Source: Amycolatopsis sp. 2-15 (GTDB taxonomy: Bacteria > Actinomycetota > Actinomycetes > Mycobacteriales > Pseudonocardiaceae). Taken from it: a stretch of 64,000 bases of DNA. The notes under the pieces are model-generated. The model made no database searches and was not told where the DNA came from. It was given only the letters and a program-made list of their open reading frames with translations. The stretch lies in assembly GCF_030285625.1 (NCBI RefSeq), contig NZ_CP127294.1, positions 5,366,501-5,430,500 on the forward strand. The letters run 5' to 3'. Positions 1 through 64,000 of the stretch are shown here, in pieces (within the stretch, counting starts at the first letter, position 1; every line of letters starts with the position of its first letter). The position numbers were made by a program, and so were the translations under genes.

Positions 1-454
1 GCGCTTCGTCCTCGCAGTGAAGGCCGCGGGCATCCCGACCGCCGCGGCGTCGTCGTCGAAGAACGCCGGGCTTTTCCTGCGTCAAATCCGCCTCGACACC
101 TTCGCCGCGCAGAACGGCCTTTCCCACGACTTCGTGACGCCCGGACTGAGCCTGCTCGACTCCTTCGACGCCGACATCTCGGGCCGCGACTTCGCCCACG
201 GCAAACCGCACCCGGAGATCTTCCTGACCGGTGCGGCCGAACTCGGCGTCGCCCCCGAAGACTGCTTCGTCGTCGAGGACGCGGCCAGCGGCATCGAGGC
301 CGCCAAGGCCGGCAGGATGTCGGCGTTGGGTGTCGCCAGGGCCGACGACGAGGCGCTGCTCGCGGCCGCGCGGGCCGACCTCGTGGTGACGTCCCTCGAC
401 GAGATCGACGTCGCGGCGCTCGGCCGTCACGTGCTGGCCGGGCGGGCGTCATGA
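1..454 (+). CDS. HAD-family sugar phosphatase / beta-phosphoglucomutase-like, 3' part
   Basis: The frame is open from the first bases, so the start lies outside the window; about 150 residues are visible. HAD motif II is seen as AAASSSKN, motif III as GKPHPEIF and motif IV as VVEDAASGIEAAKAG, the typical end of a beta-phosphoglucomutase-type hydrolase. The catalytic N-terminal Asp is not visible. The stop overlaps the start of the ROK kinase by 4 bases (ATGA), so the two are translationally coupled. Enzymes of this class often isomerise or dephosphorylate sugar phosphates released by disaccharide phosphorylases; a sugar kinase next door fits, but the substrate cannot be read from the sequence. 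Confidence 0.85.
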   Translation, partial: RFVLAVKAAGIPTAAASSSKNAGLFLRQIRLDTFAAQNGLSHDFVTPGLSLLDSFDADISGRDFAHGKPHPEIFLTGAAELGVAPEDCFVVEDAASGIEAAKAGRMSALGVARADDEALLAAARADLVVTSLDEIDVAALGRHVLAGRAS

Positions 455-1449
455 GCAGCCCGGCGGCGCAGGCGGTTCCCCGGCCGGTCCACGAGGCCGC
501 TGAAGGGACGCTCGCCATCGGCGTCGACATCGGCGGCACCAAGATCGCCGCGGGGGTGGTCGACGAGAGCGGGCACATCGTCGCCCGCACCCGGCGTCCG
601 ACCCCCGCCGACGACCCGTCGAAGACCCAGGAGTCCATCGCCGACGCCGTTCGCGAACTGACCAGCGAGTACACCGTGGTCGGGGTCGGTCTGGGCGCGG
701 CGGGTTTCGTCGACGAGAAGCGTTCGACCGTGATGTTCGCGCCGAACCTCGCCTGGCGGGACGAGCATTTGCGGGAATCGCTGGAGGACCGGCTCGGCAT
801 GCCGGTGATCGTGGAGAACGACGCCAACGCCGCCGCGTGGGCCGAGGCCCGGTTCGGCGCCGCCCGTGGCGAGACCCACGTCGTCATCCTCACCATCGGT
901 ACCGGGATCGGCGGCGGTGTGGTCCTCGACGGGAAGCTCTTCCGGGGCCGCTACGGGCTGGCGGCCGAGATCGGGCACTTCACCATCGTCCCCGACGGGC
1001 GACGCTGCGGATGCGGCCTGCACGGCTGTTGGGAGCAGTACGGCAGCGGGCGCGCGCTCGTACTCGAGGCGCAGGAGCAGGCGACCGTCGCGCCCTCGAT
1101 GGCCCAGGAGCTGCTGCGGCTCGCCGGGGGGCGTCCGGCGGGCATCACCGGCCACATCGTCACCGAGGCCGCGCGGTCCGGCGACGTGACCGCCCTGAAC
1201 TGTTTCGACGAGCTGGGCAGATGGCTCGGGCGCGGGATGGCCGCGCTGGCCGCGATCCTCGACCCGGGCATGTTCGTCATCGCCGGCGGCGTGTGCGAGG
1301 CCGGCGAAATTCTCCGCGCACCGACGGAGGCCGTCTTCCGCAAGAACCTCACCGGCCGCGGCCACCGCCCGACCGCGAAGGTGCGTATCGCCGAGCTGGG
1401 CAACGAGGCCGGACTCGTGGGCGCTGCCGACTTGTCCCACCTGCGGTGA
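451..1449 (+). CDS. ROK-family sugar kinase (glucokinase-like)
   Basis: 332 residues, the usual size for single-domain ROK kinases, which phosphorylate glucose or a related hexose in the cytoplasm. The ATP-binding motif GVDIGGTK is near residues 23-30, followed by VENDANAAAWAEARFG with the catalytic Asp, GTGIGGG, and the ROK zinc signature CGCGLHGCWEQYGSG near residues 187-201. There is no N-terminal helix-turn-helix, so it is an enzyme rather than a ROK repressor. ATG overlaps the upstream HAD gene by 4 bases. A 9-bp inverted repeat just after the stop probably ends the transcript. Specificity for glucose is inferred from the family. Confidence 0.9.
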   Translation: MSSPAAQAVPRPVHEAAEGTLAIGVDIGGTKIAAGVVDESGHIVARTRRPTPADDPSKTQESIADAVRELTSEYTVVGVGLGAAGFVDEKRSTVMFAPNLAWRDEHLRESLEDRLGMPVIVENDANAAAWAEARFGAARGETHVVILTIGTGIGGGVVLDGKLFRGRYGLAAEIGHFTIVPDGRRCGCGLHGCWEQYGSGRALVLEAQEQATVAPSMAQELLRLAGGRPAGITGHIVTEAARSGDVTALNCFDELGRWLGRGMAALAAILDPGMFVIAGGVCEAGEILRAPTEAVFRKNLTGRGHRPTAKVRIAELGNEAGLVGAADLSHLR

Positions 1450-1469
1450 GCCCGGCGGGTTCGAGGTAT

Positions 1470-1488
1470 CGGTCGGGATTCCCGACCG
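1470..1488 (+). terminator. Perfect 9+1+9 inverted repeat after the ROK gene
   Basis: CGGTCGGGA, one T, then TCCCGACCG, starting 20 bases after the ROK stop. It could end the sugar-kinase transcript. Because it is perfectly palindromic with a one-base centre and lies about 160 bases upstream of the next start, it could instead be an operator. Confidence 0.4.
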
Positions 1489-1644
1489 GCAAGTCCTTTG
1501 TGGACCTTTTGGCTGGGTGGTGCGTGGGTTCCAGCTCGTCTCGACAGCGACCGCTGCAGCCCTTGGCCCGTAGACCACGGCACGTGCCGCGAAGTAGCAT
1601 GGGATTGCACAGCGTGTCAAGGGCTGACCGAGTGGGTGGTCTTC

Positions 1645-2112
1645 ATGCGCAGTTACCTCGTGGTCGCGAACCAGACCCTTCTGGGTCCGGAGCTGCTGAA
1701 CGAGCTCCACAAGAGGATCGAGGCGGGGCCGAGCGTCTTCTACGTGCTCGTCCCGAACACCGCCGCCGCGCACTACCACACGGTGCCCGCCGCCGGCGGA
1801 TTGATGCCGATGCCCAGCGTGGTGATGGACTTCGGTCGACCTGCCTCCGACGAGGAGGCGACAGCGCAGGCCCGGCAACGGCTGGGCCAGGTGCTCGCCG
1901 ACCTCGCCGCGCGGAAGGTTCAGGCGGACGGCGACCTCGGGAGCGCACAACCGCTCGAAGCCATCGAGAAGGTGCTCGCGGGCCGCGAGTTCGACGAGAT
2001 CATCGTCGCCACACTGCCCCGGCGCGCCTCCCGCTGGCTCCGGGCCGACCTGCCGCACCAAGCCGAGCGCCGGTTCGGCCTGCCGGTCACCACGATCACC
2101 ACAAAACACTGA
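1645..2112 (+). CDS. Usp-like small protein of unknown function
   Basis: 155 residues. ATG at 1645 begins MRSYLVVANQTLLGPELL; an in-frame GTG at 1636 is an alternative. The alternating beta-alpha pattern (SYLVVANQ at the N-terminus, DEIIVATLPRRASRWLR and FGLPVTTITT at the C-terminus) resembles universal stress protein-like domains common in actinomycetes, but no ATP-binding Gx2Gx9GS motif is clear. A run of stress-type genes follows downstream, which makes a stress or dormancy role plausible. Function is not established. Confidence 0.6.
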   Translation: MRSYLVVANQTLLGPELLNELHKRIEAGPSVFYVLVPNTAAAHYHTVPAAGGLMPMPSVVMDFGRPASDEEATAQARQRLGQVLADLAARKVQADGDLGSAQPLEAIEKVLAGREFDEIIVATLPRRASRWLRADLPHQAERRFGLPVTTITTKH

Positions 2113-2503
2113 CCGGCCAGCGCGGCAATGAATTCGACGCGGGAGTGATCACCTGTTATTTGATCAGGTACCTCGTTGGAGAGTCGCGGATCTGGTGACC
2201 GAGGATCGCGAGGGAAACTTTTTCTCGTGAGTCCGCGGCAGCTCACACTGCTTTCCACGACGAACTTTTCACCGCACCGGTCGGTTAGCCGAAATCGCCC
2301 CGCGGCCCGACCTGGCGCGGACCACTGTGGCCATCTCAGACGCCTCGCCCCGGGTCAGATGAACAGCCTTGTCGGGCCGGCCGCACGGGAATTGTCTGCG
2401 TGCGGGCGGCCGACTCAGACAGAGGTGTGGACCGCCGTGTTCGTGAACTCCGCCGATGCGATCGGCGGCGTCTGGGCCCCGCTCGCATGCCGGCCGGCCA
2501 ATT

Positions 2504-2620
2504 GGGGGAGATGGCGTTGACAGTGACGCCGAATCGTGCGAGTTCTTTCGTGGTGCGGAGAACCGAGGCCGCGGCGATGCCACGCATCTCGATGCTGACG
2601 GATGCGGACGCCGGCTGGAC
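2504..2620 (-). pseudogene. Fragment of a short-chain dehydrogenase/reductase
   Basis: On the minus strand a stretch reads RGIAAASVLRTTKELARF followed by GVTVNAISP, matching the SDR segment just after the catalytic Tyr-Lys (helix alphaF and the NAIxP strand). Neither the Rossmann GxxxGxG motif nor the Tyr-Lys pair is present around it, and the frame becomes low-complexity Arg-rich sequence afterwards. It is a remnant of about 30-40 codons. The rest of 2113-2830 shows no convincing gene. Confidence 0.55.
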
Positions 2621-2829
2621 TTACTCTCGCCGCGCTGATACCGGGTCCTGTTGAGTCGGAGCGTGCGCTGCTCGGGATTCCCGCAGGCGGCAGTCAGAGC
2701 CCAGTGGGAGCGTGAACGGAAGCTTCCGTGTCGGCTGCCCGCGCCGTCCACGATGGGTTCGCTGCTCGTAGTGACGCTGGTTCGGCCAGGTTCGAACGGG
2801 GATCGGTACCTGCCTTTTCCCAGCCGGGA

Positions 2830-3343
2830 TCATGGATGCTTCGCCGCCGGAGCGAGCGACAGGGTGACCTTCCGCTCCGGCCTGCCCCGGCCGATACGGT
2901 AGGGCAGGCCCAGCGCGGCGAACACGCCGAGCATCCTCGAGTCCTGCGCCGGCACTTCGACGATGAAACTCCGCACGCCCTCGTGGCCCGCCGAGACGAC
3001 GAGCTGATCGAGCAGCAGCGTCGCGACCCCGTGTGTCCACCACCAAAGCGATCTCGGCCTCGGCCGGATCGGGGAGGATCTGGTACCTGGCGACACCGAC
3101 CAGGTGGTTGTGCACGAAGCAGCCGACCGCGGTGTGCCCGACTCCGGAATTCCGCGCGAGCTGTGTCGCGAGCCTGCCCAGCCGAGCCGTACCCAGTCCG
3201 AAGAACCACAAGCACCGGTCGCGCCCGGACAGGCGCGCCTGCAGAGCGAGGACGGCCACGACGTCACCGGCGTCCAGCCTTCGCACCCAGGCGATCTCGC
3301 CGTCGGACAGGAGCGCCTTGACGGGTGGGGTGGTGACGGACAT
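2830..3343 (-). pseudogene. GNAT-like protein, frameshifted
   Basis: ATG at 3343 with GGAG just upstream opens MSVTTPPVKALLSDGEIAWV and runs through RDRCLWFFGLG and AVGCFVHNHLVGVARYQIL to ALVVDT near 3030. The protein then continues in another frame as HGVATLLLDQLVVSAGHEG, FIVEVPAQDSRMLGVFAALG and ends at 2830. The join lies where the acetyl-CoA pyrophosphate loop (RGxGxA/G) should be, so a few bases appear to be missing. The fold resembles GNAT domains of actinobacterial stress proteins. Either a pseudogene or a sequence error near 3020-3035. Confidence 0.7.
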
Positions 3344-3409
3344 GTCGTCTCCTCGCGAGGGTGCGGGAGCCGCCGGAGTATTCGGGCCTCGGCGTACTTT
3401 CTTGTGCGG

Positions 3410-3826
3410 TTACGAGGGACGGGCCGTCTCCGGGACTCCGCGCGCGGCGAGGATTTCCTCGGCCCGATCGCCATTGTCCCGGCGCGACGCGGCGATGAGG
3501 GCGTCGTGGCCGGCCGCCTCGGGTGCGCCCGGAGGGATCGTCAGCAGGCTGACCCGGTGTGGTTCCGGTCCGGTCACGGTCACGAGATGTCCGGCCGCGG
3601 CTCGGACACCGTGCAGGCGCACGACGTGACCGGCGATCTCCAGTCGCCGTGGGGCCTTGTCCCACTCGGTCGTCGCGTAGGTCACCCGCGTGGTGTATCC
3701 GAGGCGCATGGCGAGGACTTCGACCAGCGGCGGCAGTTCTGCCACCAGATCGCGCGATCGTGGCCACCAGGCACCGTCCAAAGTGCCCGGTGGTGCGTCC
3801 TTGGGCTTCAGGCGAAGCCGCAGCAG
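3410..3826 (-). CDS. DUF5994-like actinobacterial protein, uncertain or broken start
   Basis: The visible protein contains LLRLRLKPKDAPPGTLDGAW followed by WPRSRDLVAELPPLVEVLA and RVTYATTEWDKAPRRLEI, the pattern I associate with DUF5994 (function unknown). The frame is open upstream of 3826 to a stop near 3968 but has no ATG or GTG there. The only ATG nearby, at 3882 with a suitable position, is in another frame that stops near 3808. A frameshift near 3826-3870 or use of the TTG at 3781 are the options. A second, more decayed copy lies at 14525-14644. Confidence 0.55.
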   Translation of the reverse strand: MLRLRLKPKDAPPGTLDGAWWPRSRDLVAELPPLVEVLAMRLGYTTRVTYATTEWDKAPRRLEIAGHVVRLHGVRAAAGHLVTVTGPEPHRVSLLTIPPGAPEAAGHDALIAASRRDNGDRAEEILAARGVPETARPS

Positions 3827-3982
3827 GTGATGGGTGGCGGCCGTGCCCGGCCTCCAGTCTGGGTGCGCGGATTCGGCGTCATGCCGAACTCCCGTCCCGA
3901 TCGCGATCGACCGACAAGGAGTGACCCGAGGACGACGCCGACTCTGCTGCCCGCGCGCGGAATGCTCTCAGTGACACCGATT

Positions 3983-5469
3983 CTACACCCCGCCGGTCTT
4001 TTCGAGCAGCGCCAGCAGGGCGTCCAGGGGCACGGTGGCCAGTGCGACCCTGGTGTCGCTGCTGCCGTAGGGCAGCCACAGCGTGCCGTCGTGGATCAGC
4101 CCGCCGCAGGAGTAGACGACGTTGGGCACGACCCCTCACGCTCGTCGTCGTCCGGCACGAGCAGCGGGTCGGGCAGCGCGCCCACGATCCGGGACGGGTC
4201 GGTCAGGTCGAGCAGCAGTGCGCCGATGGCGTAGGTCCGCATGGGGCAGACGCCGTGGGTGAGCACGAGCCAGCCCGCCCGCGTTTCCAGGGGAGAGCCG
4301 CAGTTGCCTACCTGCAACAGCTCCCACGCGGCCTTCGGACCGCGCAGGGGCACCTCGCCGGACCATGACCGGCCGTCGGGCGAGGTCGCCAGGCTCGTTG
4401 TTTCCCCGTCCCCGCGGCACAACGCGAGATGCCTGCCGCCGACGAGCCGAGGGAACAACGCCATGCCCTTGTTGCGTGCGGCCGGCCCGGTGAGGGCGAA
4501 CGCGCTGAAGGACGTCAGGTCGGCGCTCTCCAGCAACCGAGGCATTACCGAGATGCCGTCGTACGCGGTATAAGTAGCCCGGTAGCTGGTCTCGCCGGTG
4601 TCGGCGGTGAAGTGAACGAAGCGCGCGTCTTCCATCCCGTGGCTTTCGGTCGTGCTGATCGGCCACAGCAGCCGTTGCGCGAGATCGGTGTCGCCGGGGA
4701 AACCCACCGTGTAGCTGGCAGCGGTGACCGCGCGGATTCGCTGCGCTGTGTCGCCCGCCCCAGGTCGTTCGAGCAGGCGCGAGTCGAGAGCGGACAGCCC
4801 GCGATCGAGATCGTGCTGGTCGAAGGGATTCGGCAGAGTCGAGATCACGGTGGCGGTGATCTCGTTGTCGCATCCCTCGTGTGCCAGCGCGGCGCGGAGC
4901 CAGTCGCGGCTCCACGAATCCCGTTGGCGTTCACCGGTGGTGACCGGTCCGGTCCGCGGCTCCCATGCGGTGCGCGGCCCCGGACCCAGCACGCCGGTGG
5001 CGAAACCGATCGAGGAGAGGTGACCTTCGCCGATGCCGCGCAGGCTGAGCACCACTCGCCGCCGGCCCGGTGCCAGCCCGTCCTGCCGGGGATGCGGCAC
5101 GAGGGAGGGGTTGCACAGCGCCGCCGCCTCGACCGCGTATTCGTGGGTGAAGCACGCGCCGAGCAGCAGCCGGCGTCGCGCGCTGAGGGAACGCGGATCG
5201 AGGATCCGGTGGCTCATGATCGACGCGTTGCGTTCCAGGACCGCGGCGAACTGCCGGTGCCGGCCGGAGAAATCGGCCAGCACGCGTTCCAGAGCCGACT
5301 CGACGGAACTCTCCGGCAGCGCGAGGACACGCGCGATCAGCGCGCCTGCCCGAGACCGGGTCTCCGGGATCTCCTCGCCGGGCACGAACAGCTTGGTGAC
5401 GACTCGGCCGGGGTCGGGCCGGAACGGGGTCGGGTGCCGGGTCACCAGGCCCGGCGTCTCGCCGATCAC
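3983..5469 (-). CDS. GH130 glycosidase/phosphorylase, single-base frameshift near the C-terminus
   Basis: The main frame from ATG 5469 reads TPFRPDPGRVVTKLFVPGEE, then MSHRILDPRSLSARRRLLLG, FTHEYAVEAAALCNPSLVPH, WPISTTESHGMEDARFVHF and GPKAAWELLQVGNCGSPLET, all typical of GH130 (beta-mannoside phosphorylases and mannosidases). At about 4131 one base seems to be missing; in the next frame the family's C-terminus continues as VPNVVYSCGGLIHDGTLWLP, then YGSSDTRVALATVPLD, ending at a TAG at 3983. The intact ending implies a very recent mutation or a sequencing error. The start overlaps the preceding gene by 4 bases, in an operon with the toroid protein and glycosyltransferase. Confidence 0.85.
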
Positions 5470-6482
5470 GACACACCGATGCCCGAGAACCGGTCAGCCC
5501 GCAGCCGGGGGAGCTGAAACGTGGACAGCAATGCCAGCGTCGACTCGGCGCCCTGGTTCCGGTTGACGCCGTCGGCCCGGAGCCCGTCGGCGCAGCCACC
5601 GGTCTCGCGGTTCAGCAACGGCGTGTTCGCGTCGTTCGCGCCCAGGTACCAGGTGCGGGCGAGCTCCACTGTGGACGCCCAGCGGCCCGTCCCCGTGACC
5701 GCGTGGGCACGGGCGCAGGCCGCGGCGAGTGCGGCCACCTCGATCGGCTGCTGGTCGAATCCCGGCGGCGAATCCGCCGGGGACCAGCCCCCGGCGGGAA
5801 CCACCGACAACCGGCCGTCGCGGGCCTGCAAGTCCACCAGCCAGCCGAGGACGCGCAATCCGTCGGCGAGCACGTCCGGCCGGGACAACAGGGCGCCGGC
5901 GGCGATCAGGACCTCGGCGACCGCTCCGTTGGCGTAGGCCAGCCGGGGCTCCGGCCACGGCCAGTCGTGGCCGGCCGGGATCGGCCCGATCGCCGTGACG
6001 GCGGCACCGAGCAGTCGCCGTGCCGGCTCGTCCTGGGGAGTCCGGAAGAGCACTTCGGTGGCGCCCAGTGCGGCGAACACCATCGCGCGCGGTGAAGGAG
6101 ACCGTCGGCGTGCCCCCGCGTCGAAGAGGAGCCGTGCCTCCGTGCGGAGCCAGGCCCGCTCGGCATAGGCGGCCGTGCTGCCGAGTCCCCAGAGCGCCCG
6201 GCCCCACCAGTCACCGAGTCCGGGGGCATCCTGCCAGCCACGGTCGAAGCCGAGCCGGTTGCGGAAGCAGCCGTCCTGGTGCGCGTGCGCGGTGAACGCG
6301 AACAGCGTTTCCTGCAGGCCCAGCAGTTCCGCGGAGAGGCCCCGCTCACGGCTCAGCACGACCAGGCCACGGGCGGCGTCGTCGAGGCAGTACCCGTGCT
6401 CCCGGCGCGGGATGGCTCCGCATGCGTGTTCGAAGAGGCCGACGTCGTCGGACAGCCGCAGGAGGTGGCGGCTGTCCAGCAT
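5466..6482 (-). CDS. Predicted (alpha/alpha)6 toroid protein partnered with a glycosyltransferase
   Basis: 338 residues starting MLDSRHLLRLSDDVGLFEHA. Repeated paired helices with aromatic and acidic turns (REHGYCLDDAARGLVVL, WWGRALWGLGSTAAYA, YANGAVAEVLIAAGALL, GFDQQPIEVAALAAACARA, GGCADGLRADGVNRNQGAES) resemble the toroid fold of GH-type carbohydrate enzymes. Proteins like this are usually found beside GT4 and GH130 genes and are often annotated only as glycosyltransferase-associated. The start overlaps the stop of the GT4 gene and its stop overlaps the GH130 start, so the three are coupled. Catalytic function is not established. Confidence 0.7.
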   Translation of the reverse strand: MLDSRHLLRLSDDVGLFEHACGAIPRREHGYCLDDAARGLVVLSRERGLSAELLGLQETLFAFTAHAHQDGCFRNRLGFDRGWQDAPGLGDWWGRALWGLGSTAAYAERAWLRTEARLLFDAGARRRSPSPRAMVFAALGATEVLFRTPQDEPARRLLGAAVTAIGPIPAGHDWPWPEPRLAYANGAVAEVLIAAGALLSRPDVLADGLRVLGWLVDLQARDGRLSVVPAGGWSPADSPPGFDQQPIEVAALAAACARAHAVTGTGRWASTVELARTWYLGANDANTPLLNRETGGCADGLRADGVNRNQGAESTLALLSTFQLPRLRADRFSGIGVS

Positions 6483-7612
6483 CACGCCACGACCGGAGCC
6501 GCGGCGGACACGAGTTCGGCACCGAGCTTGTCGTATTGCTTCGCCACTGATGTCCAGCCGAGGGTGCGGGCGACGATCCCGGCAGCACCGGCCATTCGCG
6601 TCGCGATGTCCCGGTCGGTCAGGATCGTCTGGAGCGCGGCCGCGATCGCCGCCGGGTCCTGGTGGTTGACGAGTGTGCCCGCGCCACCGGAGAGCAGTTC
6701 GACGGCGTGCGGGAAACGGGTCGCCACCACCGGCGTCCGTGCGGTGACGGCCTCGATGAGCACTCCGGAGGTGACCTGGTCGCGTGAGTCGTAGGGCAGG
6801 AGGACGACCTCGGCGCGGGCCACCAGACGGCGCAGCAACACGGTGTCGAGGTAGCGCGAGTCGAACCGGACCCGGTCTCCCACGCCGAGCCGCTCGGTCC
6901 GGACCAGCAGCGAATGGCGGTAGCTTTCCCCTTGCTGGGCAAGCACCTTGGGATGGGTCCGCCCGGCGACCAGGTAGCGCGGCTCCGGCCACAGGGCAGG
7001 CAGCAGGGCCATCGCGTCGATGCCCCACTCGATGCCCTTGCCGGGGCCGAGCAGGCCCCAGGTGAGGATCTGGCGTTGCTGGGTGCGGTGCGGCACCGGT
7101 ACCGGTGCCGTGCCGTTCGTATCGGTGGCACCGTGGGGGATCACCGTGAGTCGGCCGGCGGGGACGTCGTAGCCGGCGACGAGCCGGGTTCGCGCGGCCT
7201 CGCTCATCACCACGATCGCGGTCGCCGCGGCGAGCACGCCGTTGAGCACTTCGCGCTGGTGTGGTGTCGGTGCGGTGAGCACGGTGTGCAGGACGACGAT
7301 CGCCGGGACCCGCAGCAGTTCCAGGACGCGCAGGACGTCCTCGTCGTCCTCACCGCCGTAGATGCCGTACTCGTGCTGCACGATCGCGACGTCTTCCCGG
7401 TCGAGCAGGGTGGCCGCGTCCTGCCAGCTGCGTGGTGAGCCGGCGACCAGATCGCCGACCACCTCCGGTGCACCGGCGGAGTCCCTGGACTCCACGGCCC
7501 GCACCACCCCGCCCGCGGATCCTGGCGGCAATGCCGCGCGGAGCGAGGCGGTGAACGACGCGAGTCCGCAGAGCGTCGGCGGATAGGTACTCAGGAAACC
7601 GAACGTGATCAC
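6482..7612 (-). CDS. GT4-type glycosyltransferase
   Basis: About 376 residues from GTG 7612 (VITFGFLSTYPPTLCGLASF), an N-terminus typical of GT-B enzymes with the glycine-rich acceptor loop. It continues with VAIVQHEYGIYGGEDDED, a donor-binding segment ILTWGLLGPGKGIEWGIDA, the GT4 E-x7-E region VLIEAVTARTPVVATRFPHA, and HAVELLSGGAGTLV. The long open frame upstream to 7804 is an antisense artefact across the slipin gene. It transfers a sugar from a nucleotide-sugar donor; the acceptor is unknown. First gene of an operon with the toroid and GH130 proteins, perhaps synthesis or turnover of a stress-related oligosaccharide (inference). Confidence 0.85.
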   Translation of the reverse strand: MITFGFLSTYPPTLCGLASFTASLRAALPPGSAGGVVRAVESRDSAGAPEVVGDLVAGSPRSWQDAATLLDREDVAIVQHEYGIYGGEDDEDVLRVLELLRVPAIVVLHTVLTAPTPHQREVLNGVLAAATAIVVMSEAARTRLVAGYDVPAGRLTVIPHGATDTNGTAPVPVPHRTQQRQILTWGLLGPGKGIEWGIDAMALLPALWPEPRYLVAGRTHPKVLAQQGESYRHSLLVRTERLGVGDRVRFDSRYLDTVLLRRLVARAEVVLLPYDSRDQVTSGVLIEAVTARTPVVATRFPHAVELLSGGAGTLVNHQDPAAIAAALQTILTDRDIATRMAGAAGIVARTLGWTSVAKQYDKLGAELVSAAAPVVA

Positions 7613-7670
7613 GCGGAGCCTTTCGGAACGCGGCTGCGCGCGGCAACCAGATGGGGGTGACACGGCCGGT

Positions 7671-8531
7671 TCAGAGCTCGCCGGGTGCGGCTGACCCGTT
7701 CGTCGCCGAGGCCGCGGGCACGATCGCGGCCGTTTCGGGGGCTTTGGCGGCGGGCACGGTCCCGGCCGCGGCGGATTCCCTGGCGAGGAAGGTGCCGAGC
7801 TCACCGATGGTGCTCATCAGCGGGGCGGGGAACACGATGGTGGTGTTCTTGTCGACACCGAGTTCGACGAGGCTCTGAAGGTTGCGCAGCTGCAATGCGA
7901 GCGGGTGCGCCATCATGGTGTCCGAGGCATCGCCGAGCGCTGCCGCGGCCAGTGATTCACCTTCGGCGCTGATGATCTTGGCGCGCTTCTCGCGTTCTGC
8001 CTCGGCTTGCCGGGCCATCGCGCGTTTCATGGCCTCGGGCAGCTGGATGTCCTTCAGTTCCACCAAGGTGACTTCCACGCCCCAGCCGAGCGTGGTGATG
8101 TCGAGGATCCGGCGGATGTCGAGATTGATGCTGTCGGTCTCGGACAACGTCTCGTCCAGCGTGTGCTGGCCGACGACCTTCCGCAGGGTCGTCTGGGCGA
8201 TCTGATCGATCGCGGCGTAGACGTTTTCGATCGCGACGACGGACTTCGTTACGTCGATAACCCGGAAATAGGCGACTGCCGAGACGTCGAGGCTCACATT
8301 GTCGCGGGTGATGATGCCCTGCGACTGGATGGGCATTGTGACAATCCGCAGCGGCACCCGGCGCAGCACGTCGACCACCGGGATGATCAGCCGCAGCCCG
8401 GGCTCGCGGACGCCGAGCACCCGGCCGAGCCGGAACAGGACACCGCGTTCGTACTGTTTGACGATCCGCACCGCGGATGCCAGCAGGATCACCAGCGCGG
8501 CGATGACCACGATGATCACGACAATGTTCAT
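7671..8531 (-). CDS. Slipin / SPFH (band 7) membrane protein
   Basis: 286 residues from ATG 8531 ([20 protein letters not shown]), a single N-terminal membrane hairpin. The SPFH domain follows: [74 protein letters not shown], then a coiled region [38 protein letters not shown] and the conserved end [17 protein letters not shown]. The C-terminal 45 residues are Ala/Pro-rich. Slipins scaffold membrane microdomains; no NfeD protease partner lies beside it. A decayed copy of its C-terminal half is at 13983-14270. Confidence 0.92.
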
Positions 8532-8617
8532 GGCGCTCCAGAAAACGCTCGCTGCGACAGGCCGCGGGTGAGCCGGCACCCGCGGGGGAAACGCGTGCCG
8601 GCCGGATGGGTGACGCC

Positions 8618-9292
8618 TCAGCCGACGAGCGTCACCTGGTTGTCGACCGCGGTCACGCCTGTGGCGAACCAGGCGGCCTGTTCGGCTTGACGGCGTTCGG
8701 TCGAGGAGGAGGCCGTACCCGTCAGGGTGACCTGGCTTCCGGTGACCTCGACCTCGACGTGCTGGGCGCCCGACGGCGCATGCCGCCGCAGGGCCGCGGC
8801 GATCCTGCCCTGGGTTTCGGCGGGAGTGACCTCCGCCGAGGGCTTCACCACGATCAGGTTTCGTACCCCGCTCACCCCGGGCAGCATGGCGATCGCGTGC
8901 CGGGCGGCTTCGCGCTGATACTGCCAGGCCACCGAGCCCCGCAGTGTGAGCACGTGATCCTGGACCTCGACCTGCACCGACCCGCGCGGTATCACGACCG
9001 TGCGGCGGTCGAAGACGATCGCGGCTTCGCGCGCAAGATCCGCGTCCTGCGGGATGCCGCCCTTGTGCTGGACGACGATCTGGTCGCCGGTCACGGTCAC
9101 GCCGTGGACGCGGGTCGCCGCGCGAAGGGCTTCTTCCTTCTCGGGGTAGGTCCCGACGGTGCCGGTCAGCGTCGCCGCGCCATCGGTGACGGCCACTCCG
9201 ATCTGTTCGGCGTCGACGCTGGGAGTCCAGACCAGCTCATCGGCGATAGCGTTCTGGAGCTCATGATCGGCCCTGTGCTGGGTCTGTGTCAT
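8618..9292 (-). CDS. BON-domain protein with three BON repeats
   Basis: 224 residues from ATG 9292 ([20 protein letters not shown]). Three BON units are visible near residues 8-75, 85-150 and 155-222, each with the pattern of a helix followed by VxVxxGxVxLxGxV ([52 protein letters not shown]). No signal peptide is present, so it is probably cytoplasmic. BON domains are thought to bind membranes or lipids and are common among osmotic and other stress proteins. Divergent from the response regulator at 9379 with an 86-base shared promoter region. Confidence 0.88.
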
Positions 9293-9378
9293 CCGCCGAC
9301 CGTGCGCCCTCCCGCGCTCCGCGGGTAGAGTCATCCGACCTTCCCGAGGGTGCCGTTCAGCAGGCGTAGCGTGAACCT

Positions 9379-10059
9379 GTGGCCGACGAAGCACAGCCCG
9401 ACCCTCGGGTGATCAAGGTCTTCCTGGTCGACGACCACGAGCTAGTGCGCCGCGGCGTGGCCGAGATCCTGGACGACGAGGACGACATGACGGTGGTCGG
9501 CCAGGCATCTGGCGTCGCCGCCGCGCTGGCCCGGGTACCGGCGTTGCGCCCGGACGTCGCGGTGCTGGACGTGCGGCTGCCGGACGGCAACGGCGTCGAG
9601 CTGTGCCGCGAGCTGCGTGCCCGCCTACCGGGCCTGCACTGCCTGATGCTGACGTCGTTCACCGACGAACAGGCGATGATCAACGCCATCCAGGCCGGCG
9701 CCGACGGTTACGTGATCAAGGACATCGAGGGCCTGCGGCTGGTCGACGCGATCCGCCGGGTCGGGGCGGGGGCGAAGCTGCTCGACGACCGGGCCGTCGC
9801 GGCGCTGATGGCCAATCTCCGTGCCGGCGACGGGAAACCGGGGCCGCTGACGGGTCTCACCGAGCAGGAACGCACCCTGCTGGACCTGCTCGGGGAAAGC
9901 CTGACGAACCGGCAGATCGCCGAGCGGATGTTCCTCGCGGAGAAGACCGTGAAGAACTATGTGTCTCGGTTGCTGACCAAACTGGGCCTGGAGCGGCGAA
10001 GCCAGGCGGCGGTCCTGGTCACCGTGGTGCACGAGGAGGAACGCGGTCGAGCCGGCTAG
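9379..10059 (+). CDS. NarL/LuxR-family response regulator
   Basis: 226 residues from GTG 9379. The receiver domain has [18 protein letters not shown] with acidic residues D18-D19, the phosphoacceptor D64 in [13 protein letters not shown], the Thr/Ser of MLTSFTDEQ and the Lys of GYVIKDI. The C-terminal LuxR helix-turn-helix ([20 protein letters not shown], then [20 protein letters not shown]) is near residues 161-213. Layout and sequence resemble DevR/DosR. The likely partner kinase is at 11123, beyond a nitroreductase on the other strand. Its 3' end overlaps the convergent nitroreductase by 41 bases. Confidence 0.93.
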
Positions 10060-10939
10060 CGACGGCGCGGAAGGGGCGCTCGTCGCTGGTCACGACGTCT
10101 TCCAGGTCGGCCCGCGCCCCCTGGTGCACCGGCGCGCCGTGCCCCAGCCGCAGCATGATCTGCGGCCAGAGACCACCTCCGAGCAGCTGCCGGAGCTCTC
10201 GCCGCAGCGTCATCGGCGCCACGACCTGGGGCAGGAACGACGCGGAAAGACCCGCGGCGGTGGCGGTCAACAGCACTCGCTGCAACGCCTGACCGGCCTG
10301 GAGCCGGGACAGCGGAACGTCGTTCAGGGAGCCGATGACCACGAGCAGCCGATCGGGCTCGACGTCGAGATCCGACAGCCGGGCCTCGGATCCCGGCATC
10401 GCCTGATCGTCCTGCCAGGCGCGCCGCAAGATCTCCCGCAGCTGCGGCTGCTGCGCCGGGGACACCGTGGCGAGCCAGGCTCGCTCGATCTCGGCCGCGC
10501 GACGGAGTTCCCTTTGAACCGAAGGATCTACGGTGGCGGGGGTGAAGGGCGCCCGATTGCTCCGGCGGAGCGAAACGGCGTCCGCGAGCCGCTGATCGAC
10601 CGGCGCGGCCGGGTCCCGGCCGTGTGGCCGCACGACGGCCAGCAGCTCCGGCCGGCCCGCATCCGGGAGCAACCGGACGTCTGGATAACACCCCTGTGCC
10701 CGGATCGCCAGCCGGAGGTTCAGCAGCGCGGCACCGCAGTCCAGGAGCTGGTCCCGGTGTCCGGAGCCGGCGTCCCACGCCACGGGGACGGGGTCCGCGT
10801 ACAGCTCGATGGCCTCCGGCGTGCAGCGGAAACGCCACGGCCGCCCGCCCGCCAGCGGTGGCGGGGTGGTCGCCGCGAGCAGCACAGAGCGCACCTGCTC
10901 CAACGTCAGGTGTCCGACGGGCATGACCCCGGTTTTCAT
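10019..10939 (-). CDS. Acg-type nitroreductase-family protein
   Basis: 306 residues from ATG 10939 ([20 protein letters not shown]). The N-terminal half-domain has [20 protein letters not shown], like the FMN-binding start of nitroreductases. [20 protein letters not shown] follows in the middle, and the C-terminal half has [20 protein letters not shown] and [14 protein letters not shown]. This duplicated-nitroreductase arrangement matches the Acg family (Rv2032, Rv3127 and Rv3131 in M. tuberculosis), members of the DosR regulon that may sequester rather than use FMN. Placed between a DevR-like regulator and a DevS-like kinase, it is a natural target of that pair (inference). Confidence 0.88.
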
Positions 10940-11122
10940 ACGGCGGCTCCGGATCCGGTCTATCGAGTGGCTGATTGGTGGTGCCGGTCCACCATCCGCC
11001 CCGCCGGACGCAGGGGCCTAGTGCCGAAGGTCGCCCGGCGAGCGGACAAGGTCGTCGGCTGCGAACCCGAGACGGCCCCGCCGAACCGCCCGCCGGGCGG
11101 TAGCCTGTGCCACTGTTACGAC

Positions 11123-12667
11123 ATGACCGACGTCGACGGCCGCGGCCCGCCCGGAGCCGATGACGCGCGGAACTCGATCGACGAGGCCATCTCGGTCCGC
11201 TCCCGGATGGACGCGCTGCTGGCGGCTGTGCTCGCGGTTTCCTCCGGTCTGGAGCTCGACAAGACCCTCGACCGGATCGTCACCGCCGCCCGCGAGCTCG
11301 TCGGCGCGCGGTACAGCACTCTTTCGCTCCTCGGTGACGACGGGGCGACGACCGCGTTCGTTGCCGCGGGTGTCGATGGCGTCACCCCGGCGCTGATCGG
11401 CCCACCCATGCGGACTTTCCTCGACGTTCCGCTCCTGGCCCGCGGCCGGGTGCTCGGCCGGTTGTCCCTGGCGGAGAAGGAAGACGGACAGGGCTTCACC
11501 GGCGACGATGAGCGAGTGGTCGTGGCGCTGGCGGCCGCCGCCGGTATCGCGGTGGACAACGCCTGCCTGTACGAGGAGAGCCGCGCCCGGCAACGGTGGC
11601 TGGAGGCCGTCGGCGAGATCTCGGCGGAGCTGCTGGGCGGCACCGGCGTCACTGACGTGCTGCGCCTGATCGCGAGCCGTACCGCCGAACTCAGCGGAGC
11701 CGACAACGCGCTGATCGCGCTGCCGTCGCGCCCAGGCGACAAGCGGACTCTCGTGGTCACTGTGTGCTCCGGGCCGGACGCCGACGCGCTGACCGGCCGG
11801 CGGATCCCGGTCGAGAGGTCGACTTCGGGTGCGGTGCTGCACGATCACGTGCCGCGCAGCGTGCCCGGCCTGGCGTCCGATCTGGGGGTGGGCCTCGGGC
11901 CCGCTCTCGTGGTGCCCCTGCGGTCCGGGGAGGCGTCGGCGGGTGTGCTCGTCGCCGTTCGCGCTCCCGGTGAGTCGACCTTCGACGAGCACGAGCTCCA
12001 GATCGTGTCCGCGTTCGCCGACCAGGCCGCGCTGGCGTTGAGGGACGCCGAAAGCCAGTCCGCCCGCCGGGAGCTGGACGTCGTGGCGGATCGCGACCGG
12101 ATCGCCCGCGATCTGCACGACCACGTCATCCAGCGGCTGTTCGCGGTGGGGCTGGCGATGAAGGGCACCCTCCGCCGGGCGGGCTCACCGGCCATCGGGG
12201 ATCGCCTCGCCCGGCACATCGGGCAGCTGCAGGAGGTCATCGAGGAGATCCGCAGCTCGATCTTCGACCTGCACCCGGCACCGGGGGAGGACCGGGGACT
12301 GCGCGCGAAACTGCGCTCCGTGATCACCGACTCCATCGGTGACTCCGGCGTCCGCGCCACGGTGCACATTTCGGGACCACTCGACGACGTACCCGCCGGC
12401 CTGGCCGAGCACGCCCAGGCCGTGGTCCGCGAGGCGATCAGCAACGTCCTGCGCCACGCCGAGGCTGCTGAGCTGGCGATCACGGTGACGCTCGACGAGG
12501 ACTTGGTCATCGTCGTCTCCGACACCGGAATCGGCATGCCGGAAGCCGGGGCGCGAAGTGGGCTTCGCAATCTCGGACAACGCGCAGCCGAAGCCGGCGG
12601 ATCGTTCCGGATCGAGCGTCCCGACGAGGGTGGGACCCGGCTGGTGTGGCTGGCGCCTCTGCCTTGA
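11123..12667 (+). CDS. DevS-like sensor histidine kinase with two GAF domains
   Basis: 514 residues from ATG 11123 (MTDVDGRGPPGADDARNSID). GAF-A spans about residues 30-150 (LDKTLDRIVTAARELVGARY; LGRLSLAEKEDGQGF) and is shorter than in haem-binding DosS. GAF-B spans about residues 165-310. The HisKA_3 dimer-phosphoacceptor has H332 in RDLHDHVIQRLFAVG. The HATPase_c has EAISNVLRHAEA, DTGIGMPEAG and GLRNLGQRAAEAGG. It is probably a cytosolic redox, gas or small-molecule sensor; I cannot identify a haem ligand with confidence. Likely partner of the regulator at 9379. Confidence 0.92.
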   Translation: MTDVDGRGPPGADDARNSIDEAISVRSRMDALLAAVLAVSSGLELDKTLDRIVTAARELVGARYSTLSLLGDDGATTAFVAAGVDGVTPALIGPPMRTFLDVPLLARGRVLGRLSLAEKEDGQGFTGDDERVVVALAAAAGIAVDNACLYEESRARQRWLEAVGEISAELLGGTGVTDVLRLIASRTAELSGADNALIALPSRPGDKRTLVVTVCSGPDADALTGRRIPVERSTSGAVLHDHVPRSVPGLASDLGVGLGPALVVPLRSGEASAGVLVAVRAPGESTFDEHELQIVSAFADQAALALRDAESQSARRELDVVADRDRIARDLHDHVIQRLFAVGLAMKGTLRRAGSPAIGDRLARHIGQLQEVIEEIRSSIFDLHPAPGEDRGLRAKLRSVITDSIGDSGVRATVHISGPLDDVPAGLAEHAQAVVREAISNVLRHAEAAELAITVTLDEDLVIVVSDTGIGMPEAGARSGLRNLGQRAAEAGGSFRIERPDEGGTRLVWLAPLP

Positions 12668-12676
12668 CCGCGGCCG

Positions 12677-13327
12677 CTACCGGGCCGCGACCGGCGGCGC
12701 GGGCTCGCCGCCCAGCAGGGCGATCGCGTCGGTGTCCGCGACTCCGGTGAAGTCGGTGTAGCTGTTGCGGACGGCGTGCATCCAGGGCAGCGGGCGGAGG
12801 CAGAGGAGCTGGTCCACCTCGCGGGCGAGGCGATCGAGCGTCCGCGCCGGGCCGACCGGAACCGCGAGCACGACTTCGCGCACGCCGCGGGCGCGCAGGA
12901 CGCGGATCGCCGCATGGGCTGTGGCACCGGTGGCGACACCGTCGTCGGCCAGGACGACGGTCTGACCGGTGATCGGCACCGGCGGCAGGGGGCGGCGGTA
13001 ACCGGCGATCTGCCGGGCCAGCTCGGCGCGTGCCTGCCCGGCGAGCTGGGAAAATTGTTCCGGCGTAAGGGAGAACCTGCGGAGCGCGTCGTGATCCGAG
13101 ACCAGCACGTCACCTTCACCGACAGCGCCCAGAGTCGTCGTGGGCGGCCCGAACTCGATCCGGTGGGTCAGCAGGACATCCAGCGGCGCATGGAGCACGT
13201 CGGCGATCTCCTTGGCGACCAGCAGCCCGCCCCCGGACGAACCGAGGACGACGGTGTGGTGGCCGCGGAGGTAGCGCAGGCGAAGCGCCAGCTCCGCGCC
13301 GGCTTGCCGGCGATCGCGAAACCGCAC
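12677..13327 (-). CDS. Phosphoribosyltransferase-domain protein
   Basis: 216 residues from GTG 13327, chosen because AGGAG lies 5-6 bases upstream and the family start VRFRDRRQAGAELALRLR follows at once. The 13-residue PRPP-binding motif appears as VVLADDGVATGATAHAA near residues 120-136, with an upstream GSSGGGLLVAKEIAD and ILTHRIEFG-type segment (LLTHRIEFGPP). Proteins of this type resemble Rv0571c, a member of the mycobacterial DosR regulon; the base or nucleotide handled is unknown. It converges on the kinase gene with only 9 bases between stops. Confidence 0.88.
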   Translation of the reverse strand: MRFRDRRQAGAELALRLRYLRGHHTVVLGSSGGGLLVAKEIADVLHAPLDVLLTHRIEFGPPTTTLGAVGEGDVLVSDHDALRRFSLTPEQFSQLAGQARAELARQIAGYRRPLPPVPITGQTVVLADDGVATGATAHAAIRVLRARGVREVVLAVPVGPARTLDRLAREVDQLLCLRPLPWMHAVRNSYTDFTGVADTDAIALLGGEPAPPVAAR

Positions 13328-13617
13328 GGGACTCCTGGTCTGGTCTCGTCGTGGGAGGTTGAAGGGCCTGCTCAGCGTTACCGATGCCCCGGCTCCCGAC
13401 GAGGGCCGTTGGTCACCGGGCCGCGGCGCCTTCGACACCTCCGCCGTGGCGAATCGGCATGTACCCGGGTTGGCCTCCGCTGCGCAGGATGAGTTTGGGA
13501 TGGGTGTGCACGCTCGTCGTGTCGAGCTGACAGGTCAGGACAGAGCCCGCATCAGCGGCTTGCCCGCAGTAGTCGGGGGCGTCGCCGAGCTGCCTTCTGG
13601 ACCGGCACGGCGAACTC

Positions 13618-13779
13618 CTACCGCCGCACTTTCTCGGGTGCCTCGTCGATGAGGTGCAGTAGCCGCACCGCAAGTGCTTGGCACGCCGCTTCGGTCAAGC
13701 CCGTGTCTGCTTTCAGCACATCGCGTACCAGTACGACCCGCTGGTCGTACCGCGACACGAAGACCACCTCACTGGTCAT
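13618..13779 (-). CDS. 53-residue conserved small protein (DUF6307-like)
   Basis: ATG 13779 is preceded by GGAAGAG at the right distance, which decides the start. The protein contains VVFVSRYDQRVVLVRDVLK, LTEAACQALAVRLLHLIDEA and ends in PEKVRR: a compact helical protein with alternating basic and acidic residues, which I associate with DUF6307 (unknown function; name given from memory). It lies between stress-type genes and a decayed slipin copy. Confidence 0.6.
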   Translation of the reverse strand: MTSEVVFVSRYDQRVVLVRDVLKADTGLTEAACQALAVRLLHLIDEAPEKVRR

Positions 13780-13982
13780 GATCTCTTCCTCTTTCCTCGG
13801 TTTCCCGGCTTCTTGCAGGGCAGGCGCAGCCACGGTGGAGCTCACCCGCGGCCGTCGCCGCGCAGAAGCGGCTCGCGATCGTGTCGTGGCCGGCTGTCTC
13901 ATGTGGACAAACAGGGCAGCCGCCGACGCCGGTCCGCACGCCTGTCGGCGATGGGGCGAGTTCGGTGATCAATTCGTGCTCC

Positions 13983-14270
13983 TCACTGGTCGGCCGCCTT
14001 GGCTCCGTTCGACGTCACCACCGGCGCGACGAACAGAGGCGGCGGGGCGTTCGCGGCCGCGTTCTCGCGGGCGACGAAGGGCCCGGCTCGCCGATGGTGC
14101 TCATCAGCTGGGCGGGAACACCACGGTGGTGTTCTTGTCCACACCGAGCTCCACGAGGCTCTGCGGATCGCACAGCAACCGCAAGCGGGTGCGTCATCAT
14201 CGTGTCCGATGCCTCGCCCAGCGCCGCTGCGACCGGCGACTCGCCTTCGGCGCTGATGATCGCCAGGCGT
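13983..14270 (-). pseudogene. Decayed second copy of the slipin C-terminal region
   Basis: One frame reads [20 protein letters not shown] and MMTHPLAVA; after a frameshift near 14170 another reads [15 protein letters not shown] and then GPFVARENAAANAP, ending FVAPVVTSNGAKAADQ. These line up with residues 185-280 of the slipin at 7671-8531. The SPFH domain itself is missing. The fragment carries at least two frameshifts. Confidence 0.8.
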
Positions 14271-14524
14271 GCTACGAGCCGGGCACGGGTGGGGCCTACT
14301 GCCATCGCACGGGATGCGTCCGGACACCACTGACACTACACGTGGCCAGGTCCGGGAAAGTCACGACAGCACGCCCGGCCGGACCACGGTACGCCACGAG
14401 GACAACGTGCACGGACCGCCGCGAGCGGTTCTTCGGTCATCAGCCGTCCGACATGGCGCTGATTCCGGCGGCCACTGGTGGGCCGAACCGTCCACCAGGG
14501 ACACCGCACCGGCCCTGCGGTCGC

Positions 14525-14644
14525 TCACGGGTGCGCGGAAACCCAGTTGCCGGAAGGATTTCCGTCCCGCTGTTCGAGCGCGGTCGCCAGGGACGGCAGC
14601 TCCGCCGCCAGATCCGTCGCGCGCGGCCACCGGCCGCCGTCGAC
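14525..14644 (-). pseudogene. Decayed second copy of the DUF5994-like gene
   Basis: Minus-strand sequence VDGGRWPRATDLAAELPSLA followed by TALEQRDGN parallels LDGAWWPRSRDLVAELPPLV of the copy at 3410-3826, then stops at 14525. Only about 40 codons survive in this frame. It lies just upstream (on the minus strand) of the decayed slipin copy. Confidence 0.65.
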
Positions 14645-15903
14645 GTGGCCGCGTTCGGCGCCGGCCTGCTTCATTCGTCCCGTTGTCCCGCAACGGGTGT
14701 CCGGCCGTCGCACGGAGCACTCGTCGCGGGGTGCGCCTCGACAGCGCGCTCGCTGGCTTGTCGGTGTAGTGTGGAAGGTGTCCGAGAGCATCTCGTGTGT
14801 GGGCGATAGAGCCTGCGCCGTCCTCGGTCCTCCTCCGGTCGGATCCGGCCGAGGACGGGAGCACGGCATGTCGCCGGGCCCACGACACACCATCGTCACC
14901 CATCGGCCTCAAGGCCGTCGAGCCGCTCCGGCTCCGACCGCGTCCGCGGTGCCAGCCGACAGCGCCCACCAGGGTACGGCGATGGTGCGACGTGGCCCGC
15001 TCCCGATACTCGGTGGCGGACATCGATCACGTTGTCTCGAAAGGAAACCATCAGTACCTCACCCTTGGGCAAGCCACTCTTCAGCCATCCTGTCGCAGAA
15101 GATTCTTGGCCCGACGCCCTCGTCGAGCCGCAGGAAACCCGTTACGACAGCTTGTTCCGGAACCCGGCCGCCCGGCCCGGTGAACTCGCGGCAACGCATC
15201 CGCGCGAGCCGCAAGTGCGCACGCGGCGGCAGCGCCGACGCTGACCGTGCCCTTCTACGCATCCGCTCCACTGTGAACGGTGACAGCTGACCCGCTGATG
15301 TGGCGCACGCTGACACCTCGGCCTGAGCGAATCGAAGTCCGACTCCGTCGGCCATGAAGTTTGTACAAGGCAACGGTGCTTCGACCACCGTGATCAACTC
15401 TTTCGCCATCGGGCATAGGCTGCGGCTACAGTAACCGGGAGACACAAAAGGCTGTTTCGACGGCGCCGTCCGAAGGTGGACACACGCGATCGCTGCGACA
15501 CCTCGCGCCTCCGCACGGCGGGTGAAATTGGGCCAGCGTGTTCCCCAGTTCAGTGAGCAATGCCAGCGACAAGGCCGAGGCCGCGGGGGTCTCCGGGACG
15601 GGCTGCTCAGAGCAGTGAGCAGAGCCGCCGGGGGATTGGGCGAAATGCGGCCGCATGGCCATGGCCTGGCCCCGCGTCAGGCCGCTGGACGAGATGCTCG
15701 AACAGCCGGACGTCTCCGGGCACGGCGGGTCCGGCGGCGACACCTGTGAACAGTTACGCTGACGCGGCAATGCGTCTTGGTGCGGGGCCCGGATCCCGTC
15801 ACCGCCGGGAAACCTCTGGTCGGCGGTACCCCAGGTGAGGGTGGTGGCACATGCGGAGTGCGCAGCGTCAATCACTCTCCGCAGAGCACGGCCGTGCGCC
15901 GTA
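14645..15903. other. 1.26-kb stretch with no gene I can support
   Basis: Both strands are open for short distances but no frame shows convincing codon bias or family motifs. A 70-codon frame from TTG 15032 (contains LFSHPVAEDSWPDALVEPQE; preceded by sequence with AAAGGAAA inside the frame) is the best candidate for a real small gene, with low confidence. The area borders the decayed slipin and DUF5994 copies and probably contains more unrecognised remnants. Confidence 0.4.
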
Positions 15904-16641
15904 ATGACCGAGATGTCCGACCGGGAGGTCCTGCTGGCCCGGTTGCGTGCCGCGGTCGCTGACGCTTTCCGCGACCACACCGACGTCGCGGACCCCCTCG
16001 CCCGGTTGTGCCGCGCCTGTGTGCAGCTGTTACCGGTCGACGGGGCGTCGGTCTCGCTGATGACCGGCGCCGAGCACCGGGAAACCTTGTACGCCAGCGA
16101 CCCGGTCGTGGGGCACATCGAGACGTTGCAGTTCAGCCTCGGCGAAGGGCCCTGTTTCGAGGCGTTCACGACCGGCCGGCCGGTATTGATCGCGGACCTC
16201 GCCGCGGACGCCGCCAGTGCCTGGCCGGTGTTCGCCACGCAGATGGCAGGTCAGCCGGTTGGCGCGATCTTCGCGTTCCCCCTGCTGCTCGGTGCCGCCC
16301 GGGTCGGTGCGATCGACATGTACCGGCGGACCCCCGGTTGGCTGACGCCGACCGAACTGGCCACCGCGCTGCGGATCGCCGACATCGCCGCCTCCGCCCT
16401 GATCGCGCCGCACCGCGGTGGCCTGGACACCGGACTCGGCGAGGTTTGGCTGGCAGTGCTGCCGCGAAACAGCGAGCAGGTGCATCAAGTCACCGGCATG
16501 CTGATCGCCGAGTACGCCATCCCGGCCCACGAGGCGCTGGCGCGGCTACGCGGCTACGCCTTCGCCAACGGCCGGCTCATCAACGAGGTCGCCGCCGACC
16601 TGGTCACGCGCCGCACGCACCCCCGCGAGATCAGCCCGTGA
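15904..16641 (+). CDS. GAF-ANTAR RNA-binding regulator (first of pair)
   Basis: 245 residues from ATG 15904; ATG 15913 is an alternative. The GAF domain covers about residues 20-170 (LCRACVQLLPVDGASVSLMT, LGEGPCFEAFTTGRPVLIAD, GAIFAFPLLLGAARVGAIDM). The ANTAR domain covers about residues 190-240 (EQVHQVTGMLIAEYAIPAHE, ALARLRGYAFANGRLINEVA). ANTAR domains bind paired-hairpin RNA and act as antiterminators; the GAF presumably senses a small ligand or redox state. A very similar gene follows 93 bases later. Confidence 0.9.
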   Translation: MTEMSDREVLLARLRAAVADAFRDHTDVADPLARLCRACVQLLPVDGASVSLMTGAEHRETLYASDPVVGHIETLQFSLGEGPCFEAFTTGRPVLIADLAADAASAWPVFATQMAGQPVGAIFAFPLLLGAARVGAIDMYRRTPGWLTPTELATALRIADIAASALIAPHRGGLDTGLGEVWLAVLPRNSEQVHQVTGMLIAEYAIPAHEALARLRGYAFANGRLINEVAADLVTRRTHPREISP

Positions 16642-16734
16642 CCTCACCGCTTGATACCGCACCGGCACAGAAACGACCGGCTTCGAGCGGATCAGCACCA
16701 CTACTCTGGATTGAGAGGATGGGAGATACCGACG

Positions 16735-17505
16735 ATGACTGACAAGTCCTCCACTGCCAGCGTCCGAGAGACCCGGATGGTCGCAGCTTTCGTCGAAATG
16801 GCCGACACCCTCGTCGACGATTACGACGTCGCCGATGTGTTGCATCGGCTTGTCACGCACGCCGTCGAATTGCTCGACGCGGCCGCGGCCGGGTTGATGC
16901 TGGCCGACCAGCGGGGGAGCCTGCAGGTGCTGGCCTCCTCCACCGAGGGCGTCCGGCTGCTGGAGTTGTTCCAGCTGCAGGCCAACGAAGGCCCGTGCGT
17001 GGACGCCTACCGTGCAGGAGAGCCCATCCTCGTCGACGACCTGACCCGTAGCGTGCAACGGTGGCCCTCTTTCGCGCCGCAAGCCGTCAGTCTGGGGTTC
17101 GCCGCCGTGCACGCCGTGCCCTTGCGATTGCGGCACGAGGTCATCGGCGCACTCAACCTCTTCGGCTACCACGCCGGCCCCCTGACCCAGGCCGACCTGC
17201 ACCTCGCCCAAGCGCTCGCCGACACCGCCACCATCGGCATTCTCCAGGAACGCGCTATCCACCGCGGCGAAGTCCTCACCGAGCAACTGCAGACCGCCTT
17301 GAACAGTCGCGTCATCATCGAGCAAGCCAAAGGTGTGCTCTTTCACGCCGGGGGCCTCGACATGGGCCAGACATTCGAAGTCATGCGCACGTACGCCCGC
17401 GACCATTCCACGCGGCTCTCCGATATCGCCACCCAACTGGCCACCGCCACCCTGGACCCCCTAACCGTTCTCAACCATCGCCACCACCCGGCACCGCAGC
17501 AGTAA
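16735..17505 (+). CDS. GAF-ANTAR RNA-binding regulator (second of pair)
   Basis: 256 residues from ATG 16735 (MTDKSSTASVRETRMVAAFV). The GAF domain spans about residues 20-165 (VTHAVELLDAAAAGLMLADQ, NEGPCVDAYRAGEPILVDDL, AVPLRLRHEVIGALNLF). The ANTAR domain spans about residues 185-240 (LQTALNSRVIIEQAKGVL, MGQTFEVMRTYARDHSTRLS). The VIIEQAKGVL motif is the canonical ANTAR signature, better conserved than in its neighbour. Tandem GAF-ANTAR genes are widespread in actinomycetes; their RNA targets are generally unknown. Confidence 0.92.
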   Translation: MTDKSSTASVRETRMVAAFVEMADTLVDDYDVADVLHRLVTHAVELLDAAAAGLMLADQRGSLQVLASSTEGVRLLELFQLQANEGPCVDAYRAGEPILVDDLTRSVQRWPSFAPQAVSLGFAAVHAVPLRLRHEVIGALNLFGYHAGPLTQADLHLAQALADTATIGILQERAIHRGEVLTEQLQTALNSRVIIEQAKGVLFHAGGLDMGQTFEVMRTYARDHSTRLSDIATQLATATLDPLTVLNHRHHPAPQQ

Positions 17506-17636
17506 CCGCAACGCGGGAAGGACAGAAGCACGGGGCCGGATCGCCGATCCTTCACGAGCGCCCATCCGCAACCTACGGATGCGACGGCGATTCTGAAGAC
17601 GGTCTAAGCCTGCGGGCTGCGTCGAGGGGAGGCGGC

Positions 17637-18347
17637 TCAGTCGGATCCGACGGACTTCCGCCCCGTAGCCACGCGGGTGGTGAGGCCATCGAGGATCCGG
17701 CGAAGGCCCCAGAGGTACTGCTCGGTGGAGATGTAGCCGGCCATTGTCGCCGCCGCGGCGGCACTGTGCGGGAAGTGTTCAGGCGGCCTCGCCGAGAAGG
17801 CGAGCCGGCGGGTGGCGATCCGTTCCGACTCCGCCGGCAGCGGGACCTTGTGCTGCACATCGGCGACTTCCAGGACGAGTGAGCCGAAGATGTAGACGAA
17901 CAGCAGGTAGGACGCCTGCGCGGCGTCGGTGGCGTCGAGTCCGGCGTCGGCCAGCAGCTGCAGGAGCCGTTCGGTGAGGGCCTGCGCGATAGGCCCATCC
18001 ATCCGGCTGCCGACCATCAGGCTGACCGCGCCCGGATGTGCGGACAGTTTCGCTCGCAGTTCCAGGGCCAGCGCTTCCACGCGTTCGCGCCAGGGCTGCG
18101 CACGGTCGGCGAAGACGTCGTGGTCCACCTCGCCGAGCAGCCGCTCGACGAGCGCATCGACCACGGCGGCCTTGTCCGGGAAGTAGGTGTAGATCGCGTT
18201 CGGGGCCACGCCCACCCGCGCGGCGATCGCCCGCACGGACGCCGTATCCGGGCCGTGGTCGAGCAGGCTCAGCGCCGCGTCGAGGATCTCGTCCTCGGTG
18301 AGTGCGCGCCGCGGACCGCGAGGGCGTCGCCTCCCTGATTCGGACAC
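17637..18347 (-). CDS. TetR-family regulator
   Basis: 236 residues. GTG 18347 is chosen because AGGAGG lies about 9 bases upstream. The helix-turn-helix is near residues 18-62 (LTEDEILDAALSLLDHG, VRAIAARVGVAPNAIYTYFP, DKAAVVDALVERLLGEVDHD). The C-terminal part is like TetR_C_33-type ligand domains. It is divergent from the dehydrogenase gene at 18516, with a palindrome in between, so it probably represses itself and the dehydrogenase-DUF4389 pair; the ligand is unknown. Confidence 0.9.
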   Translation of the reverse strand: MSESGRRRPRGPRRALTEDEILDAALSLLDHGPDTASVRAIAARVGVAPNAIYTYFPDKAAVVDALVERLLGEVDHDVFADRAQPWRERVEALALELRAKLSAHPGAVSLMVGSRMDGPIAQALTERLLQLLADAGLDATDAAQASYLLFVYIFGSLVLEVADVQHKVPLPAESERIATRRLAFSARPPEHFPHSAAAAATMAGYISTEQYLWGLRRILDGLTTRVATGRKSVGSD

Positions 18348-18394
18348 TGGTGCCTTCCTCCTCTTGACTTCGGTACCAGTAGGGTAGGCGGTTC

Positions 18395-18420
18395 TTTGTA
18401 CGGCGTACAAATCCTGTACA
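18395..18420. promoter_or_regulatory. Candidate TetR operator
   Basis: TTTGTAC-ggc-GTACAAA is a perfect 7-3-7 palindrome at 18395-18411, followed by a further TGTACA at 18415-18420. It sits in the 168-base gap between the divergent TetR and dehydrogenase genes, where an operator would be expected. Confidence 0.6.
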
Positions 18421-18515
18421 CCGTTCAGTGATCAACGGTGAAAGCGAAGGTCACGATGCGCACAACTCACGTCGACAGGCTCAGGGGTCCCCCTCTCGAG
18501 ACCGGAGGGGCAACG

Positions 18516-19526
18516 ATGACGGCGGTGGTGCAGGACCACTACAGCGCCGCTCCCGAGAACCTCTTCCGGGTCGCGCAGATCGACACTCCCACCATCGGAG
18601 ACGACGACATCCTGGTGAGAGTGCACGCCGCCGGCGTGGACCGGGGTACCTGGCACATCATGTCCGGCCTGCCCTATCCGATCCGGCTCGCAGGCTTCGG
18701 ACTTCGCCGCCCGAAGTACGCCAACCCAGGCAGGAACCTGGCCGGAACGGTCGAGGCGGTCGGCCGCAGCGTCACCGGCTTCGCCCCGGGCGACGAGGTG
18801 TTCGGGACGTCCACCAGCACCTTCGCGCAGTATGCGACCGCCCGCCCCGGCAAGCTCGCCCCGAAGCCGGCGAACCTCTCCTTCGAACAGGCTGCCGCCG
18901 TTCCGGGCTCGGGGGCAACTGCCCTGCAGGCCGTTCGCGACCACGGACGCGTCCGGGCCGGTGAGAAGGTGCTGATCATCGGCGCCTCGGGCGGTGTCGG
19001 AACGTTCGCCGTGCAGATCGCGAAGGCATGCCGCGCGAACGTCACCGCCGTTTGCAGCGTCGGCAAGGTGGAGATGATCCGCGCCCTGGGCGCCGACCAC
19101 GTCATCGACTACGCCCGTGCCGGCTTCGCCGACGGCGGACACCGCTACGACGTCATCCTCGACATCGGCGGCAACGCCCGGCTGTCCGATCTACGGCGGG
19201 CTCTGACACCACGGGGACGACTGGTCATAGTCGGCGGAGAGACCGGCGGCCGGCTGCTCGGCGGCAGCGACCGCCAGATCCGGGCGAAGCTGCTCTCGCC
19301 GTTCGTCCGCCAGCAGCTGGGCACCTTCGTCGCGAAGGAAACCGCCGTCGACCTGATCGCGCTCGGCGCGCTCATCGAGGGCGGAAAGCTCACCCTTGCG
19401 ATCGACCGCACCTACCCACTGACCGAGGTCGCCGCGGCCATCCGCCACCTGCTCGACGGGAAGACCCGAGGCAAGCTCGTCGTCTCCGTCCTCCCCCCGG
19501 CACCCGCCACAGGGAGCACACCATGA
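18516..19526 (+). CDS. Zinc-independent medium-chain dehydrogenase (quinone oxidoreductase-like)
   Basis: 336 residues from ATG 18516, preceded by GGAGGGG. The catalytic-domain segment has [17 protein letters not shown] and [14 protein letters not shown]. The NADPH-binding motif [15 protein letters not shown] is near residues 152-166. [20 protein letters not shown] and GKLVVSV complete the typical C-terminus. No zinc-ligand Cys/His pattern is visible, so it belongs with the NAD(P)H:quinone reductase group. Overlaps the following membrane protein gene by 4 bases. Probably controlled by the divergent TetR. Confidence 0.9.
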
Positions 19527-20284
19527 CCGATCCCCGTACGCCCTACCCGGTCCGCGTCGACGCGGCGCTCGAGCCGTCCGGCTCCCGCGGCCTGTGGCTG
19601 GTCAAATGGTTGCTGCTGATCCCGCACTTCATCGTGCTGTTCTTCCTGTGGGTCGCCTTCTGCGTAGTCAGCGTGATCGCGTTCTTCGCCATTCTGATCA
19701 CCGCGCGCTATCCGCGACCGTTGTTCGACTTCAACGTCGGCGTGCTGCGCTGGAGCTGGCGGGTGAACTACTACGGCTACAGCGCCCTGGGCACCGACCG
19801 CTATCCGCCCTTCACCCTCGCCGAGATGGCCGACTACCCGGCACACCTCGACGTGCCCTACCCTGAGCGGCTGTCCCGCGGCCTGGTGCTGGTCAAGTGG
19901 TGGCTGCTGGTCCTGCCGCACTACATCGTGCTGTCGATCCTGGTCGGCGGCGGACTGTGGGCCGGCTCCGGCGCCACCACCGACCGTGGCTGGTACGCCG
20001 GCGCCGGCGGTGCCGGCCTCCTCACGCTGCTCCTGCTGATCGCCGCGATTGTGCTGCTGTTCACCGGCCGGTACCCGAAGTCGCTGTACGACTTCGTACT
20101 CGGCATCGACCGCTGGGCGCTGCGTGTGGCCGCCTACACCGCACTGATGACCGACCGCTACCCGCCGTTCCGACTCGACCAGGGCGGCGCCGACCCGGTA
20201 TTCGCCGACCCCACTCCGCCGTCGCCCTCCGGGCCGCCGGCCGCAGGGCAGCCGGCCGGTGAAACCCTTGGCCGCGCCGGGTAG
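19523..20284 (+). CDS. DUF4389 membrane protein
   Basis: 253 residues with two similar halves: each has a lead-in [20 protein letters not shown] or [20 protein letters not shown], a hydrophobic pair of helices, then [16 protein letters not shown] or [16 protein letters not shown] and TDRYPPF. This internal duplication is the hallmark of DUF4389. Four membrane segments are expected, with a Pro-rich C-terminal tail. Translation is coupled to the dehydrogenase (ATGA). Function unknown. Confidence 0.9.
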
Positions 20285-20408
20285 CGGCAACCTGGCATGT
20301 TTGTGCCTGAAGGGTACGGGCTGGTCTCATATGCGCCGTTCGTTCTCCTGCAAGCGCCCGTGCTGGTCTCAGACATGATTCGTGTCATCTGATCGTTGCT
20401 TTCAAGCA

Positions 20409-20447
20409 GAGGACCAGACTTTGTCCTATGTGGACAGTCTGGTCCTC
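20409..20447 (+). terminator. 12-bp inverted repeat after the DUF4389 gene
   Basis: GAGGACCAGACT pairs perfectly with AGTCTGGTCCTC across a 15-base loop that itself contains GTCC/GGAC. It lies 125 bases past the stop and is a plausible factor-independent terminator, although no T-run follows. The rest of 20285-20690 shows no gene. Confidence 0.5.
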
Positions 20448-20689
20448 GTGTCAGACTTCAGCGGTAGCGGCGCTACACCGTTGACCGGACTGAGGCTGTC
20501 TCCAAGGTCGTGCCGCTCTTCATCAGATGATGTGGGTTGGCCTTCGACGGTCGTATCCTGCGATCATCGTAAGGACAAGCCAGGATGGGTTGGCTGGTTT
20601 CGTTTTCCTGGTGCCGTGCGACGCCAGCGGAAGCACGGGGAGGGTCGCGGTGGGTAGGCACGGGCTACGCCCGGAGGACCAACTCACGG

Positions 20690-21170
20690 TGATTGCGGTG
20701 CCGGCGGTGGCTGGGGGACTGGCTCTGGTTCAGTACACGCTGCAGTAGTCGCCCAGGTGCTGCCGGACGCTCCGCTGCTGCTGCCGGATGGTCCGACTGC
20801 GCTCGTCGATCTGGACAAAGCAGACGCCCTCCCCCGTGGCCATGTCATTTGGCTGGACGATTTGGACCGATTCCTGGCTGGTGGCGGGTGACTGCGGGGA
20901 TGGTTCACCGGCTGCGCGAGTCGAACTGGCTCGTCGCGACGCTCCGGGCACGAATGGGCTCGATTCCGGCCCGTCGACAAGCTCCGCCCACCAGAGTGGG
21001 ACGTGCTGAGCGCGTTCAAGCGAGTGCTACTCGATCGCGACTGTGATCGGCTCGATGGGGGCGACCTGCGACGTGCGATCCCCGACCGGGACAGCCGAGA
21101 TCGGATCAACCGCACCGGCATTGGCGAGTACGTCGGTGCCGCCCAACTTGTGCGGTACCGCCTCACGATG
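20690..21170 (+). pseudogene. Remnant of a TPR/NTPase-type protein
   Basis: Fragments in three frames follow one another: LLLPDGPTALVDLDKADALP and RGHVIWLDDLDRFLAGG, then VTAGMVHRLRESNWLVATLR, then RPVDKLRPPEWDVLSAFKRV and GDLRRAIPDRDSRDRIN with TGIGEYVGAAQL. The VIWLDDLDRFL stretch is a Walker B-like segment, and the order recalls the NTPase part of large actinobacterial TPR or STAND-type proteins. At least two frameshifts; both ends are missing. Confidence 0.5.
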
Positions 21171-21224
21171 GGAGAACACGACAACCCGTGCGGCTGTTCT
21201 CCATGGTGATACTCCTCGGCGCGG

Positions 21225-21350
21225 TCATTTTCCCGTGAAGAAGGGGGTGTGCTGCTCACCGAAGGCGCGGATCCCCTCGTTGAAGTCGTGCGAGGCCTGG
21301 CAGGCACGGACGCAGTCCAGTTTCGCGGCCAGTTCGGTGCAGGCGGAGGA
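21225..21350 (-). pseudogene. C-terminal fragment of an enoyl-CoA hydratase-family protein
   Basis: The minus strand reads TELAAKLDCVRACQASHDFN then EGIRAFGEQHTPFFTGK and a TGA at 21225. This is the well-conserved crotonase C-terminus (KxxxxxSxDFxEGxxAFxEKRxPxFxG). Nothing of the oxyanion-hole or active-site region is present. It runs directly into the end of the methyltransferase gene. Confidence 0.75.
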
Positions 21351-22136
21351 TCAGGCGTCGGATGGCGATCGCGTAAACGCCAGGAAGTGCGCGCTCGCGT
21401 TGATCAGCAGCGGATCCTGTTCGACCAGACGTGCGCAGTGCAGTGCCGCGTGCATACGTGTGGGGAACTCCTCTACGCCGGCGACGTCGAGCGCCGCCCA
21501 GGCTGGTCCTTCGACGCCATAGACCTCGACATCGTCCAAACCGGCGGCTTGGATCTCGGCTCGCAACTCGTCCGCGGTGTGCCAGTGGGTCGAGGTGAAT
21601 CCAACGTGTCCGTCGTAGTCCCCCGTCGCGATTACCGTTTCGACCGACGGAATCAGGTTCGTATCGAGCGTGCCGTTGGTCCCTGCCTCCAGGGCAGAGA
21701 GATAGCGGCTGATCCCTGCTGCTGCCAACACGCCTTCTGGCCGCAGCACCCGCCGCGCTTCTGTCAGTGCTCGTGCGCGGTCAGCCGGATCAGTAAGGTG
21801 GTAGAGAGGCCCAAGCATCAGCACGGCGTCGAAGCTGCTGTCCGAGAAGGGCAACTGACGAGCATCACCCACCTGTGCCGTGACTCCAGGCAACGTCGCC
21901 GCCGCGTCGACGTGTGCCGGAACAATGTCGATGAGATGCACTCTGTGCCTGTCGCGGGCAAGCCACTCGGCGTGCACTCCGGTACCGCCTCCCACGTCGA
22001 GCACCGTTGCTGGCGGCGTGAGGAACCGGCGGAGGAGTTCCTGCGTACGAAGGAACTCCAGGCGGCCGTGCGGGGTCCTAGCCAGTCGAATGCTTTCCGT
22101 GTTGGTGGTGTAGTGCCGCACAAGGTCAGTGGTCAT
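21351..22136 (-). CDS. Class I SAM-dependent methyltransferase
   Basis: 261 residues from ATG 22136; an upstream in-frame start at 22175 is possible and neither has a strong ribosome binding site. SAM motif I is VLDVGGGTGVHAEWLA near residues 46-61, motif II acid in VHLIDIVPAHVDAA, then GDARQLPFSDSSFDAVLMLG and GPLYHLTDPADRARALTEAR with RRVLRPEGVLAAAG. This is a Methyltransf_11/25 small-molecule type; the substrate is unknown. It appears intact within a region of decayed genes and may be recent cargo. Confidence 0.85.
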   Translation of the reverse strand: MTTDLVRHYTTNTESIRLARTPHGRLEFLRTQELLRRFLTPPATVLDVGGGTGVHAEWLARDRHRVHLIDIVPAHVDAAATLPGVTAQVGDARQLPFSDSSFDAVLMLGPLYHLTDPADRARALTEARRVLRPEGVLAAAGISRYLSALEAGTNGTLDTNLIPSVETVIATGDYDGHVGFTSTHWHTADELRAEIQAAGLDDVEVYGVEGPAWAALDVAGVEEFPTRMHAALHCARLVEQDPLLINASAHFLAFTRSPSDA

Positions 22137-22229
22137 GGGCCATGGTGGGTGTCGCCTCGGCAGATGGTCAACCACATTTCGCCGGTTCGGTGGTCTCTGC
22201 TCACGAAACTGCGTTTTTCATCATGGCTC

Positions 22230-22874
22230 ATGGCCGCCGAGGTGGCGTCGGTGCCGGCAAATCTACTGTTCGGGGGCAGTGGTTCCACGGCACCAAGAAA
22301 GTCGGTGCCTGAGCACCAATACCTGGGCGTGATCAACGCGGTCGAGTTGCGAACGCTTGCGCCGGAACTGCCGGGGCGGCCCGGGCTACAAGGTCGAACC
22401 CCCGACGACTACCGGCGACACGCCGACCTCTACGACCAGCTGGCCGGGATCGACGTCACCACGAACCACGTGTGTGCCGGCAATGTGCGCCGACTGCAGG
22501 ACACCACCCTCGCGGGAGAGTTCCTCCGCGCCGTGCGCCGCCACGGCGTCCAACGCATCCACGGGTTCGGATTCAAACTCGGCCTGCTCAAGCACCACGC
22601 CTACATCGACTCGGCGGACTCGCTCGCCTGGTCCGACGGCGCCCGCCGTCGTGGCAGACCCACCGAAGACTGCCGGCGGCCGTGGGTGAAGAACTGCGCC
22701 AACCACCTGCACTACCTGCTCACCTGGCGCGCGGCGCTCACGGACAAGCTTCGCCGCCACCGCCACCGCCACCGCCACCGCCACCGCCACCGCCACCGCC
22801 ACCGCCACCGCACCCGCGCAGAGCAACTGCCGCTGTGGAACCACACCGCGATCGGCGCCGCACCAGCTGCCTGA
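22230..22874 (+). pseudogene. N-terminally truncated DpdA-like (TGT-fold) protein with a His-Arg repeat
   Basis: From about VPEHQYLGVINAVELRTLAP the protein follows the pattern of actinobacterial DpdA-like, tRNA-guanine transglycosylase-related proteins: LQGRTPDDYRRHADLYDQLA, GNVRRLQDT, GVQRIHGFGFKLGLLKHHAY, IDSADSLAWSDGARRRGRP and WVKNCANHLHYLLTWR. The N-terminal half, which carries part of the barrel and nucleobase pocket, is missing. The nearest in-frame ATG (22230) precedes unrelated sequence that is antisense to the methyltransferase region. A (His-Arg)9 repeat follows the conserved end. The family is linked to 7-deazaguanine DNA modification; this copy is unlikely to be active. Confidence 0.6.
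22758..22811 (+). repeat. Nine tandem copies of the hexamer CACCGC
   Basis: Nine uninterrupted CAC-CGC units encode (His-Arg)9 near the C-terminus of the DpdA-like remnant. A perfect short tandem repeat like this is prone to slippage and is probably variable between strains. Confidence 0.9.
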
Positions 22875-22953
22875 CGCCGCACCCGAGACGGGGAATAGCG
22901 CGCCCCGTGCGGCAGCGCCACCGACCCACCACCTGCTCGATCGGAGAACCGTC

Positions 22954-23493
22954 ATGCCCAGCACGCCTGACAGCTCGCCCTCGCCGAAGCACCTGTAGTC
23001 GGTGGGGGCGGGCGGTCGCCCGCGGCTGCGCACCGGCGCCGCCCCCGAAACCATCCGGGTGCTCACCGCCGCGCTGGACGCCCGCATCATCCCCGACACC
23101 TACGTCAGCGACGGCGCACCCGTCGTCGTGGAACAGGTGTCCGGGGCGGCGGGCCCGACCGCGGGCGACGACGACGTGGTGCTGCCGCTGTCGTCCTCGA
23201 CGCTCAAACCGGAACTGCTGGCCGGGCTGCTGGCCCACCACACCGACGTGGTCCAGTCCAAAGTGAACGAGAAGGGTGACACCCACGACGTGGAGGTCTC
23301 ACCCCCGGCCGCGGTGCTCGCGGCGGTGCCGGCCCGCCAGTCCTGGCCCGGCCTGCCGGTGCCGCGCCGCATCATCTCCACCCCGGTGCTGCACCAGACC
23401 TACGCCGCGGTGATCGCCGGCCTGGAGTCGGAGGCGCACCAGCGGATCGAGCGAGCGCTCGACTGGGACGAGGACACTGGTACATCCAAGTGA
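22954..23493 (+). pseudogene. Primase-like integrative-element gene fragment with an amber codon
   Basis: ATG 22954 with GGAGAACC upstream opens MPSTPDSSPSPKHL and meets TAG at 22996; the same frame then continues from GTG 23002 to 23493. Segments RIIPDTYVSDGAPVVVEQVS, VVLPLSSSTLKPELLAGLLA and AAVLAAVPARQSWPGLPVPR resemble the N-terminal domain of primase/helicase proteins of actinomycete integrative elements. After IISTPVL the similarity ends and a different tail (HQTYAAVIAGLESEAHQRIE) follows, suggesting a deletion join. Family assignment is from memory and tentative. Confidence 0.4.
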
Positions 23494-23514
23494 ACGCGGG
23501 TGGTCGAAAATTTG

Positions 23515-24658
23515 GGCTCTTCGTAGTGATGTGTGGGTGGGTTTGCCCAGGTAGCAGGAGGGCACGTCGTTGCTGGGTCTAGGTTTCTGAGCTGTCGAGG
23601 AACAGAAACTGGATAGACGGAGAACGACGTGCCCTCAACCAGGGTATGGGGTCGGCTGCTGGGTGTCGGCACAGCGGTCGTGGAGTCGGTCGAGTTCGAT
23701 GAGACCGAGCAGGTGCTGGTGGCCGCGGTGCGGGTCCGGCGGCGGGATCGTGACCGGTGTGGAGTGTGCTCGCGGCGCTGCCCGCGGTATGACCCCGGCC
23801 GGGGTCGGCGGCGATGGCGTGCGCTGGACCTGGGGACCGTGCGGGCGTTCGTGGAAGCGGACGCGTCCCGGGTGCGGTGTCGCGAACATGGAGTCGTGGT
23901 CAGTGCGGTGCCCTGGGCGCGGCACGGCGCAGGGCATACCCGTGCGTTCGATGACACCGTCGCCTGGCTGGCGACCGCGACGTCGAGGTCCGCGGCATGT
24001 CTCGGCGGACGCGGCTGCGTGGATCGCCCGCACTGTCGAGCGGTACTGCCCGGACGCGATCCGCTGCGCTGACCCGTTCCACGTGGTCAAATGGGCTACC
24101 GACGCACTGGACCAGGTCCGGCGCCAGAGCTGGAACATCGCGCGCCGTCAACCGGGTGGCAGCCACAAAGACAGGCGTGGCCGTCGGGCCTCGGCCGGCG
24201 CCGCACAAGGCATGAAACGAGCCCGATGGGCGTTGTGGAAAAACCCGGAGAACCTCACCGAGCACCAGCGCCACAAACTTGCCTGGATCGCCAAGACCGA
24301 CCCCCGCCTCCACCGCGCCTACCTCCTCAAAGAAGGCCTCCGCCACGTCTTCGCCGTCGGCGGCCACGCCGGAAAAGACGCCTTGCAACGATGGCTGTCC
24401 TGGGCCAGGCGGTGCCGAATACCGGAGTTCGTCAAACTCGCACGAACCATTCAGTCCGAACTGCCGGCGATCCACGCGACCCTCGATCACCGCCTGTCCA
24501 ACGCACTGATCGAGTCGACCAACACCAAGATCCGGCTGCTGACACGCCTCGCGTTCGGATTCAAACACCCCCACGCCCTGATCTCCCTCGCGCTCCTCGC
24601 CCTCGGCGGCTACCGCCCCGAACTACCCAACCGCACCCACACATAGCTCATAAGAGCC
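23515..24658. mobile_element. ISL3-family insertion sequence, internally deleted
   Basis: The ends are imperfect inverted repeats: the left begins GGCTCTTCGTAGTGATGTGT and the right, read from outside, GGCTCTTATGAGCTATGTGT; GGGTG and a GTT follow in both. The flanks are AT-rich (aaaatttg on the left, aaaatatt on the right), close to but not an exact 8-bp target duplication. The single transposase gene has lost its middle part. Non-autonomous unless a related transposase acts on it. Confidence 0.85.
23629..24646 (+). pseudogene. ISL3 transposase with internal deletion and frameshift
   Basis: GTG 23629 opens MPSTRVWGRLLGVGTAVVES; a zinc-ribbon-like CGVCSRRCPRYD follows, then RCREHGVVVSAVPWARHGAG and VAWLATATSRS. 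At about 23985 the frame changes and the protein resumes much further along the family with HVSADAAAWIARTVERYCPD, DPFHVVKWATDALDQVRRQS, and LIESTNTKIRLLTRLAFGFK. The segment expected between, including the first catalytic Asp of DDE, is absent (on the order of 70-100 codons). Inactive. Confidence 0.88.
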
Positions 24659-24757
24659 AAAATATTTTTGGGGGGTATTGGGGGCGGATGCCCGTGGACG
24701 GCGCGATACGGCCCGGTGCAGCCGGACAAAACGAGAAGCGCTCCGCACCTGTTTCGC

Positions 24758-24812
24758 TGGTCGCGGGGCCGGTTTGTGCTGATGGAAAGGGGTGCCCCCG
24801 GGCGGGTTCGGA
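24758..24812 (-). repeat. Degraded attachment-site-like copy of the tRNA-Leu 3' end
   Basis: This stretch aligns almost without gaps with 45717-45771, the downstream flank plus 3' end of the intact tRNA-Leu: GGGGCCGGTTTGTGCTGATG here versus GGGGCCGATTTGTGCTGGTG there, then GGTGCCCCCGG shared exactly and a diverged T-arm. It probably marks an old element boundary next to the SpdB remnant. Confidence 0.55.
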
Positions 24813-24957
24813 CGACATCTACATCAACTGAAATGGCCTCTGAGCTGCGGTTTTCCGCGTTTATGGGCATCGCGAGCTGTCGCCGCACTCGTCGAAGTGA
24901 TTCGGCGCGACGGTCGAGGTGATTCAGGAGCCAGGGTTCGACCACTCGATCGGAGCA

Positions 24958-25654
24958 ATGAAGCAGCCACCCGCGCGTCCGTGGTCACTGTGGATCCAGT
25001 GCGGCGCGACGGGCTTGGTCGCGCTGGGTGCGACTTACGCGTCGTACCAGCACTGCCGCGCGTTTGCTGGCCGATTCGGTGCAGATGCGACGACTGCGTC
25101 GATTTGGCCGTTGATCGTGGACGGTCTGCTGACCCTCGCGACGAGCTCTGGCGGAGCGAGGAAAGGGGCAAACCAGCAAGAGGTCGGGGCCGGCTTGGGC
25201 TGCCTTTCTGTTCGGGATCTCGCTGTCGTTGTGCGCGAACATCGGCTCGGCGCCGTCGCTGAGCGTCTTCGGGGTGACGGTGGCTGCTTGCCCGCCGCTT
25301 GCTCTGTTGCTTGCCGTCGAATTGCTCAACCGTGCGATGAAAGATCACCACGTCAGTCGGGCCGTCGAGATCGGGCCCGGCCTGGCTCAGGCCGAGGGTT
25401 ACCTGCGCCGCATCGAAGAATCGGTCTGCGGCGATGACACCTCGGGAGCGCGTGACGCTCTCACGGCAGAGGAGCGGATGTGGCAGTACTACGTGGAGCA
25501 GGCCGGCAGCGGTCGTGAGCCTTCGAGCGCCGAGCTGGACCGGGTCGCCGGGACCCACAACTACGGCCGTCGTGTGCTACGTCGTTGGAAGGAATCTGGC
25601 CGTACTTCATCGGCGGCTCATCGGCGCCTGATTACCCGGCTCACCCGCGGGTAA
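24958..25654 (+). pseudogene. SpdB-type DUF2637 membrane protein, frameshifted
   Basis: From ATG 24958: MKQPPARPWSLWIQCGATGL, VALGATYASYQHCRAFAGRF, IWPLIVDGLLTLAT. The family then expects ELWRSxERGK, which is found in a second frame, and FLFGISLSLCANIGSAPSLS, which is in a third, so there are two frameshifts at about 25140 and 25200. The third frame runs on through VTVAACPPLALLLAVELLNR to a C-terminal region with EPSSAELDRVAGTHNYGR. DUF2637 proteins belong to conjugative transfer (spread) functions of actinomycete plasmids and integrative elements. Confidence 0.8.
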
Positions 25655-25812
25655 CCGGACCGCAAACGAAAGGGGCCACCGATGCCCGAGGTCAGCCACG
25701 CCTCCGGAACGCGTCGGACACGAATGTCCGCAGCACCGCGAGGGGTGCCACCGCGAGTGAGCGCCCACGACCACTGCGGCCGGGCTGATCGCCGGCCGCC
25801 GAGGAGGGACCG

Positions 25813-26274
25813 ATGATCGAAGTGACCCGCGTGGTCGACGCCCCACCGTCCGCGGTGTTCGCCGTCCTCGCCGACGGCTGGATGTATTCGGGCTGGGTGG
25901 TCGGCAGCTCCCACATTCGGGACGTCGATGCCGCCTGGCCTGCGGTCGGCGCGCGCCTGCATCACAGTGTCGGCGTGTGGCCGTTGCAGCTGGAGGACAC
26001 CACGGTCGTCCTCGCCGTCTCATCGGGGGAATCGCTCCGGCTGGAGGCGCAGGGCTGGCCCTTCGGTACGGCGGATGTCGAGGTGACGCTGACCGCCGAC
26101 GGCGGGTCCGGGGGAGGCACGCTGGTACGCATGCGCGAGCGCGCATTGCGGGGGCCGGGAAAGCTTCTCCCGGAAGCGTTGCAGGCGTTGGTGCTGCGGC
26201 CGCGCAACCGCGAGTCGCTGGCGCGGCTGGCCGCGCTGGCGGAGGGCCGGGCGCGCAAGACCGTCGAGTCGTAG
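25813..26274 (+). CDS. SRPBCC-family protein
   Basis: 153 residues from ATG 25813. The START/polyketide-cyclase fold begins MIEVTRVVDAPPSAVFAVLA and continues with DGWMYSGWVVGSSHIRDVDA, ARLHHSVGVWPLQLEDTTVV and GTLVRMRERALRGPGKLLPE. Such proteins bind hydrophobic ligands in a helix-grip cavity; ligand unknown. Convergent with the FAD oxidoreductase that follows, with which similar proteins are often grouped in actinomycetes. Confidence 0.88.
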   Translation: MIEVTRVVDAPPSAVFAVLADGWMYSGWVVGSSHIRDVDAAWPAVGARLHHSVGVWPLQLEDTTVVLAVSSGESLRLEAQGWPFGTADVEVTLTADGGSGGGTLVRMRERALRGPGKLLPEALQALVLRPRNRESLARLAALAEGRARKTVES

Positions 26275-26336
26275 CTTCCAACCTCGCGCGGGCGCGCCGG
26301 TTCATGAATTCTGAACAGACGCCGCGCGGACGGCTC

Positions 26337-27923
26337 TCAGCCGTACACCGCGCGGTGCGCCGCCTTGATCAGCGTCGCGTAACCCCCACCGAAGATTCCG
26401 TTGCGCGCCAACGCCGCGCGGGCCGCGTTGGCACCCGGTCCGCCGTGGACGGCGCCACCGGGGTGGGCGGAAGCGCCGGCGAGGTAAAGACGGTCCACGG
26501 GGGTGTCGGCGCGGCCCAGGCTGGGCACGGGACGGAAGAAGAGCTGCTGGTGGATCGCGGTGGTGCCGCCGTTGATGGCACCGCCGACGAGGCTCGGGTC
26601 GTGCGCGGCGAGTTCGGCCGGGCCCTGGACGTAGCGAGCCAGGATGCGGTCGCGGAAGCCCGGCGCCTGGCGTTCGATCGAGTCCTCGATGGCTGCCGCC
26701 CGCCGCGACAACGCGGACGGCGTTGCGACCGAACCGCGCGGCACGTGGGTGTAGGCCCATGCCGCTTCGGTCCCCTCTGGTGACCGGGTCGGGTCGGCCG
26801 TGGTCATCTGGCCCAGCAGCAGGAACGGCCGCCGGGGCACGCGGCCGTGGCCGAGTTCGGCGCCGAAGGCGGCCAAGCCGTCCTCGTCGCAGCCCAAGTG
26901 GACGGTCCCGGCACCCGCGGCCTCGTGCGCCGTCCACGGCACCGGGCCGGACAACGCCCAGTCGACCTTCACGGTCGCACTGTCCCACTCGAACCCGTTG
27001 AGATCCTGGAGCAGCCGGGCAGGCAGCCACTCCGGCGCGACCAGCTTTCCGTACAGCGCAGGCGCCGGCACGTCGGCCAGCACCGCCCGCCGGGCGCGGA
27101 TCGCGTCGCCGTCGGCGCACCGCACGCCCACCGCCCGCCCGCCGGCCACGAGGACTTCGTCGACTTCCCGTCCACACTGGACCGAGCCGCGGTCGCCCAG
27201 ACGCTTCACCAACGCCGACACCAGCTCCCCGGCCCCGCCTTCGGGCACCGGGAACCCGACGTCCTGCGCCAGCATCGCCAGCAGCCAGCCGAACACCGCA
27301 CTGCCGGCGTTGTCCACCGACAGGTCGCTGTGCGCGGCGTTGCCCGCCAGCAGCAACCGCGCGCCCGCCCCGGAAAACCGTTCCTCGCTGAACCGGCGGA
27401 CGGGCAACGTCAACATCCGCGCGAGGCGCAGAGCCTCCGCGGTGCCGGTGCGCCGCAGCAACCGGACGGCCGGCCGCACGGGTGGGAACGGCGTGAACAA
27501 CGCGTCGAGCAGTCGGTCGCGCAGGTGCTGCCACTGCGCGAACAACTCCTGCCACGCGTCGCCGTCACCGGCGGAGAACCGGTCCACGGACGCGGCCGTG
27601 CGGTCGACGTCGCGCGACAGCAGGGCGCACCGGTTGTCCGGCAGCACGTGCGCGAGCACGTCGGGCGCGTGCCGCCAGCGCAGGCCGTGGTTTTCCAGTC
27701 CCAGCCCGCGCATGATCGGCGACGCGGCCGACATCGGGAAGAACGCGCTGCAGAGGTCGTTGCGGAAGCCCGGCGCGGTCACCTCGGCGGTGCGCACCGC
27801 ACCACCCGGCGTGTCCGTCGCCTCCAGCACCAGCACGTCCCAGCCGGCATCGGCCAGCAGGTTCGCGGCCACGAGTCCGTTGTGCCCTGCCCCGACCACG
27901 ATCGCGTCGACGGTCTCCACCAC
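26337..27923 (-). CDS. FAD-dependent oxidoreductase, phytoene desaturase-like
   Basis: 528 residues. The dinucleotide-binding motif VDAIVVGAGHNGLVAANLLA is at residues 5-24, followed by LVLEATDTPGGAVRTAEV and FRNDLCSAFFPMSAASPIM. The C-terminal FAD motif is LYLAGASAHPGGAVHGGPGA. This is the CrtI-like group whose actinobacterial members are usually annotated only as NAD(P)/FAD-dependent oxidoreductases. The upstream epimerase gene ends 6 bases before its start, so the two form an operon. Substrate unknown; a lipid or isoprenoid is possible. Confidence 0.9.
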   Translation of the reverse strand: MVETVDAIVVGAGHNGLVAANLLADAGWDVLVLEATDTPGGAVRTAEVTAPGFRNDLCSAFFPMSAASPIMRGLGLENHGLRWRHAPDVLAHVLPDNRCALLSRDVDRTAASVDRFSAGDGDAWQELFAQWQHLRDRLLDALFTPFPPVRPAVRLLRRTGTAEALRLARMLTLPVRRFSEERFSGAGARLLLAGNAAHSDLSVDNAGSAVFGWLLAMLAQDVGFPVPEGGAGELVSALVKRLGDRGSVQCGREVDEVLVAGGRAVGVRCADGDAIRARRAVLADVPAPALYGKLVAPEWLPARLLQDLNGFEWDSATVKVDWALSGPVPWTAHEAAGAGTVHLGCDEDGLAAFGAELGHGRVPRRPFLLLGQMTTADPTRSPEGTEAAWAYTHVPRGSVATPSALSRRAAAIEDSIERQAPGFRDRILARYVQGPAELAAHDPSLVGGAINGGTTAIHQQLFFRPVPSLGRADTPVDRLYLAGASAHPGGAVHGGPGANAARAALARNGIFGGGYATLIKAAHRAVYG

Positions 27924-27929
27924 GCCCCC

Positions 27930-29000
27930 TCACGCCTGCGACTGGTGCGTCGGCCGCCGGCGCGCGAGTGCGCGCACTCGCGCGCGCAAGCCGGTGGCCG
28001 TCCCGGCCAACGGTGGCGACGCCCCGGCCGCTTTGCCGCGCAACCCCTCGACCAGCTCCGCCAGCGTCTCTTCGGTGCTGTGCCGAGGCTGCCACCCCAG
28101 CACGAGCTCCGCACGGGTCGTGTCCACGAGTGCCGCCCGGTCGGCGAGCTCGAGCCATCCGGGGTGCAGCGGCTGCAACCCGGCCGTCCAGGCGAGGCGG
28201 GCCGCGAACCGCGCCACCGGCTTGCCTACCGGCAGGCGCAGGCCGCCGAAGAGCCGTGCGAGGGCGTTGGCGTCCAGCACGTCCGGCGCGGCGAGGTTGA
28301 ACGGTCCGGTCGCGCGCTGCTCCAGGATCAGCCGCACGGCCGAGGCCACGTCGTCGGAGTGCACCGCCTGCACTCGCAAGCCGTTCCACAGCGGGATGGG
28401 CAGCAACCGCCCGCCCAGCAGCCCGGGTGGGATCACCGGGCCCAGCAGCCAGCGCGTGAACTCGCCCGCCGCCGGCCGCTGTAGCACCGCGCACGGCCGG
28501 ATCCGTGCCAGCTCGACTTGCGGGTGTGCCGCGGCGAATGCGTCGAGCACCGTCTCCAGCTCCGCCTTGCCGCGGCTGTAGGCGCTGGCCGGGATCCCCG
28601 TGCGCGGGAAATCTTCAGCCACCTTTTCGCCGCGCGGCCCCGGCCCGTACGCGGCCACCGACGAAGCGCACACCACGTGCCCGACGCCCGCTTTCGCCGC
28701 GGCGTCGAGCACGTGTCGGGTTCCGTCCTCGTTGGTGCGCCACATTGCCGGCTCGCGCCACGCCGGCGAGATCGCCCACGCGAGGTGCACGACCGCGTCC
28801 GCACCGTCGAACTCCAGCGCCAGTGCTTCCTCGGCCCCGGGTTCACCGAGGTCGAGCTGCAGCCAGGACACACCGGAGTACGGCTCGGCGGCGAGGTCGG
28901 GAACGCGCCGCGCGACGCCGGTCACCTCCCACGAGGAGCCCAGCTCGCGCAGCAGCGCCGTCCCGATGTTCCCGCTCGCACCGGTGATCACGATTCGCAC
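27930..29000 (-). CDS. NAD-dependent epimerase/dehydratase (extended SDR)
   Basis: 356 residues. The Rossmann motif MRIVITGASGNIGTALLREL opens the protein; DLGEPGAEEAL and AVVHLAWAISPAW follow, and the catalytic Tyr-Lys appears as SAYSRGK near residues 143-149 with the upstream Ser in CASSVAAYGPG. The C-terminal 60 residues are basic and Ala-rich. First gene of the pair with the FAD oxidoreductase. The sugar or steroid-like substrate cannot be inferred. Confidence 0.9.
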   Translation of the reverse strand: MRIVITGASGNIGTALLRELGSSWEVTGVARRVPDLAAEPYSGVSWLQLDLGEPGAEEALALEFDGADAVVHLAWAISPAWREPAMWRTNEDGTRHVLDAAAKAGVGHVVCASSVAAYGPGPRGEKVAEDFPRTGIPASAYSRGKAELETVLDAFAAAHPQVELARIRPCAVLQRPAAGEFTRWLLGPVIPPGLLGGRLLPIPLWNGLRVQAVHSDDVASAVRLILEQRATGPFNLAAPDVLDANALARLFGGLRLPVGKPVARFAARLAWTAGLQPLHPGWLELADRAALVDTTRAELVLGWQPRHSTEETLAELVEGLRGKAAGASPPLAGTATGLRARVRALARRRPTHQSQA

Positions 29001-29218
29001 TTTCCAGAACTACCCCGGTACAGAACACGGTAACCCGGTCATCGGGTCCTCGGTTTCGTCGTCGGCGGAACATCCTCATCGCTGACGGCCCGCACCTACC
29101 CGCTCCGGCCGTCGGTAAACCCGTGCTTGAAAAAATCGATGGTTGATGACGCCCGGTGCGGGTATGCCACGCGCCGAGCGCAGCCGACAGCACCGTTTTC
29201 CGGATCGAGGTGGCGGCG

Positions 29219-29536
29219 ATGGACTCAACGGTTCCGGGCGGGCGGAGGACCGTCTCAGCGCGGAACGCGGCTCGACGTCTCCGAGCGACCGAACGTCAGT
29301 TGAAAGCCACGGACGCGGTCTGGGTGCGGCGGACCTTCGGTGAGGTCGCGTGGCCCCTGGGTCGCGGCTGGTTGGCGGTGAACTTCGCCTTGGACGTCAT
29401 CGCGCTGGCGCTGATCCTGTTCGGCGTGCTCGTGGTGTTACCGGTGGCCTTCGCGGGATTCGTCCTGGGCAACATCGCCGTCTGCATGCACCTCGAACGC
29501 CAGAGCCGGAGCGAGGGCAATATGAGAAATCGGTGA
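29219..29536 (+). CDS. Small two-helix membrane protein of unknown function
   Basis: 105 residues from ATG 29219, preceded by AGGTGG. A basic N-terminal half (RRTVSARNAARRLRATERQL) is followed by two hydrophobic stretches: GWLAVNFALDVIALALILFG and VLVVLPVAFAGFVLGNIAVC. The short charged tail contains LERQSRSEGN. I do not recognise a family. Upstream start codons exist (29156) but lack a ribosome binding site. Confidence 0.55.
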   Translation: MDSTVPGGRRTVSARNAARRLRATERQLKATDAVWVRRTFGEVAWPLGRGWLAVNFALDVIALALILFGVLVVLPVAFAGFVLGNIAVCMHLERQSRSEGNMRNR

Positions 29537-29871
29537 CCCGCCGCCTGGTTGACGAAATTCTCACCCATTCGCTCCGTGGTCGCGAATGTGTGACACGCGC
29601 TCTTGAGCGTGGCCCGATCAGTCTCCTGGTGGTGGGGGTGGGGGCATGATCTCGATGCCGATCTGGCGTCGGAAGGGTTCGGCTGTGTTTCGCCGGTGGC
29701 CGGCTCGAGACAGGAGTTCTTGAAGTCGACAGACGGCACGCGTGCGCGCAGGCCGGGCAGGTCACCGAGGGTGGTCCACAGGATTGAGCTTCAGGATGCG
29801 GAGGGCCGTGTGCGGGCTCGGTGGTCCGAGGCTGCCGGCTGTGACAGGTCACTGTGATCGGATCGTCGGGT
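29537..29871. other. Gap without a supported gene
   Basis: Between the small membrane protein and the TerC-linked peptide there is a G-rich stretch (GTGGTGGGGGTGGGGGC near 29628-29645) but no frame with convincing codon use, and no strong hairpin was found. Confidence 0.5.
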
Positions 29872-29997
29872 TCAAGAGTCTGGGCCATTGGGTGGTCGAG
29901 GTGGGGTCAACGCCGCACAGGTGATCACCAGTGCAGCGAGGATGAGCAGGGTGAGGAAGAGCTCGATCAGGGCGTTGACGAGCAGTTCGGTTGCCAT
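29872..29997 (-). CDS. 41-residue single-helix membrane peptide downstream of TerC
   Basis: ATG 29997 lies 3 bases after the TerC stop. The peptide begins MATELLVNALIELFLTLLIL and continues AALVITCAAL before a Pro-rich tail TPPRPPNGPDS and TGA at 29872. It is one continuous hydrophobic helix with a small polar tail, in the position expected for translational coupling. Not recognised as a known family; it may be an accessory subunit of the TerC transporter. Confidence 0.6.
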   Translation of the reverse strand: MATELLVNALIELFLTLLILAALVITCAALTPPRPPNGPDS

Positions 29998-30000
29998 GGC

Positions 30001-31143
30001 TTAGTCCTGTCGGTTGTCAGCCGGGCTGTCACTCGCGTCTCGAGGGACGTCGGGCGTGTGTTCGCGGGCCTGCATGTCGGTGTGCCCGTTGGTGTGGTTG
30101 GCGGGTTCGGGCGTGCGGTGGGGTGTTCGGAGGCTGGTGGCGGTGACGGTGGCCAGGATGAGGACGATGACCGCCAAGGAGATCGGGGTGGGGATCTGCG
30201 GCACGGAAGGCCAGACGCCGTGTGCCCAGTGCAAGACCAGTTTCACCCCGATGAACGCGAGGATGATGGCGAGGCCGTGGTTGAGGTGGCGGAGTTTCGC
30301 CAGCGCGGTGTGCAGCACGAAGTACAGGGCGCGCAGACCGAGCAAGGCGAAGGCGTTGGTGGCGAACACCAAATAGGGATCTTCGGTGATGCCATAGACC
30401 GCGGGCACCGAGTCGACCGCGAACACCACGTCAGTGGTGAACACGGCCACCACCACGACCACCAACGGGGTGTACACCCGTTTCCCATGCTCACGCACGG
30501 ACAACCGGGCTCCCCTGTAGTCATCGGTGATCGAGACGAACCTGCGCAGCAGCCGCACTGATCGCATCCGCGAGGTATCCGGCTCGGCATCCGCACCGGT
30601 CAGCGCCTGGTGCAGGATCTTCACCGCCGACGCGAAGAGGACCAGCCCGAACACGAGGAACGCCCAGGTTCCCGCCGCCAGCAGTGCGGCGCCGGCCGCG
30701 ATGAACACACCCCGCAATACCAGCGCGCCCACAATGCCGTAAAGCAACACCCGCTGCTGCAGCGCGGGTGGGACCACGAACGCGGCCAGCAGCAGCATGA
30801 ACACGAACAGGTTGTCCACCGACAGGGACTTCTCGACGACGAAGCCGGTCAGGAACTCCACCCCCTGCGCGCCCCCGAACGCTGCCCACAGCCAGGCGCC
30901 GAACACCACCGGCAACGTCAGGTAGAACGCTGACCAGCCAACGGCCTCTCGCATGGACACTTCGTGGGGACGCCGCGTCATCATGAAGTCAGCGACCAGC
31001 AACACCACCAGGACCGCGATGCTGATCAGCCACAACCACGGGGACCCCACCGACTCCGTCGGAGCCGCCACCACGACCTCCGCAGAAGCTGGCGGGGCTG
31101 CCGCCGTTGCGGCGGCCGGGTCGGCGATGGACAAGGCGGGCAT
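30001..31143 (-). CDS. TerC/Alx-family membrane transporter
   Basis: 380 residues from ATG 31143, decided by GAGGAGG five bases upstream. The family signature EKSLSVDNLFVFMLLLAAF carries the conserved acidic and Asn residues within a membrane helix, and FTTDVVFAVDSVPAVYGITE the second acidic pair; FATNAFALLGLRALYFVL follows. Nine or so membrane segments and a His/Pro-rich cytoplasmic tail. TerC/Alx proteins are now mainly viewed as manganese exporters, some linked to tellurite resistance or metallation of exported enzymes. A candidate manganese riboswitch lies in the leader. Confidence 0.92.
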   Translation of the reverse strand: MPALSIADPAAATAAAPPASAEVVVAAPTESVGSPWLWLISIAVLVVLLVADFMMTRRPHEVSMREAVGWSAFYLTLPVVFGAWLWAAFGGAQGVEFLTGFVVEKSLSVDNLFVFMLLLAAFVVPPALQQRVLLYGIVGALVLRGVFIAAGAALLAAGTWAFLVFGLVLFASAVKILHQALTGADAEPDTSRMRSVRLLRRFVSITDDYRGARLSVREHGKRVYTPLVVVVVAVFTTDVVFAVDSVPAVYGITEDPYLVFATNAFALLGLRALYFVLHTALAKLRHLNHGLAIILAFIGVKLVLHWAHGVWPSVPQIPTPISLAVIVLILATVTATSLRTPHRTPEPANHTNGHTDMQAREHTPDVPRDASDSPADNRQD

Positions 31144-31159
31144 CAGGACCTCCTCGAAC

Positions 31160-31300
31160 GAGCGCGCACACTGGCGCATGTTCGAGGTCTCCTTCACCCG
31201 GTACACCGACACTCGTGGCGCCGACGTCGGGCGGACTCCCGGGGACATCAACGGGATGTCCGTATTGACCGGGCAAACCCTGCGGAAGTACTCCCCTCGC
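31160..31300 (-). promoter_or_regulatory. Candidate yybP-ykoY (manganese) riboswitch in the terC leader
   Basis: On the minus strand the leader contains GAGGGGAGTACTTCCGCAGG, matching the GGGGAGUA start typical of this riboswitch, followed by GC-rich pairing segments (GGACATCCCGTTGATGTCC is a near-perfect hairpin) and CCGCCCGACGTCGG about 20 bases upstream of the TerC ribosome binding site. Gene context (TerC) fits well. The full consensus was not aligned. Confidence 0.45.
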
Positions 31301-31322
31301 AGCCAGTATCGCTCCGTGCCCG

Positions 31323-31500
31323 TTGAAAGTGAAGATCAGTGAAAAGATAGTGGTGGCCACTGGGGTGCTGATGGGTCAGCGCTGCCGTGCGCCGCACGAG
31401 GCGTTCGCGCTGCTGGTGGACGATCACAGGACACCACTATCAAGCTCCGCGACGTCACCCAGGCATTCCTACCTCGGGCGACTCGCAGAATCACTTCAGG
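31323..31500 (+). pseudogene. ANTAR-domain fragment
   Basis: One frame reads EKIVVATGVLMGQRCRAPHE and AFALLVDDH, then a frameshift near 31425 leads to DTTIKLRDVTQAFL. Together this is the core of an ANTAR domain (ATGVLMxRxxCxxxEAFxLL ... LRxVAxxxL). The rest of the parent protein is absent. Confidence 0.65.
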
Positions 31501-31507
31501 CTCGGTG

Positions 31508-31879
31508 CGATTGACGAGTGGTTCTCCTCAGGCCTGGCCGGGATCAAGCAGGCGCCCGGGGTCCCAGGGCTACTCGAAGATCATCGTCAAGCCCGCGGTG
31601 GTCGGTGACCTGGCCTCCGCGAGGGGCGAGTACCGCTCGGCCCCAAGGCACGATTTCGAGCGCGTGGACGCGCGTGCGCAACTCCGTTTCGAGGACCGTG
31701 CCGGTGCCGGCCAACCCCTCGTCCGAGATCTGGGTGCGGACCTGAAGAACGCCGGCAAATCGGCTGCCAAAGCCGGCGCCGGGCTGAAGGCGAGCCGTAC
31801 CGAGGTCGGCACAACGTATGACTACGTGGTGTTCCCAGCCGACTCCGGCACCTACACACTCCGCGGTGCGGTGGCCTAA
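31508..31879 (+). pseudogene. C-terminal fragment of a GH78 alpha-L-rhamnosidase-like protein
   Basis: Pieces in successive frames: IDEWFSSGLAGIKQAPGVPG, then GYSKIIVKPAVVGDLASARG and EYRS, then GTISSAW and TVPVPANPSSEIWV, and finally YDYVVFPADSGTYTLRGAVA before TAA at 31877. This is the conserved order at the end of GH78 enzymes (PGxxGxxxIxIxPxxxGDL...W...GxYxF). At least three frameshifts. A strong terminator follows, as if the parent gene once ended a transcript. Confidence 0.65.
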
Positions 31880-31887
31880 ACGAGGCG

Positions 31888-31927
31888 AAGGGACCCGGGC
31901 CAAAACAGATTCCGGCCCGGGTCCCTT
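31888..31927 (+). terminator. 14-bp perfect terminator hairpin
   Basis: AAGGGACCCGGGCC pairs perfectly with GGCCCGGGTCCCTT around a 12-base A-rich loop, 9 bases after the stop of the rhamnosidase fragment. The flanking A and T pairs make it work in both directions, so it may also serve the minus-strand fragment ending at 31939. Confidence 0.75.
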
Positions 31928-31938
31928 ATCAAGCAAGT

Positions 31939-32040
31939 TCACACCGCGGCCGGCCGCTCCACGTAAGTCCGCGTCAGAATCTTCGGATCCACACCGGCCA
32001 GGTCTAGATCGGTCTCTTCGCGCAGCTTGCGGATATCGAG
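31939..32040 (-). pseudogene. C-terminal fragment of an unidentified protein
   Basis: The minus strand encodes LDIRKLREETDLDLAGVDPK then ILTRTYVERPAAV and TGA. The codon bias and helical pattern look like a true protein C-terminus, but only about 33 codons exist before it abuts another fragment on the other strand at 32041. Family not recognised. Confidence 0.4.
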
Positions 32041-32225
32041 GAGCTGCTCGACTCGTTCGATGCGAACTACCTGGGCTTGTCGGCGGTGATGGCTCCGGTG
32101 ATCATGGGCAATCCGGACCGGCCCAAGCTCGGTGAGGAGTTGAAGAGCAGCTTTTGCCGCACTGACAAGGCGATCGCGCAGGTTTTGCGCAGGCCACGTT
32201 CCTGTCAGACAACCGCGTGGACCTA
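32041..32225 (+). pseudogene. Fragment of an RsbQ-like alpha/beta hydrolase
   Basis: ELLDSFDANYLGLSAVMAPV, IMGNPDRPKLGEELKSSF and CRTDKAIAQ, then after a one-base shift AQATFLSDNRVDL. This is the cap region of RsbQ/KAI2-like hydrolases (YxGWxxxMAPxIMGNxxRPELxxELxxSFCxxDP). Neither the nucleophile Ser nor the His is present. Confidence 0.7.
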
Positions 32226-32835
32226 CCTGATCTTCCTCGTCGCCGCAACAGTCGCCCGCGCGATCGGGGGGCTGGTGCGCCGCACCACGGGCGACACCCC
32301 GACGGGGAAGATCGTCCGCACCGTCGTCCGGCCATGATCATGGGGATCGCCCGTTTTCATGATCCTCACACAGCTGGGGACTTCACCGGGGATCGTCGCG
32401 CGCTCGGTGGGCGCGATGCGGCCGCTGACGTGGTCGATTCCGGTTACCGGAAGGCCCGGGAACAGTCCGGCATGGTCACGTCCGATGTGGCGACCGGGAA
32501 GTAGCACGCCGTCACCGCCAAGTAGAAGGCCGAGGTGACGGTCGGCGATCAGAGATCGAGCACCCCGCCCGCGCAGACCCCGCACAGACTCCGTCGACGC
32601 CCACCACTAACGGCACGTACCGGTCGTGACACCTGGAGGGCAGTGTCTCCTCCCGGCCGCAGCGCCGCGGACGACACGGGCCGCCGGCCCGGGGTCGCCG
32701 TCCTGAGGGCTGACAGGGCCCAGCGCCGGCGGTCAGGCGATGACCGGAGCGAGTGATCGAGGAGGCCAGTTTCGCGATCGTCGTCCGGCAGGCCTGAAGC
32801 CGCCAGCGACTAATCGCCGAAAAGCAAAGTGATGA
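32226..32835. other. Gap with short unrecognised frames
   Basis: A hydrophobic stretch TYLIFLVAATVARAIGGLVR followed by RTTGDTPTGK (32215-32330) and a short frame ending at 32504 (DFTGDRRALGGRDAAADVVD) may be further remnants, but I recognise neither. No strong hairpins or RNA genes were seen. Confidence 0.4.
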
Positions 32836-32872
32836 GTTAAATAGGTAAGCTAGAAGTTAAAACAGGTAAGCT
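32836..32872 (+). promoter_or_regulatory. AT-rich direct repeat upstream of the phosphoesterase gene
   Basis: GTTAAATAGGTAAGCT and GTTAAAACAGGTAAGCT are two direct copies whose starts lie 20 bases apart, in an unusually AT-rich patch about 300 bases before the phosphoesterase start. The GTT-led direct repeat at about two helical turns recalls binding sites of OmpR-type regulators such as PhoP, whose targets include phosphatases. The sequence is not a match to the Streptomyces PHO box (GTTCACC), so the identity of the regulator is open. Confidence 0.4.
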
Positions 32873-33164
32873 GTGGGCCAATTGGTAGCTCGGCTAAAAG
32901 TCGTGGACGGGCCCTGCGCTCGATCGGCGGTTGAGTTCGCACGGCCAGCGGCAATGCCGAACGGGTCTCGTCGATTTCACCGTATTGTTTGGTTTGCCGT
33001 CTTTGACGGTGGCAGGTGCTCGTCTGACCCTGTTCTGACGGCGAGCCGTAACCCGCTGGCCATCCCTTTACTCCGCCAGTGCAATCACGCGTTCGGTGCC
33101 GCGCCGTCTTGGGGTTGTTTAGTTCCCGGAGTCCCCTCCGAACATTTGTTCTGTGAAAGGATCG

Positions 33165-35891
33165 ATGGTGCAAGTTCAACGACGACGGTTTGCAGCGCGC
33201 AAGCGCTGGACGTTCGCCGGCTCTGCCGTGGTCATGCTCACGGTCGGCGGCGTCGCGTCCGCCGCGGTGGCCCACGTCCCGGCCAACCCGTTCGGCACGA
33301 GCACGCTCGGGCAGCACGACGCGGCCGGGCGGATCCTGACGTCGGACAACCACTGGCTCTCCCCGTTCGGAGCGCGTGCGGCCACGTTCTCCGCGCAATC
33401 GATCGGTAGCGCCATCAGCCCGGACGGTTCGAAGGTGGCGGTGCAGACGGGTGGCGACAACTCCGGTAAGCCGTCGATCACCATCCTTGACGCCGCAAGC
33501 GGTTCGGTGCTGCAGACGTTCGGCGGCACCGGTGTCGCGGCGCCGGTGTATTCGCCCGACGGCTCAGCACTGTATGCCGCCACGACGTCCAGCGTCCTGA
33601 AGTACACGGTCGCCTCAAACGGCATGATCACCAACCCGACCGCGCCGGCGAAGCTCGCGCTGCCGGGCGGGTCGTTGCCGTACGGGCTGACGCTGTCATC
33701 CGACGGCGCGAAGCTGTACCTCGCGCTGAGCGGCAGCAACAAGCTCGGCGTGGTCGACACCGCCACGAACACGCTCATCGTCCAGGTGGCGGTGGGGAAT
33801 GCGCCGCAGGCCGTCACGATCGTCGGGAACAAGGCGTTCGTGTCGAACCGTGGTGGCCGTACGGCCGTCGCCGGCGACACGACCAACAAGTCCGACGGCA
33901 CGAACATCGTGTCCGACCCGGTGACCGGTGCTTCGGCGACGGGCACGGTCTCGGTGGTGGACCTCGGGACCAACACGGTCGTCGACACCGTCAACGTCGG
34001 TCTCCAGCCGACGTCACTGACCCAGCACGACGGCGCCGTGTTCGTCACCAACACCAACAGCGACACCGTCTCGGTCATCGACGCGGCCACGCACAAGGTG
34101 ACGCAGACCGTCAACGTGGAGCCGCTGCCCGGCATCCAGGTCGGTTCGTCGCCGAACTCGATCGCGTTCACCGACGCGAAGCACATGCTGGTGAGCGTCG
34201 GCCGTGACAATGCGCTCGCGCAGTTCGAATACGACGGCCCCCGCAGACCGGTGAAGTACCAGGGCCTGATCCCGACAGACTGGTACCCCAACCAGGTTCA
34301 GTTCGACGCCAAGCTGGGCAAGGTCGTCGTCAGCAACCAGCAGGGCATCGGCACCGACGGCGCTCCGCAGAGCCATGCCTACAAGGGCACGCTGACCTCC
34401 TTCGCCATGCCGGAGGGCCGGCAGCTCGCCGACACGACCCGGCAGGTGTTCAGCAACAACGCCTGGGACCGCCCGGCGCAGGCCGGGAACGAGCAGTCGG
34501 ACGCCAACGGCCACGGCCGGCTGACCGCGATCCCGCGGCAGCACGGTGAGACGTCGCCGATCAAGCACGTGTTCATGATCATCAAGGAGAACCGGACCTA
34601 CGACCAGATCCTCGGCGACCTGGGCAAGGGCAACGGCGACCCGTCACGGACCAACTTCGGTGCCGCTGTCACGCCGAACGAGCACAGCATGGCGAACACG
34701 TTCACGACGTTCGACAACTTCTACGACAACGGCATGCTGTCGGCGGACGGGCACAACTGGCTGACGCAGGCCGAGCCCAACGACTACCTGGCGCAGGACG
34801 CGGCCAGCGCCTGGGCCCGGAGCTACCCCTACAACGCACGCGACGCGCTGGCCTACCAGCGCGATGGGTTCATCTGGGACGCCGCCGCACGCGCCGGCAA
34901 GTCGGCGCGCAACTACGGCGAATACGAGGCCATCGCCAGCGGAACCCCCGGCTCGTGGCAGCAGTACTACGCGGACTCGCAGATCCTCGAGGGCAAGGCC
35001 ACCGGCAACCTCCCGGTGGCGATGGACGCGTACAAGTCGTACTCCGACGTGCCGTCGAACAACGCCATCAGCAACCCGAACTTCCCGCAGTTCAACCTGG
35101 CCATCCCCGACCAGTACAAGGTCGACGTCTGGGAGCAGGACTTCAAGAAGGCCGAGCAGACCGGTGATCTGCCGGCTCTGACGACCATGTCGCTGCCCAA
35201 CGACCACACCGGTGGACCCGCGACCGCGCGGGCCCAGGTCGCCGACAACGACCTGGCCGTCGGTCGGATGATCTCCGACATCTCACACAGCCAGTTCTGG
35301 AAGGACTCGGCCGTGTTCGTGTTCGAGGACGACACCCAGGCCGGCACCGACCACGTCGACGGACACCGCGCGCCGTTCTTCATCGCCAGCCCGTACGCCA
35401 AGCGCGGCGTCGTCAACAGTGAGTACTTCACGCAGGTCAACGCCGTGAAGACGATCGAACAAATCCTCGGGATGCAGCCGCTGAACCAGGAGGACCGCGC
35501 CGCGACGCCGATGTTCAGCGCGTTCACCGACACGCCGGACTTCACGCCCTACACCACGGTGGCCAACCAGATCCCGCTCACCGAAGGCGTGAGCAACCTG
35601 ATCCCGGTGACTCCGGCGGCGGGTTCCTCGTCGGCTCAGGCGAGCGTGGCCCCGGCCGCTCCCGCCGACCAGCAGCAGACGGCCGATGCCTGGGCCAAGT
35701 GGCACCAGGACGAGGCGATGCCGAAGCTCACTGGAGAACACGCTCAGGTCGACGGAGTGAACCAGCCGCAGCTGGGCCGGTACGACTGGTACACCTCGAC
35801 CGGGTGGACCAAGCCGTTCCCCGGAGACAACAAGATCCTCCGGCCCGACGAGGTTCCCGGCCGCTACCTGTTCAACGGAGACAACGACTAA
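33165..35891 (+). CDS. Secreted bifunctional YncE-like beta-propeller / phosphoesterase
   Basis: 908 residues from ATG 33165 (AAGGA upstream; GTG 33153 is an alternative). A signal peptide RRRFAARKRWTFAGSAVVML followed by TVGGVASAAVA is clear. Residues 60-420 form a beta-propeller with repeated LGVVDTATNTLIVQVAVGNA, VSVVDLGTNTVVDTVNVGLQ and VSVIDAATHKVTQTVNVEPL. The phosphoesterase domain starts at KHVFMIIKENRTYDQILGDL (metal-binding Glu-Asn) and has DNFYDNGMLSADGHNWLTQA, SLPNDHTGG and VFVFEDDTQAGTDHVDGHRA, typical of phospholipase C/acid phosphatase-type enzymes. Exported, perhaps for phosphate scavenging; a perfect terminator follows. Confidence 0.9.
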   Translation: MVQVQRRRFAARKRWTFAGSAVVMLTVGGVASAAVAHVPANPFGTSTLGQHDAAGRILTSDNHWLSPFGARAATFSAQSIGSAISPDGSKVAVQTGGDNSGKPSITILDAASGSVLQTFGGTGVAAPVYSPDGSALYAATTSSVLKYTVASNGMITNPTAPAKLALPGGSLPYGLTLSSDGAKLYLALSGSNKLGVVDTATNTLIVQVAVGNAPQAVTIVGNKAFVSNRGGRTAVAGDTTNKSDGTNIVSDPVTGASATGTVSVVDLGTNTVVDTVNVGLQPTSLTQHDGAVFVTNTNSDTVSVIDAATHKVTQTVNVEPLPGIQVGSSPNSIAFTDAKHMLVSVGRDNALAQFEYDGPRRPVKYQGLIPTDWYPNQVQFDAKLGKVVVSNQQGIGTDGAPQSHAYKGTLTSFAMPEGRQLADTTRQVFSNNAWDRPAQAGNEQSDANGHGRLTAIPRQHGETSPIKHVFMIIKENRTYDQILGDLGKGNGDPSRTNFGAAVTPNEHSMANTFTTFDNFYDNGMLSADGHNWLTQAEPNDYLAQDAASAWARSYPYNARDALAYQRDGFIWDAAARAGKSARNYGEYEAIASGTPGSWQQYYADSQILEGKATGNLPVAMDAYKSYSDVPSNNAISNPNFPQFNLAIPDQYKVDVWEQDFKKAEQTGDLPALTTMSLPNDHTGGPATARAQVADNDLAVGRMISDISHSQFWKDSAVFVFEDDTQAGTDHVDGHRAPFFIASPYAKRGVVNSEYFTQVNAVKTIEQILGMQPLNQEDRAATPMFSAFTDTPDFTPYTTVANQIPLTEGVSNLIPVTPAAGSSSAQASVAPAAPADQQQTADAWAKWHQDEAMPKLTGEHAQVDGVNQPQLGRYDWYTSTGWTKPFPGDNKILRPDEVPGRYLFNGDND

Positions 35892-35910
35892 ACAGCCTGC
35901 CGTCACCGAG

Positions 35911-35946
35911 TGTCGGCCGGGGCCCGCTCTTGGGCCCCGGCCGACA
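35911..35946 (+). terminator. 15-bp perfect terminator hairpin
   Basis: TGTCGGCCGGGGCCC and GGGCCCCGGCCGACA flank a 6-base loop, 19 bases after the phosphoesterase stop. TTTC follows the stem. Confidence 0.85.
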
Positions 35947-36690
35947 TTTCCGCAGTGTGCCAGATGTCTCGCCTCGCGAGGCGGCACTCGAAGCGGCGGC
36001 GCGAGACGATCGACGCCCCCGGCAAAGGAAGGCGATCGAACGTACCGTGTGTGATTGTTCTGGTGAGGTACGTCGTAGGCCCGACGTGTCCCGACCCGCC
36101 AATCTCGCCGCGACGGCGTCAGCAGCGTGCTCACGCGCCCCAACCCCTCGGGAGCGCTGCAGAGCATCGGCGTCTCCCAGGCCTTGAGCGCCGCCGCACG
36201 CACCGAAGCCGGCCGCATCTCGCGCTCACCGGCGAGCCACCGCGGAGGATCTCCACCGGCGTGTTCGGCCGCCACAGTGTGACTGAATACCGCCCGGTGC
36301 ACCCCAACTTGGTCGTGGAGATCCACGCCGAAAGCTTTGTCCTGGCCTTCATCAACCGGCCTGGCCCCGAGTGCACCGCGTGCGCCTCCCGGTGCACCCC
36401 AACTTGGTCGTGGAGATCCACGCCGAAAGCTTTGTCCTGGCCTTCATCAACCGGCCTGGCCCCGAGTGCACCGCGTGCGCCTCGACCTCACTCCGGACGA
36501 CGTCGAAACCCGAGGGCGACGCATTCGCGTGACCGAACCCGCTGCGCAGCCCGCACATCACCGCGGCGCAGCTGCTGCCGACTTCCGTCATTAGCCTTCC
36601 AGGACAACGGCATGACGGCACCTCCTTGCCGGTGGGTAGCGCCCAAAGGCGTCTTCCCATTCTCGAGGCCCAGCCGGCTAGCGTCGGAAC
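35947..36690. other. Gene-poor stretch with a tandem duplication
   Basis: No frame is convincing across this stretch. Around the 95-bp tandem repeat (36293-36483) one frame reads VHPNLVVEIHAESFV and another HRVRLDLTPDDVE, which together recall the OB-domain end of ATP-dependent DNA ligases, but the match is short and I rate it as weak. Confidence 0.35.
36293..36483 (+). repeat. Tandem duplication of a 95-bp unit
   Basis: Two head-to-tail copies, each running from CCCGGTGCACCCCAACTTGG to GTGCACCGCGTGCGCCTC, with starts at 36293 and 36388. No differences between copies were noticed. The unit length is not a multiple of three, so any gene across it would be frameshifted. Confidence 0.9.
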
Positions 36691-37175
36691 CGGAGAAGAC
36701 CAGGAGCGGAGCAACTCGAACGGGCCTCTGAGGGCCTCGCCAAGAAGCAGGAGTCCGTGCTGAGGCAAGGCGATGGACGGAGACCCAGACGACGCGTTCA
36801 CGAAGGCGCTACGTGGCCGCTACAACGATCTTGAGGCCCAGAGACAGGGCTTGGTCTCGAAGCTGGCCGCGCTTAGCGAGGCGGCCACACAGATGTCGGA
36901 CAGGCCGGATGCGGAAGCGGTGTCGCTGCTCGACGCCCTCCCGTGCCTCGCCGTGAACCTCGCCGGCGCTCCGGAAGATCTCCTCCGGGCACTCTTCGAG
37001 GTGGTTCAGCTCCACATCCAGGTCCACGACGAAGGTGAACGTGCGACACTGACGATCACGTTGCCCGCGGATCAGCTGACGGACGTCGCGGGCACAGCAA
37101 AGAGGATTTACGACCAGGTGGAGCCCAAGCAAGGTCCGGCAGTAAGGCCGGGACCACTTGTGGGGTTCTGGACTG
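36690..37175 (+). pseudogene. C-terminal fragment of a large serine recombinase
   Basis: One frame carries AEQLERASEGLAKKQESVLR; after a frameshift near 36770 the protein continues from ATG 36773 as GDPDDAFTKALRGRYNDLEA, then QRQGLVSKLAAL, LLDALPCLAVNLAGAPEDLL and TLTITLPADQLTDVAGTAKR. This is the coiled-coil and C-terminal region of actinobacterial large serine integrases. The catalytic domain is missing. Its frame runs straight into the tRNA-like sequence at 37176, as integrase genes next to tRNA attachment sites often do. Confidence 0.75.
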
Positions 37176-37213
37176 TGCCCCCGGTGAGATTCGAACTCAC
37201 ACTGGACGGGTTT
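37176..37213 (-). repeat. Attachment-site copy of the tRNA-Leu 3' half (38 bp identical)
   Basis: Thirty-eight bases are identical to 45750-45787 of the intact tRNA-Leu: acceptor 3' strand, T-arm (GATTCGAAC) and variable region up to the anticodon stem. After 37213 the sequences differ, so this is half a tRNA and not a functional gene. Its place at the end of the recombinase fragment marks it as an attL/attR-type site. Confidence 0.85.
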
Positions 37214-37375
37214 CGAAACCGGCCCGGAAACCCCGGATGACCTGCACAGATGGCCTTGTCGGCCTGAGTTGGGGGCATATTGGGGGTGGCAGGTCGTTCG
37301 AGCACGCGTTGGCTGGGCCGAACGGGTGGTCAACGAGAGGCGAGCCGTCTGCGAGGGTCGGTACTGTCGGTGCCT

Positions 37376-37759
37376 GGGTGTATCGCTTCTGTGAGCACAG
37401 CAACAAGGTCAGATACTACGACGACGTCGACGCCCTCGTGCTCGGCGTGACCGGTAGCCCGTCCCGGCCGACGGCGCTCGTGCTCGGCCAGGCTGACCGC
37501 CAAGGGCGGGTGCGCGCGGTGGGGCTGTCGACGACGCGGTCGCGGTCGGCGCTCACGTCGCTGGTCGGGAAGCTCCGGCTTGCCGAGGGGTGGCCCGCAG
37601 CGGGCGTCCAGGATCATCGCTGGCCTGCCCGGCAGCGAAGACTTCAGCTTCTGGCCGGCCGAGCCTGGTGTGGTTGTCGAGGCGCGCGCGCACCGCGCGT
37701 TCGAATTCGGGCGGTACCGTCACCGCCTGTCCGTCGTCCGTGTTCGAGCCGACTTCTAG
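37376..37759 (+). pseudogene. C-terminal fragment of an ATP-dependent DNA ligase
   Basis: VRYYDDVDALVLGVTGSPSR, PTALVLGQADRQGRVRAVGL and SLVGKLRLAEGWPA lie in one frame; after a shift near 37605 the next reads RIIAGLPGSEDFSFWPAEPG, VVVEARAHRAFEFGRYRHRL and SVVRVRADF with a TAG at 37757. This is the order at the end of LigC/LigD-type ligases (second half of the adenylation domain and the OB domain). The active-site Lys region is absent. Confidence 0.65.
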
Positions 37760-38013
37760 CGAAGCGACGACGTTCCGAGCCATCGACGGCCAGCCCGGTC
37801 GTGAGTGGCCGTCTAATCGATTCGGCGTCCCCGTCGGTTGAGGCGTGGCACGATCAGGTCTGCCGACGCGCTCGTCGGGCCCGATGCTTGTGACGGTGAT
37901 CTTTATCTGTCACTGGTGAGCGGTATCCGTCACCAGCTTGGCTCTTGTCCTGAGGGACGTGCCGCGATGGGCAGAAACTTGTGCAAGCAGGCGGTAAAGC
38001 GTAGACACTGTGG

Positions 38014-41000
38014 ATGGGGACAGGCAGGGCCCTGCCTGCCCGGGATCCGCCCGACGCGGTCCTTCTGCAGCAGAGCGCGCGCACTCGGGTGACCCGCGTG
38101 TCCCTGCCGGGGGGCGTCGCCGTCGTCTGCAAGGAGCCGCTCGGGCCGGACGCGCAGCGGCGTTTGCGGCACGAGGTGGCGATCCTGGAGCGGCTGCGCG
38201 GTGTCGACGGTGTTGCGCAACTGGTGGACGCGCCGCGGTACCCGGGATCGATCGTGCTGGTGGACGCCGGTGACACCACCCTGGCCGGGCCGACAGAGCC
38301 ACTGGCCGTCGATGAGGTGATCCGGCTGGCCGGCAAGCTGGCCCAAGCGGTCGCGGGAATGCACCGCCGCGGAGTGCTGCACCGCGACATCACCCCCGCC
38401 AACATCGTCGTCTCCGGGGACGGGGACCCGTGCCTGGTGGATTTCGCGTTGGCCATGTCCGTTTCCGAGATCCGTCCCGAGTTCGCCCACCACAGCGAAA
38501 TCGTCGGGACGCTCGCCTACCTCGCCCCCGAGCAGACCGGGCGCACCGGCCGGTCGGTGGACCAGCGCGCGGACCTGTACGCGTTGGGCGCGACGCTCTA
38601 CGAGCTGGCCACAGGCCGGCCGCCGTTTGGCACCGGTGACCCGCTGCGCCTGACCCACGATCACCTGGCACGAGTGCCGGTACCGCCGGCCCGGCTGAAC
38701 CCGGCGGTGCCCGGTCTGCTGTCCGAGATCGTGATGCGTCTGTTGGAGAAGGAGCCCGACCACCGCTACCAGTCCGCCGAGGGCCTGGCCCACGACCTGC
38801 ACCAGGTCCGCGACGTCCAGGCCCATCCGGCGGCTCGGGTGCACATCGGCGAGCACGACGTTCCGCAGCGGCTGCTGCCACCCTCACGGCTGGTGGGACG
38901 CGATGCCGAGGTGACAGCGCTAGAGGCGGCGTTCGAGGAGGCGCTGGCCGGCCGCTGTCAGGGTGTGCTGGTCGGTGGGGCGCCGGGGGTGGGCAAGACC
39001 GCGTTGGTCGATCAGCTGCGGCCGGTGGTGACGGGCCGGGACGGCTGGTTCGTGGCCGGCAAGTTCGACCAGTACCGGCGGGATGTCGAGTTCAACGCGG
39101 GTTTTCAGGCGTTCCGGGCGTTGGGTCGGCTGTTGCTGGCCGAGCCGGAGGATGTGCTCGCCGCTATTCGTGAACGGATCGTCGATTCGGTCGGGGCGAC
39201 CGCGGGTCTGTTGAGCGCGGTGGTGCCGGAGTTCGCGGTGCTGCTGGGGGTGCCGCCGGATGCGGGGGATCCGTTGACCGCGCAGGCGCGCACGCAGCAA
39301 GCAGGTGTGCAGGGACTGCGGGCGGTCGCGTCGCGGACCCGGCCGGTGGTGGTGTTCCTCGATGACTTGCAGTGGGGTGGGCGCACCCCGCTCGGCTTCG
39401 TCGATCTCGTGCTGTCCGAGGAACCGGTCGAAGGCCTGTTGCTGGTCGGCGCCTATCGTGACGTGGAAGTGGACTCGGCGCATGCCCTGACCGCGCTGCT
39501 GTCGCGGTGGCGCGAGCAGGTCGGCGTGCGCTGGCTGGGGTTGGACAATTTGGCGGTGCCGAGCCTGGTCACCATGATGGCGGAGACGCTGCACGCGGAT
39601 CGCGCCACCGTGGCTGGACTGGCCGAGATGATCAGCGAGCGCACGTCCGGCAACCCGTACGAGACGGTGGAGCTGCTCAACGCGCTGCACAGGGAGAGGG
39701 TGCTGGCGGCGACCGCCGTCGGGTGGCGGTGGGACGACGCGGCGGTGCGGGCTCGGCTGGGCCGGTCCGAGGTGGCAGGGCTGCTGGCGGCGCGGGTCGC
39801 GGCGATGCCGCCGTCCTCGCGGGCGCTGGTCGAGGCGATGGCGTGTCTGGGCGGGCGAGCCGAGGTGAGTCTGCTGCAGATCGCCACCGCCACAGAGGCG
39901 GGCGTGGTGGACCAGCAGTTGGCGCCCGCTCTCGACGAGGGTGTCCTGGTGGTCGAGCCGGGACCGCAGGAGGCCGTGCGGTTTCGCCACGACCGCACCC
40001 GTGAGGTCATCCTGAGTGGGCTGGAGCCTCTGCGGCGAAGTGCCCTGCAGCTGGCGATCGCGCGGCGACTGGCCGGGGTGCCGGAGCTGTTCGCGGTGGC
40101 GGCCGAGCAGTACCTGCCGGTGATCGACGCCGTCGTCGAGGCGGCGGAGCGCCGGCTGGTGGTGGGGCTGCTGCGCCGCGCCGCCGACCAAGCGGCGTTG
40201 ATCGGCGAGTACACGCCGGTGAACGCGCTGCTGGTCGCCGCGCTGCGGCTGATCGGCCCGGGGGAGACTGCCACGCTGATCCAGGTGCACATCGGCCGCC
40301 ACGCCGCCCTGTACAGCCTCGGGCGACTGGACGAGGCGGACGCGGAGTACCACACGATCGAGCGGCTGTGTCCCAGCACGATCCGACGCGCCGACGCGAC
40401 AGCGGTGCAGGTGCGCAGCCTGACCCACCGCAAACGCTTCACAGAGGCGATCGATCTGGGCCTGAAGTCGCTGCGCGCGTGCGGCATCACGATCCCGGCC
40501 GCCGACCAGCTCGCCGCCGATCTCGACCACCAGTACGAGTACCTGTACCGGTGGCTGGAAACCGACACCGCCGAGGATCTGGTTCGGCCGGAGATCACCG
40601 ACCCCACGCTGCTCGCTGCGACCCGCCTGCTCGACGCGACCCTGCCGCCGGTCTCTTTCCTCTCCGACCACACCAGGCTCGCCTGGCTGAGCCTGGAAGC
40701 CCTGCGGATCTGGCTCGAGCACGGGCCCGGACGTACCCTGGTCTGCCCCGCCTGCTTCGCCTCTTACTACGCTGTGGTACAGCGCGGCGACAGCGCCGGA
40801 TATCGGGCGTTGGGGCGGCTCCTGGCGTGGGGCGAAGCCCGCGGCTATGAGCCCGAGACCTCGTACGCGCACTACTACTTCGCCATCCTCAGTTGCTGGT
40901 TCGAGCCCCTCGAAAACGGTCTCCACGCCATGCTGCGTGCCCGCGAGGGGCTGATCGCAGGTGGCGACCTGGCGTACGCCGGCTACACCTATCACTCGAT

Positions 41001-43026
41001 CGAGTACTTCTTGCTCGACTGCCCGCCAACCCTCGACCACCTCGTCGAGCAGCTGGAGGCGGGCGTCGCCTTTGCACGGCGCACCGGCAACGAACAGATC
41101 GGCCAGGTGCTCGACGGTCACCGATGGCTGGCCGGTGTGCTGTGTGGCGGAAGCTCGGACGCGATTGGTACGGCGGATCCCACCGACAGGTACGCCGACA
41201 ATCCGATGGCGCTTTTGTACGCGCATCTCAGCCGGGCGCTCGCCGCCGCCGTCTTCGGCGATCCATCCGGCTTGGCACAGCACACCGCGGCGGCGATGCC
41301 GCTACTACCGGCCGTCCTGGGCCACTACTCGACCGCCGTGGCCCGCCTGCTGCGTGGGTTGGCCCTGGCCGGGCAAGCCCGCAACACGGCCGGTGACGAG
41401 CGCGCCGCTCTGCTGGCCGAGCTGGACGAGACGACGCGGTGGCTGGCTGCACGTGCCGCAGCCGTGCCGGACAACTTCCTGCATCTGCAGCGGTGGCTGG
41501 AGGCCGAGCGGGCGTGGGTGGTGGGGGATTACCGGGCCGCCGAGCTGGCGTTCGACGCCGCCCGCCGCGAGGTCGCCGGCCGTGCGCGGCCCTGGCACCG
41601 GGCGTTGATCACCGAACGCGCAGCCCGCTTCTATCTGGCCCACGGCCTGGACCGCGTCGGTGGTGAGCTGCTCGCCCAGGCCCGCCAGACCTATGCCGCC
41701 TGGGGTGCGAGCGCGAAGGTCGACCAACTCGACTGGGCCTACCCCAGACTGCGGCCACACTCCGACGCGACCACTGGGCTGAGCGGAGACCAGCCCGCTC
41801 ATCTGTCGCAGCAAACGGGCCCGGTCACCACCGGCACCCTGGACCTGCTGGGCATCCTGGCCGCCTCTCAGGCACTGAGCTCCGAGACCAGCATCGAACG
41901 CCTGCGCACCCGAGTCGTCGAGGTCCTCAGCGCGCTGACCGGCGCCACCGGTGTGCAGCTGCTGCTGTGGAACCCCGAACGCGACGACTGGCTGCTCCCC
42001 GCTCCCGACAGCGACACCGGCACCACCCAGTTCCAAGACATCACTCAGATCGCACGCACCGCCCCGAGCGCCGCCGGGGAACCCATGGTCCCGCTGTCTG
42101 TGCTGCGCTATGTCCAACGCCTCGGCGAATCGGTGCTGGTCGCCGACGCCACCGAGGACGACCGCTTCGCCCGTGACCCCTACTTCTCCGACCTCGACCG
42201 CTGCTCCCTCCTGGCCGTGCCCATCCTCAGCCGCGGCAGCCTGCGGGCGGTGTTGCTGCTGGAGAACCGGCTCATCCGCGCCGCGTTCACTGCCGGGCGG
42301 CTCGACGCGGTCAGCCTCATCGCCGGGCAACTGGCTGTGTCGCTGGACAACGCGCAGCTCTACGCCGAGCTGACCACCTCACGCGCCCGCGTCGTCACCA
42401 CCGCCGACCAGGCCCGCCGGCGCATCGAGCGCGATCTTCACGACGGCGCGCAACAACGGCTGGTCTCCCTCGCTCTCCACGCCCGCACGGCACAAGCATC
42501 AGCACCTCTCGACGCCAGTGAGCTCCGGGCCCAGCTGGACAACCTCGCCACCGAAGCCATCACCGCACTCGACGAACTGCGCGAGCTCGCCCGCGGCATC
42601 CACCCGGCCATCCTCGCCGACGGCGGGCTGCAATCCGCGCTCAAAGCCCTGGCCCGCCGCTCGTCGGTCCCGGTCGAGCTGGACGTGACCATCCCGCGGC
42701 GGCTACCCGAACAACTCGAGATCGCCGCCTACTACCTGGTCGCCGAAGCCCTGACCAACACAGCCAAACACGCGCACGCCACCACCATCGGCGTCACGGT
42801 CGACACCACCGACCAGGAGACCGGCGACGTCCTACGCGTCTGCGTCTGCGATGACGGGCGCGGCGGCGCCGACCTCACCCGCGGCACCGGCCTCGTCGGA
42901 CTCAAAGACCGGGCCGAAGCACTCGGCGGCCGACTGGTGGTGCACAGCGCCCCCGGCGCAGGCACCACCCTGCATGCCGAACTCCCGCTGTCACACGCCC
43001 ACAAGGCCCGGGACCCCCGAAGATGA
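38014..43026 (+). CDS. Giant hybrid kinase: Ser/Thr kinase - AAA ATPase - GAF - histidine kinase
   Basis: 1670 residues. The Ser/Thr kinase domain (about 1-275) has K40 in VAVVCKE, catalytic D125 in HRDITPANIV and a changed metal motif DFA (D143; normally DFG), then GTLAYLAPEQTGRTGR. The AAA/STAND-type ATPase (about 295-640) has K328 in GGAPGVGKTALV and D450-D451 in VVVFLDDLQW. A long helical, TPR-like region follows (about 700-1250). The GAF domain (about 1290-1430) precedes a HisKA_3 with H1476 in RDLHDGAQQRLVSLAL and an HATPase_c with EALTNTAKHAHA and VCDDGRGGADLTRGTGLVGL. Probably cytosolic. No response regulator lies beside it. It sits between two attachment-site-like repeats, so it may be integrated cargo. 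Confidence 0.92.
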   Translation: MGTGRALPARDPPDAVLLQQSARTRVTRVSLPGGVAVVCKEPLGPDAQRRLRHEVAILERLRGVDGVAQLVDAPRYPGSIVLVDAGDTTLAGPTEPLAVDEVIRLAGKLAQAVAGMHRRGVLHRDITPANIVVSGDGDPCLVDFALAMSVSEIRPEFAHHSEIVGTLAYLAPEQTGRTGRSVDQRADLYALGATLYELATGRPPFGTGDPLRLTHDHLARVPVPPARLNPAVPGLLSEIVMRLLEKEPDHRYQSAEGLAHDLHQVRDVQAHPAARVHIGEHDVPQRLLPPSRLVGRDAEVTALEAAFEEALAGRCQGVLVGGAPGVGKTALVDQLRPVVTGRDGWFVAGKFDQYRRDVEFNAGFQAFRALGRLLLAEPEDVLAAIRERIVDSVGATAGLLSAVVPEFAVLLGVPPDAGDPLTAQARTQQAGVQGLRAVASRTRPVVVFLDDLQWGGRTPLGFVDLVLSEEPVEGLLLVGAYRDVEVDSAHALTALLSRWREQVGVRWLGLDNLAVPSLVTMMAETLHADRATVAGLAEMISERTSGNPYETVELLNALHRERVLAATAVGWRWDDAAVRARLGRSEVAGLLAARVAAMPPSSRALVEAMACLGGRAEVSLLQIATATEAGVVDQQLAPALDEGVLVVEPGPQEAVRFRHDRTREVILSGLEPLRRSALQLAIARRLAGVPELFAVAAEQYLPVIDAVVEAAERRLVVGLLRRAADQAALIGEYTPVNALLVAALRLIGPGETATLIQVHIGRHAALYSLGRLDEADAEYHTIERLCPSTIRRADATAVQVRSLTHRKRFTEAIDLGLKSLRACGITIPAADQLAADLDHQYEYLYRWLETDTAEDLVRPEITDPTLLAATRLLDATLPPVSFLSDHTRLAWLSLEALRIWLEHGPGRTLVCPACFASYYAVVQRGDSAGYRALGRLLAWGEARGYEPETSYAHYYFAILSCWFEPLENGLHAMLRAREGLIAGGDLAYAGYTYHSIEYFLLDCPPTLDHLVEQLEAGVAFARRTGNEQIGQVLDGHRWLAGVLCGGSSDAIGTADPTDRYADNPMALLYAHLSRALAAAVFGDPSGLAQHTAAAMPLLPAVLGHYSTAVARLLRGLALAGQARNTAGDERAALLAELDETTRWLAARAAAVPDNFLHLQRWLEAERAWVVGDYRAAELAFDAARREVAGRARPWHRALITERAARFYLAHGLDRVGGELLAQARQTYAAWGASAKVDQLDWAYPRLRPHSDATTGLSGDQPAHLSQQTGPVTTGTLDLLGILAASQALSSETSIERLRTRVVEVLSALTGATGVQLLLWNPERDDWLLPAPDSDTGTTQFQDITQIARTAPSAAGEPMVPLSVLRYVQRLGESVLVADATEDDRFARDPYFSDLDRCSLLAVPILSRGSLRAVLLLENRLIRAAFTAGRLDAVSLIAGQLAVSLDNAQLYAELTTSRARVVTTADQARRRIERDLHDGAQQRLVSLALHARTAQASAPLDASELRAQLDNLATEAITALDELRELARGIHPAILADGGLQSALKALARRSSVPVELDVTIPRRLPEQLEIAAYYLVAEALTNTAKHAHATTIGVTVDTTDQETGDVLRVCVCDDGRGGADLTRGTGLVGLKDRAEALGGRLVVHSAPGAGTTLHAELPLSHAHKARDPRR

Positions 43027-43239
43027 CCTGAGCCGCAAGGTGGGGGCTTCCCGCTGTCAGGTCGGGGTGCGAACGGTCCCGACAGGTCCTGCTTCATCAC
43101 TACTTGACCGTCGCCAAGCACCACGACGCCGAGTGCGCAGTCGCCCTTCGACGTGCCTGCGATGCAGAGATCGAGGGATGCGGAGCGTTCATTGGCGATC
43201 ACTCTAGATACGAATCAGCTGGAGCACACGCAGCCGCCA

Positions 43240-43383
43240 GGCGTACAGTCCGCCCAGGTGGCTGCCTGGGCCGGGCACTCAGTTGCTGTACTGCACGAGG
43301 TGTACGCCAAGGTGCTGTCAGGGCTGGAAGAGGTTTCGCTGGCGAAGATCGCCACAATCCTCGGTCTGGTCGAGGACGAGTAG
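43240..43383 (+). pseudogene. C-terminal fragment of a tyrosine recombinase (integrase)
   Basis: The frame reads PPGVQSAQVAAWAGHSVAVL, HEVYAKVLSGLEEVSLAKIA and ends at 43383. AAWAGHSxxVLxxVYAK is the integrase C-terminus with the active-site His (GHS) and Tyr (VYAK). The rest of the catalytic domain, with its Arg residues, is gone. About 155 bases downstream lies a tRNA-like attachment remnant. 43027-43239 holds no recognisable gene. Confidence 0.75.
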
Positions 43384-43485
43384 GCGCTAGCCGTTCTCGC
43401 CGCGACAAACGTGGACCGCGAAACACCGCGCACAGCCGTACATTGCCGGGCGGCTCCCCGCGCTGCCGGACGACACAAGATCTGA

Positions 43486-43514
43486 CCCCTGACCAGGTAC
43501 CTCCTGGTCAGGGG
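43486..43514 (+). terminator. 12-bp perfect hairpin before the degraded attachment site
   Basis: CCCCTGACCAGG and CCTGGTCAGGGG flank a 5-base loop. A diverged counterpart (CCCATGACCGG ... CCTGGTCAGGGG) precedes the intact tRNA-Leu site at 45699-45725, so the hairpin belongs to the repeated element end rather than to one gene. Confidence 0.65.
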
Positions 43515-43536
43515 CCATTTTCTGCTGGCGACGCCT

Positions 43537-43578
43537 GGTGCTCCGGAGAGATTTCGAACTCTCACTGGACGGGTTTCG
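43537..43578 (-). repeat. Second degraded copy of the tRNA-Leu 3' end
   Basis: GGTGCTCCGGAGAGATTTCG then AACTCTCACTGGACGGGTTT matches the tRNA-Leu flank and 3' half with scattered changes. CACTGGACGGGTTT is exact. The T-arm substitutions partly compensate each other (GAGAG/CTCTC), as in a different or once-selected tRNA end. Confidence 0.65.
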
Positions 43579-43589
43579 GGTGCCAGCGG

Positions 43590-44576
43590 TCAGTGGATCT
43601 GGTCCGCGGCCATTCGGGCGAAGCGGTCGGTGGCGGCGATGATCGCTGCGGTCATGCTGTCGCCGCCGTGGCCGGTGTCGTCGAGCACGACGAGCTCGCT
43701 TCCGGGCCAGGCCCGGTGCAGCGCCCAGGCTGTGCCGAGTGGACCGCTGACGTCGTAACGCCCGTGGATCAGCACGGCCGGAATCCCGTGGAGCCGCTCG
43801 ATGTCACGCAGAATCTGCCCCTCGTCGAGAAAGCAGCCGTGGGACCAGTAGTGGGTCACGATACGGGCGATGGCCAGCTGAAATGCCGGGTCGGCGACCG
43901 ATAGGGACGGTGCGGCGTCGGGGGCCAGCGACATGTGCGTGTCCTCCCACTCGCACCACCCGCGGGCGGCCTTGGCCCGGACCTCGGGGTCGGGATCGTG
44001 GAGCAGCCGGCTGTAGGCGGCTGAGAGGTCGCCGTCGCGTTCGGCGGCGGGTACGCCGTCGCGAAACCGTTCCCACTCGCGCGGGAAAACGCGGCCCATG
44101 TCACGAGTGATCCAGTCAGTCTCGCTGCGGTTGCCGTTGGTCACGGCCGCGAGCACCAATTCGGTCACCCGCTCCGGGTAGGCCTGCGCGTAGGCGAGAG
44201 CGAGGGTGACGCCCCACGAGCCACCTTCTACCAGCCAGCGATCGATTCCCAGGTGAACGCGCAGCGCCTCGATGTCGGCGACAAGGTGCTGGGTGGTGTT
44301 GGCCGACAGGTCGACGACCGGGTCGGTCGCCGAAGGGGTGCTGCGCCCGCAGTTGCGCTGGTCGAACACGACCACGCGGTAGCGGTTCGGGTCGAACAGG
44401 CTCCGGTATCGCGGAGAGCTCCCCGAACCGGGACCGCCGTGCAGCGCGACGGCCGGCTTGCCGTTGGGGTTGCCCGACACCTCCCAATACAGCGAATGGC
44501 CGTCGCCGACCGCCAGCATGCCTGACTCGTGCGGCTCGATCGATGGATATCGCCCGTCGTCGGATGTACTCGCCAT
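43590..44576 (-). CDS. pip: Proline iminopeptidase
   Basis: 328 residues from ATG 44576. Alpha/beta-hydrolase fold (peptidase S33): HGGPGSGSSPRYRSLFDPNR carries the oxyanion-hole HGGPG, VVFDQRNCGRS follows, the nucleophile Ser is in VEGGSWGVTLALAYAQAYPE, the acid in IHGRYDVSGPL and the catalytic His in LDDTGHGGDSM. Length and motifs match bacterial Pip enzymes, which remove N-terminal proline from peptides in the cytoplasm. It lies between two attachment-like repeats with an unrelated acetyltransferase. Confidence 0.93.
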   Translation of the reverse strand: MASTSDDGRYPSIEPHESGMLAVGDGHSLYWEVSGNPNGKPAVALHGGPGSGSSPRYRSLFDPNRYRVVVFDQRNCGRSTPSATDPVVDLSANTTQHLVADIEALRVHLGIDRWLVEGGSWGVTLALAYAQAYPERVTELVLAAVTNGNRSETDWITRDMGRVFPREWERFRDGVPAAERDGDLSAAYSRLLHDPDPEVRAKAARGWCEWEDTHMSLAPDAAPSLSVADPAFQLAIARIVTHYWSHGCFLDEGQILRDIERLHGIPAVLIHGRYDVSGPLGTAWALHRAWPGSELVVLDDTGHGGDSMTAAIIAATDRFARMAADQIH

Positions 44577-44824
44577 ACAGGCATGATCGCGCGCCGGTGC
44601 CCGACGAGACTAAGCGGCCCACACCAGCAGAAACGTGAAGCACCGTTCGTCGTCACGGACGGGCTACCCCCGCACGCGCGGAGTCCCGTCGGCGGCTGGT
44701 TCACAGTTCGTGCGGGTCGAACCGCACCTCCCACTTCGCTGCCTGCGCTGGCGGATCGTGAGGCCGTCTTCCACCAGCGGCGACGGGACTACGGAACACC
44801 CCTCCGGTCGTCGCGGTTGGCGGA

Positions 44825-45292
44825 TTAGGTCAGTGCGCACCGCAGGACGATCTCGCCGTCGTCGATCTCGCCGGTCGGCTGGAAGCCGAAGCCCCGGTAG
44901 AACGGCCACGGTTCTCCCTTTCCAGGTTGGTAACTGGTGAACAGTTCGGTGCCGCCGTCCGCCCTGACCAGTTCGATGACCTTGGCAAGCGTGGCGCGCC
45001 CGTAGCCGCGGTGCTGGAACTCCGCTCCGACAAGCAGCCGCCACAGGACGTATGAGCCGACCACGCCGCGCGTACCTGGCGGCACCGCCCAGTTCAGCAT
45101 GACGAAACCGACAGGCACGTCGTCCGCGTACACAGCGCGGTACCAGGGCGACAAGTGTGGTTTCTTGCGTGCGTCCTTCAGCGACTTCTTCACCGAAGCG
45201 ACGAACTTCTTCTGGTCCGGCCGGACACGTACGGCGCACACCGCGTCGCGGTTGTCGTCGGTGATCTCACGCAGTTCGACGTGTTCGGTCAC
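44825..45292 (-). CDS. GNAT-family N-acetyltransferase
   Basis: 155 residues from GTG 45292 (VTEHVELREITDDNRDAVCA). The acetyl-CoA loop is near residues 98-110 in VGAEFQHRGYGRATLAKVIE (QHRGYG), preceded by VGSYVLWRLLVG and followed by PWPFYRGFGFQPTGEIDDGE, the typical end of SpeG/BltD-like enzymes. Small-molecule substrate, perhaps a polyamine, is only a guess. The longer frame upstream to 45688 is low-complexity and antisense to nothing real; the GTG fits the domain start. Confidence 0.85.
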   Translation of the reverse strand: MTEHVELREITDDNRDAVCAVRVRPDQKKFVASVKKSLKDARKKPHLSPWYRAVYADDVPVGFVMLNWAVPPGTRGVVGSYVLWRLLVGAEFQHRGYGRATLAKVIELVRADGGTELFTSYQPGKGEPWPFYRGFGFQPTGEIDDGEIVLRCALT

Positions 45293-45299
45293 CTGGCCA

Positions 45300-45590
45300 T
45301 TATCGGCCCGGGACCCGCCAGTCCTCCCACCCGACATTCCCCATGCGAGGAAGGGTGAACGTACGACGTATCGGTTGCACATCGAGGTCGTTCGTCTTCG
45401 CGCCGCCGACGGCGACGGCGACGGCGATGGTGGCGGTGGCGAGCACGGCCGAGCCGATGGTGATGACCAGCATGGTCGTGTCGCCGTCGAGGTGCCAGCA
45501 GGCGAGCGCGGCGATACCGACGAGTGCGAGGACGGTGAGGTACCCCGAGAGCGCCTGCCAGCGCCTTCCAGTAGGGGCCGGGCGCGGACC
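45300..45590 (-). CDS. Small membrane protein, 5' end unclear
   Basis: The frame ends at 45300, 8 bases before the GNAT start. It contains two membrane segments, ALSGYLTVLALVGIAALACW and MLVITIGSAVLATATIAVAV, and a tail LPRMGNVGWEDWRVPGR. It stays open to 45701 but that part overlaps the repeated attachment-site flank, so the true 5' end has probably been replaced. Family not recognised. Confidence 0.45.
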   Translation of the reverse strand, partial: GPRPAPTGRRWQALSGYLTVLALVGIAALACWHLDGDTTMLVITIGSAVLATATIAVAVAVGGAKTNDLDVQPIRRTFTLPRMGNVGWEDWRVPGR

Positions 45591-45746
45591 GCGCTTCCCG
45601 GGCCTACCGGCCGAGGACGATGTAGACCGCGAATAGACCGCGCGCAGCCGTACTTTGCCGGTCGCCGTCGCGCGCCACCGGTTGACACAAGATCGGCCCA
45701 TGACCGGATTGCACCTGGTCAGGGGCCGATTTGTGCTGGTGGGCCT

Positions 45747-45823
45747 TGGTGCCCCCGGTGAGATTCGAACTCACACTGGACGGGTTTTGAATCCGTTGCC
45801 TCTGCCAGTTGGGCTACGGGGGC
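45747..45823 (-). tRNA. tRNA-Leu(CAA)
   Basis: On the minus strand the acceptor GCCCCCG pairs with CGGGGGC, followed by an encoded ACCA end. The D-arm is GCCC...GAGGC, the anticodon arm ACGGA-TTCAAAA-CCCGT gives anticodon CAA with one weak closing pair, and the T-arm is GTGAG-TTCGAAT-CTCAC. The variable loop is only 5 bases, short for tRNA-Leu, so the identity rests on the anticodon. The 3' half recurs at 37176-37213 and in degraded form at 43537 and 24758, marking it as an integration site. Confidence 0.85.
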
Positions 45824-45994
45824 GAGCGCGGGGAACTTTACGCGATCACCGGTGACGCGCGTGTGGCGGGGCGGGGTGTCGCGGTCGCCACTTCGTGGTG
45901 AACGCCATCTTGGGAACTGGATCGTTCCCGGTAGTCTGACCTTTCGCGGGTTACCGCGAGTCAACCGTCCCGCCGAGCCTTCAGGAGGACCCCG

Positions 45995-46606
45995 GTGACC
46001 GAACAGGCTACCGAGGCCAACGGTGCCGCCACCGTGCCGCAGCGTCGGGTGCTCGTTGCCGAGGACGAGGCGCTCATCAGGCTCGACCTGGTCGAGATGC
46101 TGCGTGAAGAGGGCTACGAGGTGGTCGGCGAGGCCGGCGATGGTGAAGAAGCCATCAACCTGGCCACCGACCTCAAGCCCGACCTCGTCATCCTCGACGT
46201 CAAGATGCCGAAACTCGACGGCATCGAGGCGGCTGCCAAGATCACGAGCGACCGGATCGCGCCGGTCGTCATCCTCACCGCGTTCAGCCAGCGTGACCTC
46301 GTCGAGCGGGCCCGTGACGCGGGCACGATGGCGTACCTGGTCAAGCCGTTCGCGAAGCGTGACCTCGTGCCGGCCATCGAGCTGGCCGTGAGCCGCTTCT
46401 CCGAGTTGCAGGCGCTGGAGGCCGAGGTCGCGGGCCTCACCGACCGGCTCGAGACCCGCAAGGTCATCGACCGGGCGAAGGGCCTGCTGATGAGCCGCCA
46501 GGGGCTCACCGAGCCGGACGCGTTCCGGTGGATACAGCGCACCGCGATGGACCGCCGCACGACGATGAAGGCGGTGGCCGAGGCCGTGGTGGAGAGCATC
46601 GGCTAG
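45995..46606 (+). CDS. pdtaR: ANTAR response regulator PdtaR
   Basis: 203 residues from GTG 45995, with AGGAGG upstream. The receiver domain has VLVAEDEALIRLDLVEMLRE, the phosphoacceptor D68 in LVILDVKMPKLDGIEAA, TAFSQRDLVERA and the conserved Lys of YLVKPFAKRDLVPAIELAVS. The ANTAR domain (about 139-200) has KVIDRAKGLLMSRQGLTEPD, AFRWIQRTAMDRRTTMKAVA. Near-identical layout to M. tuberculosis Rv1626, the RNA-binding partner of the PdtaS kinase, also near polA. A clear terminator follows. Confidence 0.95.
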   Translation: MTEQATEANGAATVPQRRVLVAEDEALIRLDLVEMLREEGYEVVGEAGDGEEAINLATDLKPDLVILDVKMPKLDGIEAAAKITSDRIAPVVILTAFSQRDLVERARDAGTMAYLVKPFAKRDLVPAIELAVSRFSELQALEAEVAGLTDRLETRKVIDRAKGLLMSRQGLTEPDAFRWIQRTAMDRRTTMKAVAEAVVESIG

Positions 46607-46625
46607 GTCTCACCCATTCGAGTGG

Positions 46626-46661
46626 CAAAACGGGCGTGACCAGGGGGTCGCGCCCGTTTTG
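46626..46661 (+). terminator. Terminator after pdtaR
   Basis: CAAAACGGGCG and CGCCCGTTTTG flank a 14-base loop, 20 bases after the stop, with a T-run inside the 3' arm. A good factor-independent terminator. Confidence 0.85.
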
Positions 46662-46832
46662 GTGTGGTCTTCCGTCGCTCTGCGCGGTGCGAGAGGGCAC
46701 GTTTGCTACCTTCGAGTCCGATCATGGCTCGTTGCTTCTTCACCTGCTGAGCGGAGCCCCTAGACTGCCGACATCGATCTGACCGCAAGTCAAGTACGCC
46801 GATTGAGGTGCTATCCGAGTACTCAGTGTCAT

Positions 46833-46863
46833 CACCCGGTTGTCAGATTGCGACAATCGGGTG
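46833..46863 (+). promoter_or_regulatory. Inverted repeat in the liv operon upstream region
   Basis: CACCCGGTTGTC and GACAATCGGGTG form a 12-bp near-perfect hairpin or operator (one mismatch) about 160 bases before the livK start. The likely promoter lies just after it (GTGGATACAAGACAGTGG has a TACAAG -10-like box near 46903). The whole 46662-47025 gap carries no gene. Confidence 0.45.
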
Positions 46864-47025
46864 GAGAACGTCCATTACTGCCGGTGACGACCGTCACGAT
46901 GTGGATACAAGACAGTGGGTAACTCTGTGCAACACTTCGCGGGGCGGCTACTTTCAGCGGCCAGTCAGTTCCCACATAGGGACGAGCCGTTCGCTTCGAA
47001 CGGTTGGGTGGCATTTGGAGGAAGA

Positions 47026-48234
47026 GTGCAGAGAGCACGACTCACGAAGATCTTCGTGCTGGCGGCTGCGGGGGCCATCTCCCTGAGCGCGTGCGCGGCG
47101 CGTACCGACAGTGGATCCGGCGGATCCGACAGCAGCGCGCCGCAGGCCGCGGCTCCGTCGGCCGCCGCCGACGCCGCCGACCCGGCGGGTGACGGCAAGG
47201 CGCAGTGTTCGCCGACCTCCATCGCCTACGCCGGCACCATCAACGGCGCCAACGCGGCCCTCGGCATCAACATCCTGAACGGCGCCAAGCTCGCGGTCGA
47301 CCAGCACAACAAGGCGAACCCGGGCTGCCAGGTCAAGCTGGAGCAGTTCGACACGGAAGGCACGCCCGACAAGGCGCCCGGCATCGTGACCCAGATCGTG
47401 AACACCCCGGGGATCATCGGCGTCGTGGGCCTCCCGTTCTCGGGTGAGTCCAAGGCCGCGGGCAACATCTTCAACGGCGCCGGCCTCGTCACGGTCACGC
47501 CGTCGGCCACCGCCCCCGTGCTGAGCACCAACGGCTGGAAGACCTTCTTCCGCGGCCTCGGCAACGACAACAGCCAGGGCCCGGCCGCCGCGAAGTTCAT
47601 GACGGGTGAGCTCGGCGCCAAGAAGGTCTGCGTCATCGAGGACGACTCCGAGTACGGCACCGGTCTCGCCGCGACGACCAAGCAGGGCCTCGGCAGCGCG
47701 CTGGCGTGCGAGGACAAGGTCAAGACGAAGCAGACCGACTTCTCGGCCGTGGTCAACAAGGTCAAGGCCGCCGCTCCGGACGCGGTGTTCTACTCCGGCT
47801 ACTACCAGGAAGCCGCTCCGTTCGCGCAGCAGCTGAACGACGCCGGCGTCACCGCGAAGTTCGTGGGCCCGGACGGCGTCAAGGACGACGAGTTCGTGAA
47901 GAACGCCGGCGACGCCGCCGCGAACGCGTACTTCACCTGCCCGTGTGTGCCGGCGGACCAGTTCACGAAGTTCACCGACGCGTACAAGGCCGCGGCCGGC
48001 AAGGACCCGGGCACCTACTCGCCCGAGGCCTACGACCTCGCCACGATCCTGCTGAAGGGCATCGACAGCGGCAAGACCACGCGTCCGGCGCTGCTCGACT
48101 TCGTCAAGACCTACGACGGTCAGGGCCTCACGAAGCACTTCAAGTGGGACGACAAGGGTGAGCTGTCGTCGACCACCGTGTGGACCTACAAGGTCGAAAA
48201 CGGCAAGATCGTGCGCAACACCGAGATCAAGTAG
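47026..48234 (+). CDS. livK: Branched-chain amino acid ABC transporter, substrate-binding lipoprotein
   Basis: 402 residues from GTG 47026, decided by GGAGG four bases upstream. A lipoprotein signal LTKIFVLAAAGAISLSAC places the lipidated Cys at 23; a disordered Ser/Ala stretch follows to about residue 65. The Peripla_BP_6 domain has LGINILNGAKLAVDQHNKAN, GVVGLPFSGESKAAGNIFNG, SEYGTGLAATTKQGL, AVFYSGYYQEAAPFAQQLND and AYDLATILLKGI. It is the first gene of livKHMGF, which imports branched-chain amino acids or related compounds; exact specificity cannot be read. Confidence 0.93.
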   Translation: MQRARLTKIFVLAAAGAISLSACAARTDSGSGGSDSSAPQAAAPSAAADAADPAGDGKAQCSPTSIAYAGTINGANAALGINILNGAKLAVDQHNKANPGCQVKLEQFDTEGTPDKAPGIVTQIVNTPGIIGVVGLPFSGESKAAGNIFNGAGLVTVTPSATAPVLSTNGWKTFFRGLGNDNSQGPAAAKFMTGELGAKKVCVIEDDSEYGTGLAATTKQGLGSALACEDKVKTKQTDFSAVVNKVKAAAPDAVFYSGYYQEAAPFAQQLNDAGVTAKFVGPDGVKDDEFVKNAGDAAANAYFTCPCVPADQFTKFTDAYKAAAGKDPGTYSPEAYDLATILLKGIDSGKTTRPALLDFVKTYDGQGLTKHFKWDDKGELSSTTVWTYKVENGKIVRNTEIK

Positions 48235-48321
48235 CCCAAGCTTCCGTTCCACTCACCGGGGTGCGTGTCCGGCGGATCGATCCCGCCGGGCCCGCACCCC
48301 GGACCCACATGGAGAACTAGT

Positions 48322-49338
48322 GTGTCGATGACCCATGACCTGAGCTCGCTCGTCCTCGCGCAGGGCGACAGCTGGATCACCTTCGACGTGGGCGCCTTCG
48401 TTGGAAACTTCTGGGCCAACACGATCGACGGTCTTGCCTACGGCAGCATCTACGCGCTCGTGGCGCTGGGCTACACCCTCGTCTACGGCGTCCTGAAGCT
48501 CATCAACTTCGCCCACTCCGAGGTGTTCATCTACGGCGCCTACGCGGTGTGGTTCACCTTCTTCGGCCTCGGCTTCCGGTCCGGGGCGACGCCCGAGCTC
48601 CCGGTCGTCGAGCTGATCGGGTTCCTGTTGCTGGCCTTGATCGCGGCGATGGCCGTGTCCGGCGGCACGGCGGTACTCCTCGAACGCGTGGCCTACCGTC
48701 CGCTGAGGAAACGCGGCGCGCCGAAGCTGGTCTTCCTGATCACCGCGATCGGCGCTTCCTTCGTACTGCAGCAGATTCTCTTCATCTGGCGCGGCGGCAA
48801 CGCCGAGCAGGGCATCCGCCTGATGCGCAACGAACCGGTGTTCAAGATCTTCGGCGCCGACGTCACCAACGTCACGATCATCACGGTCATCGCGTCGATC
48901 GTGCTGATGCTCGCCGTCAACGCGTTCGTGAACCGCACCAAGTTCGGCCGCGGCATCCGCGCGGTGGCGCAGGACCCGGACACCGCCACGCTCATGGGCG
49001 TGAACAAGGAACGCGTCATCACGCTCACGTTCCTCATCGGCGGTCTGCTCGCCGGCGCGGCGGCCCTGTTCTACATGATGAAGATCCCGCAGGGCGCTTC
49101 GTACCAGGGCGGCTTCATCCTCGGCATCAAGGCGTTCACCGCCGCGGTGCTGGGCGGTATCGGCAACCTGCGCGGCGCGCTGCTCGGCGGCCTGCTGCTC
49201 GGGGTCGTCGAGAACTACGGCCAGTCGCTGTTTGGCGGCGAGTGGCGCGACGTCGTCGCGTTCGTGCTCCTCGTGCTGATCCTGATGGTCCGCCCGACCG
49301 GTATCCTCGGCGAGTCGCTCGGAAAGGCACGGGTATGA
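48322..49338 (+). CDS. livH: Branched-chain amino acid ABC permease LivH
   Basis: 338 residues from GTG 48322 (GGAG upstream; ATG 48328 is an alternative). Typical LivH features: GLAYGSIYALVALGYTLVYG, VLKLINFAHSEVFIYGAYAV, the cytoplasmic EAA-type loop NRTKFGRGIRAVAQDPDTAT and GVNKERVITLTFLIGGLLAG, and AFTAAVLGGIGNLRGALLGG. About eight membrane helices. Its stop overlaps livM by 4 bases. Confidence 0.94.
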   Translation: MSMTHDLSSLVLAQGDSWITFDVGAFVGNFWANTIDGLAYGSIYALVALGYTLVYGVLKLINFAHSEVFIYGAYAVWFTFFGLGFRSGATPELPVVELIGFLLLALIAAMAVSGGTAVLLERVAYRPLRKRGAPKLVFLITAIGASFVLQQILFIWRGGNAEQGIRLMRNEPVFKIFGADVTNVTIITVIASIVLMLAVNAFVNRTKFGRGIRAVAQDPDTATLMGVNKERVITLTFLIGGLLAGAAALFYMMKIPQGASYQGGFILGIKAFTAAVLGGIGNLRGALLGGLLLGVVENYGQSLFGGEWRDVVAFVLLVLILMVRPTGILGESLGKARV

Positions 49339-50483
49339 CGGTGACCTCGACGCCGCCGGCCGCGACCGCCCCCGCGAAGCGCAAGCGGCCGATCTCGGAC
49401 TGGTGGAACAACCTGCCGCGCGTGCAGCAGTGGCTCGTGCTCGTGCCCCTGGTGGCGCTGATCTACCTGCTGCCCGTGCTCAACCCGCCGATCATCACCA
49501 CGCAGCCGGGGTACGACTTCCCGATCGCGATGTTCGAGGTCTCCCGCTATGCGCTGGTCGCCATCGGGCTCAACATCGTGGTCGGCCAGGCCGGCCTGCT
49601 GGACCTCGGGTACGTCGGCTTCTTCGCGGTCGGCGCGTACGTGATGGCGCTGTTCACGAGTCCCGATTCGACGCTGCACAAGCTGCCGTTCCTCGTCGTG
49701 CTCCCGATCGCCATGGTGGTCACGATGATCTTCGGCGTGATCCTCGGGACACCGACGCTGCGACTACGCGGGGACTACCTCGCGATCGTCACGCTCGGGT
49801 TCGGCGAGATCGTGCGTCTGCTGGCGGACAACGTCGACCCGTTGCGCGGCAACCGCGGCTTCCAATCGGTGGGGCACCCGCCGGGCACCAACGCCGACGG
49901 CAGCCCGCTGTTCAACAACTCCGACGGCACACCGTGGTACTGGCTGTGCGTCACGCTCATCATCCTGGTGCTGTTCCTCGTCGGGAACCTGGAACGCAGC
50001 CGCGTCGGCCGCGCCTGGGTCGCGATCCGCGACGACGAGGACGCCGCCGAGATCATGGGCCTGCCGACGTACAAGTTCAAGATCTGGGCGTTCGTGTCCG
50101 GCGCCGCGGTCGGCGGCCTGTCCGGCGCGCTCTACGCCGGGCAGCTGGGCTTCGTGAACAACCAGAAGTTCGACGTCGTCACGTCGATGCTGTTCCTGGC
50201 CGCGGTGATCCTCGGTGGTGCGGGCAACAAGGTCGGGGTGCTGCTGGGCGCGATCGTGGTGGCCTACATCCCGCTGCGGTTCCAGGCGATCGCCGAGTAC
50301 AAGTACCTGATCTTCGGTCTCGCGCTGATCATCCTGATGATCTTTCGCCCGCAGGGCCTGCTCGGTGCGCGGCAACGGCTGCTCACGTACGGCAGGCAGG
50401 CGTACCAGCGGCTGCTCGGCCGCGGCGAGCAGGTCAGCAGCGACGGCTCGCTGGCCTCCGACCCCACGGGAGAGAAGGCATGA
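49335..50483 (+). CDS. livM: Branched-chain amino acid ABC permease LivM
   Basis: 382 residues from ATG 49335. [20 protein letters not shown] is the LivM signature, followed by [20 protein letters not shown] and the EAA-like loop [20 protein letters not shown]. About ten membrane helices, with a basic N-terminus and a 30-residue cytoplasmic tail. Overlaps both neighbours by 4 bases. Confidence 0.94.
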
Positions 50484-51409
50484 CCGCCCCTGGCAGCGGC
50501 ACGGGCCCCGAGGTCCCGGCCGAGGGCGGCCTCGTGGCCGAGGTCGCCCAGATGAACGCGGAACAGCTCGCCGAGCACGAGGCGGAGGTCGCCGAGGTCG
50601 TCGCAGCGGACCGTGAGATCGACGTCGCGATCGGGCAGACCCTGCTCAAGGTCGACGACGTCACCGTGCGCTTCGGCGGTCTCGTGGCGCTCGACGGCGT
50701 GTCGTTCGACATCCGCCGCGGCGAGATCCTGGGCCTGATCGGGCCCAACGGTGCCGGCAAGACCACGTGCTTCAACGCGATGACCGGCGTCTACCGGCCC
50801 AGCTCCGGCCAGGTGCTGCTGGAGGACAAGCCGCTGGGCAAGGCCTCGCGCCACGCCATCACGCAGCTCGGCATCGCGCGCACGTTCCAGAACATCCGGC
50901 TCTTCTCCGAGATGACGGCGCTGGAGAACGTGGTGGTCGGCACCGACGCCCGCCACAAGACCAGCCTCGTCGGCGCCCTGCTGCGCACGCCTCGCCACCA
51001 CCGCGAGGAGAAGCAGGCGATCGAGAAGGGCATGGCGCTGCTGGAGTTCGTCGGCATCGCCGACCGGGCGGCCGACCGCGCGAAGAACCTGCCCTACGGT
51101 TACCAGCGGCGCCTGGAGATCGCGCGGGCGCTCGCGACCGAGCCGAAGCTGCTGTGCCTCGACGAGCCGGCCGCCGGGTTCAACCCGGCGGAGAAGGAAG
51201 AGCTCATGGGGCTGATCCGGACGATCCGCGACGACGGCTACACCGTCCTGCTGATCGAACACGACATGAAGCTGGTCATGGGCGTGACCGACCGGATCGT
51301 GGTGCTGGAGTTCGGCAAGAAGATCGCGGAAGGGGTGCCTGCCGAGATCCGGGAGAACCCCGCCGTGATCGCCGCCTACCTGGGGGTGCCCGACGATGAC
51401 GTTGCTTGA
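50480..51409 (+). CDS. livG: Branched-chain amino acid ABC ATPase LivG, with N-terminal extension
   Basis: 309 residues from ATG 50480. Walker [10 protein letters not shown] is near residues 94-102, Q-loop region [20 protein letters not shown], the signature is the relaxed [20 protein letters not shown], Walker [14 protein letters not shown] and switch His [16 protein letters not shown]. About 50 acidic, Ala/Glu-rich residues ([20 protein letters not shown]) precede the ABC domain and are absent from most LivG proteins. It overlaps livF by 14 bases. Confidence 0.94.
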
Positions 51410-52109
51410 GCTGTCCGAGGTCTCGGTCCACTACGGCCGGATCCAGGCCGTGTCGGACCTGTCCATCACGGTCGACGAGGGCGAGATCGTCACGCTGATC
51501 GGGGCCAACGGCGCGGGCAAGTCCACCACGATGCGGGCCATCTCCGGAATCCGGCCGATCTCGGCCGGCGCGATCCGCTTCGACGGCGAGGACATCTCGC
51601 GCCTGCGCGGTGACTTGCGCGTGGTCCGCGGGATCTCGCAGTCGCCCGAGGGCCGGGGGATCTTCCCGGGCATGACGGTGCTCGAGAACCTTGACATGGG
51701 CGCGTACGCGCGCAAGGACCGGAAGAACCTTCAGCCGGACTTCGACCGTGTCTTCGAGCTGTTCCCGCGGCTCGCGGAACGCAAGACCCAGATGGGCGGC
51801 ACGATGTCCGGCGGCGAGCAGCAGATGCTGGCCATCGGGCGCGCCCTGATGGCGAAGCCGCGGCTGCTGCTGCTCGACGAGCCGTCGATGGGGCTCGCGC
51901 CGCAGTTCATCCAGCAGATCTTCCGGATCATCACGGAGATCAACCGCCAGGGCACCACGGTGCTGCTGGTGGAGCAGAACGCGCAGCAGGCCCTTTCGCG
52001 GGCGCACCGCGCGTACGTGCTGGAGACCGGGCGCATCACGAAGTCCGGTACCGGGAAGGAACTGCTGGCCGACACCAGCATCAAGGAGGCCTACCTCGGC
52101 GTCGGCTGA
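51396..52109 (+). CDS. livF: Branched-chain amino acid ABC ATPase LivF
   Basis: 237 residues from ATG 51396. Walker A GANGAGKSTTMRAISGI, SPEGRGIFPGMTVLENLDMG, signature MSGGEQQMLAIGRALMAKPR, Walker B LLLLDEPSMGLAPQ and switch His position replaced by Gln in VLLVEQNAQQALSRAHRAYV, which is normal for LivF. Last gene of the operon; a terminator follows. Confidence 0.94.
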   Translation: MTLLELSEVSVHYGRIQAVSDLSITVDEGEIVTLIGANGAGKSTTMRAISGIRPISAGAIRFDGEDISRLRGDLRVVRGISQSPEGRGIFPGMTVLENLDMGAYARKDRKNLQPDFDRVFELFPRLAERKTQMGGTMSGGEQQMLAIGRALMAKPRLLLLDEPSMGLAPQFIQQIFRIITEINRQGTTVLLVEQNAQQALSRAHRAYVLETGRITKSGTGKELLADTSIKEAYLGVG

Positions 52110-52127
52110 GGCAGGAGACCCTGTGCG

Positions 52128-52159
52128 ACGGCCCCTCGCCCCGGTGGGTGAGGGGCCGT
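52128..52159 (+). terminator. Terminator after the liv operon
   Basis: ACGGCCCCTC and GAGGGGCCGT flank a 12-base loop, 18 bases after the livF stop. Confidence 0.8.
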
Positions 52160-52276
52160 TGCCATTTCAGCCGGCGAAACCCGGTGTGAGATCGCGCCGG
52201 TTTCTGGACTGAGCGATTTCGTGCCGCCCCTCGAGCCGCGCGAAATCGGGAGGGAAGAAATCGGCTTGAGGCGATC

Positions 52277-52747
52277 TCACCGCCTCGGCGGAGCCGAGGC
52301 AGAAGACACAGCTCCCGGCGGCCGGTCCCGCACCACGCAGGTGAGGCGGGCGGTGCAGGTGCGCCGGCCTTCGTCGTCGGTGAGCACGATCTCCGCGGTG
52401 ATGATGCCGCGCCCGACGTGCAGCGGAGTGGCGACGCCGGTGACCATTCCCGAGCGCACGGCGCGGTGGTGCGTGCACGACAGCTCGAGACCCATTGCCG
52501 CGCGGTCGGTGCCCGCGTTGAGCGCGGCGACGATCGAGCCGAGTGCTTCGGCGACGGTGGCGTTGGCTCCGCCGTGCAGCAGGCCGTAGGGCTGGAGGTT
52601 GCCCTCGACGGGGATCGTGCCGACGACGCGCTCGGGAGTGGCCTCGAGGATCTTCAGCCCGATCTTGTCGTTCAGCTGCTGGTCGGCGGCCGCGGGGTCG
52701 ATCCCCGCGCGGGTTTCCAGCGCCAAGTCGCCGGCCTGCTCGGTCAC
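52277..52747 (-). CDS. PaaI-type hotdog-fold thioesterase
   Basis: 156 residues from GTG 52747. The hotdog core shows IGLKILEATPERVVGTIPVE, NLQPYGLLHGGANATVAEAL with the catalytic HGG and acidic residue, GLELSCTHHRAVRSGMVTGV and TCTARLTCVV. Length and motif fit the PaaI/MenI-like group that hydrolyses aryl- or acyl-CoA esters. Divergent from polA with a 62-base shared promoter region, a conserved arrangement in this family of organisms as far as I recall. Confidence 0.9.
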   Translation of the reverse strand: MTEQAGDLALETRAGIDPAAADQQLNDKIGLKILEATPERVVGTIPVEGNLQPYGLLHGGANATVAEALGSIVAALNAGTDRAAMGLELSCTHHRAVRSGMVTGVATPLHVGRGIITAEIVLTDDEGRRTCTARLTCVVRDRPPGAVSSASAPPRR

Positions 52748-52809
52748 GCAATGCTCCTCAACCTATGCGACACGTAAGAGTGTCGGACCCTCACCTTAGA
52801 CTCGCTCCC

Positions 52810-55551
52810 GTGAGCCCGAGTGAGAACCGAACCGTAGTGAACGCCACAGCAGCCACGACCACGGCCGAGCGGCCCCGCCTGCTGCTCATCGACGGTCATT
52901 CGATGGCCTACCGCGCCTTCTTCGCGCTGCCCGCGGAGAACTTCAAGACGAAGACCGGTCAGGTCACCAACGCGGTGTTCGGGTTCACCTCGATGCTCAT
53001 CAACCTGCTGCGCGACGAGGAGCCCACGCACCTCGCGGTGGCGTTCGACCTCTCGCGCAAGACCTTCCGGTCGGAGACGTTCGCCGACTACAAAGCCAAC
53101 CGCAGCACCACGCCCGACGAGTTCCGCGGCCAGGTCGACCTGGTCAAAGAGGTGCTCGAAGTGCTGGGCATTCCGTCGCTGGTCAAGGAGAACTTCGAGG
53201 CCGACGACATCATCGCCACCCTCACCACGCAGGCCGGCGTCGAGAACTTCGACGTGCTGATCTGTACCGGCGACCGCGACGCGCTGCAGCTGGTCAACGA
53301 GCACGTCACCGTGCTCTACCCGAAGCGCGGCGTGTCGGACCTGGTTCGCTTCACGCCCGACGCGGTGGAAGAGAAATACGGCCTCACGCCGACCCAGTAC
53401 CCCGACTTCGCGGCGCTGCGGGGCGACCCCTCGGACAACCTGCCGGGCATCCCCGGGGTGGGGGAGAAGACGGCGGCGAAGTGGATCCGCCAGTTCGGCA
53501 CGCTGGCCGACCTCATCGACCGCGTCGACGAGGTCAAGGGCAAGGTCGGCGACGCGCTGCGCGAGAACCTGACGTCGGTCACCCTCAACCGCCAGCTCAC
53601 CGAGCTGGTTCGCGACGTGCAACTCGACCTGGTGCCCGACCAGCTGGAGCTGCGGCCGTGGGACCGCGACGCGGTGCACCGCCTGTTCGACGAGCTGGAG
53701 TTCCGCGTGTTGCGCGACCGGCTCTTCGCCACGCTCAGCAGCGCCGAGCCGGAGGCCGAGGAAGGCTTCGACGTCTCGGGTGAAGCGCTCGCGCCCGGTG
53801 CGCTCGGCGCCTGGCTCGCCGCGCACACCGGCGAGGGCGAGCCGGTGGCGGTCGCGTTCCGCGCCACGGGCACGTCGATCCGCTCCGACCTGCGGGCGCT
53901 GGCCTTCGCGTGCGCCGACGGTGAAGGCGCGTACATCGACGTCACGGCGATGGACGAGGCCGACGACACGGCGCTGGCCGCGTGGCTGGCCGACGAGAAG
54001 ATCCGCAAGATCGGCCACGACCTCAAGGTGGCGCTGCACGCCGTGCGCGCCCGCGGCTGGACGCTCGCGGGGCTGGTGCTCGACACCGCGCTCGCGGCCT
54101 ACCTCGTGCGCCCCGGCCAGCGCACCTTCGAGCTCGACGACCTGGCGCTGCGCTACCTGCACCGCGAGCTGCGCTCCGAGGCCGCCGAGGGCGACGGCCA
54201 GCTGTCGCTGCTCGACGGTGGCGCCGAGGGTCTGGAGCAGAAGGAGATCTCCGACGAGCTGGTGAAGGCCCGTGCGATCTACGAGCTCGCCGGTGCGCTC
54301 GGCAAGGAGCTGGAGGACCTCGGCGGCGCGAAGCTGCTCGCCGAGCTGGAGCTGCCGCTGCTCGAGGTCATCACCGAGCTGGAGGCCGCGGGCATCGCCG
54401 TGGACGTGGAGCAGCTCACCGAGCTGGAGGCCCACTACCTCGGCCGTGTCACGCAGGCCGCCGAAGAGGCGTACAAGGTGATCGGCAAGCAGATCAACCT
54501 GGGTTCGCCGAAACAGCTGCAGGTCGTGCTGTTCGAAGAGCTCGGCATGCCGAAGACCAAGCGCACCAAAACCGGCTACACCACCGACGCCGAGGCGCTG
54601 CAGAGCCTGTTCGAGAAGACCGAGCACCCGTTCCTGCAGCACATGCTGGAGCACCGCGACGCCACACGGCTGCGCACCACCGTCGAGGGCCTGATCAAGT
54701 CGGTCGCCGACGACGGGCGCATCCACACCACGCTGCAGCAGACCATCGCGGCGACCGGGCGGCTGTCGTCGGTCGACCCGAACCTGCAGAACATCCCGGT
54801 GCGCACGGAAGAGGGCCGGCGCATCCGCGACGCGTTCGTGGTCGGCGAGGGCTACGCCGAACTGATGACCGCGGACTACAGCCAGATCGAGATGCGGATC
54901 ATGGCGCACCTGTCGAAGGACGAGGGCCTGATCGAGGCCTTCAACAGCGGAGAGGACCTGCACACGTTCGTCGCGTCGCGCGCGTTCTCTGTGCCCGCCG
55001 ACGAGATCACGGCGGAGCAGCGCTACCGCGTCAAGGCGATGTCCTACGGCCTGGCGTACGGGCTGTCGGCCTACGGGCTTTCGCAGCAGCTGCGCATTTC
55101 GACCGAGGACGCGAAATCGCAGATGGAGGCGTACTTCAACCGCTTCGGCGGCGTGCGCGACTACCTGCAGTCCGTGGTCGGCGAAGCCGGGAAGACCGGC
55201 TACACGGAGACGATCTTCGGCCGCCGCCGCTACCTGCCCGACCTCAACAGCGACAACCGCCAGCGCCGCGAGATGGCGGAGCGGATGGCGCTCAACGCAC
55301 CGATCCAGGGCAGCGCCGCCGACATCATCAAGGTCGCGATGCTCAACGTGCACGGCGAGCTGGTCAAGGCGAAGCTGCGCAGCCGTGTGCTGCTGCAGGT
55401 GCACGACGAGCTCGTGCTGGAGGTCGCCGAGGGCGAGCGCGCCGAGGTCGAGAAGCTCGTGCGCGAAGGCATGGGGTCGGCCTACGACCTCGCCGTGCCG
55501 CTGGAGGTTTCCGTCGGCTACGGCCGTTCGTGGAACGAAGCCGCGCACTAG
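52810..55551 (+). CDS. polA: DNA polymerase I
   Basis: 913 residues from GTG 52810 (GTG 52837 is an alternative). The 5'-3' exonuclease domain has LLLIDGHSMAYRAFFALPAE, ICTGDRDALQLV and GIPGVGEKTAAKWIRQFG. The middle domain lacks the DxE and other acidic residues of proofreading (PVAVAFRATGTSIRSDLRAL where the first motif should be), as in mycobacterial Pol I. The polymerase domain has motif A TADYSQIEMRIMAHLS (Asp near 689), motif B RYRVKAMSYGLAYGLS and motif C LLQVHDELVLEV. Repair and Okazaki-fragment processing. Its TAG stop is part of the 4-bp target of the adjacent insertion element. Confidence 0.97.
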   Translation: MSPSENRTVVNATAATTTAERPRLLLIDGHSMAYRAFFALPAENFKTKTGQVTNAVFGFTSMLINLLRDEEPTHLAVAFDLSRKTFRSETFADYKANRSTTPDEFRGQVDLVKEVLEVLGIPSLVKENFEADDIIATLTTQAGVENFDVLICTGDRDALQLVNEHVTVLYPKRGVSDLVRFTPDAVEEKYGLTPTQYPDFAALRGDPSDNLPGIPGVGEKTAAKWIRQFGTLADLIDRVDEVKGKVGDALRENLTSVTLNRQLTELVRDVQLDLVPDQLELRPWDRDAVHRLFDELEFRVLRDRLFATLSSAEPEAEEGFDVSGEALAPGALGAWLAAHTGEGEPVAVAFRATGTSIRSDLRALAFACADGEGAYIDVTAMDEADDTALAAWLADEKIRKIGHDLKVALHAVRARGWTLAGLVLDTALAAYLVRPGQRTFELDDLALRYLHRELRSEAAEGDGQLSLLDGGAEGLEQKEISDELVKARAIYELAGALGKELEDLGGAKLLAELELPLLEVITELEAAGIAVDVEQLTELEAHYLGRVTQAAEEAYKVIGKQINLGSPKQLQVVLFEELGMPKTKRTKTGYTTDAEALQSLFEKTEHPFLQHMLEHRDATRLRTTVEGLIKSVADDGRIHTTLQQTIAATGRLSSVDPNLQNIPVRTEEGRRIRDAFVVGEGYAELMTADYSQIEMRIMAHLSKDEGLIEAFNSGEDLHTFVASRAFSVPADEITAEQRYRVKAMSYGLAYGLSAYGLSQQLRISTEDAKSQMEAYFNRFGGVRDYLQSVVGEAGKTGYTETIFGRRRYLPDLNSDNRQRREMAERMALNAPIQGSAADIIKVAMLNVHGELVKAKLRSRVLLQVHDELVLEVAEGERAEVEKLVREGMGSAYDLAVPLEVSVGYGRSWNEAAH

Positions 55552-56492
55552 GGCGTGTCTGACAAACGTCGTGTGTGGCGGCTGGGATGCTGTCGGTCGT
55601 GTCGCGGTTTGAGTTGCTGTCGGATGAGCAGTGGGTGTTGATCGAGGATCTGTTGCCGGTGCGTACCGGTAAGCGGGGTCGTCCGTTTTCGGACGCGCGG
55701 GCGATGGTGGAAGGGATCATCTACCGGTATCGGTGCGGGATCGCGTGGCGGGATGTGCCGGCGGTGTTCGGTCCGTGGCAGACGATCTGGACCTGGCACC
55801 GTCGCATGGCCGGTGACGGCACGTGGGACACCGTGTTGCAGCGGCTGCTGACCGCTGCGGATGCGGCCGGGATGGTGGATTGGGCGGTGTCGGTGGATTC
55901 CACGATCGCGCGGGCGCATCAGCACGCCACCAACATCAGGCGTGTCACAGGGGGCTGGGTCGAACTACACGGATCTGCTCGCCGAGCCGCCTGATCATGC
56001 GATCGGCCGCTCGCGCGGCGGCTGGAGCACGAAGGTCCACCACCTCGTCGACGGGAACGGCCGACCACTGGTGACGTTGGTCGGTCCCGGTCAGGCCGGC
56101 GACGCACCGATGTTTCCGCACCTGATGCGGCACCTGCGGATCCGTCGGGCTGGGCGTGGTCGGGCACGTACTCGTCCCGACCGGGTCCGGGGCGACAAGG
56201 CCTACTCCTCGCGAGCGATCCGCGGGCACTTGCGCACCCGCGGCATCACCGCCGTCATCCCCGAACCTGCCGATCAGGTCGGGCACCGCACACGCCGGGG
56301 TTCACGCGGCGGCCGCCCACCAGCGTTCGATGTCCTCGACTACCGCGGCCGCAACGTCGTCGAGCGCGGCTTCAACCTGCTCAAACAATGGCGTGGCTTG
56401 GCCACCCGCTTCGACAAGCTGGCCATCGTCTACCGCTCCGCCGTACTCCTCCACGCCGTGATCACCTGGACCAAGGCTTTGTCAGACGTGCT
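55552..56492. mobile_element. IS5-family (IS427-like) insertion sequence at the polA stop codon
   Basis: The ends are inverted repeats GGCGTGTCTGACAAA (left) and AGCACGTCTGACAAA (right, read inward), flanked on both sides by CTAG (55548-55551 and 56493-56496), a typical target duplication for this group. The element is 941 bp. It carries a transposase in two overlapping frames. The left CTAG supplies the polA stop and the right CTAG supplies the transposase stop. Confidence 0.93.
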
Positions 56493-56496
56493 CTAG
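55587..56496 (+). CDS. IS5-family transposase, two frames joined by frameshifting
   Basis: Frame A (from ATG 55587 to 55994) begins MLSVVSRFELLSDEQWVLIE and holds CGIAWRDVPAVFGPWQTIWT with the first DDE Asp in WAVSVDSTIARAHQHA. Frame B (ending 56496) continues SNYTDLLAEPPDHAIGRSRG, then GWSTKVHHLVDGNGRPL, VRGDKAYSSRAIRGHLRTRG and RNVVERGFNLLKQWRGLATR with the second Asp and the Glu. The switch falls at the G-run near 55951-55955, as expected for the programmed frameshift of IS427-type elements. All three catalytic residues are present, so it may be active. Confidence 0.88.
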
Positions 56497-56509
56497 GACT
56501 CCGAACGGA

Positions 56510-56549
56510 CCAGAGAGGCTCCTTCCCCGCGGGGAAGGAGCCTCTCTGG
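56510..56549 (+). terminator. 19-bp perfect hairpin, probable original polA terminator
   Basis: CCAGAGAGGCTCCTTCCCC and GGGGAAGGAGCCTCTCTGG pair perfectly around GC, followed by TTACTT. It lies 14 bases beyond the right target duplication of the insertion element, which is where a polA terminator would be if the element were removed (about 10-15 bases after the stop). Confidence 0.85.
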
Positions 56550-56691
56550 TTACTTCGCGTCACTAACGAAATCACCAGGTCGGGCCGGGGGAGAACCCGG
56601 GTGCCGGTGCAGGTGATCTTGAGTCGAGACAACGCTGAGCTTCGCCCACGGGGTCCCCGGCCAAGGGGGATCGGAGAAAGGACGGCGAACG

Positions 56692-57246
56692 ATGGCGAGT
56701 GAACTGCAGAGACGCAAGATCTCCACGGTGTTCGGTGCGATGGATGTCGACGGCGACGGATTCCTCACCGAGACCGATTTCCAGGCGCTCACCGACCGCT
56801 GGACGAAGGCACGCGGCCTCATTCCCGGCTCGCCCCAGGCCACCCGCCTGAGCGAGATCATGATGGGCTGGTGGACCACGCTGCTCGCCGCGTCCGACAT
56901 CGACCGCGACGAGAAGGTGACGCTCGACGAGGTCCTGCTCGTGGTGGACCAGCTGGGGGACATGCCCGATTCGGTACGCGGCACGGCGGCCGCGATGTTC
57001 GAGGCCATCGACGAGAACGGCGACGAGCGCATCTCGCGCGAGGAGTACCGCCGGCTCATCGAGACCTGGAACGGCACGGCCACCGACACCGACACGGTGT
57101 TCCCGGTGCTGGACCTCAACGGCGACGGTTACCTCGCGGCCGACGAGTTCACCGAGCACTGGCTCGAGTTCTGGGCCGGCGACAACGCCGACGCACCGGG
57201 CACCTGGGTGTTCGGCCGGTTCGACCTGCCGCTGGGCGCCCGCTGA
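56692..57246 (+). CDS. EF-hand calcium-binding protein (calerythrin-like)
   Basis: 184 residues from ATG 56692 with GGAGAAAGG upstream. EF-hand loops: DVDGDGFLTETDF (about 18-30), DIDRDEKVTLDEV (about 68-80), DENGDERISREEY (about 103-115) and DLNGDGYLAADEF (about 137-149). Loops 1, 3 and 4 have good ligands at positions 1, 3, 5 and 12; loop 2 has Asp-Asp-Asp with Lys at position 6 and is also plausible. Same size and layout as calerythrin of Saccharopolyspora. Probably a cytosolic calcium buffer or sensor. Confidence 0.93.
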   Translation: MASELQRRKISTVFGAMDVDGDGFLTETDFQALTDRWTKARGLIPGSPQATRLSEIMMGWWTTLLAASDIDRDEKVTLDEVLLVVDQLGDMPDSVRGTAAAMFEAIDENGDERISREEYRRLIETWNGTATDTDTVFPVLDLNGDGYLAADEFTEHWLEFWAGDNADAPGTWVFGRFDLPLGAR

Positions 57247-57301
57247 CGACTTGCGTGCCGCGGCCGCACCTCCGGCGGCCGCGGCACGCGAACGGGGAGA
57301 C

Positions 57302-57802
57302 ATGATGTACGAGATCTCCGATCTCGCGGAGGACGGCGCCGCTGCCGGCGCCGGCTTCTGGCTCCACCAGGCGGCCCTGGCCTGGCGCGCCGCACTCGAT
57401 GTCCGGCTGCGCCCGCTGGGCCTCACGCCGACGCAGTTCCTCCTGCTGTCCGCGGCCGCCCGCCTCGAGCGCACCGCCGGCCCCGCCACCCAGCAGGAAG
57501 TGGCCGAACACGCCGGCGCCGATCGCATGATGACGTCGAAAGTCCTGCGGGCGTTGGAAGTCCGCGGCATGCTCAGCCGCACGGCCCACGAACGCGACGC
57601 CCGCGCCGTCCGCGTCTCCCTCACCCTCGCGGGACGCGACCTGGCGGCCGACGCCGCGGCCGTCGCGGCCGAGTTCGACAGCGCTTTCTTCGGCCCCGCC
57701 GCGGAACGGCTCGCCCGCGAACTCCGTTCCGTCGCGGAGAGCCGCGAAAGGTCTGGACCACTGACGGCGGAGGGTGCCTTGCGGACGGCGCCGAACGGGT
57801 GA
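57302..57802 (+). CDS. MarR-family regulator
   Basis: 166 residues from ATG 57302, with GGGGAGAC directly upstream; ATG 57305 is possible. The winged helix has LDVRLRPLGLTPTQFLLLSA, QQEVAEHAGADRMMTSKVLR, ALEVRGMLSRTAHERDARAV and RVSLTLAGR. Dimerisation helices flank it. Fifty-five bases after the EF-hand gene on the same strand, perhaps cotranscribed; target unknown. Confidence 0.9.
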   Translation: MMYEISDLAEDGAAAGAGFWLHQAALAWRAALDVRLRPLGLTPTQFLLLSAAARLERTAGPATQQEVAEHAGADRMMTSKVLRALEVRGMLSRTAHERDARAVRVSLTLAGRDLAADAAAVAAEFDSAFFGPAAERLARELRSVAESRERSGPLTAEGALRTAPNG

Positions 57803-57876
57803 GTGCGCTGGCCCGGGCTGGTCCACTTTCCCGAAGCGGGCCCAATCCCGGCGGGTCCCCGCGTAGGGTCGCCTGA

Positions 57877-58460
57877 GTGGGTTTCCCGGCCGAGCGAAGA
57901 CGCTGGCGGGTGCGGCTGCGCGACCACGGCGGCCGGATCCACGGCGCGGGCACGATGCTCGACGAGGACCACGTGCTCACCTGCGCCCACGTCGTCGAGG
58001 ACGCCGGCGGCCCCGAAGCCGAGCTGTCCGTGGATTTCGTCGGGATGCGCGAATCCGGCGGCACGGTCGCGAAAGTGGTGCCCGGTGCGTGGTTCCCACC
58101 GGCGCGCGACGAACGCGGGGACATCGCGGTGCTGCGCCTCGCGAACCGGCAACCGGGTTCGCTGGCCGCGCCGCTGCACCGGATGCTTCCCGCCAGGCTC
58201 GGACCACGGGCTCTGGTGGCAGGGTCGGATCGTCGACGAGGGCGGGCCGGGCTGCGAATGGGTGCAGCTCGCCCGGGACCACGAAGCGCACCCCATCACC
58301 GGCGGCTTCTCCGGCGCGGCCGTGCAGGCCGAGGAAGGTGGAGATCAAGTTCGGGGTGAAGCTCAGCGCCGAGGCGGGCGCCGTCATCGCGAAGACCGGC
58401 GTGGAGGGACAGCTCGAGATCAAGCTCAAGTGGCGCCGAGACGGTGCCGACGGGGGGTGA
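57877..58460 (+). pseudogene. Trypsin-like protease remnant fused to a Trypco1-like tail
   Basis: GTG 57877 opens GFPAERRRWRVRLRDHGGRI and continues HGAGTMLDEDHVLTCAHVVE, with the catalytic His (CAHVV), and DERGDIAVLRLAN with the Asp. Near 58185 the frame changes to GLWWQGRIVDEGGPGCEWVQ then HPITGGFSGAAV with the Ser (GFSGAAV). Near 58335 it changes again to KVEIKFGVKLSAEAGAVIAK, TGVEGQLEIKLKW, the end of a Trypco1 (CU044_2847-type) domain. The normal partner gene has thus been joined to the protease by deletion. Not expected to be active. Confidence 0.7.
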
Positions 58461-58489
58461 GACCGCAGGTCCGGTGTGGACGGTCCGGC

Positions 58490-58879
58490 TCAGAACAACG
58501 TCGGCGGTCCCACCGGCGTCGGTTCGGCCAGCGGTGCCAGCTCGGGCACGCGCGCCCGCACGTCGTCGTGGAAGCGGCGGGCCAGCAGCAGCGCGTCGGC
58601 GTTGTCCGGGGTGTGGAGGAAGACCGTGGGGGAGCGGCCTTCGCGCAGCCAGTGCGCCACGGCCTCGGCCCAGGGCAGCCAGCCTCAGAACAACGTCGGC
58701 GGTCCCACCGGCGTCGGTTCGGCCAGCGGTGCCAGCTCGGGCACGCGCGCCCGCACGTCGTCGTGGAAGCGGCGGGCCAGCAGCAGCGCGTCGGCGTTGT
58801 CCGGGGTGTGGAGGAAGACCGTGGGGGAGCGGCCTTCGCGCAGCCAGTGCGCCACGGCCTCGGCCCAGGGCAGCCAGCC
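58490..58879. repeat. Exact tandem duplication of 195 bp
   Basis: 58490-58684 and 58685-58879 are identical by eye over all 195 bases. Copy two is the 3' end of the DUF72 gene; copy one lies beyond its stop. The unit equals 65 codons. A very recent duplication, or an assembly artefact. Confidence 0.95.
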
Positions 58880-59536
58880 GGCTGCGGTCTGCTCGGGGTC
58901 GTCGCGGCCGATATAGCGGACGACGGGGTTCGCGGTGAGGGCGCGGATCCGCCGGGGCATGCGGGGCTTCTTCAGCCACGCCTCTTGTTCGGCTTCGGAC
59001 GTCGGTCGCTGGGCGAACAGCACCGTGGTGTCGAAGGTGATCCATTCGGCGCCGACGCCGGCGAGGACACGTTCCAAGGCCTGGGCGGCGCGCCCGTCTT
59101 CGAAGAACGCGCGGTCGCGGACCTCGACGGCGTAGCGGTACTCGCGGGGCAAGCGCCGCAGGAAACCGGCTAGGGCACCGAGGGCCTCCGGCGAGAACGA
59201 CGGCGGAAGCTGGATCCACAGGGTGTGGGCGCGTTCGCCCAGTGGCTCGATCGCCGCCAGGAACGGGGTCAGCAGCGCGTCGCCGTCGCCGAGACCGCGT
59301 TCGTGCGTGATGGGCTTCGGCAGCTTGAGTACGAACCGGAAATCGGCCGACGTCTGCTCGGCCCAGGTCTCGACCGTGGCGCGCGACGGCGTGGCGTAGA
59401 ACGTCGTGTTGCCCTCGACCGCGTTGCACCACGTCGCGTACGCGCGCAGGCGCTCGCGAGGGGCCAGGGGGTGCGGCAGGAGCCGGCCCTGCCAGGGCGC
59501 GTGCGTCCACATCGCGCAGCCGACGTGGAGTTTCAC
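58685..59536 (-). CDS. DUF72-family protein
   Basis: 283 residues from ATG 59536. A TIM-barrel-like fold with the family's opening MKLHVGCAMWTHAPWQGRLL, AYATWCNAVEGNTTFYATPS, FRFVLKLPKPITHERGLGDG, LWIQLPPSFSPEALGALAGF and YAVEVRDRAFFEDG. Function unknown, although the family is widespread. Its last 65 codons are repeated exactly just past the stop. Confidence 0.92.
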   Translation of the reverse strand: MKLHVGCAMWTHAPWQGRLLPHPLAPRERLRAYATWCNAVEGNTTFYATPSRATVETWAEQTSADFRFVLKLPKPITHERGLGDGDALLTPFLAAIEPLGERAHTLWIQLPPSFSPEALGALAGFLRRLPREYRYAVEVRDRAFFEDGRAAQALERVLAGVGAEWITFDTTVLFAQRPTSEAEQEAWLKKPRMPRRIRALTANPVVRYIGRDDPEQTAAGWLPWAEAVAHWLREGRSPTVFLHTPDNADALLLARRFHDDVRARVPELAPLAEPTPVGPPTLF

Positions 59537-59669
59537 GCCGCCAGCCTAGTGGGGACACCACGGTCAGGTGATTCACCCGCGTCACCCGCCCGGTCAGCGG
59601 TACCCGCGTCACGGCCGCCTCACTTAGCGTGACATGCGTTGGTGTCGATCGATAGCGGAGGACCGAGAG

Positions 59670-59762
59670 ATGATCAAGCGGCTCTTCAAGTTCGTCATGC
59701 GCCACGGCTGCTGCGCCGCGTGCACCGGCAAGGGCTGCGGCTGCTGCGCCAACTGCGGCTGA
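59670..59762 (+). CDS. 30-residue cysteine-rich peptide
   Basis: ATG 59670 with GCGGAGGACC upstream (GGAGG about 9 bases before). The peptide has a basic amphipathic start MIKRLFKFVMRHG and a tail with seven cysteines in seventeen residues (CCAACTGKGCGCCANCG), then TGA at 59760. The CCxxC and CxCC spacing could bind zinc or copper or form disulphides. It lies in the gap between the divergent-facing DUF72 gene and the TetR gene. I do not know a named family for it. Confidence 0.6.
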   Translation: MIKRLFKFVMRHGCCAACTGKGCGCCANCG

Positions 59763-59791
59763 CCCGGCGCGCGAAAGAACCGTCCGGGGTC

Positions 59792-60364
59792 TCAGCCACG
59801 GCCGAGGCCCCGGATCAGCACCATCACCGAATCGCGCACGTCGGCCCGGGTGCGGGTGGGCTGGAAGACCTGCCAGTCGAGCGCGACGACCAGCATCGTG
59901 CCGAACAGGCCCGCCGCCGCGGTCTCGATGGCGACGCCCGCGGGCAGCCGGCCGGCCTCGTCGAGGCGGTACAGCTGCGCCTTCACGATCGAGATGATCT
60001 CCTCGCGCAGCAAAGCCAGCGTGTCGTGCCACTGGCCCGGTGTGCGCCACAGCTCGCTCACCACGATCTGCGAGAACCCCGGGTACTCGGCGATGAACCG
60101 CAGCGTCGTGTCGACCTGCGCTTCGATCACGTCGAGGGGCTCGTCGTCGGTCACAGCCGCGCGCAGGCGCCCGGCCAGCAGGTCGACGCCGAAGCGGAGC
60201 AGGCTGTCGATCAGCCCGTCCTTGGACCCGAAGTTGTAGTACACCGTGCCCTTGGCGACGCCGGCCTCGGTCGCGATCTCGTCCACCGTCAGCCCCACGA
60301 GGCCCCTGCTGGCCGAAAGCCGCAGGGTCGCCTCGAAGAGCCTCCGCTTGGTCGTCTCCCTCAC
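59792..60364 (-). CDS. TetR-family regulator of the YhgE operon
   Basis: 190 residues from GTG 60364, overlapping the YhgE stop by 4 bases. The helix-turn-helix TVDEIATEAGVAKGTVYYNF and GSKDGLIDSLLRFGVDLLAG are near residues 25-63. The C-terminal domain (VDTTLRFIAEYPGFSQIVVS) is of the TetR_C type seen beside YhgE/Pip exporters. It is the third gene of the operon starting at 62969 and probably binds the palindrome at 63008-63021. Confidence 0.9.
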   Translation of the reverse strand: MRETTKRRLFEATLRLSASRGLVGLTVDEIATEAGVAKGTVYYNFGSKDGLIDSLLRFGVDLLAGRLRAAVTDDEPLDVIEAQVDTTLRFIAEYPGFSQIVVSELWRTPGQWHDTLALLREEIISIVKAQLYRLDEAGRLPAGVAIETAAAGLFGTMLVVALDWQVFQPTRTRADVRDSVMVLIRGLGRG

Positions 60365-62286
60365 AGGCTGAGCTCGGGCTTGAGCGCGGACACCGTCCAG
60401 ACCCGGTGCTTGCGCGCCGCCAGGGTCGAGAGCACGATCCCGCCGACGAGGTAGGCCAGCAGCACCCCGACGTCACCGAGGATCTGCAGCGACGCGCCGG
60501 AGTAGAGCAGGTGCCGGAAGCCGTCGATGGCGTAGCCCATCGGCAGCACGATGTGCAGCGGGTAGAGCGCGTCGGGGATCGTCTGCCAAGGGAACGTGCC
60601 GCCCGCGCTCACCAGCTGCAGCACCAGCAGCACCAGGCCGAGGAACTTGCCGACGGCGCCGAAGAACGCGTTGAGCGCGTGCACCACCGAGGTGAACGCC
60701 AGCGAGACGAGGATCGCGAACCCGAGGGCGCCCAACGGATGCGCGATGTGGATGCCGACCAGCCACGTCACCGCGGCGAATAGCACGATCACCTGCGCGA
60801 TGCCGAGCACGGCCGAGGACAGCCAGCCGCCGAGCGCGACCCGCAGCGGCGCGGCGCCCGCGGTGAGCGCCCGCGTGGACAGCGGCCGGATGAGCAGGAA
60901 CAGCACGAACGCGCCGATCCACGTGGCCAGCGAGATGAAGAACGGGGCCAGCCCCGCGCCGTACGTGCCCGCCGAAGCGACGCCGTTGGCCGTGACCGCG
61001 ACCGGGTCGGCGATGGTGTTCGCCGTGGCGGTGCGCGTCGGGTCGTCCGGGTTCGGGATCTGCGACAGCCCCGAGGACAGTCCGTCGCGCAGCTGGTTCG
61101 CACCGCTCGCGAGCTGGTCGGTGCCGGTGACGGCGGTCTTCTCCCCGTCGTTGAGCTTCGCCGCGCCGTCGCGGAGCTGGTTCGCGCCGTCGGACGCCTG
61201 CGCGATCCCGCTGGTCAGCTGCGGCGTGGCCGAGGCGAGCTGGTGGGCACCGTCCGACACCTGACGAGCGCCGCCGGCGAGCTTGGCGAGGTCACCGTTG
61301 GCGGTCTGGATCTTCGTGTTCGCCTGGTCGACGGGCGAGCGCAGCTGGTCGAGCTGCGCCAGGATGCCGTTGACCTGGGTGTCGGACAGGCCCGCGTTGT
61401 GCAGGTCGGTGTTCAGCTGTGTCCGATAGCCGTCGAGCTTGCCCTGGATGTCGGCCGACGCGGACGCGGCGAGCGAGGCGGCGTCGGCCACCTGCTGGTT
61501 GCCGTCGGCGACCTGGCCGGCGCCGGTCGCGAGCTGCTGCGTCTGGCTCGGCAGCTGCGCCGTGCTCGTCTTCAGGGTGTTCAGCCCGGTCGCGAGGGTG
61601 CTGGAACCGGTGGCCAGCTGGCTCGCGCCGTCGGCGAGCTGGTGCTGGCCGGTCTGCAGCTGCGCGGCGCCGTCGGCGAGCTGTTTCGCGCCGTTGGCGG
61701 CGTCGGAGATCTTGCCGTAGATCGTGGAGAAGCCCACGAGGAACCGGTCGGCCGCCTCGCCGCCCACCTTCTCGGCGATGGTCTTGCGCACCTGGTCGGC
61801 CACCTGCTTCGCGATGGTGCCCGCGAGGTAGTTGTTGGCGTCGTTGGTGGTGAGCGTGATCGTGGCCTGCTGCGGCGTGAAGTTGCCCGACGACAGCAGC
61901 GCGGTGGAGAAGTCGCGCGGGATGCCGATGGCGAAGGAGTACTTGTCGTCGCGCACGCCGTCGCGGGCGTCCTTTTCGGACACTTCGTGCCACTGGAAGG
62001 TGCCGGACTTCACGAGCTCGCCGGTCACCTCACGCCCGACGTTGCGCGTGGCCCCCGTCGAGTCCTTCGCGCCGGCGTCGCTGGTGAACATGGCGGCGGG
62101 CAGCTTGTCGAGCCGGCCGTACGGGTCGTAGTTCGCATACAGGTAGAAGGACGCGTAGAGCAGCGGCACCAGCACGAGCGCGGCCATCGCCAGCTTCGGC
62201 AGCGTGCCGGCCGAGAGGCGGCGCAGTTCGTTGAGGGCGATGCGGAAGGCGTTCAGGCCGCCGGCGCGCTTGTCGGGGGCGGTCAT
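60361..62286 (-). CDS. YhgE/Pip-domain membrane protein
   Basis: 641 residues from ATG 62286. One N-terminal membrane helix (LPKLAMAALVLVPLLYASFY) precedes a large extracellular part with repeated heptad-like units (QLADGAAQLQTGQHQLADGA, LATGAGQVADGNQQVADAA, QVSDGAHQLASATPQLTSGI), then five C-terminal helices (FFISLATWIGAFVLFLLIRP to VLLAYLVGGIVLSTL). Such proteins are related to ABC-2 permeases and to phage infection protein; in actinomycetes they are usually under TetR control. The upstream degenerate ATPase is probably its partner. Confidence 0.92.
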   Translation of the reverse strand: MTAPDKRAGGLNAFRIALNELRRLSAGTLPKLAMAALVLVPLLYASFYLYANYDPYGRLDKLPAAMFTSDAGAKDSTGATRNVGREVTGELVKSGTFQWHEVSEKDARDGVRDDKYSFAIGIPRDFSTALLSSGNFTPQQATITLTTNDANNYLAGTIAKQVADQVRKTIAEKVGGEAADRFLVGFSTIYGKISDAANGAKQLADGAAQLQTGQHQLADGASQLATGSSTLATGLNTLKTSTAQLPSQTQQLATGAGQVADGNQQVADAASLAASASADIQGKLDGYRTQLNTDLHNAGLSDTQVNGILAQLDQLRSPVDQANTKIQTANGDLAKLAGGARQVSDGAHQLASATPQLTSGIAQASDGANQLRDGAAKLNDGEKTAVTGTDQLASGANQLRDGLSSGLSQIPNPDDPTRTATANTIADPVAVTANGVASAGTYGAGLAPFFISLATWIGAFVLFLLIRPLSTRALTAGAAPLRVALGGWLSSAVLGIAQVIVLFAAVTWLVGIHIAHPLGALGFAILVSLAFTSVVHALNAFFGAVGKFLGLVLLVLQLVSAGGTFPWQTIPDALYPLHIVLPMGYAIDGFRHLLYSGASLQILGDVGVLLAYLVGGIVLSTLAARKHRVWTVSALKPELSL

Positions 62287-62969
62287 GCCGGTTCTCCTTC
62301 GGCGCTGAACTCTTCGGCGCGATCTTCTTCGGTGAGGGCGAGCAGCCGCACCGGCGCGGGCTGGTCGGTCGACCCGATGCGAGTCGGGGAGTAGGGGAGG
62401 GCGGAAGCGGGCGTCGTCGCGGTGAGCACGGCGACGGCGAGGCCGCGCTTCGCGTGCTCCTCGGCGACCGCGGTCCACGTCTCGACGAGGCTCGTGTGCC
62501 GGTCGGGAGTGTCGAGCACGAGCACGCGGACGCCGGTGCGCTCCGCGGCCAGCTCGGCGAGCAGCCGGGTGCGCATGGCGGGCTCGAGGTTCTCGAAGCG
62601 GGTCCCGGCGAACGGCGCGGCGTCGTGCTCGGTGAGCCAGCGCGCCACGTCCTCCTTGCCCGCCGGCCGGTGCGCCAGCGCGAGCTCCTCACCGGCGACC
62701 ACGCGCAGGGCCAGCGCCTCGTCGGGCTCGCTCACGCTCGGGGCGTCGACCACGGCGACGAGGTCGCGCAGCAGGCCGGGGACGTCGGCGGTGACCGTGC
62801 CGGTGCTCGGCTCGACGCGGCCGGCCAGTGCGAGGCCCAGCGCGGTGATCCCGACGCCGGGCTCGCCGTGGACCAGCGTCACGCAGCCGTCCTCGACGGT
62901 CAGCGAGGTGGGTGGCAACAGTGTGCCGTGGGGTCCCTCCAGGGACACCTGGTCGGCTCGTACCTGCAC
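62283..62969 (-). CDS. ABC-type ATPase-like protein with a degenerate Walker A
   Basis: 228 residues from ATG 62969, overlapping the YhgE start by 4 bases. The opening MQVRADQVSLEGPHGTLLPP and TVEDGCVTLVHGEPGVGITA have the layout of an ABC ATPase, but the P-loop reads GEPGVGIT, with Ile where the essential Lys should be. A Walker B-like VRVLVLDTPDRHTS is present, with Asp but no following Glu, and no LSGGQ signature is seen. ATP hydrolysis is therefore unlikely; it may be a structural or regulatory partner of the YhgE protein. Confidence 0.75.
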   Translation of the reverse strand: MQVRADQVSLEGPHGTLLPPTSLTVEDGCVTLVHGEPGVGITALGLALAGRVEPSTGTVTADVPGLLRDLVAVVDAPSVSEPDEALALRVVAGEELALAHRPAGKEDVARWLTEHDAAPFAGTRFENLEPAMRTRLLAELAAERTGVRVLVLDTPDRHTSLVETWTAVAEEHAKRGLAVAVLTATTPASALPYSPTRIGSTDQPAPVRLLALTEEDRAEEFSAEGEPA

Positions 62970-63007
62970 GAGGACACTCCAATTTTTTCCATTGACCGGA
63001 CTTTTGA

Positions 63008-63021
63008 ACTGACCGGTCAGT
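63008..63021. promoter_or_regulatory. 14-bp perfect palindrome, candidate TetR operator
   Basis: ACTGACCGGTCAGT lies 39 bases upstream of the first gene of the ATPase-like/YhgE/TetR operon. TTGACCGGACTTTTGAACTG next to it holds a further half-site (TGACCGG at 62993-62999). Typical length and symmetry of a TetR-family site. Confidence 0.7.
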
Positions 63022-63113
63022 GCAAAAATTTAGCGCACAAGATCAACGGGCGGCAAGTCGGGTGGTCACACGTCACACGACCGGGGCGGCCGTGTCCCGG
63101 TGAGCAGTGCTGG

Positions 63114-64000
63114 TCAGCGCAGCGCGGTCGCCGGATGGGCTTCCCATGAGGTCCACAGTGGACGATAGCCCTGCCGGTGCCAGAACACCGAGGAGAGCGG
63201 GTTCATCGGGTTGTAGTAGAGGTACGCGCCGACCGTGCCGGGACGCAGCAGCTCGCGGTGGACGTGGTCCATGAGGACCTGCCCGATCCCGCCGCCGCGG
63301 TGGCCGGGCGCGGTCACGACGTTGTTCACGTAGGCCCACCTCCCCGGCGGCAGGAGCTCGGCCGCCTCGGTGCCCGGAGCCGAGTCCACCCACGCGCACT
63401 GGGCCAGCGCCACCGGGTGGCCGCCGGCTTCCGCGAGCCAGGTGGCCGGTTCGTCGAGTGCGCGGCGCAACGCGGGCGCCAGCAGTTCCGCCGTCTGGTC
63501 CCGGCGGCGGTGCGCCACCAGTCCGGTGTAGTCGAACGTGGCCGCGCACAGCTCCAGCACGGTGTCGAAGTCGCCCGGCCCGGCCAGGCGCACGGCAATC
63601 CCGTCGGTGCCGGCGGCCGCGAGGGGCGGCGGGTCCGTCCGCACGGCGAGCGCGGACATCGGGGCGAGGCCGTGGTCGAGGAACGCCCGGATCGCCTCCG
63701 CGTCGCGACTCGGCCAGTTCACGACGCACGCGGAGTCGGCTTCGGCGGGCTCGGTGTCCAGCAGGGACCGCAGCTCGCCCAGCAGGAGGTCGAACCCCTC
63801 GGTGCCCGCGGTGTCCGCGTCGGGGAACAGCTGCCACACCTGAGCGGCCGACCACAGCAGGGGAGTGTCGCCCGGGCCGTGGCGATGGCGCTGCACGACT
63901 CCGGACACGCGCTCGCCCGCGCCCGTCACCGCGCTGACGCGCTCGCCGGCCGTGTCGCCGATCGACGGCGCGGGCGGCGGCAGCAGCGGGTCGAGCGCGG
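63114..64000 (-). CDS. GNAT-family acetyltransferase, 5' end outside the window
   Basis: The frame is open to the window edge. Upstream of the GTG at 63929 it reads LDPLLPPPAPSIGDTAGERV, which fits the N-terminus of this GNAT type, so the start is probably outside. Visible segments: TPLLWSAAQVWQLFPDADTA, SACVVNWPSRDAEAIRAFLD and the acetyl-CoA loop APGHRGGGIGQVLMDHVHRE, then NPMNPLSSVFWHRQGYRPLW. Substrate unknown. Same strand as the ATPase-like operon but separated from it by the palindrome. Confidence 0.88.
   Translation of the reverse strand, partial: ALDPLLPPPAPSIGDTAGERVSAVTGAGERVSGVVQRHRHGPGDTPLLWSAAQVWQLFPDADTAGTEGFDLLLGELRSLLDTEPAEADSACVVNWPSRDAEAIRAFLDHGLAPMSALAVRTDPPPLAAAGTDGIAVRLAGPGDFDTVLELCAATFDYTGLVAHRRRDQTAELLAPALRRALDEPATWLAEAGGHPVALAQCAWVDSAPGTEAAELLPPGRWAYVNNVVTAPGHRGGGIGQVLMDHVHRELLRPGTVGAYLYYNPMNPLSSVFWHRQGYRPLWTSWEAHPATALR

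Follow-up and report, generated by a model that had tools for sequence, protein, structure and literature searches.

Our analysis of a 64-kb stretch of DNA (the window) leaves us highly confident that the 3' end of its tRNA-Leu(CAA) gene is an attachment (att) site that was used in turn by elements with unrelated integrases, and that a decayed stack of these elements remains. Five element ends are recognisable, representing three integrase types (type-A tyrosine, type-B tyrosine, and serine). This agrees with the tandem accretion of at least two or three elements proposed in the initial annotation, with more ends than it had recognised. Tandem accretion at tRNA genes is a known process, of which this is a well-marked case; the mixture of integrases is unusual. 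The tRNA-Leu(CAA) gene (45747-45823) is the single tRNA found in the window by ARAGORN. Other tRNA-like matches near -93.8 kb look, in our judgement, like ordinary tRNA genes. The features are compiled in Table 1, where G numbers denote genus genomes (n = 80; G000 is the window's own genome) and L numbers denote loci.

Table 1. Features of the window on both sides of the tRNA-Leu att copies.
Feature	Position	Strand	Remark
Fragment of 529-aa type-A element gene	23002-23391	+	70% to G024; no Pfam family
C-terminal 34 codons, type-A tyrosine integrase	23377-23478	+	71% to G024
ISL3-family transposase	23663-24646	+	Inside the 24.8-kb right-end relic
Degraded att copy, type-A right end	24757-24813	+	Motif A (one mismatch) at 24668-24684, 124 nt away
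DUF2637 (SpdB-like) gene relic, two pieces	24985-25618	+	tblastn to L102
Polyketide cyclase-like, amine oxidase, epimerase block	25616-29037		Relocated relative to G059 and G055
TerC family protein	30001-31251	-	Closest G059 match elsewhere, among the matches listed
Phosphoesterase	33153-35891	+	Closest match elsewhere in G059, among the matches listed
Broken tail of large serine recombinase, with stop	36650-37165	+	Frame continues into att copy
Intact att copy	37175-37213	+	39/39 identity to tRNA 3' half
Type-A element left end	37214-37290	+	Motif A at 37270-37286, 95 nt from att
1,670-aa kinase	38014-43026	+	Pkinase, AAA_16, GAF, HisKA_3, HATPase_c
C-terminal 47 codons, type-B tyrosine integrase	43240-43380	+	95.7% to 531-aa enzyme of G055
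Degraded att copy with type-B right-end flank	43459-43578	+	Motif B at 43434-43449
Prolyl aminopeptidase	43590-44576	-	TIGR01249, 327 bits; between att 43.5 and GNAT segment
GNAT acetyltransferase segment of tRNA-proximal remnant	44745-45688 (ORF 44825-45688)	-	PF00583
Type-B element right end at live tRNA	45600-45746	+	Motif B at 45646-45661; inverted repeat
tRNA-Leu(CAA), integration target	45747-45823	-	3' end pointing left; ARAGORN
Response regulator with ANTAR domain	45995-46606	+	Conserved right-hand neighbour

Three copies of the tRNA 3' half had been reported to the left of the gene, and formal alignment confirmed all of them, each in the orientation of the tRNA. The copy at 37.2 kb is identical to 45749-45787 at every position, over 39 rather than the 38 bases originally given. 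The copy at 43.5 kb, annotated as a degraded match at 43537-43578, is present but longer: 43459-43576 aligns with 45671-45787 at 79% over 119 columns, including the 3' flank and an inverted repeat (E = 6e-22 in 145.7 kb; a similar match gave E = 1.5e-17 in the whole 10.05-Mb genome). The degraded copy placed at 24758-24812 was recovered at 75% over 57 columns (E = 4e-6 in the 145.7-kb search), and it is missing from the match list for the 10.05-Mb genome. By itself this copy is weak, and the call rests on motif spacing and a nearby integrase tail. In a chance control with one probe, the highest of 1,644 tile-strand scores from the rest of the window was 19, and the copies at 24.8, 37.2, and 43.5 kb scored 28, 43, and 55, respectively. 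Chance similarity and unrelated tRNA pseudogenes are ruled out by this control together with the motif spacing.

The att copies are accompanied by arm-like motifs at fixed distances. Within the window, motif A occurs at two places only (24668 and 37270), and so does motif B (43434 and 45646), for which two matches were obtained in 1 of 100 shuffles. Since the motifs were derived from alignments that included the window sites, only places in other loci are independent; for motif B there is one independent tRNA site (G055). A scan of 224 loci (3.42 Mb with overlaps counted) placed exact motif A at eight distinct sites. Seven have a tRNA-Leu att no more than 400 nt away, at a fixed offset; the eighth, in G028, has no att nearby. 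Exact motif B was found at four distinct places, three at a fixed offset; the fourth is an integrase end in G055 where the att has been lost. Left ends have the motif 95-96 nt from att, type-A right ends 124-125 nt, and type-B right ends 103-104 nt; tyrosine att sites of Amycolatopsis relatives likewise have arm-like motifs at fixed spacing. By these marks, 24.8 kb is a type-A right end and 37.2 kb a type-A left end, which a serine recombinase tail abuts, and type-B right ends lie at 43.5 kb and at the live tRNA. We rejected the copies at 37.2 and 43.5 kb as paired ends of one element: their arms are of different types, and the segment between them, with a left end of type A and a right end of type B, is therefore a fusion. 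For the serine element and the tRNA-proximal element, no left end was recognised.

One could also regard the whole region as a single composite island, reaching from the att copy at 24.8 or 37.2 kb to the tRNA, whose internal repeats are duplicates of its own end. The likeness of the two type-B right ends over their 119 aligned columns could indeed reflect such a duplication. But the copy at 37.2 kb is a left end, whereas those at 24.8 and 43.5 kb are right ends, and integrase tails of three different types are present. In G055, moreover, the equivalent of the 43.5-kb end sits on a segment that also carries a relaxase and an integrase with an uninterrupted frame; the tRNA-proximal end is separate. 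The mixed ends thus largely refute a single island, which we consider most improbable.

The relics of element genes that had been noted near the copies, i.e., a tyrosine recombinase tail, a serine recombinase tail, and an SpdB-like gene, were all found again, and the type-A tyrosine tail is an additional one. The DUF2637 pieces were detected by tblastn only, and the window ORFs at this position have no Pfam match. Tails were the only integrase sequences that tblastn detected in the window. Intact relatives of both tyrosine types exist in the genus. The type-A relative in G024 has integrase, HTH_17, Prim-Pol, and FtsK genes, and was judged against the AICE criteria of a tyrosine integrase, an excisionase, replication/Prim-Pol, and FtsK-like transfer genes. 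Prim-Pol (PF09250), FtsK (PF01580), and HTH_17 scored above their cut-offs, and Phage_integrase reached 23.6 bits against a cut-off of 27.1. This gene set is missing from the window, where two of the six G024 proteins find a match: the integrase (its tail) and the 529-aa protein (in part). The type-B relative in G055 has a TrwC relaxase and a T4SS coupling protein, both above cut-off, a 531-aa integrase without a Pfam family match, and a 46-nt att copy 21.6 kb from the tRNA. From this ICE/IME set of relaxase, coupling protein, and integrase, only the integrase tail is found in the window. The right end at the live tRNA is shared, wholly or in part, by G055 and G059.

A flank homologous to that of the serine recombinase tail abuts the tRNA in G061, G002, G042, G048, and G049. 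We had considered the flank at 36.7-37.2 kb, common to an 11-genome group, as the native flank of an empty site, but rejected this because part of a serine recombinase lies there beside the tRNA in G061 (assigned by translated-sequence likeness to P0006), G049, and L102. Unbroken relatives occur at tRNA-Leu in A. keratiniphila (L102) and A. eburnea (L081). Both have Resolvase and Recombinase domains; the zinc ribbon passes its cut-off of 25.3 bits in L081 (31.5 bits) but falls short of it in L102 (24.2 bits). In 13 of 20 loci, the reading frame of the serine recombinase extends, antisense, into a tRNA gene or right across it, a directly testable feature of which we found no description in the titles and abstract openings of the papers listed on serine integrases at or overlapping tRNA genes. 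It is conceivable, though rather unlikely, that these enzymes form an actinobacterial clade of large serine integrases dedicated to tRNA 3' ends, with an att overlapping the integrase gene at its 3' end, so that the antisense tRNA supplies the last residues and, in some members, the stop codon. If so, excision would give the serine integrase a tail other than the one it has while the element is integrated, which might serve as a built-in switch, and a tyrosine element landing later in the same tRNA would rewrite that tail, as at 37.2 kb.

The tRNA-Leu adjoins the ANTAR regulator gene in 74 of the 80 genus genomes; in the other six, the tRNA part matches away from this gene, in three of them on another contig. 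The right side of the tRNA is syntenic (kept within 20 kb) in eight of ten genomes and rearranged in G002 and G049. Variation among relatives is confined to one side, from the 3' end of the tRNA onward (34 genomes compared for the 3' flank and 10 for the right side). The 34 3' flanks fall into 19 groups, and each gene is common to at most six genomes, the tyrosine integrase being the commonest; integrases and a few other element genes are what recurs on this side. In at least 10 of the 80 genomes, another copy of the tRNA 3' part lies on the 3' side, no more than 35 kb away. A cross-genus survey gave 12 rows with a tyrosine integrase and seven with a serine recombinase, the own genome included in both. 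These counts mix G and L rows and are therefore upper bounds, since we judge G015, G052, G014, and G023 to recur as loci L083, L090, L091, and L102; the ORF picking used there missed the serine recombinase of G023. In none of the 33 other genomes compared beside the tRNA is the span 24.8-45.7 kb ordinary conserved chromosome, the finding that the initial annotation (for 24.8-45.8 kb) had named as a refutation. The longest part of it matched outside the own genome is about 5.2 kb among the matches listed. The closest relative, G059, lacks 24.8-44.7 kb beside the tRNA and has other sequence in its place. The variable zone exceeds the ~21 kb over which the initial annotation placed the accretion: relative to G059 it measures about 80-93 kb and runs leftward beyond the window.

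Several observations count against successive integrations, among them the unrecognised left ends, the mixed types at the two ends of the 37.2-43.5-kb segment, and the motif-A place in G028 that lacks an att. No strictly empty tRNA-Leu site was found among the genomes compared, and the copy at 43.5 kb is more decayed than the one at 37.2 kb, though expected to be younger. Pyruvate kinase, a candidate native left neighbour suggested by Streptomyces, was searched for in 80 genomes; its position in the own genome, 9.07 Mb, ruled it out. The cross-genus search for a conserved left neighbour gave results mainly within Nocardia and within Mycobacterium, and none was common to most Amycolatopsis loci.

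The kinase, aminopeptidase (Pip), GNAT, TerC, and phosphoesterase genes had been proposed as possible cargo. For most of them this is not supported. The GNAT gene alone among them is shared beside the tRNA, in three species (G000, G055, and G059), and G055 has a further copy 45 kb away. The amine oxidase/epimerase pair also occurs near the tRNA in G002 (~11 kb), G068 (~31 kb), and G076 (~37 kb). But the kinase (96%), amine oxidase/epimerase (94%), phosphoesterase (94%), TerC (85%), and prolyl aminopeptidase (89%) have their counterparts at five separate chromosomal places in G059, among the matches listed; the best three candidates per genome were scored, so that the lack of a match means little in this comparison. 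The closest kinase matches, again among those listed, lie elsewhere in G059 and G055. The right-hand context of the amine oxidase block is kept in G059 and G055, with part of it ~540 kb away in the own genome. In the own genome, the locus that holds the aminopeptidase gene in G059 lacks it, and the flanks meet within 15 bases. That the intervening genes as a whole were carried in by the elements is therefore improbable, and a position between att relics does not in itself make a gene mobile cargo.

The scattering of these genes in G059 would also fit a zone of chromosomal rearrangement, in which inversions and IS elements scramble gene order and the att relics are incidental. An ISL3 transposase lies within the 24.8-kb relic, 29036-29614 is repeated wholly or partly elsewhere in the own genome (93-95%), and the six genomes with the tRNA part away from the ANTAR gene point the same way. 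Left of the tRNA, G000 and G055 share only three matches of at least 150 bases in ~139 kb; gene order here is scrambled for reasons beyond integration. Rearrangement accounts for the cargo, however, and not for the ends: one side alone varies, starting from the 3' end of the tRNA, and what recurs there is mainly integrases, with a few further element genes. Element ends at fixed spacing refute it as the sole process, an account we hold to be very improbable, and leave it compatible as a second one.

The repeats, the element ends with their spacing, and the role of the site as a hot spot across the genus are observed; the recombination mechanism and the order of events that follow are our inference. 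Each incoming element would recombine inside the tRNA gene and bring a new 3' half, and the older 3' half, with the integrase end of the previous element, would be pushed leftward, the leftmost remnant being the oldest. The stack would then begin with the right end of a type-A tyrosine AICE (att 24.8), followed by a serine-recombinase element ending at att 37.2, the left end of a second type-A element at the same copy, the right end of a type-B element of the TrwC-relaxase type (att 43.5), and another type-B right end with the GNAT gene at the live tRNA. Deletions would have taken nearly all genes for integration and transfer, and genes of the ordinary chromosome would have come to lie between the element ends. 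Integrations at one tRNA can here be read as a stratigraphy, with ends distinguishable by fixed-spacing motifs though most genes are lost. The site also points to a single tRNA 3' end serving both tyrosine and serine integrases.

Beyond the survey of Ghinet et al. (2011; PMC3218068), we found nothing in the literature searched on Amycolatopsis elements at tRNA-Leu. This survey describes tandem AICEs, Fean5518/Fean5534 in tRNA-Lys and Sav3708/Sav3728 in tRNA-Arg, which like those here are stacked at a single actinobacterial tRNA. The integrases of Sav3708 and Sav3728 belong to two different sub-families, comparable to the mixed integrases of the window. In contrast to the window, which retains ends only and a serine recombinase at the same site, these are recognisable elements described under tyrosine integrases. 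The same account rates serine-mediated integration into tRNA genes as rare and reports a tRNA-Leu gene of Mycobacterium that is occupied by AICEs using serine recombinases. They resemble our case in pairing a serine recombinase with a tRNA-Leu; here, the host is Amycolatopsis and tyrosine elements use the site as well. The filamentous phage phiRSM1, cited there as integrating in tRNA-Ser, likewise has a serine recombinase acting at a tRNA 3' end, but is a phage of an unrelated host. Tandem accretion is also reported for the asparagine tDNA hot spots of Klebsiella (PMC4891358), where, as here, tRNA genes are hot spots for different islands, although host, tRNA, and elements differ.

We compared the window (bases 5,366,501-5,430,500 of the complete 10.05 Mb chromosome) with a sample of 80 searchable Amycolatopsis genomes, its own included. 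tRNA-Leu and the ANTAR gene lie side by side in 74 of the 80. As read from the genus search, the tRNA part matches away from the ANTAR gene in G004, G062 and G072, where the two are on different contigs, and in G046, G058 and G068. In the latter three, both lie on one contig but about 90-320 kb apart, an arrangement that looks like the outcome of rearrangements having one end at the tRNA. From Amycolatopsis to Mycobacterium, Nocardia and Thermobifida, tRNA-Leu(CAA) is found within 3 kb upstream of the ANTAR gene in 76/80 loci, and the linkage is therefore old. The window tRNA encodes its CCA end (45747-45749). Among 34 genomes compared, 26 have a BLAST match to the tRNA that begins one or two bases further on. 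This end may be element-supplied; alignment end effects could also explain the late match starts.

The three copies of the tRNA 3' half (att copies, named by position in kb) proposed in the initial annotation all exist when aligned formally. In a scan of 145.7 kb, their E-values were 5e-14 (37.2), 6e-22 (43.5) and 4e-6 (24.8). With a single common probe they scored 43, 55 and 28, respectively, above the background (top score 19 among 1,644 tile-strand scores). The copies at 37.2 and 43.5 are among the whole-genome search matches; only that at 24.8 is not.

Target gene, att copies and element relics in the window
Feature	Position	Description
tRNA-Leu(CAA)	45747-45823	adjoins ANTAR response regulator gene
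att copy 37.2	37175-37213	39/39 identical to 45749-45787
att copy 43.5	43459-43576	79% over 119 columns; takes in the 3' flank and its inverted repeat
att copy 24.8	24757-24813	75% over 57 columns
Type-A tyrosine integrase tail	23377-23478	71% of 34 aa vs G024 integrase
Type-B tyrosine integrase tail	43240-43380	95.7% of 47 aa vs G055 integrase
Large serine recombinase tail, broken	36650-37165	ends against 37.2 copy
ISL3 transposase		interrupts 24.8 end
DUF2637/SpdB-like relic (tblastn)	24985-25618	right of 24.8 end

The flanks of the copies, defined by alignment with relatives, contain two motifs, putative integrase arm-binding sites. The only window matches to motif A (TGGGGGNNTATTGGGGG) are at 24668 (one mismatch) and 37270 (shuffle mean 0.00), those to motif B (AGCCGTACNTTGCCGG) at 43434 and 45646 (shuffle mean 0.12 with up to two mismatches; two matches in 1/100 shuffles). 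Both were derived from alignments containing these window sites; the independent test is provided by other loci. Across 224 loci, which total 3.42 Mb with overlaps counted, exact motif A gave nine rows, representing eight distinct places. Seven of these have a tRNA-Leu-like att no more than 400 nt away and at a fixed offset; the exception is one in G028. Exact motif B gave six rows or four distinct places: the window tRNA, 43.5 and the tRNA of G055, all at one common offset, and the G055 integrase end, where the att is missing. Motif A lies 124-125 nt from the att at right ends and 95-96 nt at left ends, motif B 103-104 nt. Because of these flanking motifs and their spacing, 24.8 is read as a right end and 37.2 as a left end of type-A elements (AICE-like, tyrosine integrase), and 43.5 and the live tRNA each bear a right end of type B (tyrosine integrase, TrwC relaxase). 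Both tyrosine integrase tails agree with these types.

The integrative-element relics reported near the copies were likewise recovered, as the type-B tyrosine tail, the serine recombinase tail and the SpdB-like relic; the type-A tyrosine tail is additional. Window ORFs at the last gave no Pfam match; relatives of this gene lie near the tRNA in A. keratiniphila, G052 and G048. In the window, ~12.2 kb separate it from att 37.2 to its right; in G048, ~12.0 kb separate the gene from the tRNA, likewise to its right. Orientation is equal and the DNA between differs; the two arrangements possibly represent one serine-element skeleton. Beside the oldest relic, a 541-aa protein (21249-22874) matches DpdA (PF23859, 53.9 bits). 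The proposed tandem accretion holds up in its main lines, and the layers outnumber those envisaged: five ends and three integrase types are recognised in the window, therefore at least four integrations took place. Four suffice if one type-B end arose by duplication of the other; five is the simplest count.

Fuller elements are present in relatives. Type A in G024 encodes an integrase (Phage_integrase 23.6 bits, under the 27.1 cut-off), an HTH_17 excisionase-like protein, Prim-Pol and FtsK/SpoIIIE, an AICE-like gene set. In G055, type B comprises a TrwC relaxase, a T4SS coupling protein and a 531-aa integrase that has no Pfam match, and a 46-nt att copy lies at 21.6 kb from the tRNA. Representatives of the serine element are found in A. 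keratiniphila (L102) and A. eburnea (L081); their recombinases, 688 and 687 aa long, respectively, have intact frames that pass through the tRNA.

In the closest relative, G059, identity to the window is 95% on the tRNA side (45657-46868) and 84% in the GNAT segment. Beyond GNAT it carries DNA that resembles the 24.8 right end but lacks the tRNA part, followed by unrelated sequence. Leftward, 31.8 kb at 95% lie 40.9-72.6 kb from the tRNA in G059 and 93-125 kb here, and additional patches match at 25-29 kb and ~80-90 kb, respectively. From where this stretch and the patches resume, the variable zone measures ~80-93 kb here versus 25-41 kb in G059 and extends past the window edge; the ~21 kb first assigned to the element zone was too short. 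The far-left stretch is absent within ~139 kb of the tRNA in G055 and found there at 5.5 Mb. A strictly empty site occurred in none of the genomes examined. In G055, GNAT segment sequence (44744-45310, 90%) occurs a second time ~45 kb left of the tRNA. In G059, an att copy (9540460-9540501; L177:9461-9502; 98% over 42 nt) lies ~1.2 Mb from the tRNA, with a right flank like the G055 left end and tRNA-Pro as the sole tRNA in the surrounding 20 kb, which suggests rearrangement through the island. Fragments of the DpdA-matching protein recur in G059 at ~3 kb from an orphan tRNA-Leu att.

The view that the genes between the ends are cargo is largely withdrawn, as five blocks occupy separate loci in G059 (tRNA at 10.72 Mb): the kinase (96%, 8.82 Mb), amine oxidase/epimerase (94%, 8.59 Mb), phosphoesterase (94%, 8.13 Mb), TerC (85%, 10.31 Mb) and prolyl aminopeptidase (89%, 2.42 Mb). 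The amine oxidase block moved here, since its right-hand context is kept in both G059 and G055 and part of its context sits at 5.93 Mb in the window's genome. In the window's genome, the locus that carries the aminopeptidase in G059 lacks it, and the flanks there meet within 15 bases. For the kinase, no flank is common to G059 and G055 (20 kb compared). Against relocation only, the amine oxidase pair lies near the tRNA in G002 (~11 kb), G068 (~31 kb) and G076 (~37 kb). That IS activity brought chromosomal genes between the ends is a guess. The sequence 29036-29614 begins where the amine oxidase/epimerase block stops and recurs wholly or partly (93-95%) at two other places in its own genome. 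Diverged copies of the giant Pkinase-AAA-GAF-histidine kinase (38014-43026) occur in this genome, G055 and G059 in differing surroundings.

In at least 10 of the 80 genomes (G013, G020, G024, G028, G034, G038, G051, G055, G076 and the window's own, G000), a second tRNA 3' copy lies on the 3' side no more than 35 kb away, on the tRNA's own contig and strand. With flanks compared over the last 4 kb and linked when >250 nt were common at similar distance (within 1.5 kb), the 3' flanks of 34 genomes formed 19 groups, of which 16 contained one genome each. A tyrosine integrase was the commonest 3'-side gene (6/34; three genomes with <9 kb compared). On the right side, 52.3-55.5 and ~59.8-64.0 kb remain within 20 kb of the tRNA in 8/10 genomes; in G002 and G049 these blocks are 0.45 and 0.68 Mb away. 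The ~950-base sequence at 55547-56497, with at least seven copies at 90% in G059, is probably an insertion sequence.

The A. keratiniphila recombinase frame (L102:7841-9907) runs antisense through the entire tRNA-Leu gene. When 249 genomes of the order were searched in six frames (E 1e-80), 16 of them yielded 21 rows (L200-L220), or 20 distinct places. Judged from coordinates, an ARAGORN tRNA overlaps the 3' part of the frame in 13 of the 20 places (Leu-CAA, 6; Arg-CCG, 3; Glu-CTC, 2; Leu-TAA, 1; Arg-CCT, 1); seven showed no such overlap. The frame stops inside the tRNA in some places and past it in others; in L219, where the copy is broken, the overlap amounts to 13 bases. Of 524 homologs, the best 120 were scanned for peptides typical of an antisense T-arm, with a motif list compiled after viewing sequences: 71 have one in the last 140 residues and 1/120 elsewhere in the protein, against 0/2,400 control windows; two reading frames occur. 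On inspection of four homologs at protein level (P0001-P0004), their last 13 residues match the translation of the 39-nt att; the anticodon-loop TGA would then serve as stop codon. In the window, the frame enters the 37.2 copy, where the bases past the 39-nt core differ, and continues to a later stop. Ghinet et al. (2011, PMC3218068) describe AICEs with serine recombinases at one tRNA-Leu gene in Mycobacterium and regard integration into tRNA genes by serine recombinases as rare.

Taken together, the interest of this site lies in its readable layering, in a single site that serves both tyrosine and serine integrases, and in recombinases entering the tRNA; the kind of system is already known.
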